NCBI RefSeq assembly: GCF_965363235.1
Contig: NC_134845.1
Span: 29,266,524 to 29,330,523, forward strand
Origin: Mytilus galloprovincialis
Taxonomy: Eukaryota; Mollusca; Bivalvia; Mytilida; Mytilidae
Direction: 5' to 3'
DNA: 64,000 nucleotides
Shown here: positions 1 to 64,000 of the stretch, piece after piece
Layout: each line of letters starts with the position of its first letter
Numbering within the stretch: the first letter of the stretch is position 1
Notes under the pieces: generated by a model
What the model was told of the DNA's origin: nothing
The model's input: the letters and a program-made list of their open reading frames with translations, nothing else
Database searches by the model: none
Program-made: the position numbers and the translations under genes

Positions 1-563
1 ATTACTGTTACTATTACAAAATAGAAAAGAAATGAATTTCATCTTCAAATTGGTTGCAGTTAATCTTTCTTCTATATATATTGGCATTCTACATTTCTAA
101 GATATCTTCCTTTTTCTATTAATAAATTATGATCTCTTATTCTAGTTTTGTTATTAGTTTTCTAAATTAAAATTTTGAGTAAGTTAAATATTTTTCATTT
201 GTATTATTTAGTCTTACAAGATTATAAATAGTGAGTTTGCTGTTATCCTTCATATCTTATCATTTACTCTCTTTTCATAAAAATCCTTCAATTTTAATTT
301 TATTTGTTCTCTAATAGTTTTATTTATCTTATGAGAGGAATATTTCTTGAAAGTGTCTAAATCCATACCAGTTTCTTCTGATACATGTTTTACAAATGAG
401 AACCAACTGAAGAATAAATTCGCACAGAGTCTAAGCTTTGAGACAAAAAAAATGATTCCTTTACAAGAGGATAAATGGCATGAGAATATAAACGTATACC
501 ATACAATATAGATTGAAATTTAATATGTAGTTCCAGGGGAAGTCTCTCAAGACCAGCTCTTAG

Positions 564-752
564 ATATAGGAAGATGTGGTGTGCAGTGCCAATGAGACAA
601 CTCTCCATCCAAATAACAATTTAAAAAAAAAGTAAACCATTATAGGTCAATGTACGGCCTTCAACACGGAGCCTTGGCTCACACCGATCAACAAGCTATA
701 AAGGGCTCCAAAATTACTAGTGTAAAACCATTCAAACGGGAAAACCAATTTG
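564..752 (-). repeat. dispersed repeat family A copy
   Basis: This copy belongs to a short interspersed repeat seen many times in the window. On the forward sense of the family it reads GGAGAGTTGTCTCATTGGCA and ends in CACATCTTCCTATATCTA; here it is reversed. Related copies lie near 8.5, 36.2, 47.1, 50.5, 56.3 and 59.2 kb. No coding capacity is visible. The class (SINE-like or non-autonomous DNA element) cannot be settled from this window. Confidence 0.7.
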
Positions 753-861
753 ATGAAACTATGCTTAAGCCACGTGTATATTTACAAAATTGTAAGTGTG
801 ACTTTTTAAAAGGTGGTTTGACATGAAGTGAATCAAATTATCAAAGGGTATCAAATAGTTG

Positions 862-1008
862 CAGGGGCGGATCCAGCCATTTTAAAAAAGGGGGAGGGGG
901 TCCTAACCCAGGACAAAAAGGGGGGGGGTCCAATTACATGTCCCCATTCAAATGCATTGTTCGTCCAACAAACCCCCGGACCCCCTCCTCCCTCTGGATC
1001 TGCACCTG
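862..1008. mobile_element. 147-bp MITE with GGGGCGGATCCAG ends
   Basis: The 15-bp ends CAGGGGCGGATCCAG and (reverse complement of the right end) CAGGTGCAGATCCAG match at 13 positions. The element is flanked by AGTTG on both sides (857-861 and 1009-1013), a likely 5-bp target-site duplication. The interior is rich in runs of G on one side and C on the other. It is a non-autonomous inverted-repeat element; the superfamily is not assigned. Confidence 0.7.
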
Positions 1009-1082
1009 AGTTGCCACTGACACATTGAGTCTTTTTAGTTTCATGCTCTCTTAATCAACTCAAGATCCAGAAAACTAGTAAA

Positions 1083-1325
1083 TGGTACATATAAGACTGT
1101 ACTTTGACCTTCAATGGTTTATCTTTAAAATCATGACTTTAATGGAGAGTTGTCTCATTGGCAATCATATGTTATCTCTTTATATCTATAAAGGTCATGA
1201 TACGACTTTCAACTATGAGTAAAATTCGTGCAGCATAGTCTGCTATATGAAAGGCCCCGAAATTACAAATGATAAAACAATTCAAACGAGATGCATTATG
1301 ATTAGTTTGGTTTGTTTTTTTCAAT
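1083..1325. repeat. two family A fragments in opposite orientation
   Basis: Positions 1083-1190 read forward (GGAGAGTTGTCTCATTGGCA) and 1195-1325 read in reverse (AAAGGCCCCGAAATTAC...). The two pieces abut head to head, which suggests either nested insertion or inversion of one copy. There is no coding content. Confidence 0.55.
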
Positions 1326-1329
1326 CCAG

Positions 1330-2655
1330 GAAAATATGTATAACTGTGTATATAAAATTTACAAATTGCCAATATCTCCTTTTAAGCTCACCAGGCCAAA
1401 AGTGACAAAGTGCGATTATTAAGAAAAGAGTTCTAGTATTTCACAAGCTTTTAGCATTGATTATAAATTTAATTTAAATTCCAGCAACCTTTCACGTTGA
1501 AGTCCGTGAAAGTTAGAACATACGAAAAAAAAAATCAAACGAATTTAACATTCGAACAAACTCATAAATTTGTTGCGAGTGTTTTTCTATTATATAGACT
1601 TTTTCAAATGATTAATTTAGTTTTATTTTATTTTGTGTCGTCGATTAGTTTGTTTTCCTTCAGAAGCATATTAACAATTAAAGTTAAAACAAAAATAATA
1701 ATTTATAACTAATATCTACGCTTGTGTATTATGATGCGTTGTCTGTTTTCAAAGTTGGCGATTATAAATCTCTAAACTTTTATCACAAAATATTATATAT
1801 TAAAGTGGCAAGTGCAATTTGAGGGATCAGCGTACCAATGTGACCTCTAGCTTAAGAGAAATGTCTAATCGTTGAACTATCATTAGTTATAATGAGGTTT
1901 CCTGATGCACTTGAGCCATTAAAAATCAAATACCTTGTTACTGTAGCTTACAGTACACAGATGTATTAGTATCGTATTTCACTTCATTGATAAAACACAA
2001 TATTTTGTAGCTTAGACGATTTATAATTACACAGTTTATATATCTCTGCAGATTATAATGTATTTATAGCACACATATGGAAACAGATACGCATACGTCA
2101 ATGTGATTGCATCAACAATTTGTCAATAGTTGTATTTATGTCCTGCAATTATACTATCTAATATTTTTCGATAATTAAAATACGAATCGAATATTTCCGC
2201 TTAGCTCTCATTTAAAATTCTCCCAAACAGAGGTATGCCATGAACAAGATCAGTTTTCAAAATCTTACACTTTAAGCTAATCTAAGTCATTCCCTCTCCA
2301 TTTATACCGTCAGAGCATATATTTTCATCAGCAGGACTGTTAGTTACAAATAAAGTTGAGAATTAGCCTCATCCCAGGCACAGTTGTCAAGATACTACTT
2401 TTAGATCAGACAAATTCAATACACCTTATGTCGATCCTCAGAAAATTATTAAAGTCATCAGTGATCATCAGTTAGTTCAAACATCACCCCTTTGTTGATT
2501 ATTTTAAAAATGTGTTTTTTACGGTCCCTTAATACTGTTGTTTGAGTAATAATTTTTCTATAGATATCACTTTATTACTGGATTAGATAATTGTCAGTTT
2601 ACATAATAAAATAAGAACATGTATGTCATGTATTAAATAAGCTTTTAATTATGAT
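1330..2655. other. AT-rich spacer
   Basis: I see no supported gene, RNA or recognisable element here. Short open frames lack codon structure and splice context. Confidence 0.5.
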
Positions 2656-2661
2656 TTATAT

Positions 2662-2872
2662 GAGCGTTTGGATGGGGTTAAATGATTAAAGAATAATGCC
2701 CTTAAAAAATGAAAATTAGAGAATAACGGGCAAAAAAAATGAAGATTAGAGAAAAAAGGGGTGAATTTTTTAAAGATTAGAGAAAAAAGGGGTTAATGTT
2801 TTGAAGATTAGAGAAAAAAAGGGGTGAAAAATAAATGTTTACAGAATAACAGAACCCCCCATCCAGACCCTC
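2662..2872. mobile_element. 211-bp MITE with internal tandem repeats
   Basis: The ends are GAGCGTTTGGATGGGG on the left and its near reverse complement on the right (GAGGGTCTGGATGGGG). TTATAT flanks both sides (2656-2661 and 2873-2878), a probable 6-bp target duplication. The interior holds four or five imperfect units built on AAGATTAGAGAAAAAAGGGG. Confidence 0.65.
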
Positions 2873-2879
2873 TTATATG

Positions 2880-3755
2880 GTATATAATTCATATTATCTA
2901 GTCCATTGTTATAATGTTGAGGGTTTTACGTTTATAAGTCCTTAAATTCTTTATTGAAAAGCACTTTACGCCCATATGAGCCCTCAGTATGAGCCAATGG
3001 CTTAAAACATTATACATAATATACAGTTTACATATATATAAAACAATGAAAAGACAACGACCCACAATACATAAAATGGATATAATTTTGTGTTTCCATT
3101 TTGTAAATGTTTTACCGAGCGAGTACTCTTCACCGAGGTAACATCCCTTCATGTTATTATATATTTTTTTCCATTGTAGTTAAGAAAACAATAAATAGAT
3201 TTCATTTGTCTCCCTTGTTTTTTTTTTTAGAGAATCAGTTTCAAAATATAGTTATCTCCCATCTTAAATTTAGCCTGTTAGTCAAAGGGAGACAACTTTA
3301 ATTTTCCAAAAAAATTACGGAATTCCATAATATTATGGAGTTCGCTAAGTGCCCCGACTGGACTTAGAACGCGGGTTTTTCTACACAATACAAATTATAT
3401 AAAATATCTGTCGCTAACCATAATATGAACCTATTGATCGTTATAAGACTGTTCTTGAACAGTTTGACGCATGACAAATTGTGATGTCATTTATAAAGAC
3501 ATTGTATATATAGCGCCTGAATTAAGGGGATTAACAAAAAGTATAATATTCAGTTCACTAACAGAAATACAAACCTGTAAGTTTCATATGATATAAAAGC
3601 TTCTTCTATTTCCATGTTTTATAGATGAACAGATTTAGGCTTATGTTATGCATTTCGATATCTTTTGCATATCTTTTTTACATGTTTTTCTTTTGTTTTT
3701 GTGCAAATCGTCTTTTGAAATGCGAATTTTAGGTAAAAATGATTTGCATTTTAAT
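2880..3755. other. spacer without recognisable features
   Basis: AT-rich sequence with short random open frames only. Nothing on either strand resembles a known domain or an RNA. Confidence 0.45.
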
Positions 3756-3757
3756 TC

Positions 3758-4085
3758 CCCGAGTGTATCACCAACTCAGTAGTCAGCACTTCTGTGTTGA
3801 CATGAATTATCATTGATATGGTCGTACTTATAAATAAACTGGTTACAAAACATTGCATTTTTGAAATACTAAGGCTTTTCTATCTGAGGAATAGATTGCC
3901 AAAGCTGTATTTGGCAATTTTTTAGAAATTGTGTTCCTCAATGATCTTCAACTTCGTACTTTATTTGGATTTTTTTAACATTTTTTTTATTCGAGCGTCA
4001 CTAATAAGTCTTTTGTAGACGAAACGCGCGTCTGGCCCAATTACAAAATTTAATTCCTGGAATGTATGAAGAGTTTATTAACTTA
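3758..4085 (+). repeat. dispersed repeat family E copy
   Basis: The copy contains the family landmarks AGTCAGCACTT...GTTGACATGAATTATCATTG, CTTCAACTTCGTACTTTATTTGG and GACGAAACGCGCGTCTGG. The same order is seen near 49.3-49.9 kb and partly at 53.4 kb; a reversed copy lies at 46.9 kb. It is non-coding. Confidence 0.7.
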
Positions 4086-4089
4086 TATG

Positions 4090-5180
4090 TTGACTGAGTA
4101 TGAATGTTAACATTGACTAAATCAGACAGTTCATATATAAATAAAGAATGGACTGTGACAACAACACGCATTCATCACATAAACAATTCTATATTTATAA
4201 TACTTTTCAAAATAGAATATGACATGTAGTATTTCATTATGTTACCAATACGAATATATAGTTTCTGATAAAAATATGTGACATACAGCATAGTCTTATA
4301 AGCATGCATATCATAATGCATTGTTTGTTGGTCGATGGATAATCATCATATGTTTTATAATATTGTTGCAAGAGGTATTACCATTGTTATCTCTTATCTG
4401 ACGCAACCAACCACAACATTCTTTGATACAGAAATATTAATAATTGATGACAGTGTTTTATGGTCCTGTTTAGTTGTGATAAATCTGATATAATCTTTAT
4501 TTCATATTTATTTATCTACCTTTATTTTGTTCGATCAAGATTAAAATGGGAAGTTTATGTTCAAAAGTTTAGCACTACACATTTTTGTACTTGAGTCTTC
4601 ATGTTTGAAGCTTGAAATGTATCGATAGGCACACAAAGACGATCCTGTGTTGGGTAAACCATAGTTTTTTTATTTCCATCCTTGTTTTTTTATTATCTCG
4701 AAATGAGAGGAATAAACTCCCGTCAAAGACAGAAGTTGACGACAGATGGAACAAAATTGTTCCGTTTTCTATTTAGAAATTTATTTTTTCTCTCTATTAT
4801 TTCTATACATATTCTCTTTCTATTGTTAAACATGTTTCGTGTTACCCTAGTTTGTATAATAGAGTAAAGGAACGTTTGTAACAGTCACTACTGGTTCTAG
4901 TTTATCTTGATGGAAACCTAAGTTTGGTAACTTTAATGGAGCTACCGATGTGATGCACAGTTATCATTTGAATAACACTGTGAGTGACTGTATTTATGAA
5001 GATAAGAGATACATGTATATGTCCAAATATTTCGCTACAGATATTGTCTCCTATTATAAACATTATGATGTTACCTGCACGAGGAACCTGATATCCTGAC
5101 CTTTATATTAAGCTTTAAAGTTCGTCTATTTTAGCCAGGATGTATACTTAAACATCAAATTAAAGATTATTTGCGTGAAT
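4090..5180. other. spacer without recognisable features
   Basis: AT-rich. No gene or repeat landmark could be supported. Confidence 0.4.
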
Positions 5181-5595
5181 GATATGAGCCCAGATGGTTT
5201 TTTTTATTTTCGAACATTCAAATCGTCTTTTGAAGTGTAAGTTTAAAGTTTTAAAATATATCTTGAAATATGATTAACCTTTAAGGAAAGACTGTAATAT
5301 TTTTTCTGTCTACGAAGAAATAACATCAAAAATGAGGTTCACACTGAATAACCCGCGTAGGTTTATTTTAAAGTGTGCACCAAATTTTTTATGTTATTTC
5401 GAAGAGGCAGAACAAATGTTACATTCATTTCTTTAGATTAATTCTTACTTCCATTTGAAACTGGAGTATATCATGAAGAAACGTTGATGACGTCACAATC
5501 ACATGTCAGAATTATGTCTGTGAGCTAATAAACAAAACAACGTCAGCCAATCAGAAGAACCGTTACATCCAAAATTAAATTATTACTATTAAAGA
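5180..5595 (+). repeat. dispersed repeat family F copy with palindrome and CRE site
   Basis: Positions 5305-5410 form an imperfect palindrome whose arms read GAAATAACAT and ATGTTATTTC around a GC-rich centre. Downstream is the palindromic octamer TGACGTCA (5488-5495), then a stretch shared with copies at 17.93-18.05 kb and, reversed, 25.55-25.87 kb. No coding capacity. Confidence 0.65.
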
Positions 5596-5899
5596 AAAAA
5601 AATCTTCTTTATACTTCTACCTGTTTTTCGAGAGCGAAATAAACGTTAGACATGTTAAAACTGCATGATATCAACAATATAACGTTAATTAGCACTAATT
5701 AAACCTATTGTACATTTTCTCACTTGAAAATTCTTACGAATCGTTTCAGTTCACCATGTCTTAAATAAACAACAATGCTTATTACGCAGAAGACAAAAAA
5801 TTGAATGCAAACTTAAATTAAGTGTCTACCAAAATATACAAATGAAAATACTGAATAATTAAAAAAAAAAAGCATCAGTATAAACTCATCAAAGACACC

Positions 5900-6300
5900 A
5901 GATTAATGGCAAGAGTAGTATACCTCTGTTCAAAAGTAATAAATAGACTGAGAGAAAACAAATCCGAGTTACAAACTAAAATTGAGGAGACTACATCAAT
6001 ATAAAAGGCAAACAACGGAAAAACAAAAACACTGAAGTGTAAAAAAAACAAACGCCAACATACGTAGAAACATACTATTTGATAGCAACTGCCATATTTT
6101 TTACTTGTTTTAAGAAAAATGATGGAACAAGCCTGGTTTAGTGACTAGCAAAACCTCCAGCTTATGTGGCATCGTTATAAAATATCGTTAAAATGCCAAT
6201 ACCACGTGACAAGAATGAATACAGTACAGACAAACACTACTACAATCAGTTCCGCTCATAACAGTTGGAAGGCCAAAACACAACAGAAGTAGGAGAGCAT
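5900..6300 (+). repeat. dispersed repeat family B copy
   Basis: Landmarks are GTAGTATACCTCTGTTCAAA, AAACAAATCCGAGTTACAAA and AACAAACGCCAACATACG. Parallel copies lie at 18.15-18.40 and 46.37-46.84 kb, and a reversed one at 52.04-52.19 kb. Non-coding. Confidence 0.65.
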
Positions 6301-6329
6301 AACAATCTAAAATTTCTTATGATATGCTT

Positions 6330-8150
6330 CCACCTCTCGGCATTGTATATCAATGACAACATCAAAATTGTACTGTAAATATATATAGCTAACAAACTAA
6401 TTGTAATAAATAATATTCATTTTTCACATTAGTCTTGATTGTAAAAAGTCATAAATTTTTTGAAGTTGAGTTAATTAGGAAATATAAAAATAACCTGAGA
6501 TACCAGTATCCGTTTTTTGTGTGTATCCTGTACACAGCTATTAAACTTTACACATCTTAGGACAAATGGAGTATAACGATTTTATTTATTGTAGTAGCGC
6601 ACACGATAACCATTTTTAAGGGGGAATTTTTGAACAAGAACTAAAAGAAACAAAAATGATTACTACTTACTTATGAAATATATTTTTTCGAGAAACATAG
6701 TTCGGAAGCCAGGATAAAAGTGTGCTTGTCATGAAAAGAATCTAAATAAAGTATAGTTCGTGGCTGGTTTATTACAGTATCTTAAACAATGTTTTCTATA
6801 TTTTAAAATGCTTAAGCAGTTTACAAGTCTTATTTTGGAGCTGTTGATTTAAAAAAAAATGCTTTATTCGTAGCATGTATTTATTCTAAGTAAATCACCA
6901 TGGGGCTGGTTTGCATCAATGAATGACAGATACATTGAAAGCACATTTGAAATTTTAAAACTAATGGAAAACTGTCAATGATTAGCTAAAGATTGCAATT
7001 AGATCTATTGCTTATTTACTTTGTTTTATATTTGTATTATTTCACAATCCAATATACATCGATCTTATCCATCATTTTCCTCACCAACGTATCAATCGCA
7101 CAACAAGTGGTTCCCTAGACACTTAAATAATCACTCTTTTTTTTATTTAAGTATGGAAATATTTTTTTCTAATTTACACCATTTGAATGTAAAATGTCTT
7201 GCCAACGTGTAACCCTTGCTGCTTTTTGGACCTTAACCGAGAAGTCTTCTTAGGAACTTTTGACCTGAAGAATCCATTGGTTTAAATAAAATAAAAACCT
7301 GTTAATGTCCGATATGTTATACTGTTGTAATGATTAATCCCCCTTCATATACAATGATTATTTTAGAATCCTGATAGTTCTCACAAATTCATGGATCCGT
7401 ACGATTTTGACAATGTTACGACCGATTTAAGAATTGTTACGAGTTATAAAGAGTTACTAATTATAACGATGTTTTTTTTTTTTTTTTTGACAAATTGCTA
7501 CCATTTCAGACCAGTTGTCACAGATAAAGACGTATCTTTATCCAAAACTACATGCCACTGGATTTCTTTTTCTTTAAAATTTCCTTTGCATAAACAAATT
7601 AGTTTCCGATAAGCGAAGGTGAAGCATTAAAAGTCTTTCTAACGTTAAAGTATAATCTCGTCGTTCAATTTATTTGCTATATCTAAAAAAAAAAAAAACC
7701 ACAAGCATCGCTTCGTTCTGTAACAGTTGATGTTTCTGAACATTTACAACATATCAACTGTAATACTTATATAATCTATAAAATACAGACTCTACAAATA
7801 CTCACAAGGGAACTGATTACTCTACCAAATGCTATAAATCACTAGTTATCGTTTGGAGTTTTAAGACAATGACATCGTAACTTATCCCATGTGGCTTTTA
7901 AACAATGTTCACTTCGACAAATTGTTATAGTTAAACTAGAATACAATTAACACGTGATATAGAGAGAAATTCTTACAACATTTTTGTTAAAACGATATTA
8001 GATGTGTATGTGCCTGTAATGTTTTTAAGGTTAACATAAACTATTTGTCAGGAACTACTGCACGATTTTTCCCAAGTACAGACCAAACTCAATACAGATC
8101 ATATTTATATATATATATATAAATCCATTTGTCCAGTTTGTTTCGGAAAG
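6330..8150. other. spacer without recognisable features
   Basis: Contains homopolymer tracts (for example a T run near 7471-7488 and an A run near 7686-7698) and a short TA run near 8108-8121. No gene supported. Confidence 0.4.
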
Positions 8151-8154
8151 TTAA

Positions 8155-9175
8155 AAGTCGAGTAAACAAAATACCGAACTCTTCAGGAAAATTCAAAATA
8201 GAAAGTCCCTCATCAAATGGTTAAATCAAAGATCAAACAAATGGAAAATAACTGTCATATTCTTGACGTGGTACAGATATTTCCTTTTGTAAAAAATTAA
8301 GGATAAGACTAAGAAATTAAGGTTTAAAACTAACTAAACCTCTAACTTGCATGATAATCGCATTAAATTACATTACATTAAAAACAATTTAAATAAACAC
8401 TTTCCAAGGGATTTTAATGAGCATGTGTTTTCTTTCTTACAGAATATGTAAAAGTAAACTATCTATAAAAAAAAAGAAGATGTGGTATGATTGCCAATGA
8501 GACAACTATCCACAAAAGACCAAAATCACACAGACATTAACAACTATAGGTCACCGTACGGCCTTCAACAATGAGCAAAGCCCATACCGCATAGTGAGCT
8601 ATAAAAGGCCCCGATCTACTTCATTTGAACTGTGGTAGATAACTTTCTCATACCACATCTCCTTGAATAAATAAGTTGGATCAATTCTTAGAATGCTTCA
8701 TTCGTGTAACCAAACAACCATAATGGGTAAAAATGTCGAAAATTGGGATACAGCAGTTTACATTGTGTTATAATCTTAATCACTATAAAAACAAAGATGT
8801 ATGTATCAAAGAAATGCGAAAAGGGAAACAGACAAAGCACACTAGTAAAATATTAAATACAAGAATACAATAACTTAACAAGTACATTAACACAATGACG
8901 GAATGTACAAGTACAGAGCTACGTGAAATGGATATAACCAAACTAGACTGAAAGTTAAAGTAATATTTATTAAGACAAATAAAAGAATACCTTTATACGT
9001 TATGAAGATAATATAACAACATCAGTCAGTAACCAGAATCTATACGTCAAGACCATCGTGTATTATTTATGAAGATGATATATTTATCAACAAGATCTTG
9101 GTACTATCCAATAAACTTTTTTAGAAAAAAGACGAGACGTTGTTTGGCATAGCCCTAGTTTCAACTACAATATCT
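8155..9175 (-). mobile_element. 5'-truncated Penelope-like element copy
   Basis: Read on the minus strand, 9175-9060 matches the end of the reverse transcriptase ORF of the larger element at 41.9-45.9 kb (same TTTTTTAGAAAAA...GACGAGACGTT stretch). The rest matches its 3' untranslated region down to about 8158. The copy is clearly more diverged than the larger one and carries a family A repeat inside it (8476-8662). Truncation at the 5' end is what reverse transcription from the 3' end would leave. Confidence 0.7.
8476..8662 (-). repeat. family A repeat nested in Penelope-like fragment
   Basis: The copy contains GAAGATGTGGTATGATTGCC and GGTCACCGTACGGCCTTCAA, the subtype also found at 50.43-50.72 kb. 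The flanking Penelope-like sequence continues on both sides, so the family A copy was inserted later. Confidence 0.65.
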
Positions 9176-9764
9176 TTACTTTTGTCTTGAGTGGATAGTT
9201 TAAATTAAAGCGTCCTAATTTAACAATGCATCGTAGTATATAAATCTTCAAATAAAAATAAGGCCTTTCTGAAACAGAACAAAATACATTTCATTTTTTT
9301 ATATCAAGATTTGCTAGTCTTTCACACATTTCAAGCTGTACAGGTTTGTCTGTACACAAAGTAATTTCCGAATTGTAAACGCATCCATTTCTTGTCCAAC
9401 TGTAAACTTGTAAATAAAAACTTATTTTCAGGTTTTGATTTTTTTTGTCAATAAGGTGCCTTCAATAGTGAAAAGCAAATTCAACAAATATCATTTTTGC
9501 CACAAACAGAAATAAGTAAAATTGTCCCTCTATTTATGGCATTCAAACATTTTTACAAAAGAATAGTCGTGTGCCTCAATTTGACGTATTTTAGTACAAC
9601 ATAAACACATTCTGAATAACTAACATGTAGTTTTTTCTTTCTATTTTTCAAACCGTACCCACACATGTGATTAGCAGTTTTGAGACAAATACTTTCGTAA
9701 ATGGCAGTACTACTTCTGATTCTACTATGACGTGTTTATATTGTCATGTAATCAATAATGTGAT

Positions 9765-9835
9765 AGAGAGGGGCGAATAATATCAGAGGGACAGTCAAAC
9801 TCACAAATCGAAAAGAAACTGACAGTGATCCTTTA
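9765..9835 (+). repeat. family G fragment
   Basis: GGGCGAATAATATCAGAGGG followed by ACAGTCAAACTCACAAATCG and AAACTGACA matches the start of a repeat also seen at 32.45-32.66, 52.22-52.33, 61.2-61.34 and (reversed) 63.5-63.6 kb. Confidence 0.55.
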
Positions 9836-9860
9836 AAGGTTATAGGTCAATGTCAGCTTA

Positions 9861-12530
9861 GTGTCGAAACGAAAAGTACTATTTACTGTGACATTCTATG
9901 TAATTCAAGGTTATCATGGAGCGTTGCTCGGATATCCACTTGCAAGCAAGTTAGGGCTTGTAAAGATAATTAACCAGATAACTGATTCAAAGAAAAATAT
10001 CTTAAATTATTTGAAGGCATTGGTAAATACAAGAGTAAACCAATTAAACTGCACATCGATGAAAATTTGAAACCGGTAGCACAGCGACACCGCAGGGCAT
10101 CATTTCACCTTCGTGATAAGGTTGAGAAAGAACTTATAAAACTGCAGGAGCAAGATATAATTAAAAAATAGAAGATACACATACACCTTGGGTATCCCCT
10201 ATAGTGACTTCAGCCAAGAAAAACCAAAAAAGATTAGACTATGTGTGGATATGCGTCAGCCAAACAAAGCTACATCTTTTACCGACTATAGATGAACTGA
10301 TACACGACTTAACTAGAGCAATACTCTTTACAAAGTTGGACCTTAGGTCAAGATATCACCAGCTGGGACTCCATCCCTCGTCTCGATATATAACAACATT
10401 TAGTGCACATGCAGGTCTATTTTGTTACAAACGTCTCAATTTTGGCATATCATCAGCTTCAGAAATTTTCCAAGAAGTAATACACAACGTTATAAGTTGT
10501 ATACTTGGAGTTAAAAACATTTCAGACGACATAATCATATATGGCAGATCACAGGCAGGACATGATAAAGAGTAAGATGCCATATTCAAGAGAATACTTG
10601 AAAACGGACTAACTTTAAATCTCGAAAAGTGTGAGTTTAATAAAGATCAAGTTGTGTTTTTCGGGGTTACATTTTCGAAAGAAGGCATTTCGTCAGATCC
10701 AAAGAAGGTTAGCGCAATCAAAGACATGCCTCCACCGAAAAACGTACCAGAACTGCGTAGCTTTCTAGGTATGACTACATTCTCATCTATATTCATACAG
10801 AATTATGCAACATTATGTGAGCCGTTAAAAAGACTAACACGCCAAGATACAAATTGGAACTGGAAAGCTTTCGACAAGTTGAAATATGAACTATCTAATG
10901 ACACTGTCATGACATATTTTAATCCGAAACATGAAGTTGATATTTTGATTGATGCCAGTCCTGTTGGACTCGAGCTCGGGCAATAATGTCTCAAGAAGGA
11001 AAAACTGTAACTTATGCCAGTAAAATTTCTTGCTGATACTGAAACAAGGTATAGCCAAACTGAAAGTGAAGCTCTTACTATTGTTTGGGCATGTGAACAC
11101 TTTTATTTGTGAACCAAACGTGAACATTATAACAGATCACAAGCCACTAGAGCGTATTTGGTCGAAACCAAAGCCACCACTGAGAATTGAACGTTGGGGT
11201 TTGCGATTACAACCTTGCAAATTTAAGATAACATATCGACCAGAAAGTGACAATCCTGCAGATTTCTTTCCAAGACACCCATCATACAACCCTGTCAAAT
11301 CCCAAGAACAATCTATAGCGGAACAGTATGTGAGATTTTTTATGTCTGAAGCAGTTTCTCATGCATTGAAACTTGATGTAGTTGAAATGAATTCTTCAAA
11401 AGACAATACTATTCAAAATGCAATAGAATTTGTAAGAACTGGACAATGGTTTAAAATAAAAAAAAAACAAAACAGATCTGGAAATTGACATTGAGGAATT
11501 ATAAGCAGTAAGGAGCATCAGCGGTGAACTTGTAACCTATGGTGACATTATTTTACTGAGAGATAATCGTATTGTACTCCCATCTGAACTCCGTGTGCGA
11601 GCATGAAGGTCATCAGGGTATCACCAAAACTAAAGCATCCCTACGTTCCAATATATGGTTTCCAGGACTTGATGACAGAGTTGATGATGCAATTAAAGAC
11701 TGTTCAGCAAGTCAATCTGTTACACAAACCAAAAGAATTGAACCGTTAAGAATGTCTAAATTGTAAAAAAAAAACATTGGCATATTTGAATGCTGATTTT
11801 TGTGGTCCATTACCTAGCGGAGACCTCTTATTCGTTATAACAGATGAGTAAAATCCGACTCTGCTTCAACTGTTATTTCTGTTTTGGACAAAGAAATATC
11901 TACTATTGGAACTCCTAAAGTAATCAAAACAGATAATGGTCCTCCGTTTAACTGTCATGCATTCAGACAATATGCTGCGAGTACTGGATTTGAACACCGC
12001 CTAGTAACACCATTATGGCCGCGTGCCAACGACCAGGCCGAATAATTTAATAAACCAATGATGAAGACAATTAAAGCAACTCATGTGGAAAGAAAAAGCT
12101 GGAAACAAAAACTATTTAAATTTCTCCGACAGTTTAGAGCAACGCCACACACAAGCACAGGTTATCCGCCATTTTAGTTATTATTTAATAGGGAATCAGT
12201 AACAAAACTTCCACAAGTGCACAAACTTTACATTACCAACAAACAAATGGATGAACACGCACGACAAAATGATGAAAGCGAAAAATGAAAAATGAAAAAA
12301 AAAAATAATGATGAGAGAAATCATGCAAAGCCGAGAAATATTGAAATAGGAAATTACGTATTGAGAAAGACCGATTGAAAAGAAAACCAACTTACACCAG
12401 CCTACGAACCAAATCCGTATAATGTAATCAACAAGAAAAGAAGTATGATCACCGCTACGAATGGCGAGAAATTAGTTACTGGAAACTCATCAAAATTCAA
12501 GAAAGTGAACCGTCCACTTCAGTGAATGGG
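9861..12530 (+). mobile_element. fossil Ty3/gypsy LTR-type retrotransposon (pol remnant)
   Basis: Translated segments show, in order, a short region just after the protease, a reverse transcriptase (about 10.15-10.65 kb), the connection and RNase H region (about 10.65-11.3 kb), and an integrase with zinc-binding and core parts (about 11.55-12.2 kb). The order RT, RNase H, integrase is that of the Ty3/gypsy family. The sequence resembles the K02A2.6-type branch common in invertebrates. No gag region and no convincing pair of long terminal repeats were found, so it is also incomplete. It is broken by roughly ten changes and looks old. It should be read as a fossil, not a gene. Confidence 0.88.
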
Positions 12531-12539
12531 GCATAATAA

Positions 12540-13320
12540 TCCCCTAGATTAGTGAATTAGTAAAAGGCTCTAAGTTTCATGTAATATGTTTTGTTGATCA
12601 TATTAAGAATCATTCAAAATAGTTTAGTAGTGAACTGTACATTACTTTTGTTGGCAATCATTCTGTGGATTCTAGTCAAAAGACTGTAGTCAGAACATTT
12701 GAACTTTATATGATAGAAAATGTAAAATCAATTTTTATGACAATCAAAGACTTCGTTTCATTCTTTTGATAAATAATTTCAACAACAACAAACATGTTTT
12801 ATTGTTTAATGTTTAAATGAAAATTATTTCTTTATCTAAGTTGAGGCGGGCTGTAATATCCTAACTTTAATATTGATCCGTAATATATGTCTGTCATTTT
12901 ATTCCGTATGTTACTATGTACGATGTTTAACACAGTTATCTACCTTTATTAAAGTATCAGAAATCCAGCATGGTTTGCGTCTTTATAAACAAAGACATCT
13001 ACAATACAATACACAAAATTCCCTTGTAAAAATACACAATCGCCTCACAGATCATTTTAATGGCTAAAATGGCTTTTTTCTGAGGCAAACCAAAAGGAAT
13101 AAATGCACTAGAGATCTGGAAAATGTACAATATGAAACTGTTTTAAGATTTTTTTAAAATTCCAGAAATTTCATAAATGTTTTGGCGCAGTTACGTCATT
13201 TTAAAACATTATAATTATAATAATTCATATATTGGTCTTAAAAATGAAAATGTCAAAGCTGAAGGGTTTTCCATTCCCCCTAGTATTGCCTTAAAAAACT
13301 AAAGTTTTTGAGGTAGGTGT
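12540..13320. other. flank of the gypsy fossil
   Basis: May include decayed terminal sequence of the element (a TGTAATATCC start near 12850), but no matching partner was found upstream. No gene supported. Confidence 0.3.
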
Positions 13321-13324
13321 TGCT

Positions 13325-13580
13325 TTTTTTCTATTTTATTGCATTATTTGCACATTTACTGATTTCAGCAAGTTAGCACGGCGGCTCCATGGTTACAAAA
13401 TGTCAACAGTAAATTTGACGCTAGATTACGAGAAAAAATGTTAATTAAAGATGGCAAATGTTTGGTTTGAGAATTAAAAGAATCTATCACATTTGTTTTC
13501 TAGCGGTTATTTAAGAGATGATTCTTGAAAGCTATAGATTTATTAGATATTTTTTACATTTATCATGCATGGGGTAAAAT
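13325..13580 (+). repeat. repeat family H copy
   Basis: This stretch contains CACGGCGGCTCCATGGTTAC, ACGAGAAAAAATG and TTGAGAATTAAAAGAAT. It matches, in reverse, 17550-17760 on the other side of the fucosyltransferase gene. The two copies are clearly diverged, so the duplication is not recent. Confidence 0.6.
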
Positions 13581-13724
13581 AGAACAGCCACACACACGGC
13601 GTACCCACCCTAGCTTCCGTAATGTTAATGATTGTATTTGTCCTTTTAGAATCGACATAATTGGTTTAAACATATTAATTTATAGTGGATTGGGAAACAA
13701 GTAATTGCAACTTATATTAATCCC

Positions 13725-14000
13725 TTTTCACTTTGCGAGTGCTGCCTTGTAGCGGGATTAGCCTACTCTTTTTCGAAATCTACAAGGATGTCTTTTACGT
13801 GCAAGAGATATGGTTCTCTCTTACCACGAATCAGCCATGTATCGTCCCCTTCTGACGAACTATCATCGTTGTCTCAAAACCATACTGGCAAATGGTGTCA
13901 AGGGAGAGCTGAAAAAAATCAGTCCCTGAAATCTTCTCCCCGAAGCGGATCGAACCAGGAACATTTGTGTTAGTAGTCCGATGCATTAATAACTACAACA
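13725..14000 (-). mobile_element. tRNA-derived SINE
   Basis: On the minus strand the element starts near 14000 with a tRNA-like head whose B box is GGTTCGATCC. It continues through CAGGGACTGATTTTTTTCAG and CTTGTAGATTTCGAAAAAG to a tail near 13730. The layout of a Pol III head plus unrelated body is that of a SINE. The tRNA-like part does not form a complete tRNA gene. I recall related elements in other molluscs; the family name is not assigned. Confidence 0.65.
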
Positions 14001-14009
14001 TCAACATAA

Positions 14010-14565
14010 TTCATGGCAGCCATAGATTTGTGGTAAATTTACACATAGAAAGTAGAATACATCTGCTACATACATATGGGCTGTTTTTGTTAATACAATC
14101 CAGATGCATCAGGTACTAGCACTATTAGGTCGTGCAAAATACTTCAAAATCTTCATGGTTTTAACATTTGAGCTTGTGTTTTTATACGATGGAAGTGACC
14201 CATTTGTGTTTAGTCTTAATATTTAAATGTATGTTGTATTTGATGTTAACAAATAACATATATAATGGTTGAGAAAGAACACAAATGCGGCCACTTCCAT
14301 TTTTGACAGACGCATCTGAAAAGTGTCATTTTATGGTAAATTTGGTACATTTTACAAATTTACCATATTTAAGATTGAATTGAGGCGTTTTTTATGACTA
14401 AATCAGTTAAAATATTTAATTTATTGAATCGACGGAAGAAGACACTTTTGAGTGTTCAAAAAGTGTCTAGAATATTTCATCAGAGCGATACCTGAAATTT
14501 GAGGCCAAAATTGGCCCTCACTGGACCTACTCCTTTCCAACAAATCTATGGCTTCCATGAATTGT
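14010..14565. repeat. dispersed repeat family D copy
   Basis: It matches 30345-30880 over most of its length (CTACATACATATGGGCTGTT, ACAAATGCGGCCACTTCCAT, CTGAAATTTGAGGCCAAAAT, GGACCTACTCCTTT). The outer 23 bp on both sides (14010-14033 and 14540-14563) are inverted repeats around CATAGATTTGT, different from the ends of the 30.3-kb copy. Confidence 0.65.
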
Positions 14566-14569
14566 TTCA

Positions 14570-16050
14570 TAAATTTCAGCTTGTCTAAGGCAAAGAGGAA
14601 TAACCCACTTTATATAGTAAAGTTGAATTAGTGTTTTGCGTTGCCATTATGTTAAAAGTGTACTAAAAACAAAAGAAGTAGGATATAATTGTTGAAATCG
14701 ATATCTGTATAGGCATCAATTTTTTTTATGAAGAAGTTGAAACCAATAAATGTCCTATGCATGAAAGGTGAATAGACACGTGATGTTAACGCCCAATATA
14801 AGTTTTTCATGAAGTTTTATGTTCAAAATTGGCACTTTGGAAAGAATTACCGCATTCTTTTTGCCACTTACAGTCTGTTATGTCGGTTTTGGGATACATG
14901 CTGTTGTCGTTACTTATGCAACCGTTTATGATATTGTATTTGCTTTTTAAAAATGTTCCTTATCATTGAGTAATAAATTAAAATTGAAAAAAAGACAACT
15001 TCCTGACGGAATATTTGTTTACAAAACCAGACGAGTAGTTTTGCCAACTTGGCTGTGTTTGATAGCGGATTTATCTTCAGCATGATATGTAATTAAAGAT
15101 GACGAGAGTTTCGGAAAACTTCACTGATTTTGCAGTTAGTGTTTACTCAAGGCGACGCTTTTATGTTCTTATGAATATAAGATATATAGGTACATTTGGT
15201 GCATCTACTTGAAACAAGTAAGTATGCACAGAGGGTATTAAATAAGTAATACAATACACTGTGTGAAACATTTCAAATCAAATTATAATATGGAAAGTAC
15301 AACTGAAAACGAGGCTAACTATTTACACTGTGCGGGACAAACTTGCAATTCCAGAATTGGCAAATCTGAATTTGTCGGTTTATAAGATGTCAAAAATATT
15401 TTTTGCCAAAATGATAGATAATAAAAAAAAAAATTAAATTTCCCTATATGTCCTAACATGTCACCGTTGTCACTGTTGTCACAGCTGGTTAAAAGTACAT
15501 TCCATGGGAAATTTAAAAATTCCCATGGGAATACTCCAAGTTATCATAAGAAAAGTTAAACTTCCCATTGCATTTAATTTCAAATTAATAAAAACATGTC
15601 CCAATATAATATCAATAAAAGAACGATGCTCAGATAAACCCTATGATGCACACATTTAATCAGTCTAAAGGCAATAATTCCATCAAACGTGCACGGTTTG
15701 TTGTTTTAACAGGCATATTCCTTCCCGAAATTCAAAATTACTAAAACATCTTCACTGCTAAGCTGTTTATCTCTTGAAAATGCATTTTGCTCCGTAGTAC
15801 TAGATACTGATAGACGGATTTTTAAGGTTAATTCATCATATGCAAAAATTAAAAGTAACCTCATACAGCTTGCAAGATTTCCGACAGTTTTCCAAAGTGA
15901 AAATATTCGACCATTCGAACGGATACACAACCGGAAACAAATCACAGACGAACGCCCGGTATTTCTGTATCCCATGCAACAACTTGTGTAAGATGAACAA
16001 AACCTTTACCTCGCAGGCAGCTATTAGCTAGCAAATTAATCCTTAAAGTA
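14570..16050. other. spacer downstream of the fucosyltransferase gene
   Basis: Mostly unstructured. Positions 15500-15532 hold an inverted repeat built on two CCATGGGAA arms around an AT-rich centre. The part nearest 16050 should include the 3' untranslated region of the fucosyltransferase gene, but no strong AATAAA on the minus strand was found close to the stop. Confidence 0.4.
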
Positions 16051-16056
16051 TCATCA

Positions 16057-17303
16057 TTATTCATGTATTATATCAGTAGGTTTGAAACACTTGCCTTCCT
16101 TAAGACGGTCATAAACATTGATTTTTTTATTTGCAAGTTTTTCATTTTTGATTTGTGTACACAAATCACATATGGCTGTTTTGAAATTAGATTCCCAGTT
16201 TGTAAGACTGTATGAATGTTTCCTCCTAAGATAAGATGTGTATTTCTTTTCTGATGAACCAATTTCTGTTAGATATGCAGCAAGCTGTTTTGGTGACGAA
16301 AATTTACTTGTTGAAATAAAGGTTCCCTCAGGAAGCACTAATGAAATATTTGGAGCTCCACGAACTACTGGTAACATCATATTATCGTCCTCAAATATAT
16401 CATAGACTTTTTCGGAAACATAGTTCATACACAACGAATTTTCAAAAGACAAATAGAATTTGTAATTTTGACTAACATACGATTTACATGCTTTAAGATT
16501 TGACATTTGTATTGGATGTTGCTGATGACAGCTCAAGTTTCCACATTCACCATAAATATCTACGTTAATATATTTTTGTAATTCTTTCACATATTGCTCT
16601 CTTCTGGAGCTTGTCTCACAGTGACTTACTATCCATGCTATATCTTTTTGTTTTGCCAGGAAAATTTTAGTATAATTCAATTTATTCGGATTTTCTTTTT
16701 TAGTCAAAACTCCGAATGGTAGGGTAATGTCAGATTCAGGTCGATACGACATTATCAAATCAAAAGACATCGATTTTGTCCAAGCAATGTTCTTTGGTAG
16801 TATCTGCCTGAAAGTAGGTGATTCGTTTGTAAAATAAACCCATATCTGGCCAGCTAGCTTTTTAGGTGGAAGTCTTTTAAGTCTTCTGAAAAAAATCACT
16901 ACTTTGCTCATATTATAAAACTGAGGGTTGCTAGTAAACAAACATTTTGTACAACATCTGTCTGATGTGTTAAATGGTTTAAACCAGTCCCAAGGGTGTC
17001 TTTCGTACATAAATATAGTCGGCATGGTATTGTCGTTGCTAGACATATTAGCTGTTTTATCAAACTCGTATTCTCTCTTTGTACAGTTGTGTTTTACATA
17101 CATCCTACCAATCGATGAAGTTATATTTTGCAGGCCATTTGAAAGTTTGTTATCAAGATAGGTGGACACCAATCGTTTTTGCGTTTTTACAGTTCCACGT
17201 AATCTGATCATATTTCCCGAAAATGATATACATGCAATACAAAGCATTATTATAACAACCAGCGCTATCTTATTCCGCCAAATCATGTTTCGTGACATTT
17301 TGT
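16057..17303 (-). CDS. alpha-1,3-fucosyltransferase, GT10 family
   Basis: The 413-residue protein is a type II Golgi enzyme expected to transfer fucose from GDP-fucose in alpha-1,3/1,4 linkage to N-acetylglucosamine-bearing glycans. Residues 11-29 form a signal-anchor membrane helix after a short basic cytoplasmic tail. Residues 30-90 are stem with N-glycosylation sites. The Fuc-TN-like part is about 92-200, with FDLIMSYRPESDI at 179-191. The catalytic C-terminal part is about 215-385: VSHC at 224-227, then the family signature YKFYLSFENS...NYVSEKVYD at 279-300. Length fits the family. The ATG at 17298 is preceded by a splice acceptor (TTTCTATTGCAG, exon start 17303), so the coding region is one exon with an upstream 5'-UTR intron, a layout known for this family. 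The frame is open throughout and looks intact. Acceptor specificity cannot be read from sequence; insect- and mollusc-type core alpha-1,3 or Lewis-type activity are both possible. Confidence 0.93.
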
Positions 17304-17549
17304 CTGCAATAGAAATAATTTGAAAACATAAATAAATGTAGTAACATACATTTAAAGAAATTATTTATTGAAGCCATATATTTGTTGGAAATTTACACAT
17401 GGCTATGGCCGTGGTAGTCGAATTTTATTCTGAACCTTACCGAGTTATTGTGATTGTTATAGAACACATGAGGTCATTTGAAAATTGAAGACAGAGTGGG
17501 TATGACGTGTGTGTTGTTGTTCATCCCCACTGTTAGATAAAGCTAAACA

Positions 17550-17760
17550 TTTCCAATATTTCTAAAGCTTGCATACATGATATCTTAAATAACCACTAAA
17601 TTTGTTTTATTCTTTTAATTCTCAATCCCAACATTTTGTTTTAAATATACATTTTTTTCTCGTAAGCTATCGGCAAATCAACAGTTGGCATTTTTTAAAC
17701 TGAGGAGCCGCTATATTGATTTGTTAAAATCAGTGAACTTTTATTGCATGAAGTGTATGT
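17550..17760 (-). repeat. repeat family H copy
   Basis: Reverse-orientation partner of 13325-13580, sharing GAGAATTAAAAGAAT and CGAGAAAAAAATG on the minus strand. The pair brackets the fucosyltransferase gene in inverted orientation. Confidence 0.6.
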
Positions 17761-17929
17761 CCATTATTTTTTTTGGAAAATAAAAAAAGATATGAGTAAT
17801 TTTTTTTTTATGTTAATTAATATATTATCATCATAAAGTATTTTTGAAAGCTTCCGGATTATTCGAACTATTGAAAAGGTTTCCAAACTTGTCGACTGAT
17901 AATTTTTTGGAGGTAAAATTACACACATG

Positions 17930-18050
17930 TTAATCTATGTTTCCATTTCAAACAGGAGTAAACCATGAAAAAACGTTGATGACGTCACGGTCACATGACT
18001 AAATTATGTCTTTGAGCTGACATCCGAAATAAAATTATATAGAATTAAAC
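17930..18050 (+). repeat. family F fragment with CRE site
   Basis: Shares ACCATGAAAAAACGTTGATG, the octamer TGACGTCA (17980-17987) and a GTCACATGAC stretch with the copies at 5.2-5.6 and 25.5-25.9 kb. The palindromic part of the family is absent. Confidence 0.6.
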
Positions 18051-18149
18051 ATAAACATAAAACGCCCCCACTGATACATGTAATGCAAGGATTATGAGCG
18101 TTAATAAATTGTATTCATTCTATCATTTCATAGAACAAGGTAATGATGA

Positions 18150-18400
18150 AGTTAAAAAAAAAGGCAACAGCAGTTTACCACATACATCGATTGAGAAGAA
18201 ACAAATCCGGGCTACAAACTAAAACCGAGTAAAACACAAAAACCATAAAACAAAAACACCTGTACAACAGAAACACCGAATGGCAACAAAGACAAACCCA
18301 ACATACATTGAAAAGAACTGCCATATTCCTGAGTACTGGACATTTTAAGGAAAAAATGGGTTGAACCTTGTTATATGTACTAGTAGCCTGATTTCTGTCT
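18150..18400 (+). repeat. family B copy
   Basis: AAAGGCAACAGCAGTTTACC, GAAACAAATCCGGGCTACAA and AACTGCCATATTCCTGA follow in the same order as in the other family B copies. Non-coding. Confidence 0.6.
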
Positions 18401-20790
18401 AAAACGTTTATTTGGTCTGATCATATCTTAACCGACTGGATTTACCGCTAGAGAAAAACGTCAAGACTTTAAAAGAATTTTCCCCAGAAGAACAAGAAGT
18501 TTAAAGACTTACACAAATATACACCAGGGGACTGAAATATGTTACTGTAATAATTATACTAAACATACTTTTTACTAAAACTACAAATTAGAAGTAAATA
18601 GATACATGTATGCGTCCATTATGCATTAACCACGATATTCTTGATGTCTATGATCATTTGGATGTTGTTAATTGCTTAGATGTTGCTATCTTATATTAAT
18701 ATCCCATATCTCCATTTATCTTTCAATCAGCTAACTATTTTGTTTTGCTTGTAAAATCTCCTGTTACCCGTCTTCCATGTTTAGCAAGCGGTAACGTGTA
18801 TATTGTATGCCCCTCATGGCCCCGAAAAGTAACTTTGGTTTTTCGTCTTTCAGTCGTTTTGTCTATCAACTTGTACTTGTACATTATTTTCAACTCACCC
18901 AACCCCCTAAAATACAACCACATTACCTCCGAATAACCATGCAAGCGTAAATTAACAGAAATATAAAATCTAAATGATTTCAAGATCTCGATTTTCTTTA
19001 TTCTGTTCTGTCGTTATAATAATAATTGAAGAGTGCAAATTTCGAGAAAAGATTTGTAACGGAATCAGTCTGACTAGAGCCACACCCCACTATCCACTTC
19101 CGTTTGTAGACATAAGTAGATATTTTGGGATGGCTTCAGTGAGACTGTAACGGGACTTGAAATATTTTATTTTATTTCTGCCTAATCAAGTGCACATGTA
19201 TTTTATGAGACTTCCTTAACTTTCTCAGGCCTCATTCTGATGGTGCTGTCCTATGTAGACTCTGTTTATACGATTGCAAAGCTTACACTTTATTTTTAAA
19301 ATGTTGCCGAAACTATATCCGACTTACTCTGTACAGACCATTGAATTTTAGAGACTGTATACACTTGGGACACAGGGAAAGTTATTCACGCAAATAACCA
19401 ATTTAAACCATTGTTTTTCATTCCATGCGAACAAATTATTTTCTGTATGAGTTTCAAAGTCTGCTTTTATTGTGCTTTTTCGCCTAATTTTATCCGTTTT
19501 TTTTTTTCTTTTTTCAATTATACTAGCGGTGTTTTTAATGACCATATTTAGACGAATTAATAGTGGTAGAATTCCCCGGATTTTCACACATCATCCTGAG
19601 TTTTAACAAATTAGATTTCTACTATCAAAACTAAATTTTATGGGATACGGGGCACATCATAAATAAGAATTAATTACAAAAATAAACAAACAATAAAAAT
19701 AAAGTGATATAAACTCAGTCGTTATGCATAAGAACATTTATATTTCACTCGTGCGGTTGCTTAAATATCGAAGAAACGGAATATTTAAAAAGTATCGTTT
19801 TTAACGGTAAAATACCAAAAATATTTTTTTTTTGTTATTTAATCACTTTGTGATTACAAAGAACCTGTTGCATTGACTGGTGTGCATATTTAACGTCAGG
19901 AACGAGAACTCGTGGCGTAACGTCATTCGGTATTGTGTTACCTAAAGCAATGCCAAGATAAACAAGACTGAATCTTCTAGCAAACTGCAAAGATCCGTAA
20001 CGTTACGACTGATTCATTCGAAATCAGACCATGGAAATGAAATTACATTTAGATGCTATCAGACCGTGTTCAGTCATGTTCAGATGATAATAATTTGGAG
20101 TCCCAGAAAAAAATTAAAATAGCCTTGCCAGACGTCATAATTATTTGGACTATGTTAATTCTTACTTTTTCCTTTGTAGATATTTAACATTTTTTATATT
20201 AAAAAAAAATATATTGTTGTTTCTTATTTAATTATAGTGCGATCGTGTTTTTAGAGTCTTTTATAACTTGTTTTACATACCAGAAGCCTTCGTTTAAAAA
20301 CATTTATATATTATTGGAGATGATGGCTAATGAATTCATGAATTCAAGTTTATATTTGAAATAGTTTTGATAAATTATCATGATAATGCGGAAGTGAAAA
20401 TGTTCCGTCGGTGTATCTGAAGTAAATTTAAAGAATATGACTAAGTTACATATATTACACAGCATAATAGATCTGGTTTAATTTGAAATAGAATCCATTG
20501 TCCGATAATAATTCATCAAATCTGTCAAGTTTGATAAAAACGGAAAACAAATCTTCAACCGTAAACGATTCAACGTTACTGTACCCTCTTTATTTATTTG
20601 GAAGCTGGTTTTCGGCTGACTACTACACTTTGTTCATAGACAGCCGGTGAAATCCGAGGTATAGTTGAATCTGATTAGTCGTCCGATCAAATTACGCGTA
20701 TTATACCGCACTTAATTCACGTTATAAACATGAAGTTTTATCTAATGCTTCTATCCATAAAATGTTATCGCAAAAAAAAAAGGAATATAT
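18400..20790. other. spacer without recognisable features
   Basis: No gene, RNA or known repeat landmark. Short open frames on both strands are unsupported. Confidence 0.4.
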
Positions 20791-20795
20791 TTGTT

Positions 20796-21024
20796 TTACA
20801 GCTATTTTCCTACTGTATGTAGTTTAAAGTTTTGGTTGACTTTCTTGCTTTGTTTGTATAAATGATTGCTCAAGCATTCAATAACATCATACAAGCTGAA
20901 ACCCAGCATATCTGTTGATTAGAATTGTAAAACTTAATTAAAATACCTGAGCAAACAGTTATGAAAACAAAGCAATCAAGCCAATCAAACCTTTAAACTA
21001 CATGCATTAGGAAAGAAGCTGTAA
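20796..21024. repeat. 229-bp foldback element
   Basis: Two arms of about 80 bp (20796-20880 and 20945-21024) are imperfect inverted repeats, starting TTACAGCT and ending AGCTGTAA. They share ATGTAGTTTAAAG / CTTTAAACTACAT. The spacer is about 65 bp. No coding content; likely a MITE or foldback repeat. Confidence 0.65.
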
Positions 21025-21429
21025 TACTTCCTGCAATTTATTCACAGGTTAAAATGTATTGTCAAATACCAACTTCCAAGGAAGGGCCGAAGCTCACAAA
21101 CTCGGCAATCAACTTTTAAGTTTTCTCATTTAGAAACAATTGAATGTTTATTATATTATTTCTATTATATTGACGAGTAAAACTTTGTTAACAATGAAAT
21201 ATTTGTCGCTAAACTCAATTGACATTCGATTGATTAATCGCAATTTAAGTCAAGAATTCAGGGGTAAAATCATTGAATCGCGTTGGTTTATGTATAGGAC
21301 GACGCCCTTCAATAGTCGAACACAGTATTACGATTCTATTTAACGACATTTAGTATAAACTACGTTTATTCATCTCAACTTTTTGGTAAATATTCAAATA
21401 AGATGAAGTGTGTAAATAATGCAGTATTA

Positions 21430-22632
21430 CCTTTCCTTCTTGATGGCAGATCATCAGCTAGCAGTACAGTACACATTACGTTTCCTTCTTGGTTGCAGAT
21501 CATCAGCTAGCAGTACAGTACACATTACCTTTCCTTCTTGATGGCAGATCATCAGCTAGCAGTACAGTACACATTACCTTTCCTTCTTGGTGGCAGCTCA
21601 CCAGCTAGCAGTACAGTACACATTACCTTTCCTTCTTGGTGGCAGCTCACCAGCTAGCAGTACAGTACACATTACCTTTCCTTCTTGGTGGCATCACCAG
21701 CTAGCAGTACAGTACACATTACCTTTCCTTCTTGGTGGCAGCTCACCAGCTAGCAGTACAGTACACATTACCTTTCCTTCTTGGTGGCAGCTCACCAGCT
21801 AGCAGTACAGTACACATTACCTTTCCTTCTTGGTGGCAGCTCATCAGCTAGCAGTACAGTACACATTACCTTTCCTTCTTGGTGGCAGCTCATCCGCTAG
21901 CAGTACAGTACACATTACCTTTCGTTCTTGGTGGCAGCTCACCAGCTAGCAGTACAGTACACATTCAATTTACCTTTTCTTCTTGGTGGCAGATCATCAG
22001 CTAGCAGTACAGTACACATTACGTTACCTTCTTGGTGGCAGCTCACCAGCTAGCAGTACAGTTCACATTCAATTTACCTTTCCTTCTTGGTGGCAGCTCA
22101 TCAGCTAGCAGTACAGTACACATTCAATTTACCTTTCCTTCTTGATGGCAGATCATCAGCTAGCAGTACAGTACACATTCAATTTACCTTTCCTTCTTGG
22201 TGGCAGATCATCAGCTAGCAGTACAGTACACATTACCTTTCCTTCTTGGTGGCAGCTCATCAGCTAGCAGTACAGTACACATTACCTTTCCTTTTTGGTG
22301 GCAGCTCATCAGCTAGCAGTACAGTACACATTACGTTTCCTTCTTGGTGGCAGCTCATCAGCTAGCAGTACAGTACACATTACCTTTCCTTCTTGGTGGC
22401 AGATCATCAGCTAGCAGTACAGTACACATTCAATTTACCTTTCCTTCTTGGTGGCAGCTCATCAGCTAGCAGTACAGTACACATTACCTTTCCTTCTTGG
22501 TGGCAGCTCATCAGCTAGCAGTACAGTACACATTACCTTTCCTTCTTGGTGGCAGCTCATCGGCTAGCAGTACAGTACACATTACCTTTCCTTCTTGGTG
22601 GCAGCTCATCAGCTAGCAGTACACATTAGCAG
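21430..22632. repeat. satellite array, about 24 units of 49 or 55 bp
   Basis: Each unit contains CAGCTAGCAGTACAGTACAC followed by a pyrimidine-rich part (CTTTCCTTCTTGGTGGCAG). Units are 49 bp; a minority carry an extra CAATTT after ACACATT, making them 55 bp. Single-base variants (GGTGGC/GATGGC, CTCACC/CTCATC/ATCATC) are shared by neighbouring units, the expected mark of unequal exchange. The last unit is cut short. Open frames that cross it simply read the repeat. Confidence 0.97.
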
Positions 22633-22639
22633 TTCAAAA

Positions 22640-24460
22640 TATAGAAAGTAGTACAAAGTTCACTTCGGGCAGTGAAAACTATCAATTTTATTTTTCAGTT
22701 AAATAGAAGTCATTAATTTATTTGGCCATTTAACAAATAATACATTTTCGTATTGAATACCTACTTTAAAATAGAAAATAACGAATAGTTTAACACATTG
22801 TAAGAGTGTATGTAATAAACAAAGTTATGGATTTCTGTTGAGATTAAAAGGAATGTTTATGTTTCACATTCTATTGGTATTTACCGTCACGCTTCATTAT
22901 TAAATGTATAACCGGTAAATCTATAACTTGGTTAAATGGACATCTGTATCTTGTTTCTAATTCTGCCTTAAACGGACAGAAATGTTTGCTTTGTACCAAA
23001 AGGATAAAATTTAAAAAAAAAACAAAACAAAAAAAAAAAACATTGATAATCGAATATTAGTAACGTGATGATATATACAGACATATTCTAAAGCATTTTT
23101 CAAAACAAAGTATGACCAAGGAGGTTAATTACATTAATATTAACTGACAAAAATGTCGGAAATGTAGTAAATAGTCAGTCTGGCATATTGAGATGAAAAA
23201 GGTTACATTCTAGTCTTGTTTGGACTTTAATTGTAAAATAATCTAGTATGAAAATCTCTTTGAAAGTTAACATTTGAATTTTCAGCAACAGTCCACCAGA
23301 GACCAAATGACGTAGGATTTAACAACTATTATAGGTGTCGCTTTTTCAACAAGAAATAAGACGATAAAATTAACAAAGTAAGATAACAAAACAAAGATAT
23401 AGCAAGCGAACCTGCCAAAAAAAAAAAACAACTCACGGTGACTTATACATGTAGTTGTCAATTTCTGTGTCATATTTGTCTCTGGTGCAGAGTTTTCTCA
23501 TTGGCAATCATGCCACATCTTTTTTTATATATATTTAGGGGCGTTTAGGAAGCGTAACTAACCAAAAAATGCTTTGCTAGTGACTAAGTTGATGTTAATA
23601 TTGGTAAGTGAAAAATTGGTCAAAATTCGCATTCAATAATGTTACAATAGGGAACATATGATGTGATTTTAGCTACTATAAGTTGATCATTCCCATGGCC
23701 ATTTGTGAACCAGAAATTTCGTAAAAATTGGTGTTTCTAAAGAAAATTAAAGGGATGAATTCATACCTTGTATTAATAGTACTTTCCATTTTAGTATGTA
23801 CTAGAAAACACCCGCGAAATCGAGGGAATTTAGAGCTTGATTTCACGTATGTTAAATGTTGTAGGATGAATTTTTGTAATAGATGTTAAGTCTGGAGAAT
23901 TTCAGAAAAGATATCAAAAGCCTTCACCCTTTTTTCAAAGTCCGTTATTTGTTTCCTTTCTGATAAATTCCATTATTTTCGCAGTTCTAGCCTCAGACCA
24001 CAATTATTCTTCCCCTTTACCACAATGCATTTTTTTCTTGGTGAAAATCTAATTGAATTAAAAAAAATTGCACTGCTTCAAACATGAAATAGATGTAACT
24101 GCTTATAGACCATTATTAATTACTATACTATATATAAAAGTATTAATTTTCGCGAACCATTTAGGTCACGGAAATTCCAAAATATGGCATCAGTAAGGAG
24201 AGTTGTACAAACAATGTAAATACACAGAACCCCATCCAAACTTGCTTTAGCTAATAGTATTCATCTTTTTCTATTTTATATGTACAAACAACATTCCATT
24301 TTTCTATAATTTCGATTAAAAAATTCCAAAATCTGAGTTAAAATAGGTCGAATGCCCCAAATAAACGTTGTCTGATTGGTTGAAGTACTGTGGCGTCGAC
24401 GATAAGCATAGAAAGCCTCGATGTAAAGCACACGCTTCACAGGAATAAGGAGAGTTTTAC
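22640..24460. other. spacer with a family A fragment
   Basis: Positions about 23480-23535 carry a short family A 3' end (TCATTGGCAATCATGCCACA). The remainder shows nothing that can be supported. Confidence 0.4.
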
Positions 24461-24464
24461 AAAT

Positions 24465-24665
24465 AATTCAATTCAATTCAATTCAAAGTTTTATTGCCAT
24501 ATAAACTATACAGTTTGTGACATATAACAACAACAAAAACAAATAAAGACAATAACTAAGTAACTCAATATATATACACAAATTCAGGTAAATATTAAAG
24601 GGTCCCCTGTCCTCAGTTCCATTGAATTTTTTATAAAGGATAATGTGAATACACAGATTCTCCAT
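24465..24665 (-). mobile_element. 3' tail of a LINE
   Basis: Read on the minus strand this ends in ATGGCAATAAAACTTTGAAT followed by repeated TTGAA units (AATTCAATTCAATTC on plus). This is a terminus typical of RTE/L2-like LINE copies in invertebrates. Only about 200 bp of the 3' end is present. A short minus frame across it is the end of the LINE and its untranslated tail, not a gene. Confidence 0.65.
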
Positions 24666-24669
24666 CCTA

Positions 24670-25540
24670 TTTATGTTTTGCTGAAAATGTTGCAGTGTTC
24701 ATCATTTCTGTTTTGATTCTGCTAACAACATTCCATTTTTTCTATAATTCCGATTTAAAGATGTGGAAACCCGTAATAAAAATAGATGGCCTCAATGATT
24801 TAAAAGCAACGCAAAAAATTCCGTTAATACGACCCTGAGTTCAACCGGGGTTATATAAACCGATTCACAAATAGATCTCCTTGCGCTCAAATGTAATTCT
24901 TAGTGAAGTATACGGGTAAATTCGTTTACGGAAATTTATACACACTTTATCATTAATATATTACCAGGCTTTTGCATATTCACGTTTTTTTTATGCTCAA
25001 CTTTAGTCAAATTCAATTCTATACATTTTTTTTTACGTAAAGCAATAGGAGTAAGAATATTATTTCGCGCCAATTTAACCAGCATCACCACCACTATCAA
25101 AATTATTATCTTTGTGAAATTTCAGTTATATAGTTTATTAATTAGTATTCTTATAAGATAATTATGCTTCTGAACAATCCATCAGTGCTTTGTTTTCTTT
25201 TGAGAACATGGCAATTGTAGGATTTGAATCTTGATTAAATGACTAAGGCTAATTTCTACCCTACATGTTTTACTTATTTCAATATATATGCAACTGCTAT
25301 GACCCCTTATTAAAAGAAAACAGTAGACAAAATACTTAAGAAGCATTACCCCATATAACAATTGAAAAATTTATTCCAAGACCACGAACATGGGGAATTA
25401 ATTGTGGTCTGATGCCTTCTGTTCATATTTTACTACGGGTGAGTACTCAAATCGCTTGAAGGACGACATGTTAGAATTGCAACTGACCTCATTGTTATGG
25501 TTCAGTGACTGCATGAAAACAAATACTTATTTAACAGTGA
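24670..25540. other. spacer without recognisable features
   Basis: AT-rich; no element or gene recognised. Confidence 0.4.
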
Positions 25541-25544
25541 AATG

Positions 25545-25870
25545 CTCACTGTTATGAGAAAATAATTTAATTTTGGATGTAACGCGTCTTGTGATTGGCT
25601 CATTGTTTTGTTTATCAGCTCATAGACAAAATATAGTCATGTGACCGTGACGTCATCAACGTTCTTTCATGGTTTATTCCGGTTCAAACTGGAATTTATA
25701 ATTAAATTATAAGAAATAACTGTAATATTTTTTCTTTATATTCGAAATAACATAAAAAAATGTGGTGCACACTTTAAAATAACACGCTTCAGTGTCACCA
25801 CATATTTTTATGTTAATTATTTTCTTCATAGACAGAAAACATATTAGTTATTCCGTATTTGGAAACATTT
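25545..25870 (-). repeat. family F copy with CRE site and palindrome
   Basis: Reverse-orientation copy of 5180-5595. It carries TGACGTCA at 25648-25655 and an imperfect palindrome at about 25745-25845 with AAATAACATAAAAA and TTTTTATGTTAATT arms. Confidence 0.65.
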
Positions 25871-26304
25871 TTTGTATATTATGATCGTGCAAGGCCTACC
25901 TGTCTATCAGGTTGGGTTGACCAGACCTTGGCATCATTTCATGGATAACTGACTAAGGTTATTGTATAGTTACTTGTTGAGTTTGTTTCTCAGATACTAT
26001 AGTATTAGTTGCATGGTGTGTTAGTGACTTAAAACAATTTATATGGGGTCAGTAAATTTGTTAGCTTTAATTATGTTTTGTGAACTTATTTCAACCTTTC
26101 ATCAAATATACATAGTCACCACGTGTAGTTCTTTAACCAATCATTTATCTATAAATCTATATGAGGTAAGATAAAGAATGATACATGGCAAAATCCGTAT
26201 CGCATGATGTATCACAACGAGAAACCAAAATCAGTCCCTAGTGTCGAATGTCACGAGTGTCGAATGTCCAGAGTGTTGATATTGGACGATATATGATATT
26301 GCTA

Positions 26305-26600
26305 TAACAAGATGTGATATGAATGCCAATGAGACAACTCTCCATTCGAGTCACAATATATACTTATTTAGCACTCATGTTAAAAACATTATCAAGAAGT
26401 GATCAAATCAACGGCTTGATTGATGAACTTACAATTCAATAAACGAACAGAATACCATATACAACAACACACTAAAACCACTGAATTACAGGCTCCTGAC
26501 TTGTGACAGGGATTAAACATGTAAGCTAAAACCACTTAATTACAGGCTCCTGACTTGGGACAGGGATTAAACATGTAGACAGGCGTCCAAACCTACCATA
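26305..26600 (-). repeat. family A fragments with a 54-bp tandem duplication
   Basis: 26305-26355 holds the GCCAATGAGACAACTCTCCA end of the family. 26470-26577 holds two tandem copies of a 54-bp stretch containing ATTACAGGCTCCTGACTTG, the other end of the same family (compare 50.44 kb, reversed). Confidence 0.6.
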
Positions 26601-28930
26601 ACCTGGGACAGCACAAAACAATAAAAACAATAACGAAAAACAAATACCATTTGTTTTATTATGCTTTTTCTGCAGTATCCATTTTTCTTTTGACATCATA
26701 GTTAAGTTGACATCATTTTGATATCATTATTGAATTTACATAGAAGATGTAAGATTCTTTTGCCGTATGTTTTGGTGAAATAATTTTGTATGTAAAATAC
26801 ATTTCATATTTAAAATATGTTCTTATGCAAATAAAAGGGAACAGATATTGGCTCTATTTATATCTCCTTTTTCTGGTATAGTTCCGAGTCTTGTATCAAA
26901 ACAAGTTAATACTTTTAGCATGAAAGATAAATACATGTATACATAATTTTAATTAACCTATCATTTTACATGTAAGGAGTAATAATTATTGTATATTTGT
27001 GCTAGAACTGGCAGAAAGAAATAAGATGGACACTTATATGTTAACATAAAATAATAATGTAAAGTTTAACTTACTTTAACATAGTTTGCGATGAAGTCCA
27101 TGTAGGCAATAGACATGTAATAAGCTATTTATTCATCATATTTTCAACATAATTTAAAGATTTGAGTTATTACCGAATAGCTTTTAAATGCAATGCCAAT
27201 AGAAAATTTTAAATCGATTCATACATGTATCATACAATGGTTTTATTTAACCTTCATTGTTGTCAGATTAAGAAGTGTATAATATTGACATTTCGAATTT
27301 GAAATAGTTGAATTTTTAAGAAATAGGTTAAGTTGGTCAAGCCTTAGTTATATATGTACGACCAAATAAAGTAAGAATATTATGTCCGTTTATAAATAGT
27401 TCGTCCAAATTTATAGTGACCAAATTAAATGTCAGATAAGTTGAAGTTATAACCTAGCATGAGATTCTTCTTTACGTAGTCGTCGTTTTGATTATATACT
27501 GAAATCCAACAACAATAACAATAAAGAATATAGATACGTATATTTTCAAGCTCACCACAAATATTGTTGATACAATACTTTGATGTTATTATACAAGAAT
27601 ATAGGTATGAAGTATGGTATAGATTTCATCATAATATTGCAAGAATTGTACACGTGACATCGTTTGCAACCCACAGACTGAAACTAAAATTCAACAAATT
27701 CACTCACTCAGAGTGTCGCAAACAAAACCACTTAGTAATAACAGAACCACCAGATGTTGGCCGATTTACGCAATTGAAATAATGTCAAAGAATAAACTAG
27801 TTGTATATTTCACAGTCCATGGGTTTCCTTTGTAGAAAACTGACTCCCTGAGGTGTTGATCGGTTTTGTAAATTGTTGTTACTTTGTTTAGCTTTTGTTT
27901 CTTTTAGATTGCATTTTTAAAATGATGTTTATCCATAAATGGGGCCGGTTTATATACAGTTTATTTTTTCACTTCTATGTGGTAGTAAACTACATGTATT
28001 CTCAGCATTTTCGCATGAAAAATAGTGGTTGCCTCGTTAACATTGTCTACATTATCTACAACTGTTGTAGTGTTGGCCTGTTCTAAGTCGTATAAAAAAA
28101 TCTGCGTCTAGTTGTTTATAGCTTATGTATATTTTGAATGTTTTTTGGTGGAACATCAGATTTTTTTTGTACTGCGATGATGTTATGGAAGTCAATCAAT
28201 CCACAGTTAAAATGTATGGTATTATGTAGTTATGTACAGAAAAATTAGCAACAACTAAATCAAAATGAAACCCATTGATCGGATGTTTTGGGGGAAAAAA
28301 CAATCAATTGACAAAATATTTTATACTGATTTTATTCACATAATGCAACAATGTGTTGTCATCTCCTATATCGAAGTTTTGCGATATGTAAAATAATGTA
28401 TGGATTTAAAATCATGATCTAGTATGCTTCAAAACTAGTTTCCCTCTTGTGGTTTACATGTAACAATATTGAATTGTTTTCAATCTAAAAAAATGTTTCC
28501 TTTTTTTGAAATAATTTATACAAGTGTGAATGGACTTCTGAAATATTATGTTGTCTGGGATTTCTTCTTATTAATTTTCAATAATGATTACCATCCAACC
28601 TTAATGACAACAGAAGATAATATAATATAAAACAAATAAATTTACCACGCATGTAAAATACGTATAATAAAAGTCCGCTCAAATATCTATTTTTTTAAAT
28701 GAAACAAAATTTGAAAATACATTTCAAGACAATTTACTACTTCTTCAGATGTGATATCAATTACTATACTAGCTATAATTTCGAAGGATGATCTTTGAAA
28801 ACATACTTAATAATAGCTTACTCTTCTTAGAACAACATTTTATAAACACTGCAGTATACATCGCAAAAAAATGTTACTATCAGTTAGATTTACAAATAAC
28901 ACCAGCATCCATAACATATATAAAGCATTT
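26600..28930. other. spacer without recognisable features
   Basis: No coding region or repeat could be supported here. Confidence 0.4.
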
Positions 28931-28934
28931 AAAT

Positions 28935-29290
28935 TCAATATTGAATGGAAACTGGGAATGTATCAAAGAGACCAAACTGAGTAAAAAAAAACACAACTGA
29001 ACACCATCATTAGGCCTTCAACACAGCTAGAAAATACCGCACCCAGAGGCGAACTTCAGCTGGACCCTAAACACAAATGTGTACAAGTCTCAGTGAAAAA
29101 GAACGCCATACTAAACCTCTTATCATATAAATGAATTAAAATTAAAAAAAATTACAAGACTTACAAAAGGCGGGGTAAAACACGTTAAATGAGATCTCAA
29201 CTCAATACCTCTAGCCAATCAAGTTTATATAAACACACAGTAATACGCACATAATACAAGTACTGAAATTATTTTATTATTCTGACTGGA
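28935..29290 (+). repeat. dispersed repeat family C copy
   Basis: Landmarks are GGAAACTGGGAATGTATCAA, CCGCACCCAGAGGCGAACTT and ACCTCTAGCCAATCAAG. Related copies lie at 53.25-53.37 and 58.5-59.0 kb. Confidence 0.6.
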
Positions 29291-30037
29291 GGTCTGAAAA
29301 TATGGCCAATATATATCCAATATATTGAAAAAACTTTGCATAAAATTTTTTAAAAAAAATGGACCTTACTTAAAACTGATGTCGAACGAATTATCTCAAA
29401 CAAAGTGGATCAATATCCAGAGAATTTCTGTCACACAGGTACTAATGGAATTTCTAAAACTTTCGGTTGTTTGAGAGTTTTTAATGTCGGGTTGTGACTG
29501 AGGTGAAGGGGAAACCCATACAATTAAAAAAAAAAACATGATATTACTTTGCTTGTTTTAATTTTCATGTGCACTCAAGATTATTTGTAATTTATAAAAA
29601 AAAAAATTAAAAAAAATGATATTGGTTTTCTTTAATTAAATTTGGTTAACATATATTTTAAAATTTATCTGGTTAATGTCGTATTTTAGCCGCCAAAATA
29701 AAAAAGCAAATGTTATGGAGCTACGAATAACTTTGAATGCAGGCACACAATAAAGTTCTTCCAAGAATAATCCTGAAGACCAGAAATGGAAAACTGAGAT
29801 ATGATACTCGGATATATCCAAATATAATAGCATATAATTTCCAAAAACCTTAAAAACTTATCAATTCAAGCCTTTTATTTGATTACCTTGTCAATTTATA
29901 GGACGATTTGCAAAGGAAATTATCAAATAAAATATTTTGCAATGACGATGCACAATTTTGAAAGCAATCTACATTCAAGGTCAATAATGTAAATGACTAT
30001 CAATCTACGTATCGCTGGAATTTTGATAAGATACTAA

Positions 30038-30045
30038 TATAAATA
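30038..30045 (+). promoter_or_regulatory. TATA box of the ependymin-related gene
   Basis: TATAAATA lies 49 bp before the ATG at 30087. A start about 30 bp downstream of it would leave a 5' untranslated leader of roughly 15-20 nt. Consistent with a strongly expressed secreted-protein gene, but the start site itself cannot be seen. Confidence 0.55.
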
Positions 30046-30086
30046 CCCTGGTTAACGTTAAATTAAAAGGCAATACAGTAATTACT

Positions 30087-33000
30087 ATGGCTAAACCAGT
30101 AATGTTAACTATAACCGTCTTCGCCGTTTTTGTTCAGTTAGCATACTCTTGTTGTGGACCTGCCCAGTGGGAAGGATATGAGGGTGTGTCTGTAGGATTG
30201 AAGGTCAATGGAACAGTTGAAGAGGGTACAGTAAGTATATTTTATTTTATTTTGCATGAAGCAATGATTGCTTTTAAAGTAAAGGAGTAGGTTCAGTAAG
30301 ACCCCTTTTCGGCCCCAAAATATAGCAGTTTTACAAAATTGTTAAAATGTAAACCTTTAGTTATTTATTGGACAGTAAAATGCTTCTGCTACATAAATAT
30401 GGGCTGTTTTTGACAATACAATGCACATATATCCGGTACTAGCACCATTAAGTCATACTAAATTACTCATGTTACTGAAATCCTCATAATTCTAGCATTT
30501 TAGTTAAATTTTAGACGGTTTTCGTGTAAAACGAAAGTGGCCGCATTCGTGTTCATCCTTAATATTGAAATGTTAGTTGTATTTTATGATAATACATAAC
30601 ATATATAAAGGTTGAGGATGAACACGGATGCGGCCACATTCATTTTTACCAAACACCATCTGAAAAGTGACATTTTTCGGCATATTAGGTAGATTTTTCA
30701 TATTTGAGCTTGAATCGGTTCGTTTTTAATGACTAAATCTGTTAAAATCTTTCACATAAACTAATTAATCCAAATAAAATAGACACTTACATGTAAGTGT
30801 TTAAAAAGTGGTCAAAAACTTTCGTCAGATGAACCTGAAATTTGAGGCCAAAATCGGTCCTTACCGGACCTACTCCTTTAAAAGTAATAAAATATATATA
30901 CGAAACAAAATATGATAAACAGAACCATGTCTGTCAAAGTATATTAATATCGTAATGACATTGATTTAATTGTTAGCTCGCCTACTTGGCCCTTCCAAGT
31001 GACCGATTCTCATCACTTGGCGTCCGTCGTCGTCGTCGTTGTTTACTTTTCACATTTTGAACATCTTCTAGAGAACCACTGAGTGGAATGGAACCAAATA
31101 TGTCATAAATGTTCCTTGTGAGGTGCTTACCAAGTGTTGTTAGTAACTTACTGTATAGGCGATCCATCAAATGATGGCCACCAGCGGGGGACTAAGTTTA
31201 ACATATAGGACCCTAAGGGAAATACATACAAATGTCTTCTTTATGAGAACCACTTAATGGAATGACACCAAACTTAGCATGCATATTCTTTATGAGGGGC
31301 TGACCATGTGTTGTTACTTTGTAGCTGATCCATCATTCCAGATGGCCGCCAGCTGGGGAGTTAGTTTAACATGGGACCCTATGGGAAATACATACCAATG
31401 TCTTCGTTTAGAAAACCACAGAATGGAATGAGGCCAAACATAGCATGAACGTTCCTTTTAAGGTGCTGACCAAGTGTTGTTACTATGTAGCCGATCCATC
31501 ATCCACGATGGTCGTTAGATTGGGATTTGGTTTAACATAGGACCTTAAGGGAACTACATACAGATGTATTCGTTTAGAGAACCACTGCATGGAATGAAAC
31601 ATATAATGTATGTTCCTTATGAGGTGATGACCAAGTGTTGTTACTTTGTATCCGATCCATCATCAAAGATGGCCACCAGCGGGGGACTAAGTTTAAAATA
31701 GGACCCTAAGGGAAATACATACAAATGTCTTCTTTATGAGAACCACTGAATGGAATGAAACCAAACATATCATGAATGTTCCTTATGAGGTGCTTACTAA
31801 GTGTTGTTACTTTATAGCTTATCCATCACCCAAGATGGCCACCAACGAGGGACTTAGTTTAACATAGGACGCTATTAGCAAATAAATACAAATGTCTTCT
31901 TTAAGGGAACCACTAAATGGGATGAAAGCAAACATAGCAATATTAAACCAAATTTGGCCTCGAACACTGTTATAAGAATCTGTTATGATTTTTATCTTTT
32001 TTTATATGATTTCAAAAACCCAAGTAGAGTCCGGTGAGCGACACATGCCCTTGAGAGCCTCTAGTTTATAGATTCGAAGATACAAAGCACCACACAATGT
32101 AATACCTTTAAATAAATATATCGATCACCTTTTGTTAAATTCGGTTAAATTTGCACTATCTCAAAGGAACCATTACGTAATTTTTTGGTTCAATCGGTAT
32201 GAAGAAAAACATTCAATGTGTATTTTAACTATACGATGGCTTAACTATATAGTAAGTAGTCGCTGGAAAATGTTATAAATATTACAAATCAAGGAATATT
32301 ATATAATCTACTTTGAATACTTTAGGGACTTCTGAATATGTCAGTTGATGCCAATATAAACAAAATAGTCATCAGAGGATATAGTTTGTGGAACGGTCAG
32401 CAACAAGTTAAACAGCATCTTCTCTACGATTATTCAGCTGTAAGTCTATATTACAACACAAGGGCGAATGATACCCGTGGGATATTAAAAATCAACAAGT
32501 CGGGGAAAAAAACTGATAACGTCATGGCTAACAAAAGAGACATCAAAAAGACAAACAAGTTTTAAACAGCTAAAAAACGATTAATAACTTACTCAAGAAA
32601 ATTATATACAGTTAAAAAACGCTACATAAAAAACTCAAGTCTGAGCAACACGAGTTTAACAAAAAAAAACGAATTCGATTCAGACGATAAGTTGATAATA
32701 CTTCAATATCCTGGACGATACGTTACGTGGTAAACACAAATTCGTACAAAATTCTTTTCAAATTTTGTCGTATATCAAACAGAATTTACCCCTTAAAGCA
32801 CGAAGTTCCCATTACAAAGAAACTTAATTTTATCTGCGGTTTGGACTTATTATAATCTATCAAATTTAAACCGAACTATTATGTGTATTCGTTAATATAT
32901 ACGCAGCTTTTATACGTGTGCATGTAAAACAAATTTCCCTGTAGCGGGGTCTGAATACAGCACTAACAACATTTCCCAAAAGGCCAAAAGAGTGAAAAAA

Positions 33001-36000
33001 GTATATTTTAACAAAACGCATTTGACTAACAAGTCGAACAACTCATGTTATTCCATATTGGTATTATTTTAGTAGGTTTCTTTATATGAATTGGATTTTG
33101 AATAAAAAAGCATATTCACCTGAGAAAGTGTTATTCACCGCGCTAAACGTCACGCGCTTTTACATGCATGCAACGTTATGGTAAAATGTTTCATGTAAAA
33201 AAAATTGGTATATGTTTGTCATTAAATACATTTTCTTCTCTCGGAATATGGAATAAAACAATTACTGTCTTTTGTTTCGGTAAATATGGGGTTTTATTGA
33301 CTTTTGAAAAACTGATATTCACTTCGGCCGTCGGCCTCAGTGAATATCATTTTTCAAAAGTCAATAAAACCGCATATTTACCTCATCAAAAGACAGTAAT
33401 TGTATATTATTATACCTTACATATATTTTAAACAATTCTATTGGGTGAAACGTTATCACGTGACATGGAATAATTCAGTTGTTTTTCATTCAATTGCAAG
33501 GAAGGACGAATAACCCTAAAAATTTGCACCAGCGGTGAATAACCCTATTATTCACCGGTGAATAACCTTTTCAGTTTGTTGATTTGTACTTGAGTTACCT
33601 CCCATGAAAATGACGTCACAGACGTAAATAAACAAAATGGCAGCGTTCACGTTACACTGGAAGCCCACCGAGAGAAATGGAAATAAGGCAGTGGTCATGA
33701 AAAGAGTGCCAGCAGCCGTGTCTCTTATAAACGGTCCTTTTCAGGGCCATCAATATTTTACAAAAAGATTCTACCTTTGTTGTACATTCGAGAAATTCTA
33801 GAACACAAAGCCGTTAAAGGTATTTTCAGCTTGTGTGTTTGTGTTGACTGTTGTGTAAAGTCCAAAGAAGTGTTCGAAAGGCCTTTCCAATGTTAGTTCG
33901 GTATAATAAAACAATTGTGGTCCCTTAGAGTCGATGAATATCCAAAATTGTCAACCCTTAAAAGTTATTTCACTTCGGGCTGCGCCCTCAATGAAATAAC
34001 CTTCTCATGTTGACAATTTTGGATATTCACCTCTTCAACGGGCCATAATTGTATATTATTAAACCCTGCTTACTACCGTTTACGATTGCCAAAAAAAATT
34101 GACCACAAGATGTAATAAAATGGATCTTAATATTAATTTAACACCAAACAGAAAACAATAAACTTGTGGCAAAGATGTTAAACCACAAACATGAGGTGCA
34201 AACATAAGTACACCATATCCGGATTTCGACAATTAATATATAACTTCAGTGACGTTATGGATTACAATTGTATTTGGAAGGCCATATAATTTACCTCAAT
34301 TTTTATACATGTACGTGTGCATGTAAAACAAATGTCTTGGTAGAGGGGTCTAAATACAGCAAAAACAACATTTTCCAAAAGACCAAAAAAAGTGAAAAAG
34401 TATATTTTAACAAAACGCATTTGACTAGCAGGTCGAACAACTGGTGTTCTTAAACCCTGCTTACTACCATTTACGATTGCGAAATAAATTGATCACAAGA
34501 TGTAACAAAATGGATCTTTATATCAATTTAATACCAAACAGGAAACAATAAACTTGTAGCAAAGATGTTATACCACAAACATGAGGTGCAAACATAGTAC
34601 ACCATATCCGGATTTCGACAATTAATTACATTATGTCTCTTCCGTGACGCGAGGAATCAATACGGTATTTAGAAAGCCATGTGATTTACCTCAATCTAAG
34701 ATAGACTTTTGAATATATAAGAGTCGAGAAAGGATGAACGGATTATATAATCCGGAGGGAAAATATAAAACAAGCCCAAACGAAATAAATATAGACAAGT
34801 CTAACTTGAAAACAACGTTCAAACCTATGATATATAAGTCTGAAAATTACACCCAACAGTGTAAGAACTAGATTTTCTGCTGACAAATATTGGTCCGTTC
34901 CTCAGCGAGATTCGAACTCACGCCTTTGAAACACTACATCACTAATCGCTTAGCCTCATGTCCAGCGCTCTCTCACTATCTATATATATATATATATATA
35001 TATATCCGCTAGATTAAAACTGACGTGGAAAGGTAACACACGGCCAGCGAAAGCTCTTTTTATAAGAGCCCAGGTGGTCGTGTGGTCTAGCGGGACGGCT
35101 GCAGTGCAGGCGATTTGGTGTCACGATATCACAGTAGCATGGGTTCGAATCCCGGCGAGGGAAGAACCAAAAATTTGCGAAAGCAAATTTACAGATCTAA
35201 CATTGTTGGGTTGATGTTTAGACGAGTTGTATATATATATATATATTGCAGGCGAAAAGTTACAGTGTTTATTATGGTAAATGTTCGATTCGATAGAAGA
35301 CTTAGCGCCATATCCAGGGAAAGTTAACTGTGTGCCATGTGAGTTTGATTTTAATCAAATTAGAATACAGATCCTCTTCCCAGCTTTTCCTTGCAAGAAT
35401 CTGAAAACACTGATCTGTGAATCATTTCATTGGCCCTTGAAATTTCAGTATTTAATTTTTTGAAGATGTGTATTAATCCGACAAAACTAGTCTAAGAGTA
35501 TCTCAAAGCATCTTTAAATCAGGAAATAAAACCGAGCATTTTCATATCCTTGTAAGCAAAGCTTCAACACAGGATATGTATGACAGTTAGATTGGTTCAG
35601 TTTTTAGCTGCATTTTACAACCATCTTATAAATACAAATAGATAAAAATAAATTGCGAAATTGTCAATACATAAATTTAACTGTTCATTTAAGAAGACAA
35701 AAATGAAAGCAAATTAAAAATCTAGACTGCAAAGATTTGCAGAAGATACTTGCACACAGAATCGAAATATGTTTATCGTCCCACTTAGTGTTAAAATCAG
35801 AATTGTCTTAAAACATTCTCAGGAGAATGCTAATACAGTATATATAACTCGTTAAAGTAGATTAAGGAAATTATTTTTGTTATTCCAGCTGATGCTAAAC
35901 TGGTGCTTTCTACCTATTATGGTTTTGGTGATAATAAGTACGAGATTGATATTTATGAATTTATGGTAGATGGTAAGAAAATGCAAATGAGTTTCAATAA

Positions 36001-36737
36001 AGGAACATGTATTCCTGTTGGAGAACATCAGCAATTGGCCAATGGCTTTGCCGATATTAGCTTCATGGGGATCACAGAAGGAATAAAAGACCCAAAAGTG
36101 TTTGATATCCCACCGGAGTGCAATAGAGCGAGATCAGTTTCTCCGGTAAGTAAAAAGATTCTGCATGTACATCATGCATGTCAGAAGATGTGGTATGTGT
36201 GACAATGAGATAACTCTCTCATCCAAGTCACAATTTGTAAAAGAAAATCCTTATAGGTCAAAGTTCCGTCTTTAACACGGAACTTGGCTCTCACCGAACA
36301 GTAAGATATACAGTGCCAAAAATTGCATGTGTTAAACCATTCAAACAGGAAAACCAACGATCTACTCTATAAAAAATGAGAGACGAGAAACCCTTATAAA
36401 CCACATCAACAACAGACAACTGCTGAACATCAGATGTATGACTTAAAGGCGAAAGACGTGATTTGATCTTGTACTAATATACTTATATAAGTGAGATTGC
36501 AATTGAATCGGGATACTAATATTGGGCATAGCACTGAGATCGAAGTTCATTTCAATTATGATTGTTGGTAATGTTCACACACATGAGCAACTGAACCAAC
36601 CAGAGAAATGTGTTTATTTCTATTCATTATTACACTCAGTACCTCATTTTTTGGGATATTATGATTTTCTATTTATGTTTTAAAATATTTCGTTATTTCA
36701 GAGAATGCAGTATATTGAAAAGATTGGACATTTTTAA
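30087..36737 (+). CDS. ependymin-related secreted protein, four exons
   Basis: Exons: 30087-30230, about 32326-32439, 35889-36145 and 36702-36737, roughly 183 residues. Residues 1-21 are a signal peptide (LTITVFAVFVQLAYS) and the mature protein begins CCGPAQWEG, close to the CxxPxQWEG start of ependymin-related proteins. The middle has an LLYDY stretch. The C-terminal part has a C-I-P cysteine and IKDPKVFDIPPEC, matching the family's last conserved block. Ependymins are small secreted, hydrophobic-ligand and calcium-binding glycoproteins; molluscs have many. Donors GTAAGT follow exons 1, 2 and 3. Oddity: exon 2 ends in phase 0 at its strong donor, while exon 3 needs phase 1 to read DAKLVLSTYYGF. 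A weaker donor at 32444, a micro-exon or a sequence error would explain this. Introns hold an inverted-repeat element, tandem repeats, SINEs and palindromes. Family call firm; exact exon 2 end uncertain. Confidence 0.82.
30283..30882. mobile_element. family D inverted-repeat element in intron 1
   Basis: Left end AAAGGAGTAGGTTCAGTAAG and right end (reverse complement) AAAGGAGTAGGTCCGGTAAG are terminal inverted repeats that extend further. Flanks TAAAGT and AAAAGT may be a target duplication. The interior has a second inverted repeat around GTGGCCGCATTCGTGTTCAT. The copy at 14.0-14.6 kb lacks these outer ends. Non-autonomous. Confidence 0.7.
30965..32070. mobile_element. element with six ~165-bp tandem units, intron 1
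   Basis: One end has CTACTTGGCCCTTCCAAGTG and CACTTGGCGTCCGTCGTCG; the other ends GGTGAGCGACACATGCCC...CCTCTAGTTTAT. Between them are about six imperfect ~165-bp units (starts near 31075, 31250, 31414, 31580, 31741, 31908). Each has ACCACTGAATGGAATG, CATGAATGTTCC and usually a GATGGCCACCAG motif. The same ends surround different bodies at 38.45 and 50.73 kb. Confidence 0.75.
32450..32660 (+). repeat. family G copy, intron 2
   Basis: GGGCGAATGATACCCGTGGG, AAACTGATAACGTCATGGCT and AAAGACAAACAAG match the family G order. Frames reading from exon 2 into this copy are intron read-through. Confidence 0.55.
33258..33403. repeat. palindrome P1 with TTCG-N9-CTCA core
   Basis: The arms run from ACAATT to AATTGT, 146 bp in all, and pair at most positions. 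The central 17-mer (33323-33339) is TTCG GCCGTCGGC CTCA, itself a 3-bp GCC/GGC stem around GTC. The flanks TTCAC and GTGAA extend the stem. Just outside is AATAAAACAATT on the left and AATTGTATATTATTA on the right, shared with P2. No coding content. Confidence 0.85.
33911..34052. repeat. palindrome P2 with TTCG-N9-CTCA core
   Basis: The arms run from ACAATT to AATTGT (142 bp). The central 17-mer (33975-33991) is TTCG GGCTGCGCC CTCA, with a 3-bp GGC/GCC stem around TGC. The outer boundaries match P1, but the arm sequences are largely different, although they still pair. Both right arms keep an unpaired ACCTCATCAA or ACCTCTTCAA at the same place. Confidence 0.85.
34700..34985 (-). mobile_element. 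tRNA-derived SINE, intron 2
   Basis: On the minus strand the head has an A-box-like AGGCTAAGCGA and a B box AGTTCGAATC. The body carries ACACTGTTGGGTGTAATTTT, similar to the core of the SINE at 35.07 kb. It abuts a TA dinucleotide run (34979-35004). Confidence 0.65.
35065..35250 (+). mobile_element. tRNA-derived SINE, intron 2
   Basis: A box TGGTCTAGCGG and B box GGTTCGAATCC are both consensus. The body contains GCGAAAGCAAATTTACAG, CATTGTTGGGTTGATGTTTA and a TA-repeat tail. This is a molluscan SINE layout. It is not a functional tRNA gene because the acceptor stem and spacing do not fit. Its tail ends within intron 2. Confidence 0.8.
36178..36375 (-). repeat. family A copy, intron 3
   Basis: AGAAGATGTGGTATGTGTGA, AACTTGGCTCTCACCGAACA and CCATTCAAACAGGAAAACC follow in the reversed family order. 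The short frame continuing past exon 3 is read-through into this region. Confidence 0.65.
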
Positions 36738-37244
36738 GGTGAAAAAAACTAAAGAAATAACTTCAGTTACTTCAAAGATATATTGGTAGTGTGATGTTAT
36801 AAATATAATTTTGTTATTAAAACCTTAGAAATACCGACTAATGGCTACTAGGCCGATAAAGAGAATGAACGAGTTTAACAAGTTACCTAAAACAACAAGA
36901 ATAGTGAAGTGTTTGTTACTTTAGTTGGATGAGTTCCTACTACCTTCTAGTCCATATAGAAATCATTCACTTCGTAATATATATACATATACTACGCACT
37001 CATTGACAAGTACTAGTACTTGTATATCGGAAAAAATGTAAACGCAAAAAAGTAGAACCCAACATCAAACTGCTATAAGGTTTCTACATGATTGCTAGAA
37101 ATTCTTACAATAAATTAAAGAGAAACCAAAAGCTTAGTATAATTTTAAGAGGACAAAAGGTCTTGAACGTTGTAGTATTTCAAAAACCAATCCAAAGAAA
37201 TTTTGGTTAACCTTAAAGCAAAATAAAAACAAACACATCAAAGT

Positions 37245-37388
37245 ATGAGCGGACAACGAAATGTCCTTGTTCGTATGAACCCAGCCGAGCTATCTGATGC
37301 AGTGTTAGATCTTTTAAATAACACTTATTTTGATGGTGTAAATATAGACTTACTAGATACATTCATTTCGGAAGACGAAACTATTTAG
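37245..37388 (+). CDS. short open frame of 47 residues, unknown
   Basis: ATG at 37245 opens a frame encoding MSGQRNVLVRMN... rich in acidic and leucine residues (SDAVLDLLNN, DLLDTFISEDETI), ending TAG at 37386-37388. I do not recognise it. Its composition is more protein-like than the surrounding DNA, but it sits between LINE pieces and could be a fragment of a mobile element or a captured exon. Confidence 0.2.
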   Translation: MSGQRNVLVRMNPAELSDAVLDLLNNTYFDGVNIDLLDTFISEDETI

Positions 37389-37399
37389 ACACTAAAGAG

Positions 37400-37873
37400 T
37401 CTTCAGGATGTATTCTTCTGACTTTTCAGTCTCGTTCAGTCTCCTTGAAATCTCGTTCTTGAAATATTTCCAAAACATGTGATAGAAATAGATAGTTAAA
37501 TTTTACACAAAAAAGCGTCAAAATATGATAAAACTTTCTTATATTAACACCTAAATGTACCTATAGTTTTTGTAAGTAAAATCTATTCAGATTGGTCCAA
37601 TTCATCTTTATAGAAAGTATGAGAAAAAGTTTAATTGTGGAACTGTCATTTTTATCATGATAATAGCCCAAAAATAGGTAAAAATCGATGAAAAATGGGA
37701 AAATCATCAAAATTGGCGTTTTAAAAGGGCCGTAGCAAAAAAAAAAGTGCACCACCATATGATTTTTTCTTCACCAATTATTTTGTTACAGTCTTTATAA
37801 ACCCAAAAATCAGGTTAAGAAAAAAAGTTTAATTCTAGAAATTTTTGGCTCCTCAGAAGTGTACATCCTTAAA
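37400..37873. mobile_element. ~475-bp MITE between LINE pieces
   Basis: Left TTCAGGATGTATTCTTCTGA and right (reverse complement) TTTAAGGATGTACACTTCTG are imperfect terminal inverted repeats. The interior is AT-rich with no protein coding. Position suggests it inserted into or next to the LINE. Confidence 0.5.
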
Positions 37874-38454
37874 TGCGGACAATTGCAGGTAACGATGAGC
37901 TTGTAGGTGAGGTGTTTACTTGTCCTTTATTTGTCGCACATATTTTAGAAACTTTGTTCAACTCGATACTTGTTATCGGAATATATCCAGAAAGTTGTAC
38001 TGAATGTTTAGTTATTCCTGTTCCTAAAAGGGGAGATATTACGAGTCCAATTAATTATACACCTATAATATTAGTAAGCATCCTTTCGAAGTTGTTCACT
38101 AGTATTCTAACTGACCGTTTGTTATCGTGGTCTCAGGACGAAATCATATAATAGACAACACATTTGGATTCCAGCCAGGACGTTCGACTGATGACGCTAT
38201 ATTTACTCTACATGGAATTATTTAACATACTCTTCAGCATAAATGAAAATTATACTGGCTTCGTAGACTTCCAAAGGGCGTTTGATAAAATGGACAGAAG
38301 AATTTTGATTTACAAGCAGATCTGTAGTTAGCAGTAAATTCCATTTATTCATCTGTGTGTTTACGTGTGCGATCTGGTAGAGTACTTTCAGAGTCTTTTG
38401 ATAACCATCTTGGTGTAAAACGAGGAGAGCCCTTATCTTCTTTACTTTATAATG

Positions 38455-39025
38455 TTTAGCACAACTGGCCCAAAGGCCCAAGTGAACTATTTTCATCACT
38501 TGGCGTCCATCGGTCGTCGTCGTTAAATTTTTACATTTTAAACTTCTTATAAACCACTGAATGGAATGGAACCAAACATGGCATGAATATTCCTTATGAG
38601 GTTCTGACAAAGTGTTGTTACTTTGTAGCCGATCCATCATCTGAGATGGCCACCAGCGAGGGACTTAGTTAAAACATCGGACCCTATAGGAAATACATGC
38701 AAATGTTTTCTTTTAAAGAACCACCGAATGGAATGAAGCAAAACATAGCCCCAATGTTCCTTATGAGTTGTTACTATGTAGCCGATCAATCATTCAAGAT
38801 GGCCGCCAACGGGGGAATTAGTTTGAAAAAGGACCCTAAGGGAAATAAATACAAATGTCTCTATTTAGATAACCACTGAATGACACCGTACATGGGATGA
38901 ATGTTCCTTAAGAGATGCTTACCAAGTGTTGTTATTTTGTAGCCAATCCATTATCAAAGATTGCCGCCAGTGGGGGACTTAGTCTAACATAAGACTCTAT
39001 TGGAAACACATACAAATAATCGAAG
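38455..39025. mobile_element. element with three ~160-bp tandem units
   Basis: It starts with ACTGGCCCAAAGGCCCAAGT and CACTTGGCGTCCATCGGTCG, the same end as the element at 30.97 kb, and has about three units (near 38553, 38721, 38872). It interrupts the LINE. The CTCTAGTTTAT end is not found, so the copy is truncated. Confidence 0.7.
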
Positions 39026-39099
39026 TAAACGTTGATTAAACCAAAGTAGTGTTCATAATCAAAAACGTGTAGCACATGTCAACAAGGATTTAGAGCTAC

Positions 39100-39720
39100 A
39101 ATGCAGATCACTTCTAACCTCTCATTAGAACTGTCAGAATAATCTGTCATAGAACTGTTCTAAACTGTTCTAGAACGGTTCTACCCTAGAACTGTTCTAG
39201 GTAAAACTGTCAGGATCAGTTCTAGTCGTAAAACTGACCAAATCAGTTCTTTTCTTAGACTTGTCAACCAAACTGAATAAATGAATAAATCAGTTCTAAC
39301 CGAAGAAATGTCAGCAGAACTGTCTCAAATTTTCTAGTCGTAGAACTGATTAAACCTGTCAGGATTGTAGAACAGTTCTAAATGACGTCGCTATAGTTTG
39401 GGCATGTTAAACAGTGGTGCGATGAGAATCGGTTAATATATATTGTAATCTTTTGACTTATTTAAATTTAAGACAAAGGGTTCTTAAAACTGTTCTATGA
39501 ATAGAACTAACTAAATTAATTCTAACAGTAGAACTGAACAATTCAGTTCTAACAGTAGAACTGAACAATTCAGTTCTAACAGTAGAACTGAACAATTCAG
39601 TTCTAATCGTAGAACTGTTGTAGTCGTAGAACTGTATAAACTGTAAAACTGTTCTAGGGTAGAACTGTCTAAATTAGTTCTAGGCAGAACTGACCAAGTC
39701 AGTTCCAGGTAATAACTGTC
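39100..39720. repeat. array of CAGTTCTA/TAGAACTG hairpin motifs
   Basis: Dozens of AGAACTG and CAGTTCT motifs in alternating orientation. Positions 39520-39600 are three perfect 27-bp units (TTCTAACAGTAGAACTGAAC plus AATTCAG), each able to fold as CAGTTCTA-ACAG-TAGAACTG. The flanks hold degenerate versions. Frames across it are artefacts of the repeat. Confidence 0.85.
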
Positions 39721-39729
39721 TACACGTAC

Positions 39730-41940
39730 ATGTGAACGATTTATAAAAAAATGTTTATGTGCAAAATTCAATTGAAAACTTTTCTCTGAATGAAAATGTT
39801 GAATCTGAACAAGAGCAGACAGTTGATAATGATAACTTTTTAGCCAAAATATTCATAGAGATATTGCTAAAGAGAAATGTTATCTTTGGTAAGACTAGAT
39901 AAGTTCATAAACTAGTATTAGAGAATTCGAGGCGTTGAAAAACAACAAAAACAATCCGCTTAAATAGAGGATTACAAAACCCTTTTTTCAATAAATGATA
40001 GTTCCGTTGGTTTCAAAATTAATCGATTTACTTTTAACTCATATACCTGTTAAAACAGACACATAATAAAATGGCTGTAAAGCATAAAGATTGTCACAGT
40101 CAACTTGATTCACAAGATTTCAAAAAGATAGAAAAAATGGGGTTCCAGAGGAAATTAAGTACAAGAATGAATGTTTTTTTTTTTTTGTATTTATGTACAT
40201 TCAACTTGCTCTAGCTACACTATAACAAACTTTTGAGAGTGATGGTTTTGGCAAAGATGAAGTTTGTCAAATCATGAGAAGATGTTTTAGCCATTTCGAC
40301 TAAAAGACTGACCAAGCAGCCGTATATGTGCCTTCTTTTATTTGGTACGTCGAAAAGTTGCAGGCTTACAAAAAAATGTAACAGGGGTTGACGATAATGT
40401 GCAGTACATGCCAATATCTATCTTTTAAAAAAGACAAGGGTATTTGGCAATGAGCTTGTAATAGCTTTTGAAAAACACAAAGAGCAAAATGAACATCTCT
40501 CTGATCTTTTACCAAAACTAAGTAGGACGAGAACATTCGAAAATAACTATCGTCAAAAGGAGAACAATATGGTACCCATATAGTCTAGTGCACCATCTTG
40601 TGAAATCATTCTGTGTGATTAGGAAAAGGTCTACATCCGACTAGAAATGTGTTATTTCAGGTCAGCAAATTGGTAAATATTGGATAACCGTAAATATATT
40701 TGAATAAGTAAAATGTATATTGTTGTTTCCATATGCATATTGAAATACAAACACATTGAAATGTTTCAATATATACGCTTTTATTTTGAGTTATCTTTCT
40801 TTGAGTAACTTAACAAAAGTATACAAGATATAAATATGCCATTCCCTGTGCTCATTTGTATAAATACATTTAAATGCCAAATACACGTAATATGGCGGAA
40901 TGAACAAGTTTACTATATGGGATAGCTCCCGAAAAAATGCAAGTAAATGTGTTTAAAAGTGTTTGACTTAATATTATTGTTACTGATGGTAAACTTAAAT
41001 GAACTATTAAACGATTGATTTGTTTTTGATAGTCGAAAAGGGAAAATTGCGAATAAATAGGAAAAATATGAAATCCGGTTTGACTAGTACTCAACCTTAC
41101 AAAACAGCTTCCAAGATGGCGACGAATAATTTAAACAATATGAACATATCTTAGGTTTTGACATAAGCCCATAAATGGATCCTAAACTGTCCGTATAAAC
41201 ACAATCAGAAATTTACATGTAGTCCTAATTAGATAAATCAACTTCAACATAATGGTGCTTGCACAGTTCTGCAGGGCTCCCCTAACCAGTTTAACATCCT
41301 GTAAGTTATCAGCAATCAGCACCTGTTAATGTGCAATTTATACCTCCCTTATGATGACGTAAGCGAATGCGCGAAAGGAAACATCTACCTTGAAGGGCTC
41401 TGAGACAAATTTTATCAAAAACAGATTTGTAAGTGTAGCCATGCAAACCGCAAAACTCATCAGATCTTACATATTTATCAATTAATATATGCATTCATTT
41501 ACAAATTTCAACGATGTCCTTTTAAACGTCAAAACACAGTGGGTTGGTTGTCAGGTAATCGTAAACACCTATATATGTTTATCAGTCTTTAAAATTATGA
41601 ATTGAACTCTCAACATTCCTATCCACTTATGAACAGCTACGTCTTCAAACAAAACTCCAACTCCAGTTGGTGCGCATGCCTAAAAGAAACAGACGTGTTA
41701 TGAAGCTCCGATAAAAAATGTGACCTCTTCCATATGTGACTAACATGTTTTAGTACCTTTAGATCAGTGTGTGTATGGTACGGACATCAACTATATAATA
41801 TGAATCACATTGAACTTAAAACTACGATATTTGAACATTTATAATGTTTCAATAGTACAATTCGAGTGCACCTTTCAAAAGTAAACAAACAAACATTCTG
41901 TTTCGTACCTAGCAGTGAATAAGCATATCTAGGACTTGCT
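39730..41940. other. spacer without recognisable features
   Basis: No gene or repeat supported. Some short frames exist on the minus strand near 41.3-41.5 and 40.9-41.1 kb, without domain similarity that I can see. Confidence 0.4.
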
Positions 41941-42429
41941 TTGAAAAAAGTAAAATCACAAAAATACTGAACTCAGAGGAAAATCAATTCGGAAAGTCAA
42001 TAATAACATGGCAAAATCAAATAACAAAACGCATCAAAAACGAATGGACAAGAACTGTCATATTCCTGACTTGGTACAGGCATTTTCAAATGTAGAAAAT
42101 GGTGGATTGAACCTGGTTTTATAGCTAGCTAAACCTCTCACTTGTATGACAGTCGCATCAAATTCCATTATATTGTCACCGATGCGTGAACAAAACAAAC
42201 AGACACAATAGGTAAAAATGTAAAAAATAGGGATACAGCAGTCAACATTGTGTTATCATCTTAATCAATATAAAAACAACAAATATAACGAAGAAGCACA
42301 AAAAGGCATACATCAAATTAACATCCTCATTTTGATTATATTATATGGTTTTATTTGTCTATGTAAAATGCACCCATCAAGGAAGGAGGGTTTTGAGTAC
42401 TGATGTAAAATTGCGCGTTTGAAATTCGC

Positions 42430-42830
42430 ACGGGTAGACATGAAATAATTTTGTCATTCAAAGTATGACGGGATGCATAAATACAGTCACGCAAAATAGA
42501 TATAACAAAAACTGACTTAACAGTTAAAGTAATAATAATAAATATAATAATAGTGTGGTTCAAAGTATGACGGGATACATAAGTACAGAGTCACGTCAAA
42601 TGTATATCACAAAAAAGTGGGTTAACAGTAAAAAAAGTAATATTAATAAATAAAATAATTTTGTCATTCAAAGTATGACAAGATACATAGGTACAAAGTC
42701 ACATCATAAAATAATTTTGTCGTTCAAAGTATGATGGGATACATAATCACAGAGATACGTCAATAGGATATCTCAAAAAACAAACAGACTTAACAGTAAA
42801 AGTAATATTAATAAAGACAAATAAAAATAT
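42430..42830 (-). repeat. tandem ~100-bp repeats in the Penelope-like 3' UTR
   Basis: About four imperfect units built on TTCAAAGTATGACGGGATAC, ACAGAGTCACGTCAAAT and CTTAACAGTAAAAGTAATAT. The unit nearest the RT stop spans the end of the ORF. Confidence 0.75.
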
Positions 42831-44847
42831 TTATCAACAAGTTCTGGGTACCTTCCGATGAACTTTTTTAGAAAAAGGACGAGACGTTCTTTGACATACC
42901 CCTGGTTTATCAACTTTCTGCTCAGACACTGGTGACGTTTTACAAAGTCTGAGTAGGAGCTGCAAGCTCTTGAATACCGAATAAGTTGGGAAATGTATAT
43001 TCCATATGCAGGTGAATTTGGTATATTGCTACTAAGGTGGGGGAAATTGATAATGTCAAAATCAAAATCGTCTCGTTGGTCATAGATTCTAGTACTAAGA
43101 TGGCTGTGTATGTCAAATTCGAGGTATAAGTCTAAAAATGAGGCGGAGGAGGCGGAGGAAGCCGTGTCTGTTGTCTCTTTAATTTCTAGTTCTGGTGGAT
43201 ATATTAATGGAACCCAATGAGAAAAGTTCGGATTGTTAATGGAAAGAACATCATCAATATATCTGAAAGTGAAATTAAATAACCTGGCTTCTTTGATCTT
43301 CTTGTTTTTGACAAGTGTCTGAAGGAACTCCGATTCATATGAAAATAAGAAGAGGTCAGTAAGGAGAGGCGCGCAGTTCGTTCCCATAGGAATGCCGACA
43401 ATTTGTTGAAAAAGTCTACCTCCAAACTCAACAAATATGTTGTCGATAAGAAACTCCAGCATACTGACCACTTGTTCTTTTGTGTAGCATGTTTTACCTT
43501 TTTGTTTGTCACTATTAACGAAATATGCCTTATGAAATCCCAAAGTAATAAATTTATAGCGTATGCTACCATTTTTATGTTGAAAGGCATTGTGGATTAT
43601 TTCTTTTAGGCGTTTTTTCAATTTCACATGGGGAATGGTGGTATACAGGGTTGAAAAATCAAAAGTTTTGATAGAACTAATTTCAGAAAAAGACCGAGAT
43701 TTAAAATTGTCTAGAAGTTCTAATTTTTAAGAATCCACATATGGTCAATACCACTACGCGAGTAAACAGTTCCACAGTATTTCTGAAGTCCCTCTTTCAC
43801 TGCGGATAGACTTTTAGTCAATCTAATGGACAATTCTTTAGTGGAACATGAAGATGAGCCAGCAATATACCGTTGTTTGTACGGAATTTTATGAAGTTTT
43901 GGTATCCAATACAAACAAGGTAAGTCCTCCGATTTGGTGTTCAATGTAATGGTTATTGAAGCCATGAAGGACTTATGATTTGCTAAAATCTCATCCTTGT
44001 CAAATGATATGTCTTTGTATGTGGGATTACCTGAGTGTTCCTTTATACCCAATTCTTTTACAAGACATTCGTAGTAATGCGATTTACATACAAAGACAAT
44101 ATTATTTGAAGCTTTGTCCGCAGGAACAACAACATACTTATCATGAAGAGATGATAGACATTTCATGCCCTTTTTGTCTCTGAAAACGGACTTTAGTCGA
44201 TCGTTCACACAGTTTTTCAACTTGCGAATGCGACGTTTTATCAGAGACCTGATAGTTTTAACCCATTCTGACAAAGTGTCCAGTTCAACTTCTTCTCGCT
44301 TAGCCCATGCTCTGGCGTAGTCCTCAATGGAATCCATAATTATTTTGAAGTTATGGTTCCAATTGATGTGTTGGGGTTCTCTAAACTTAGGACCATGAGA
44401 AATCACCTTTCGGAGATTTTCATGTTGAATTATGTTTAGATCTCCAGTTATAACATGACCAGAGGGGCTGTAATTATAAGGCGAGTGGGAACAGTCACAT
44501 TTCGGAGGGTTTTTTAAGTATTGTTTTAAGTCAAGGTCCTGCAATGCTTGTTTATAGTTAAATATTTTAGGTGCAATGGTTTTGGTGTAACTGTAGGATA
44601 CAATAGGAACAGATTGATTTTGAAAATAAATAGGAATTTTAGATGTTACCTCCTTGTGATGTAGAACGTTGCCGATGTTGATTGCATCAATTCCTCTATT
44701 GGCAAAATCAACAGGAAGGAATTTCCTCTTTTCCTCATGTAAAGGTTCCGATCTTACTGGTTTGAAAAGACGGAAAAGAGTTACATCACAAATAATACTG
44801 TCTGTATATTGCAGAAAATATATTGGTGCCTCCTTTGTCAAGTGCAT
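42773..44847 (-). pseudogene. Penelope-like reverse transcriptase segment
   Basis: The upstream frame (44847-43720) carries WIPKLHKIPYKQRYIAGSSS, the fingers of the RT. The downstream frame (43627-42773) carries FQQIVGIPMGTNCAPLLTDL and the catalytic FRYIDDVLSI, then SYLDL-type and thumb regions with YISQLIRYSRACSSYSDFVK. The YIDD box with a preceding GIPMGTNCAPL block is diagnostic of Penelope-like RTs. The two frames are separated by a short frame break between 43720 and 43627. Confidence 0.85.
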
Positions 44848-45406
44848 AATCTCTCAAACGTTTTAGAAAATTAACTGGCAGTGATAAGAGAATAGTTCTT
44901 ATGTAATGTAACCCTAGTGGATGATGAAGATGTGAAAGAAGGTCATCAAAGCTCCCAGAGGGTGATCTAGATTTGGAAGACTTTTTTACAGTAGGCCGAT
45001 GGTAATGTTTTTGCCCATGACTACGTTGTTGTCGTAAGGTAGTATTAAATAAACTCATTACATTAACATCACTGCAGGCAGGACTTGACAAATTTCCTGC
45101 TCCTTTAATATTGTCATTGCAACCATATGGCATTGCAGTCCCTAACTCCCTTATCCAGAAATTTTCTCTATCTTTGCGGAAAGGAGTACTTAGTACAGGG
45201 CTATTTGTGTGGTGATAAATTTTCTCAATGATGCGTACTTTCATAGATAAAGAAGGATCATGGTCCGGTTGATTAAAATGGTTATAAAGAACCCTAGATT
45301 GAGGATCTTTATTATCAGACCGGTGTTGATTCATTCTTTTACGCAAAGTTTGACGAGTTTCACCAACATAAAGTAATCCACACAAAGTACATTCGATTCC
45401 GTACAC
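44786..45406 (-). pseudogene. Penelope-like GIY-YIG endonuclease segment
   Basis: YGIECTLCGLLYVGETRQTL holds the GIY and YIG-equivalent (YVG) motifs with two cysteines (C-x-x-C) directly between them. Downstream are RKRMNQHRSD, further histidines (YNHF, PDHDP), and the catalytic glutamate region ENFWIRELGTAMPYGCND. Cysteines between GIY and YIG followed by histidines fit the CCHH zinc-finger version reported for Naiad-type elements. Confidence 0.8.
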
Positions 45407-45834
45407 GACATTGTCCGTGGAACAGTCCAGATGCTCGAAAGATTTGTATAATATGTTTTAGATGTTAAATTACTAGTGAAATCAGGAGTCGTGATTAACA
45501 TATCACTTGTCTTGCATGTGCTCCTTTTTCCTTTTTTATGTTTACAAGAAGAAATGATAGGTGTTGATTCACTTGTAGCAGGTGTCTTTAAACAGTCGAA
45601 AATATTGACACAACATGGCTTTAATTTATGAAAGGTATCTGAATTTTTGAAATAGTAATTACATTCTGGCTGAACATATGTCAAATCAGGGGTATACCGG
45701 AGGATATTTCGTGGAACACACAAATCAAATGCTACAGTGTTCCGTGCAGCAAAAGAGGACCTTGGTAACCCGGGCGACGTCCCAGCCGGTTTGTTCTTCG
45801 TATTATTTGTATTCATCATGCATAAAGCTACCAA
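45331..45834 (-). pseudogene. Penelope-like N-terminal region
   Basis: This frame has several cysteine pairs and basic stretches (CKHKKGKRSTCK) and runs into the start of the endonuclease, where the frame then changes. The family's first ORF part often carries such basic regions. The start at 45834 is the first ATG after the leader; an ATG a few codons inside is equally possible. Confidence 0.6.
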
Positions 45835-45914
45835 GTTAATGATGCCCTCGAGGAATAATTCACCAACAGTAAAGTTTCTTCTGTGAAGAAACTTGACATC
45901 GACTTGGTTGTAGT

Positions 45915-46049
45915 AAAAAGTAAAATCACAAAAATACTGAACTCAGAGGAAAATCAATTCGGAAAGTCTGATAATAACATGGCAAAATCAAATAACAAAA
46001 CGCATCAAAAACGAATGGACAAGAACTGTCATATTTCTGACTTGGTACA
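45915..46049 (-). repeat. tail of an upstream tandem Penelope-like unit (pseudo-LTR)
   Basis: This 135-bp stretch is nearly identical (about three differences) to 41945-42078, the 3' end of the unit just described, and in the same orientation. It stops at the same terminal GATTTTACTTTTT and is followed at once by the leader of the full unit. The simplest reading is a partial head-to-tail dimer, which produces the pseudo-LTRs typical of Penelope-like elements. Confidence 0.8.
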
Positions 46050-46057
46050 CGAGTTTC

Positions 46058-46265
46058 TAGACTTTAGTATTACCGCAAAAGCAGTAACTATGCCAACAAA
46101 CAAATGTGTAGGTATGGTTACAGCTAAGGATGGCATTTCATATGACATCTATAAAGAACTATTTGATTCACTTGTTGAATATGGTGCCGCGATTTTAGGC
46201 TGCGAGAATTTCTCATTTATTAATGCGATTCAGATGAAGACCAAGCGTCGCTACATGTTTAAAGT
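46058..46265 (+). mobile_element. LINE ORF2 C-terminal fragment
   Basis: It encodes ...GISYDIYKELFDSLVEYGAA then ILGCENFSFINAIQMKTKRR, which resembles the region after the RT in LINE ORF2 (YxxLFDSLVxPxxxYGxExWG...INxxQ). The open frame from 45883 to 46299 that contains it is a chimera of Penelope-like tail, this fragment and a family A start, not a gene. Confidence 0.6.
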
Positions 46266-46266
46266 A

Positions 46267-46366
46267 TATGTCCTAAGTCAGGAATTTGATATAAAGTAGT
46301 TGTCGTTTGTTTATGTAATTTATGCGTGTTTCTCGTTTCTCGTTTTTTTTTATATAGATTAGATAA
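46267..46366 (+). repeat. family A 5' part
   Basis: CCTAAGTCAGGAATTTGATA followed by GTTGTCGTTTGTTTATGTAA and TTTCTCGTTT is the beginning of the family. The copy stops where family B starts. Confidence 0.6.
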
Positions 46367-46840
46367 AGGCAACAGTAGTATACCGATGTTCAAAACTCAT
46401 AAATCGATAGAAAAAAATAATCCGGGTCACAAACCGAAACCGAGGGAAACGCATTAAATATAAGAGAATGACAACACAACATTAAAATGTAACACACACA
46501 GAAACGAACTAAGCATTAGACAAAATCCGATGAGAATAACAAATATAACATCGAAACTAAATACAGGAATAGGAATTTGGGATAGAAAAGAACCGTAACA
46601 TGTCTTATAATTATGTGAATACACACTCAAATCTAAGAGGAAACAAACCATCAAAAGAAACACAACGTTAAAATGTAACACACATAGGAACGAACTATAA
46701 TACAACAATGACCATATTCCTGGCTTGGTACAGGACATTTTTTAAACGAAAAAAAATGGTGGGTTGAACCTGGTTTTGTGGCATGCCAAACCTCCCTCTT
46801 TTATGGCCATGTTAAATATAACATTAAAATGACAACACAA
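46365..46840 (+). repeat. family B copy
   Basis: AAAGGCAACAGTAGTATACC, AATAATCCGGGTCACAAACC and, further on, TGGCTTGGTACAGGACATTT and GGTGGGTTGAACCTGGTTTT. An internal stretch containing AAAATGTAACACACA is present twice (46480 and 46670). Confidence 0.65.
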
Positions 46841-46914
46841 CAATACAGACTACAATACAAATAAATAGGAGAACACAATTGACAAAGAAACAAAAGGCAC
46901 CAGGTTTAAAATTG

Positions 46915-47055
46915 TATACGTCAGAGGTGCGTTTTGTCCACACAAGACTTACTAGTGACGCCCAGATACAAAAGTTTGAAAGCTAAAACAAGTACAAAAT
47001 TGAACAGCATCGAGTACCAAAGATTCAAAAAAGTTGTGCCAAAAATGGCCAGGGT
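46915..47055 (-). repeat. family E copy
   Basis: Reversed and diverged family E: GACTTACTAGTGACGC and AAAGTTGTGCC match the CGTCACTGATGAGTC and GGCACAACTTTT parts of other copies. Confidence 0.5.
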
Positions 47056-47103
47056 TTACTGTCAGGTACCAGAACATCCCTATTATTTAGAATAATTTGT
47101 ACT

Positions 47104-47305
47104 TTTGCAAACAGTAGTTGGTTTCCCCGTTTGAATGAATTTACACTAGCAATTTTGGAGCCCTTTATAGCTTTTTATTCGGTGTAAGCCAAGGCTCCGT
47201 GTTGAAGGCCGTACATTCACCTATAATGGTTTACTTTTATAAATTGTTATTTGGATGGAGAGTTGTCTCTTTGGCACTCACACCACATCTTCCTATATCT
47301 ATATA
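47104..47305 (+). repeat. family A copy
   Basis: GGTTTCCCCGTTTGAATGAA, AAGGCTCCGTGTTGAAGGCC, GGAGAGTTGTCTCTTTGGCA and CACATCTTCCTATATCTATA mark the 3' two thirds of the family. Confidence 0.7.
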
Positions 47306-47695
47306 ACAACTTTGCTAGAAATGTGGCGTAAGGAGACGGTGATCGAGAACATATTCCTGAATTTCACAGAGTCCGTTCCACAATGACGGACATAGTCGGA
47401 AGATAGATTTTTGTTGTATAAAAACAACGATTTTGGTGTTCTGGTATATTTAATTAATGAAAACTTGATAAATCTTAGACAATGTACAGAAATATATTGC
47501 GACGGGACCTTCAGAACTTGTCCCAGGCCGTATTCACTATATTTTACCATTCATGGCCGTTATCAAAAAAATGTACCCATTTTTTTACTATTTTATTTAT
47601 TGTGTCTGTTTAGTTAACGCATCAATGTAAATATAACGGAATTTGATGAGACTGTCATCAAAGTGAGAGGATTAGAGCTATAAATCCAGGGTTAA

Positions 47696-47862
47696 TCCAC
47701 CATTTTCTGTATTTGAAAATGCCTGTACCAAGTCAGGAATATAACAGTTCTTGTCCTTTCGTTTTTGATGCGTTTTGTTCTTTGATCTTGCCATGTGATT
47801 ATGGACTTTCCGAAATGATTTTCCTTTAAGTTCAGTATTTTTGTGATTTTACTTTTTGTTAA
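47696..47862 (+). mobile_element. Penelope-like 3' end only
   Basis: It matches the 3' terminal region of the 41.9-kb unit in the opposite orientation (GTACCAAGTCAGGAATATAA, TTTTTGATGCGTTTTGTTC) and ends at the same GATTTTACTTTTT. Only the last ~165 bp of the element is present, a severely 5'-truncated copy. Confidence 0.65.
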
Positions 47863-47939
47863 TGTATGATCGCAATATTGGTGGCTATAGACATATTTTA
47901 CAAACAATGAAGGTCAAATTTCGACAAATCATACGGCAC

Positions 47940-48420
47940 AGGTGGCGCCCATGAAAAGTCATCTGTGATTTTGAACTCGCTTTGAACCGCTGAGTTAATT
48001 GAGACCAAACGATATCCGACCAAGATGTCAGACACAGCTGAACTTAGCTAAACATAGGATCCGATGGAAAATTCCATAAAGATATTCTTGTCTAGAACCA
48101 GTTTGCCAATTGGGACGAAACCTTGGTTGAATTGTCCTCCTTAGGTGGTCCCTTCAAAAAATATTTCCAACATCCTCAACCTGCGAACAAGATAGCCGCC
48201 ACAATCAAACTTGGTTTAACATCGGACCTATGAGAAATTCACTTACATATTTTATTGTCTGAAACAACTAAGCAAAATGGAACCATACTTTACAGCAATG
48301 GTCCTCGGGTGGTCCTGTTTCAAAAATGAGTCCAATGATCGGGACCGCCGACCAAGATGGCTGCACAGTGAACTTAGTAATATTGGATCTTTTAGGAAAC
48401 AACTAAGATTTTGTGGTCTG
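47940..48420. repeat. three diverged ~163-bp tandem units
   Basis: CCAAGATGTCAGACACAGCT (48030), ACAAGATAGCCGCCACAATC (48190) and CCAAGATGGCTGCACAGTGA (48353) recur with a ~163-bp spacing. The intervening text is related to the units at 31 and 38.6 kb. Old copy of the same family. Confidence 0.6.
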
Positions 48421-48766
48421 AAAACAAAGAGTCAACTTTAACTCTGGCTTACAAATGATGTCTTGAAAATCTAAGAAACAACCATCTCAAAAATGAAATA
48501 GTGCAGCATTTGTAAGCTAGGGGGCAGCACTAGTCAGTCAAATAAGTACTGTGAATACGTGAAAACAGTCATGTGTGACCAGAACTGACTTATGAAGGCC
48601 TCAAAAAAACATAAGTGACCAGAAGTTATGTTCAGCTTTTCCTCGAGATGGTGGGTAGGATATTTTTACTTTTGAATCAGTTCATGATACTTTCATCAGA
48701 TATACGCAGTACTCAAAATCCAGTACATGAATTCCGACTCACATACATATGAAGTAGAAATACCAC

Positions 48767-49215
48767 TTAGAATGAAATTCAAAACAGTGTGGCTGTGGCC
48801 ATTGATTGACACATTAAATTCATCCATTGACTGGGACAATTTACATGAACGTTTGTCTGTAACGACCACTGTTCACGACGTACCTACGATAGACATTTAA
48901 ACTGGTGGGTTACCAAAGGTTTCTTAACGCCTTTAATTATAAAATAATTCGAAAAAATAATCAGGAATAACCTTTATGTTTTGATTTATATAATTGATAT
49001 AAATCAAAACATCGTGTTATTTCTGATTAATTTTTCGAATTACTTTATTAAGGTGTTGAGAACCTTTGGTGACACCATAGTTTAAGTGTCTTTAAAAAGT
49101 ACATAGTGAGCAGTGGTCGTTACATACAAACATTCACCTAAATTGTCCCAGTCAATGGATGAATTTAATGTGTCAATCAATGGCCACAGCCACACTGTTT
49201 TGAATTTCATTCTAA
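48767..49215. repeat. giant palindrome, ~449 bp
   Basis: The whole segment is an inverted duplication centred near 48994 (TTATAT-AATTG-ATATAA). The outer ends are TTAGAATGAAATTCAAAACA and its complement. Arms of about 215-220 bp pair at most positions with a few small indels. A second copy lies at 52374-52806. No coding content; a foldback or snapback element. Confidence 0.9.
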
Positions 49216-49264
49216 CTGAGTGCCGAACTATTGAACTGTCGGACCATCGAACTGTCGGACTATT

Positions 49265-49860
49265 CCCCGAGGGTATCACAAGCCCAGTAGTCAGCACTTT
49301 TTGTGCTGACATGAATTGTCATTGATATGGTTATATTTATAAATTTACTGTAAACAAATTTTTGAATTTTTTGAAATACTAAGGCTTTTCTACCTCAGGC
49401 ATAGATCACCTTAAGCAACAACAACAACAACAATAACAATTTTTTAATTGTCAATCAAGACGCCCCGAGGAGCAGTACAATTACAGTTTAAATTAAAGTG
49501 TACAAATAATTGTGCTGATTTTTATCATTGAACTATTTGAAATTACAATACATGACAATAAAACTAAAACTATATAAGAGAGGGGAGACAACAAATACAG
49601 TATATTTTCTCAAAGATAATGAGTGAGTGAACACAATCAGTACCGTTGTATAGTGAGAAGGGCTGGTGGCCTTAGCTGTAGTTGGCAAAACTTTTAGGAA
49701 TTTTGGTTCTCAATGCTCTTCAACTTCGTACTTTATTTGGCCTTTTTAACTTTTTTGGATTCGAGCGTCACTGATGAGTCTTGTGTAGACGAAACGCGCG
49801 TCTGGCGTATATACTAGATTTAGTCCTGGTATCTATGAATAGTTTATTCACTACGTATGT
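49265..49860 (+). repeat. family E copy split by a LINE tail
   Basis: Family E landmarks run from AGTAGTCAGCACTTTTTGTG (49290) to GACGAAACGCGCGTCTGGCG (49790). They are interrupted by 49417-49669, which starts with a CAA/CAATAA run and reads as a reversed LINE 3' tail. CCTTAAGC (49409-49416) and CCTTAGC (49670-49676) flank the insertion, an apparent target duplication. Confidence 0.65.
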
Positions 49861-50184
49861 GAAAACTATAAAAACAGAGTAAACGTCGTTCTAACGAAGA
49901 TCCTTATAGAATTAATTACAACAACAAAATATTATATGCTATCAATATTCAAACGTTAAACATGTTAAACTTGTTATATAAAATAATATAAAATTGCCCT
50001 TTTTTTGTCATTTATACTACAACGCATTTTCCGCACAACGGTTACGAATCAAATTATAAGAGGGGAAAGAAACGAAGAAACATAAATAGTTTTATTTGTA
50101 TACCGTCGTAAGTTCCTCTTAATGTACGACGGTAACACGACTCCCTTAAAATTGATGTTTAATGTTTCAAAATATCATAAAGTC

Positions 50185-50300
50185 TTAGGGGGGGGCTATG
50201 GATTTTTTTGGAAAAAAAAAGTTTGTTTCCAGTTTTGGGAGAAAAAAATAATTTGTTTCTGATCCTGAGAAAAAAAATAGTTTGTTTCACCCTCAGCTGC
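50185..50300. repeat. short tandem repeat with AAAAAAATAATTTGTTTC units
   Basis: Three imperfect ~35-bp units containing GAGAAAAAAATAATTTG and TTTGTTTC follow a run of G at 50189-50196. Confidence 0.6.
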
Positions 50301-50429
50301 CACTATATGTAATGCTAAAATTGAAAAAAATTGTTTTCGACTTCTCGCCAATTAAATAGATTGAAACTGATTTTCATAGTTCGTTCTTATGTTGTTATCC
50401 CGCTAACATGTTTCATCCCGCCACATTAT

Positions 50430-50720
50430 GTATGTATGTGCCTGTCCCAAGTCAAGAACCTGTAATTCAGTGGTTGTCGTTTGTTCATGTGTTATATATT
50501 TGTTTTTTGTTTATTTTTTATATAAATAAGGCCGTTAGTTTTCTCGTTTAAATTGTTTTACATTGTCATTTCGTGACCTTTAATATCCGACTATGTGGTA
50601 TGGGCTTTGCTTGTTGTTGAAGGCCGTACAGTGACCTTTAAACTCTTTGTTAATTACTGTGTCATTTTGGTCTTTTAAGGAGAGTTGTCTCATTGGTAAT
50701 CATACCACATCGTCTTTTTT
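50430..50720 (+). repeat. family A copy, second subtype
   Basis: The copy runs from CCTGTCCCAAGTCAAGAACC through GGTATGGGCTTTGCTTG and GGCCGTACAGTGACC to GAGAGTTGTCTCATTGGTAA and ACCACATCGTC. This is the longest version of this subtype in the window. Confidence 0.7.
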
Positions 50721-50724
50721 ATAA

Positions 50725-51635
50725 TCACCTTAAAATGACCCGGCCAGCAAACCAACATGGTCGACATGGCTATAAATAGAACAAAGGGGTGAAATGCAGT
50801 TTTTTACTTATATCTCTGAAACTAAAGCATTTAGAGCAAATCAGAAAAAGGGTTCATAATTTCATCAGGTCTAAATATTTCTGCCCTTATGTTTTCAGAC
50901 GCATCAGAACACCCGTTGTTTGGTTGCTGCCTCTGAATCGGTGTGTAAGGAAATTTTGCAGTTTTTGGTTATTATCATGAATATTGAGTTAAACTGTAAA
51001 GAGCAATCATGTTCAGCAATGTAAGATTAAATTAATCAACATAAACACAATTGACAGTTGACCCCTCTTCTCCTCTGAAACTACTGAGACAATTTTAAAC
51101 AAATTTGGCCATATTTATGGTATCTAGTTTAAGAAATGTGTTCGATGACCCCGCCTAAAATTATTCAATAGGGCAAGATCCATCTGCCCTGTAATTTTCA
51201 GACAAATCAGGCAACCAATTGTTGGGTTGCTGCCCCTGAATTGGTAATGTTAAGAATGTTTTGCAGTTTTTGGTTAATATCTTCAAATACTATTAAAGAT
51301 AGAGATAAACTGTAAACAGAAATAAAGTTCAGCAAAGTGAGATCAAAATGTTCAAGTGATCCCTCAAGTAATCATTGCCCTTTATAGTAAATTTGTGACA
51401 AATTTTGAGTTTTTTACAAAATATTTTCCTCTAAAACTAATGGACCTAAGTTTTTTTTAAAGATAGCGATAATAGCAAACAGCAAAAATGTTCAGTGAAG
51501 TAAGATCTACAAACACATCACCAAAACACAATTTCGTAATGGATTCTATTCATGTCTATAATGTGTGTCCTTTTTTTTTAATATGCACATAGACCCAAGT
51601 GAGCGACACAGGCTCTGTGAAACCTCTAGTTTATA
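50725..51635. mobile_element. ~900-bp dispersed element ending CCTCTAGTTTAT
   Basis: It contains CACCTTAAAATGACCCGGCC, GGGGTGAAATGCAGTTTTTT, two related blocks around AATTTTGCAGTTTTTGGTTA (50955 and 51260), and the end GAGCGACACAGGCTCTGTGA with CCTCTAGTTTAT. I recall this family from mussel transcripts' untranslated regions. The end is shared with the element at 30.97-32.07 kb, but the body is different. Confidence 0.65.
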
Positions 51636-52039
51636 TAGTTGCAACTCCCAATAAATTTTATCGATTTGAATACTAGATGTATATTGATCGTTAATTGCTA
51701 TACGACGTGTTTCGGTATTTTTGCATCCAACGTTCGCGTGCTTATTTATGATGTCTCTGTTGTGGTTTCGGTTGGATATTGTGTTCGGTCTTACAGTTTG
51801 TGTTTGAATTTGTATGTTCGGTACATTTCAAATATGTCTTAAATGTCCTAACCACAAGTCGGAATAATGACAGTTGTTATCATATAGATATAAGATGTGG
51901 TATGATCCAAGTCACAATTTATAAAGGTAAACCATAATTGGTCCAACTACGCAGCATTGGATCACAACGAACAACAAGCTGTCTGTTTCTAATTATGGTT
52001 CGTTTTTGACTATGTCACATTAGCGTTTGTTTCTGTTGC

Positions 52040-52190
52040 ATTCTGTGTTTCTGTTGTTCCGTTGTTTTACTCTTATAATTGATGGGATTCCCTCGGCTTT
52101 AGTTTGTAATTCGGATTTGTTTTTTCTCAATTTAAAAGTGACTTTTGAACAGCGGTATACTACTGTTGCCTTTATCTATACTCTTGTGAA
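52040..52190 (-). repeat. family B copy
   Basis: Reversed family B: TTCGGATTTGTTTTTTCTCA and CAGCGGTATACTACTGTTGC. Confidence 0.6.
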
Positions 52191-52214
52191 AAAGATGAAT
52201 ATACTGGGTTAAAA

Positions 52215-52330
52215 TTTAATCACGATGGGGCGAAGGATACCAGAGGGATTTTAAACCCATAGATCGATATTAAACTGACAACGCCATGGCTAAAAACAAA
52301 AAGACAAACAGATAAATAATATTACACTAT
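52215..52330 (+). repeat. family G copy
   Basis: GGGGCGAAGGATACCAGAGG, AAACTGACAACGCCATGGCT and AAAAGACAAACAGATAAATA in family order. Confidence 0.6.
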
Positions 52331-52373
52331 ATACAGCATAGAAAAACAACTTATAAAACAATTATTATCAGAG

Positions 52374-52806
52374 TAGAATCATATTCAAAACAGTGTAGCT
52401 GTGGCCATTGATTGACAACCTTAAATTATCCCACTGACTGGGGCAGATTAGGTGAACGACAACTGCTCACTACCTACTTATTATAGAATTTAAACTGTGG
52501 GGTCACCAAAGGTTCTTAACGCCTTTAATATTAAAATAATTCGAAAAATTAATCAGGAATAACTTTATGTTTTGATTTATATTATTGATATAAATCAAAA
52601 CATCGTGTTATTCCTGATTAGTTTTTCTAATTTCTTTATTTAGGTGTTGAGAACCTTTTGTGACCCCACAGTTTAAGTGCCTTTAACAAGTACATTGTGA
52701 GCAGCGGTTGTTACAGACAAACGTTCACATAATCTACCCCAGTCAATGGGATAATTTGAGGTCGTCAATCAATGGCCACAGCTACACTGTTTTGAATATG
52801 ATTCTA
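52374..52806. repeat. giant palindrome, second copy, ~433 bp
   Basis: Second copy of the element at 48767-49215, bounded by TAGAATCATATTCAAAACAG and its complement and centred on TTATATTATTGATATAA. The three bases inside the outer end differ from the other copy (ATC-ATA against ATG-AAA), and the change is mirrored on both arms. Confidence 0.9.
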
Positions 52807-52819
52807 TATAGTTTTAAAA

Positions 52820-53530
52820 TGTGTATATTTACCCCATCAGCAAACATGGCATAAATGGCTAAAAAACATAGGGATACCAAGCGAGTTTTGAGTCAAAACT
52901 TTCAGATGACTTCTTATAGTAGTTAATGCGTTGTCCTTAAATGACAATTTTATCACATTTTCATTAATTTTTCCTCAAAACTATAATAATACATAAAAAT
53001 GATCTTTATTTGGGTAAATAATCAGCATACAAGATCTACAAATAAGTCAACATAGCTGAAATCCTCAGAAGACTTTATTGAATTTTTTGCTCTTTAAGAA
53101 CGATTTTATTAATCTTTTTTGGAAATTATTTTTTTTTAAACACTGTAATAGATCAACAATATAAGATCTACAAACAAGTCATCATGGCTGAAATCTTCAA
53201 TAGATATGTGATAAGAGATGTTGTCCTTTTTTTTTTATATTACCCCATTACCTTAGAATTGAGAATGGAAATGGGGAATGTGCCAAGAGACAACAACCCG
53301 ACCATAGAGCAGACAACAGCAGAAGGTCACCAACAGGTCTTCAATGCAACGAGAAATTCCCGTTTTTGGCACAACTTTTTGGAAATTTGGCTCCTCAATA
53401 CTCTTTAACTTTGTACTTGTTTGGCTTTTAACTGTTTTAATCTGAGCGTCACTGATGAGTCTTATTGTAGACTAAACGCGCGTCTGGCTTATTAAATTAT
53501 AATCCTGGTACCTTTGATAACTATCTTAAA
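52820..53530. repeat. fragments of three repeat families
   Basis: 52990-53200 holds two related blocks with AAGATCTACAAATAAGTCAA and AAGATCTACAAACAAGTCAT, similar to the end part of the 50.7-kb element. 53253-53370 is a family C start (GACAACAACCCGACCATAGA). 53375-53530 is a family E end (ACTAAACGCGCGTCTGGCTT). Confidence 0.55.
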
Positions 53531-53811
53531 AAGTATTATAATTACAAATAGGTTGACAATTTTTAAAGCACCAAATGATCAGCTGTAAAATTACAATATG
53601 TCAACACGATTGAAACTGTCTGTAACTATTCATAGAGTTATCGCCCTTTTGTAAAAAAAATTCTCTCAAAAAGTGGCAACTGGTGAAGATGAATGTGAGC
53701 AACACAGGCTCTTAATAGCTTTTTTTTACCAGGGCTCGTATTTGATATCATATACATTTGTATAAAGTTACAAATGTCTCTTTTCTTATAACACTTTTTT
53801 TTGTTCTTATA

Positions 53812-53817
53812 TTTATT
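53812..53817 (-). terminator. candidate polyadenylation signal
   Basis: AATAAA on the minus strand about 140 nt after the stop codon of the mucin-like gene. Position and match to the consensus make it the best candidate. Confidence 0.5.
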
Positions 53818-53958
53818 CATTCATGCATTTCAATTATTAAATAAACGTTTAATTATTTGATTCACAATCCAAGACCATATCCATGATATTAAAGACATAA
53901 ATTTTGAAGGTATCAGATTCTATTCCTACGTACATTCTTCCACTGATTCCGAATAACA

Positions 53959-56102
53959 CTATACTTTCAGAAATCTTTCATCGTCAGCAAAATATATAGG
54001 ATTGTCCACACTTTTGTCAAGTTCTTCTGTTGTAGAACATAGTTTTTCTTCTGACTGATCCCCGTTTATATCAGAATTGTCATATGACTGTTCGTGACAT
54101 TGGGTAGTATTTCCGGTTCCTGTTACGCCAACAACTATTCCATCCTCATTCGAATTCACCCTTAACTGAATGTCGTTCACTGAAGTTTCCTGTTCTTCAA
54201 TAGGAAGCAATGCCGCTCGCGGACTATCCTTATGATCCATCAATTTCATTCTGACACCGTTCTCCGAGTAAGAACTATTTGTGCGCGGTATTTTTGTAAG
54301 AGTGTAATCATACGAATTTGATCCATTTGACATGAAGGATGACAATGTAAAAGATCGTGACCTTTTCTTAAGATAATATTCCCGCGCACAAATTATCATT
54401 CCGGCACATACAAGAATAACTGAGATGGCTGTAGCGCAGATTATCACAATAATATCAACTTCGTTTAATCCCATTAGGAAAATTTCTGAACCAATTTCAT
54501 GATTTGTATATAGATATATTCTGATAGCTTTGAAATTCAATCTATAATTATCAACGAGGACTGTTATGACAAAGTTGTTATTTTTTATCATAGTCTGAAT
54601 AATTTCTGTTAAGTTTTTATGTGTTGTGTTATATACATTGAATGACAGACGCAAAGGACCACATAATATATTTATCGGTTCCACACTCAATCCTTTTGTG
54701 CCTGCCTGAAAGGCAACGATGTTCATCAGACTGCCCCAAATTTCCTTCAATGCCTCTTGGTTTTCTAACGATTTGCATTCACCGGTAAACTCGATTTCAA
54801 AACTGAAATTGTATAAATTCCTCTTGTGTGAGTTTGGTTTTACAGTTACTTGAACTCTATCGTTTAGAGAATATGTCATTTGATGATATTTAGTCGACAT
54901 AGAAGGTTGAATAGTAGTGTCTCCAAGTGAATAAGTGGAAGATACATGCGACACATTTAACAAATTGGATATATTTGATCCAAAAAGAGATTTACTTGCA
55001 GCACTCAGGGATGTTTTGCTTGTTGGAACGTTTGTTATGACTGATGTTGAAAACATATTTATTGCGGCAACGGATGACGAAGACACTAAACGTGGATGAC
55101 TTACAGAATTTAAAAGTGAGGAAACAGTAGCTTGTGTACTTTGGAGAGTCACGTCGCCTGAAGATGCAGATACAATAGGAAAGAGAGTTGAAGTAAAATC
55201 ACTATGTTGTGTTAAATTCTGAGTTTTCAGATTTATTGATGTCGATGGCACAGCCTGTGTAGCTTTCGAAGATGACAGATTTATCTTTGTGTTAACTTCT
55301 GTTTCTAAATGTGAAATCCCAGGAGTAGATCCTATCATATTTGTGAAATCTCTAACCTCACCATTGACTAATGAGCTGATTGGTTCAGTTGACGACTTTG
55401 ATAGTTGATCAATAATCATGCCAAACGGCCGCGTCGTTATTTCTGGTTGGAATGACGTTTGTAACACATGCGCCCGTGTCGTAGTTTGTAACACGTGTTC
55501 CCGTGTCGTTGTTCTTAACACATGTGCTCGAGTCGTTGTTCTTAACACATGCGCCCGTGTCGTCGTCTGTAAAACATGTGCCCGTGTCGAAGTTTGTAAC
55601 ACACGTCCTTGTGTCGTCTCTGTGTGTATTTCAGACGAAATGTTCGGCGTGTTATAAACAGATACATTTTGTACTAGTAAACTTTCTGTAGATAAAAATG
55701 TCGATTTTGTCACTGAAGGGCTATGATTGACAGTGGAAATTTTTGAAACCGATACATTGTTTAATTGAATAACTGGCGATGTTAATATGAGGGAGGATAC
55801 CTGTGAAGAAGGATCTACTGAATCAGTTAATGCGTGTGGTCTGTTACTTTTCGTTGTTGCGTTGAGTTCCCCATCGGTATTAAAAATGGTTATTGTAGAT
55901 GACGCAAGTGGCATTTTTAGAACTGATCTCGTTGATTTTAGCTCATCAAAGTGCGTCTGAAGCTCGATGTTTGAAGTAGAAAATGTGTGTGGTAACATTG
56001 AACGAGTTGTTGTTGGCACAACATTGTCAATTGTTCGTTTTGTTCTTATACTCGAGGATTCAAATTGCGTATTGTCAGTTGATAGTTGTCCTCTTGTTAT
56101 AC
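53959..56102 (-). CDS. mucin-like type I membrane protein, last exon
   Basis: The minus-strand frame encodes about 714 residues in this exon. It opens at a splice acceptor (CTTTCGTCAG, exon start 56102, phase 1), so upstream exons with the signal peptide lie beyond it. Counting from codon 56019: residues 1-385 are Ser/Thr-rich with many N-glycosylation sites and a 9-residue tandem repeat (TTTRAHVLR) at 139-187. Residues 387-505 form a folded juxtamembrane domain (NFSFEIEFTGECKS...ILCGPLRLSFNVYN) that recalls SEA-like domains, not proven. Residues 521-544 are the membrane helix, followed by a basic KKRSRS stop-transfer. The ~140-residue cytoplasmic tail ends near DNPIY (672-676), an NPxY motif of the kind bound by PTB domains and used in endocytosis. 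A mucin-like surface receptor or adhesion protein is the best description. I do not recognise an ortholog. Frame intact. Confidence 0.85.
55450..55607 (-). repeat. 27-bp coding minisatellite in the mucin-like gene
   Basis: Five to six 27-bp units encode variants of RAHVLQTTT. Units differ mostly by Q/R and A/E changes. Threonine-rich repeats of this type are O-glycosylation scaffolds in mucins and usually vary in number between individuals. Open frames on the plus strand across this stretch are antisense shadows. Confidence 0.85.
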
Positions 56103-56119
56103 CTGACGAAAGATAAACA

Positions 56120-57460
56120 ATAAGTTTACTTCATTAGAAAGTCAAGTACTTAGTTTAAGATATAGGAAAATAAAAACAAACATGTCTTAATGTAAGGTCT
56201 TAATGTAAATAAGTGATTCTTTGGAAGTTTTTTTATTAGTGGTTGACGTTTGTTGATGTGGTTCGTAAGTGTTTTTCATTTCTCGTTTTTTTTATATAGC
56301 TTGGACCGTTGGTTTTCCTGTTTGAATAGTTTTACACTAGTCATTTTAAGCCCTTTAAAGCTTGCAGTTCGGTGTAAGCCAATGCTCCGTGTTAAAGGCC
56401 TGTGACTTGGGTGGAGAGTTGTTTCATTGGCACTTTTATCACATATTCTCATATCTAAATATGATTATTCCGAAGATTTCCTTTAAGAATGTGATCACTA
56501 TAGATCTTACATACATATTGGCTAGATAAAAACGATAACTTACAAAAAAATAAAGTATGACTGATAATTATATCAACAGTCAACATTACTAATGTTTGAC
56601 TTCACGCTCATAAAACTCCAATTTTTGTTTATAGAAACAGTGTCGAAAGTGTATGAACAAATCTGTAAGAAAGAAATTTGACCTTTAAGTGATGGCGTTG
56701 GTTGATTTTAAACTGTAATACCTTATATTAAATTATCTGCATCAACTCATAGAAACTCCTCTGTGACATTTGAATCGTATTAGAGTATATAATGAATAGC
56801 ATAACTACTGTAGCTTCACAATTCAATTAAATAACGGCGCCATTTCTAAGTAATTGAAATGTTACTGAACAACAACGCTTTTCTGTAAAGTAAATGTCAC
56901 GCTAGAGATTCATTTAAACCTGTATATCAAATCTTTTTCTCAGTAGACATATGTCCCGAGTCGATCGACTTTCAATCTCCTAAAAGCATCAAATCCTTAA
57001 AAAAAGATCGTAACGAAATTGCAATCGATTTTGTATTAACTTTATTCCTACATTCTTGAGCAAGCAATATCGAGAAAGATTTATTGAAAAACAAGAAACA
57101 CATCCAACGCATATAACATCTGATAAGCTGCGAAAGCCACATATTAGAGACAAATGTGTTCTCTTGACATTGTGTTTAATATTATATGCATTGCCTAATT
57201 AAGGAATTACGACTACAAATCCCTCATGACACCAGTAAAAGTTATCTTGTTCCGCAAAAACACGATTTAGACGAAGGAATTTATTGACAAGTGATTCGTT
57301 ATACAGGAGTTCTCGTTTATTCGTATTTGATGTATTTTATATGCGTTTATAATTAACAGGCTACATATGTGCAGCAAGAGCAATACCCTATACAGTCATT
57401 TTAGTATAGTTTAGTTACGTTTTTCATTAATGAAATAAATGTGTACGGAATCATAAACCA
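56120..57460. other. intron or upstream region of the mucin-like gene
   Basis: On the minus strand this should be intron sequence preceding the last exon. 56220-56460 carries a plus-strand family A copy (GGTTTTCCTGTTTGAATAGT, GGAGAGTTGTTTCATTGGCA). No upstream coding exon could be recognised with confidence. Confidence 0.45.
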
Positions 57461-58504
57461 TCTATCTCCACGGTAGGCATAGTGTCCGGCTAGGATCGTG
57501 GTTTTTCGAGTGATTTGATCGGGCTTTTTCGAGTGTGACCACTTTTTTTCGAGTGAATATGATCAAAAATGTAAACAAACAGACTTCTTTTCTAATAAGA
57601 CGTGATATAGAAGCTTCAGTTTGATAAACAAGGTTGTACATGATGTGTTAGCATTTGAGATATAAAGATAGTATCATTCTGACATCACTTTTCGTTTAAA
57701 ACGTTAAATTTAGCTTTAAAATGCTTTTATTCCAAAGTACCGAATAAAGCCATTTTCTTACACATATCAATGCAAATGTCGACGGAAATGCATACATGGA
57801 TTCTATGTATCCTTAGATATACAAACACTTTACAAAAATTATTGTTATTGCATTGAAAACGACATTTTGAGAGCAAATTCAGTTTTTCATGTCCGGGTTT
57901 TTTCGAGAGCAGTCCGGGCTTTTTCGAGTGTGTCCTTTTTTTAATCGAGTGATTATACTCATTTCTTATGGCTACAAATCTTATGTGTTTACGTTTAAAA
58001 ACTATAAAATAAAGGCTCAAATTAAGTACTTTCAAGGCACATGGTGTATCAACACTTGCATTTTATCATGAAACCAGTATCGTTCATTTGTATATATATT
58101 CTTTTTCCCAATCTTATAAATTGCATGTGCAGTATATATCCGGGATGTCAACAATCTAATGTGAGTGTTCCGGACCATATAAGTATTTGGACCTCATGGG
58201 ATGACTATTACTGAACAGCAAAATGTCGACTCGGAAGATAACTTCTAAAAATGTCTTAATGAACTATTAAACAAGAGTTCAACTGTTTTACCAACTGACA
58301 AAAAAAAATCGATATGATAAAGAGTCTAATAATTGATACTAGAGACGGACAGAAAACAGATACACCCAACTTAGACAATTAATTGAAAGACAATGGGTTT
58401 CAACTTGTAACTTGTGATGTTTTGGGTAGCCTTTGAACTTTAAAATTAATACATTTCATGTAACCATCATTGTTATAGATAAGTTCATTGTTTTATTGAA
58501 TCGT

Positions 58505-59020
58505 TTCTAATGTATAAAATTGAGAATGGAAATGGTGAATGTGTCACAGAGACAACAACCCGACCATAGACCAGACAACAGCAGAAGGTCACCAACAGGT
58601 CTTCAATGCAGCGAGAAATTCCAGCACCCGGAGGCGTCCTTCAGCTGGCCCCTAAACAAATATATGTACTAACAAAGGCCAGAGGCTCCTGACTTGGAAA
58701 AGGCGCAAAAATGCGGTGGGGTTAAACATGTTTATGAGATTTCACCCCCTATACCCCTAGCCAAAGTAGAAAAGTAAAAGCATAACAATACGCACATTAA
58801 AATTCAGTTCAAGAGAAGTCCGAGTCTGATGTCAGAAGATGTAACCAAAGAAAATTAACAAAATGACAATAATACATAGATAACAACAGACTACTAGCAG
58901 TCAACTAACATGCCAGCTCCAGACTTCAATTAAACTGATTGAAAGATTATGTCTTCATCGTGTGAATATCAGGCAAAATTCTTCCCGTTAGGGGTTTAGT
59001 ATCATACCATCATAACATAT
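58505..59020 (+). repeat. family C copy, most complete
   Basis: GACAACAACCCGACCATAGA, AGCACCCGGAGGCGTCCTTC, CCAGAGGCTCCTGACTTGG, AGAAGTCCGAGTCTGATGTC and TTAGGGGTTTAGTATCATAC mark the family from start to end. Confidence 0.7.
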
Positions 59021-59179
59021 ATGAGAAGATATACCTATATGGTTCCAAATTGGGGTTCCCTTTGGGCACTTATTTTTTTGCCACTCTTTCGCCAAAACAA
59101 TATATTTTTCGCCACTTTATTACTTTTTTCGCTAAATAGCATAACTACATCTTTCGTTTAAATTTTTTCTACCCCACCC

Positions 59180-59380
59180 CATCCCTAAACCGTTGGTTTT
59201 CCCGTTTGAATTGTTTTGAACTAGATTAAGGGGCCCTTCATAGCTTGTCGTACGGTTGGAGCCAAGGCCCCGCGTTGAAGGCCGTACCTTGGCCTATAAT
59301 GGTTTACCTTTATAAATTGTTATTTTGAGGGAGAGTTGTCTCATCGACACATATACCACATCTTCATATATCTATCATAT
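59180..59380 (+). repeat. family A copy
   Basis: GTTGGTTTTCCCGTTTGAAT, AAGGCCGTACCTTGGCCTAT and GAGAGTTGTCTCATCGACAC in forward order. Confidence 0.7.
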
Positions 59381-59384
59381 GGTC

Positions 59385-59480
59385 CGACCATTCGCGTACA
59401 GTTTGACCATATGAAAATACGCATATGGTCGTGACCATACGCGTATGGTCCTAATACTCATATGGTCCGGAACATAAGCA
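59385..59480. repeat. cluster of CATATGGTC/GACCATATG motifs
   Basis: At least six ATATGGTC-type motifs in alternating orientation lie within 90 bp, interspersed with CGCGTA and ACGCGTATGG. The cluster begins right where the family A copy ends. Confidence 0.6.
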
Positions 59481-60619
59481 TAGACAATTCGAATTGAGAC
59501 GTACATGCATATATTGTATAAGATGAGATGTATGTTCTTAAAAGAGTATACATCTTAAGATACATTTCATGATCTATTTGTCTTGTATCTTGTATTGTTT
59601 ATTTTATTTTTTAAGAAATGGAAACCGAAAATGACTAAATGCTACAACTGTGAGGAGAAGTCTGATTATACAAATATAATAATTGGTATACAGCAACTAA
59701 ACACCATGATAACTCCCTTGTAATAAAAGAAAAGTGTCTAAAAAGTGGAAAATATGAATATTAATCAAGACATTGAAATGTTATTCCTGGTGTCTTTCGA
59801 TGCACTGGACATGATATACACAGTTTGTATTTGTCTATCATTGCTGAAGGATCATATTTAGGCTAATGATCTATTCATTTCATTGTTGATTTTATCTGAA
59901 ATTTTATTCACATTTTATGTTCAATGGCAATAAAAATGGGAGGGATTAAGTGTGTGTGTTTTTTTATGTTTTTTTATTAATAGGTTTCTTTTTTTAGTCT
60001 TCGGAGTTCACCACAAGAAATATTATTAACTGTAAAATCAAAAGTAGCATGGAATGAAGTTAAAATGAATATGAGACCCCTGCATAATGTTCTAGACACC
60101 GTTTTGTTAAGGATCAAGTTATATCTAAATGAACACTGGAAAGGAGTTGTATAACGCTCTCCAAACAGAATATTTGCATTAAATTTTCCTTTTGATATGT
60201 TTTTGATGACTTATTGGGAAAATATGATATTGTCCTTCACTTAATTACAGTTATAAACTAGAAAAAAGTCATTTTTTAAGGCCTAGAATACCTTCAAATT
60301 TTCTGTAAAAAACCCGGACCATTTGTCTAAAAACCCGGACGAAATCACAGTTGCTCTCGAAAAAACCCGGACAATAACAAACACTGATTTATTTAATAAA
60401 TACAAGGAAATTGAGATTCTTTGTTGATCAAAACATATATAGTTTTCAATATAAGATGGGTAGTAATGTTAAAAACTGTTATAATTACGAAATATTCGTT
60501 AATTGAACTTATCGCATGTTTTATCATTCGAAAAAGCCCGAACTACACTCGAAAAAAATGGACCAAATCACTCGAAAAACCACGATCCTAGCCCGACACT
60601 ATACCTACCGTGTATCTCT

Positions 60620-61190
60620 ATCTAATTAAAAGTGAAGCGTTGTTTTACACGCGACAATTTTGATATATTTACAGAAAAACATTTTGAAAATATATCTTTT
60701 ACAAGATCACCAGACTTACAAAGTAAAACTGAGAAAGGACATGGGACATTCATACATGTAGAAGTTCATAGAAATATATATACGACTGAAAAAAATTATA
60801 GCAACGGTCTCATATATATTCAGAAAACCACCAAAAAGTTTACATTCCGTTTTTTTGGTAATATTTTTGGAAACGCAAATGTTTAGATATGGGTTGTATA
60901 ATTATATTAATCATTTAACAAAATATTCACACAATGAGAAAGTCTAGAAAACAACAACGTATATCATAGTTTTAATGCGTTTGAAAGAACAAACTGATAA
61001 GCCATGCTGTTGTTTTGTAGGCATTGAAAATGTATTTTCGCCCTTCTTTCCCGAAGAAGAAATTGTGTCGGTTTTCTTTCTTCAAATTATCTATACATAA
61101 AATGTCTTTCTGGTATTAGTAGTCGGCTGATATTTGTGAATTTCAAAATCTCTCTAAGAAATAAATGTAAAAGACAGTCTAAAGATATTG
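60620..61190. other. spacer without recognisable features
   Basis: An 84-codon frame at 60632-60886 has no recognisable domain and lacks supporting splice or promoter context; not called. Confidence 0.4.
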
Positions 61191-61194
61191 GACA

Positions 61195-61340
61195 TTAAAC
61201 TCTTTTAAAAGTCGAAACTGACAATGACATGGCTAAAACGGAAAATAATAAAAACAAAAACAAAATTAAACAAAACAAAAAAATAGAAAACTTTACGACT
61301 GATCAACACGACCCCAACCAAAAACTGGGGTGTTCTTATG
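61195..61340 (+). repeat. family G copy
   Basis: GTCGAAACTGACAATGACAT, GGCTAAAACGG and GACCCCAACCAAAAACTGGG follow the family order. Confidence 0.55.
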
Positions 61341-61543
61341 AAATTGGGTATATTTTGTGTGACTTATAATTATATTTATCGCTATTTTGTGCATTTTTCC
61401 TTTGATCTTTTTTTGTGATAAATTTCATATGCTACTCGCTTGAGATGGAAAATTATCGCTAGAAACTAAACATGCACGTGGCGTTGCTAACGAAATTGAC
61501 ATGAAATTGACAACGTCGTCATAGGTAAACTAGCGATAAAAAT

Positions 61544-61638
61544 ATTATCATTGTTCATCTCAGCTCGATTGCCTTTCTCGCTTTCGCCGTCCCGGCTCAA
61601 GCGAGAAAATCAATCTCGCTGAGATGATCAACGATAAT
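61544..61638. repeat. palindrome P3 with TTCG-N9-CTCA core
   Basis: Arms ATTATCATTGTTCATCTCAG and its imperfect complement surround the 17-mer TTCG CCGTCCCGG CTCA (61583-61599), a 3-bp CCG/CGG stem around TCC. Architecture as in P1 and P2, sequence of the arms unrelated. Confidence 0.8.
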
Positions 61639-61734
61639 CTATAAATATCATTTATTACATTGGTTGCAATGAATTACATTGATTTCCCAGTTAGATAAAA
61701 ACCGATAATTTCACATGTGAAATAATATCAGATT

Positions 61735-61868
61735 ATTACATGGCATTTTTCATATCGCATGTATTATCAGCCCTAGGTTCAATATCAGCCCAAGAGCCGC
61801 ATGGCTCGAGGGCTGATATTGACCGAGGGCTGATAATACATGCGATATGAAAAATGACATGTTATGAT
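61735..61868. repeat. palindrome P4 with related GC core
   Basis: Arms of about 60 bp (TTTTTCATATCGCATGTATT, AATATCAGCCC and their complements) surround AAGA GCC GCAT GGC TCGA (about 61792-61809). On the minus strand the core reads TCGA-GCC...GGC-TCTT, close to the TTCG...CTCA form. Confidence 0.75.
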
Positions 61869-61869
61869 C

Positions 61870-62176
61870 TTTTTATCATATGCTTCAACAGTAGAGAAAA
61901 ATAACAGATTCATATAATGATCCTTCTACGTGGTTCCCGAAAAGAAGTTGAAAGAGTAAAAAGTTCACGGACGTTGGACCCAAAATTTGATACATTCAAT
62001 ATGAAATCTTTCTATCATATGCCTCAACTGAGGGAAAAAAAATCATTTAAATATTGACGAATCGACAAAAAATAATTCAACAACATACATAATGAACATT
62101 GTTTGGAAAAGTCAACTTTTTTAAAGTAACTTTCTAAATAATGTTTCAGAAAAACTTAAAAACTGCATTTATTTAA

Positions 62177-62208
<32 letters not shown>

Positions 62209-62740
62209 ATTTAATCATTTTACACCATATACTTTCCACTATTCAAATAATTGTTTTGTACACTACTTTGTAATGTTTTTCACTGAAAACGTAGCATTGA
62301 GATGTATTTTCCGGAATTTGCCGAGTATCACCGGAATGCCATGTGATAACGTTACGGAAAGGCATGTGATAACAATTGAATCATGTGATAAACTTTTCAT
62401 ATCAGCCCGCTAAGCACCAATTCGGAAAATATGGAAAATACTTAAATTTAATGCTATTATCATACGGTAAAAATCATATGTTATTTAGTCTAAGTATATG
62501 ATAAACGTGGTTATTTCACTCTCTGACGTCATACAACAATAGGCGTTGTCAAGACGTCGATAACGTCGGATCAAAACAAATTGTCAATGCGTAGGAAAAA
62601 GATATAGTTCCTTACATTTTCTACATTAATTTCATAAAAAAAAAGCCATTTACCAATGTAATGAAAAGAATAACTAATCGCCGTATTTGAATATCAAAAA
62701 TAAGACAACGCGTGACCGAACGACGCATGGATTAAACGAG
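61870..62740. other. spacer with a long T tract
   Basis: A T run lies near 62179-62201. ATATCAGCCC recurs near 62400, a fragment of the P4 arm. No gene supported. Confidence 0.4.
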
Positions 62741-62744
62741 TGCG

Positions 62745-63480
62745 CATAGTTATACTATAAGTATACTAGAACACACCCGTGATATATCGCGAGTCCGTGA
62801 CTGAATTAAAGTAAATAACTATGCGTAAAGCCTTATTTAAGTATTCATTTTTTGGTATTGTCATCTGATTAAGCCATTAAGATGCACTAGAACATATCAA
62901 TATTGGTAATATTTATTATTTGGAAAACAAAAGGGCTTGGAATGAAGTATTTTTTAATCAACAGCATTGTCCTATATTAGTTATAAGATCTTATTAAATA
63001 AAGATGGATCCTTTAATTCGCTGTTTTACGTCATGCCGGCTATCGATTGAAAACTGTACCTATAGGCTTTATTTTAAGTCCAGATTTTTAGTATTCGTAT
63101 TGTCATCTTAGAAAGTCATACTGATTAAAATACTACAATAGGGAACAATGTGACAATGATTGAATTTAGTAGTGTCAACCTCTTGATTATGACCCGTGTA
63201 TATAGCAAAATCCTAAATACACCGTTTGGTGGTGCTCCTGTCAGATGCGTAACGTACAGATAAGGTGATAGGTAACAGGTGAATATACTATTGGTATCGG
63301 TATCGGATTCGACCCGGAACTTGTTAATTATTGGCAATATTACAAAAAGTCTGGAAAGGTGTAATTTTTAGTCAACACCATTGTCCTATATTAGCTTTAT
63401 ATAAAGTTGAATTCTTTGATTTGTCGTTTTCACCCCATGACGTCTGATAAATTGGACCTCGTTATTTTAGTATTATTGTA
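62745..63480 (+). repeat. dispersed repeat with internal duplication
   Basis: ACTAGAACACACCCGTGATA starts a repeat also seen in part near 23.8 kb. Two related blocks containing ATTGTCCTATATTAG occur at 62965 and 63383, so the segment is internally duplicated and diverged. Confidence 0.5.
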
Positions 63481-63504
63481 TCTTGTGTGTACTATTGTTT
63501 GACT

Positions 63505-63600
63505 GTTTGTCTTTTTAGATTTTAGCCATGTTGTTGTCAGTTTATTTTTAATCTACGAGTTTAAATGTTCCTCCGGAATCCTTAAAATTCGGTCATCTTT
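63505..63600 (-). repeat. family G copy
   Basis: Reversed family G: GTTTGTCTTTTTAGATTTTA, GCCATGTTGTTGTCAGTTTA and CTACGAGTTTAAATGTTCC. Confidence 0.55.
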
Positions 63601-64000
63601 ATTAATTCTATAATTTTCATTATAACTTCATTATATCATTTTGAAGTAAAAATATTATTTTAATTCAAAAGAGAGCCATTATTATCTAAAAAAAAAAATC
63701 TTATAAAACTAGATTATTTAATAAATGTTGTTAACATATTCTGAACCTAAATTTGAATTGCACACATGATAAAATTTTAAGATTGGCAATCATATGTAGG
63801 AGAAAGAACTACATTCCCCAATTCATGTTATGTACATGTATCTAAGCTGTTCATCTCTTTCACTGACGTTACATGGGATTTTATGTTTTAAATCAACTGA
63901 AACAAAAAGAATAATTAGGAAAAAAATCATAGTTATATAACTATGTTTAGCAAAATGTCGCAACCTTCCTTCGGATTTAATGTAAATTGCATGTATAGTT
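63600..64000. other. spacer to the window end
   Basis: AT-rich; nothing recognised. Confidence 0.4.

Follow-up and report, generated by a model that had tools for sequence, protein, structure and literature searches.

The window analysed here, a stretch of 64,000 nucleotides from the genome of Mytilus galloprovincialis, contains four elements, P1 to P4, each ending in a long palindrome (Table 1). These palindromes are the 3' ends of larger non-autonomous mobile elements, not whole elements. The original prediction had treated the interval 33258-61868 as one feature, but it takes in portions of two loci separated by about 27 kb, and the elements extend beyond it (33048, 62504). P1-P4 have a common anatomy, with a TTAT... 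5' end (TTATTCC in P1, TTATTATACC in P2, TTATCGC in P3 and TTATCAT in P4) whose own reverse complement, 9-12 nt long in the window copies, stands 105-151 bp short of the 3' end, at the hairpin base. The start of P4 was forecast by this end rule and then located in the sequence. The 3' end of P2 was set at 34055 from its copies; the computation of end complementarity used a provisional 34058.

Table 1. Coordinates of P1-P4 and their parts in the window
Feature	Position	Strand	Description
P1 element, whole	33048..33406	+	359 bp; 5' TTATTCCATATT ... 3' GTAATTGTATA; directly abuts P2
P1 inner end repeat AATATGGAATAA	33245..33256	+	reverse complement of the first 12 bases of P1; hairpin base
P1 3' hairpin and tail	33257..33406	+	sequence and predicted folds
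P1 outer TC/TC	33277-33278 with 33383-33384	+	within 4x4 loop; predicted fold
P1 core TTCG-GCCGTCGGC-CTCA	33323..33339	+	pattern search
P1 inner TC/TC	33324-33325 with 33337-33338	+	predicted fold
P2 element, whole	33407..34055	+	649 bp; 5' TTATTATACC ... 3' CCATAATTGTATA; head-to-tail with P1
P2 inner end repeat GGTATAATAA	33900..33909	+	complementary to P2 start
P2 3' hairpin	33910..34055	+	core TTCG-GGCTGCGCC-CTCA at 33974-33990
P3 element, whole	61376..61644	+	269 bp; 5' TTATCGCTATTT ... 3' GATAATCTATAA
P3 inner end repeat TAGCGATAA	61531..61539	+	complementary to P3 start region; 13-14 nt in most P3 copies
P3 3' hairpin	61540..61644	+	core TTCG-CCGTCCCGG-CTCA at 61583-61599; outer TC/TC loop
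Host repeat right of P4	61713..61725	-	minus strand TTATTTCACATGT
P4 element, whole	61726..62504	-	779 bp; 5' TTATCATAT (62504) ... 3' AATAATCTGATA (61726); empty host form known
P4 core TCGAGCCATGCGGCTCTT (minus strand)	61792..61809	-	GC stem, TC opposite TT; 4-base loop
P4 inner end repeat	61873..61881	-	complementary to P4 start
Host repeat left of P4	62505..62521	-	minus strand GAGTGAAATA-ACCACGT^

The 17-bp core of P1 has 181 exact copies in the genome, and 28 of the 30 P1 copies fetched matched across about 360-385 bp at 92-97% identity. The arms had been described as varying yet staying paired, which holds between families but not within one, where they are conserved (92-97% identity in P1); the arms differ because the element families differ. 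Likewise, the suggestion of a snapback transposon family was right as to dispersed repeats but not as to a single family with free arms, the palindrome being only the 3'-terminal part of a larger element. Of the 64 copies in which both ends were recognised (29 P1 and 31 P3, the window's own included, and four P2), 47 had 9 nt or more of exact end complementarity; in 13 of the 29 P1 copies it was shorter. P1 and P2 abut exactly in the window, further abutting copies occur among the 64, and the 100 P1 core places listed of the 181 include five pairs spaced by 357-366 bp. A plasmid search gave no match for P1.

A scan with 11 start words yielded 76 hits, from which, besides P1, P3 and P4, the loci L028 and L036 were kept, chosen by eye. 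Control words gave 38 (TATT), 15 (TTTA), 10 (ATTT) and 7 (ATTA) hits, a weak control because many of the hits represent the same elements read at an offset. Other start-word matches lay at 35773-40460, 38345-39349 and 42709-41253 of the window, and in L073, L010 and L017. Applied blind to three further core families (L097-L100), the end rule gave no convincing element within about 1.2 kb; long palindromes were present at all four loci, and a single 10-nt match in L097 was not found again in its sister L098.

Insertion is precise at ATA-W-N6^NTAY, without target duplication or loss, as observed in two host repeats with empty forms. The empty form CACTAGTGCAATA-TTAGAATT-TATTGCACGC had 725 matches, with an 8-nt spacer in 97 of 100 among the matches listed, and filled counterparts at L026 and L037; GAGTGAAATA-ACCACGTT-TATTTCACATGTG had 547 matches, with an 8-nt spacer in 100 of 100 among the matches listed, and its filled counterparts are P4 and L010. 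That the seven bases are host sequence was demonstrated for these two host repeats only. Among the 64 copies with both ends recognised, target position -8 was A in 62 and positions +2/+3 were TA in 58, while +1 was A in 19/29 P1 and 15/31 P3 copies and T in 4/4 P2 copies. Joints of resident elements sometimes serve as insertion sites. The P1 targets were symmetric (115 complementary positions vs 91.8 expected, reached by 0/2000 shuffles); palindromy of the P3 targets was not above base preference (82 vs 80).

These observations make it very improbable that a DDE transposase moves the elements by cut and paste, as ordinary MITEs or foldback elements, with palindromes arising through inverted duplication. 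The elements are indeed short, abundant and palindromic, and a Pfam scan of two P2 open frames gave one match, under its cut-off, but the two host repeats show no target duplication, and the end repeats are asymmetric, with the inner copy well inside the 3' end and not at both outer ends.

Every copy of the 17-mer TTCG-N9-CTCA in the window is the centre of a long palindrome, as predicted for P1, P2 and P3, the P2 core lying one base to the left of where it had been placed. The bare pattern was not significant (3 occurrences vs a shuffle mean of 1.30, with at least 3 in 14/100 shuffles), whereas cores with self-complementary 3-bp stems exceeded the proposed shuffle comparison: the window has 3, while 1000 dinucleotide shuffles averaged 0.022 and never held more than 1. 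When pairing of 6 or more of the 8 arm bases was also required, the count was 3 vs 0 in 1000. Palindromes formed by chance in AT-rich DNA are therefore a negligible prospect: although 1.3 bare TTCG-N9-CTCA would be expected per window, chance is refuted by the 0/1000 shuffles with paired stems and arms, and by the 617 genome matches of the pattern WN8-TTCGSSSNNNSSSCTCA-N8W vs 11 for the reversed pattern. The GC stem proved self-complementary as described, but it is 4 bp and not 3 bp long, since a fourth pair forms between the G of TTCG and the C of CTCA, and the minus-strand core of P4 is alike in architecture but not in motif, reading TC-GAGCC-ATGC-GGCTC-TT.

TTCG and CTCA place TC opposite TC, which on the bottom strand is GA opposite GA. 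In DNA, tandem GA mismatches gain special stability when a pyrimidine and a purine flank them. Among P1-P4, L028 and L036, clean 2x2 TC/TC loops were predicted only in P1 (inner), P3 (inner and outer) and L036 (one); the predicted folds place the TC/TC letters of the P2 core and of the P1 outer site inside a 4x4 loop, and TC opposite TT in the P4 core. A strict nested TC/TC test detected four cases in the window, one of them (52893) outside all described elements, and one in 30 shuffles.

Genome-wide, stems were complementary in 96 of the 100 core places listed, with the P1 family left out, and the tip loop was TNC in 87 of these 96, a proportion that overstates the share of copies because the W flank excludes P1 (181 copies, GTC). 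By family, TNC caps five of seven core families (P2, P3, L028, and families 6 and 8 of the genome-wide pattern), and the loop is GTC in P1 and TGT in family 7; TNC reads GNA on the other strand. The expectation that stem sequence changes while pairing is kept was borne out by two-sided changes at 9/11 pairs (six core families), and a covariation check gave a score of 0.80 vs 0.19 for shuffled data, with 0/500 shuffles reaching 0.80. The placement of TC/TC (GA/GA), together with the TNC (GNA) tip loops, suggests selection on a folded bottom strand. Predicted DNA folding energies showed no consistent preference for that strand (bottom minus top, in kcal/mol: P1 +1.9, P2 -1.9, P3 -3.9, P4 -5.1, L028 +1.6, L036 -0.6). 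The bottom-strand tip of L036 reads CTTG, and the predicted fold leaves ten bases there unpaired.

In PMC7205883, the palindromes of Streptomyces telomeres are, like these cores, stems whose tips close with GCA, GGA, other GNA or CTTG loops and sheared pairs; those palindromes are chromosome ends, not mobile elements, and the tip motif alone is common to both. The same loops, known there from folded DNA, and the fixed place of the hairpins in elements with defined ends argue against hairpin RNA genes (e.g. miRNA or structured RNA) selected for pairing and spread by an unrelated process, a very improbable origin despite the compensatory changes in the stems and the folding obtained also with RNA parameters.

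P1-P4 are real hairpin-ended mobile elements, a new variant, with no enzyme partner found among the loci read; no description of them was found by title or abstract opening in the open-access literature searched. Their terminal anatomy and precise insertions point to DNA mobility. With confidence somewhat above even, we regard the palindromes as 3'-terminal hairpins of four related non-autonomous element families whose mobile form is probably a folded single strand. When the element ends are brought together, in a circle or tandem array, the start would pair with the hairpin base and lengthen the hairpin, so that the joint would fall at the edge of an internal loop. The active form would be the bottom strand, which carries GA/GA in place of TC/TC and has GNA for most tip loops, and an enzyme would nick at the joint and join one strand to the target. 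This enzyme would most likely be a HUH RepHel of the Helitron2/Helentron kind, favoured because the end layout and absent target duplication match that group.

As described in PMC3627910, PMC4067079 and PMC7492417, non-autonomous Helitron2/Helentron elements (HINE, DINE-1, pearl) resemble P1-P4: a repeat sits at or close to their 5' terminus, its complement directly precedes the 3' hairpin, and they too lack target duplication, form tandem copies and are non-coding. All of P1-P4 show the HINE arrangement, in which the end repeat lies within 0-4 bp of the 5' end and its complement precedes the 3' hairpin. The group, however, has a short palindrome, TT or T-rich targets, and an inner end repeat some 20-60 bp before the 3' terminus, whereas P1-P4 have a hairpin plus tail of about 100-150 nt, the larger inner distance given above and ATA-W-N6^NTAY targets. 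Helitron2 is also described there with a 5'-terminal hairpin involving the end repeat, and P1-P3 have no strong one (first 45 nt: P1 -0.8, P2 -1.0, P3 0.0 and, for P4, -2.1 kcal/mol).

An unlikely alternative is that a tyrosine recombinase moves the folded bottom strand cassette-like, as in integrons, at inverted arms around an 8-nt spacer, with one-strand exchange at the spacer edge and a joint that rebuilds a similar site. The P1 target AATA-N8-TATT is two-fold symmetric, a single base separating the joint from the right arm, and the genome has 144 PF00589 matches (best score 51.6 bits). In both host repeats, the left side keeps the host spacer and the right side has the element tail, as expected from one-strand exchange. 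The P3 targets, however, lack palindromy beyond TA..TA, and the element tail only partly matches the left half of the target (A at -8 agrees, whereas at -9 the tail has A and the target T). Integron R boxes read RYYYAAC / GTTRRRY; the starts of P1-P4 lack the R-box consensus, and no GTTRRRY box was seen. Single extrahelical bases set strand choice in integron cassettes, whereas no such pattern was found here, the interruptions in P1-P4 being mostly symmetric loops. P1-P4 are moreover dispersed in a 1.38-Gb genome, with no integron integrase seen among the PF00589 matches read. Tyrosine-recombinase sites are arms around a 6-8 bp spacer (PMC3212892), and the outer stem of 9-12 nt, joint loop, long stem and short tip resemble attC R''/R', UCS and VTS (PMC2727003). 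The latter describes attC cassettes that, like P1-P4, keep structure more than sequence, build an outer stem from two element ends, have the joint at an internal loop and form head-to-tail arrays; in P1-P4 an outer stem would correspondingly join both ends, with a putative unpaired spacer at the joint. Slightly less likely still is a full eukaryotic counterpart of integron cassettes, in which a nuclear recombinase would insert small elements with attC-like folded bottom strands into two-arm sites, strand by strand, and every joint would rebuild a similar site, giving growing arrays.

REP palindromes with TnpA-REP, and IS200/IS605, are like P1-P4 non-autonomous palindromes with conserved internal mismatches, the REP palindromes being recognised as single strands (PMC8266576). 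A GTAG box was not seen at the hairpin bases of P1-P4, and the Y1 transposase domain PF01797 had 0 matches in this genome (control genomes matched in 5/14). Cryptons, in PMC3212892, likewise lack inverted or long direct repeats, and their non-autonomous copies outnumber autonomous ones; the main text never uses the word hairpin, and none of the 18 tyrosine-recombinase loci read in part could be linked to P1-P4.

Single-strand mobility guided by structure is known in bacteria (integrons, IS200/IS605, REP) and, in eukaryotes, through Helitrons. Stem change combined with retained pairing and TC/TC (GA/GA) placement may be the trace of selection acting on a folded strand of DNA in the eukaryotic nucleus, and the target rule, empty sites and end-pairing rule make the mechanism open to direct testing. 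As enzyme partner one would expect a RepHel that chooses targets in a way not yet described, or else a recombinase of a new kind.

For the favoured RepHel, no autonomous copy with these ends was found in 5/138 PF14214 matches (L075-L080, read in part). The hairpin type was also absent from 18/144 PF00589 matches (L073, L074, L081-L096, partly read), including about 0.7 kb 3' of 16 of these loci (L081-L096, some of one family), which counts against the tyrosine recombinase. L073 and L074, considered as autonomous partners, are two near-identical copies of a DIRS-like retrotransposon. On contigs C1 and C2, none of 21 recombinase and 17 RepHel rows lay within 50 kb of the 100 core hairpins listed, the nearest being at 54 kb. 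L083, L088, L093 and L095 carry a repeated block arranged around CATGCCC segments. Among the RepHel loci, L078, as read, has no long palindrome, L079 has almost no sequence in common with L077, and downstream of L076 stands GGGTCCTTGGACCCTCTAG, by eye a Helitron1-type end and possibly not that gene's. Tandem repeats are common to L077 and L080, as is a short CAATTGTTC..GAACAATTG hairpin with oligo-T; the long palindrome of L077 lies outside this common part.

The palindromes P1 to P4 are the 3' hairpin ends of non-autonomous mobile elements (P4 on the minus strand), and all fall in repeat families, judged by the fetched copies of P1, P2 and P3. A search of the genome (1.385 Gb, 331 contigs) yielded 181 exact copies of the 17-bp P1 core and none of the reversed pattern, and 28 of the 30 P1 copies fetched aligned with the window over ~360-385 bp at 92-97% identity, the remaining two (loci L035 and L036) matching it only partially. 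P3 copies matched over ~275-310 bp and P2 copies (n = 5) over 656-672 bp; the first-pass searches for these gave 3842 and 866 candidates, respectively, 40 of each being scored. A short ATG open frame in P2 (33637-33801, 54 aa) had no Pfam match.

Elements and palindrome cores
Feature	Window position	Length	Core	Basis or setting
P1 element	33048-33406			ends set by copies
P2 element	33407-34055			ends set by copies
P3 element	61376-61644			ends set by copies
P1 core	33323-33339		TTCG-N9-CTCA	centre of long palindrome
P2 core	33974-33990		TTCG-N9-CTCA	centre of long palindrome
P3 core	61583-61599		TTCG-N9-CTCA	centre of long palindrome
L028 element		584 bp	TTCG-GCTACGC-CTCA	end-rule scan
L036 element		303 bp		end-rule scan

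The starts of the P1, P2 and P3 elements are preceded by ATA plus seven variable bases, and their ends are followed by NTAY. Both ends were recognised in 64 copies (29 of P1, 31 of P3 including the window's own, and 4 of P2, from 30, 30 and 5 fetched loci, some of them contributing two; copies whose ends are altered, such as L072 of P2, were left out). Of these, 62 have an A at -8 from the insertion and 58 have TA at +2/+3. Two host repeats showed that the seven bases left of the start are host sequence. The first, with 725 matches to its empty form CACTAGTGCAATA-TTAGAATT-TATTGCACGC, holds two P1 copies in opposite orientations, L026, with TTAGAAT retained at the left and TTATTGCACGC at the right, and L037, whose spacer is one base off the usual form. 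The second, with 547 empty-form matches, holds P4 and the P1 copy L010, as well as L016, whose left joint is altered; its spacer was of 8 nt in 100 of the 100 matches listed. Neither target duplication nor base loss was found at the insertions in the two repeats. Both are palindromic about the spacer, and these repeats with 8-nt loops serve as targets repeatedly. Pairwise complementarity of the P1 targets was 115 against 91.8 from composition, an excess that none of 2000 shuffles reached and that stems in part from the palindromic host repeats; P3 targets were no more complementary than composition gives (82 vs 80).

The start of each element (TTAT...) recurs, reverse-complemented, at the base of its own 3' hairpin, over the first 12 bases in P1, 10 in P2 and 9 in P3. 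The start of P4 was predicted from this end rule and then located at 62504, minus strand, within the second host repeat. Exact complementarity of at least 9 nt was detected in 47 of the 64 copies (P1 16/29, P3 27/31, P2 4/4). An end-rule scan of the window and of fetched loci gave 76 hits, including two further similar-looking element types (L028 and L036), which illustrate the rule and are no test of it, because they were selected by it. Weaker hits were observed in the window at 35773-40460 and 38345-39349 (plus strand) and 42709-41253 (minus strand), predicted at -0.27 to -0.33 kcal/mol per base. In a blind test on four loci of three further core families, a core-centred long palindrome was present in all four and a reliable end rule was not seen within ~1.2 kb, so core hairpins may also occur outside such elements, or the elements there may be longer. 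In one core family (L097 and L098) the common part at the hairpin was only ~105 bp, the palindrome itself, and this family may be a stand-alone hairpin repeat; the L097 hairpin is adjoined by AGAACTGTTCTAG motifs like those of a tandem palindromic array in the window (39502-39722, unit TTCTAACAGTAGAACTGAACAATTCAG, 27 bp, 97% matches).

All three TTCG-N9-CTCA cores claimed for palindrome centres were found in the window. The expectation that they exceed shuffled sequence did not hold for the bare motif (three were reached in 14 of 100 shuffles), but it did for cores with self-complementary stems (three, whereas 1000 shuffles averaged 0.022 and never gave more than one); stem-paired cores that also have paired arms, three in the window, were absent from 1000 shuffles. 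Stems indeed varied with pairing retained: in six core families, of which the window supplied three and the other three were typed from the genome-wide core listing, 9 of 11 pairs were changed on both sides. The covariation score was 0.80, compared with 0.19 after shuffling and at most 0.25 when the partner was shifted by one to three columns. Among the places listed in the genome-wide search, from which the W flank of the pattern excludes P1, 96 of 100 had complementary stems, 87 of these 96 with a TNC tip loop. By family, TNC was present in P2, P3, L028 and two families of that listing, whose other family carries TGT; the loop is GTC in P1 and has four bases in P4. In the predicted folds TC faces TC in the core; the inner P1 site and the inner and outer sites of P3 form clean 2x2 loops, the P2 core and the outer P1 site have these letters inside a 4x4 loop, and in the P4 core TC faces TT. 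On the opposite strand TC/TC reads GA/GA and TNC reads GNA; PMC7205883 describes Streptomyces telomere palindromes capped by GCA, GGA, other GNA and CTTG loops, tied to sheared purine pairing. Because standard DNA folding energies did not consistently favour the bottom strand, it is from motif conservation that we infer selection on its folded form.

Movement as a folded single strand is most likely how these elements work. A single strand of the element would be copied or set free, its bottom-strand hairpin would be recognised through its shape, and pairing of the start with the hairpin base would bring both ends together, whereupon an enzyme would join a single strand, at N7^N, to a target similar to the element's own joint (in P1, end to start, TAATTGTATA^TTATTCC). 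The closest known layout is that of Helitron2 and its relatives, for which PMC3627910, PMC4067079 and PMC7492417 describe an end repeat that lies at the 5' terminus or close to it, its complement just upstream of the 3' hairpin, and no target duplication. Since three defining features of that group (insertion at TT, close spacing at the 3' end and, in Helitron2, a 5' hairpin) differ here, the elements were not classed as members, yet they may well work like them. A rival explanation is an integron-like reaction: attC sites likewise have an outer stem made from both ends (7 nt, often lengthened to 9-11) and a variable tip, the spacer at their joint is unpaired, and only their bottom strand is used (PMC2727003). 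A symmetric target whose spacer is 8 nt long fits a tyrosine recombinase (PMC3212892).

Elements also lie end to end. The P1 end directly meets the P2 start in the window, copies adjoin other elements at L016, L029 and L043, L051 adjoins a matching end, and five pairs of P1 cores lay 357-366 bp apart among 100 places listed of 181. When members of two distinct families are joined at the very same base, target choice is a likelier cause than read-through of a single element.

Profile searches for an enzyme partner matched PF00589 144 times and PF14214 138 times in the genome, with no match to PF01797. The element ends were absent from the loci read in part, 18 of the 144 tyrosine-recombinase and 5 of the 138 RepHel loci, which is weak evidence. 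Two of the fetched loci on different contigs (L073 and L074) share a DIRS-like retrotransposon at 99.96% identity over 5378 bp, suggesting recent activity. In four others (L083, L088, L093 and L095), blocks repeated in alternating orientation around CATGCCC segments past the tyrosine-recombinase frame are probably DIRS-type complementary regions. A long palindrome with a mismatched interior was observed near a RepHel locus (L077, 1650-1805). The window also holds ~24 copies of a 49-bp unit (21426-22623, 93% matches) and two nested inverted-repeat structures (48764-49218 and 52374-52806) with a common inner motif, AAAATAATTCGAAAAA..TAATCAGGAATAAC, which perhaps represent one palindromic transposon family.
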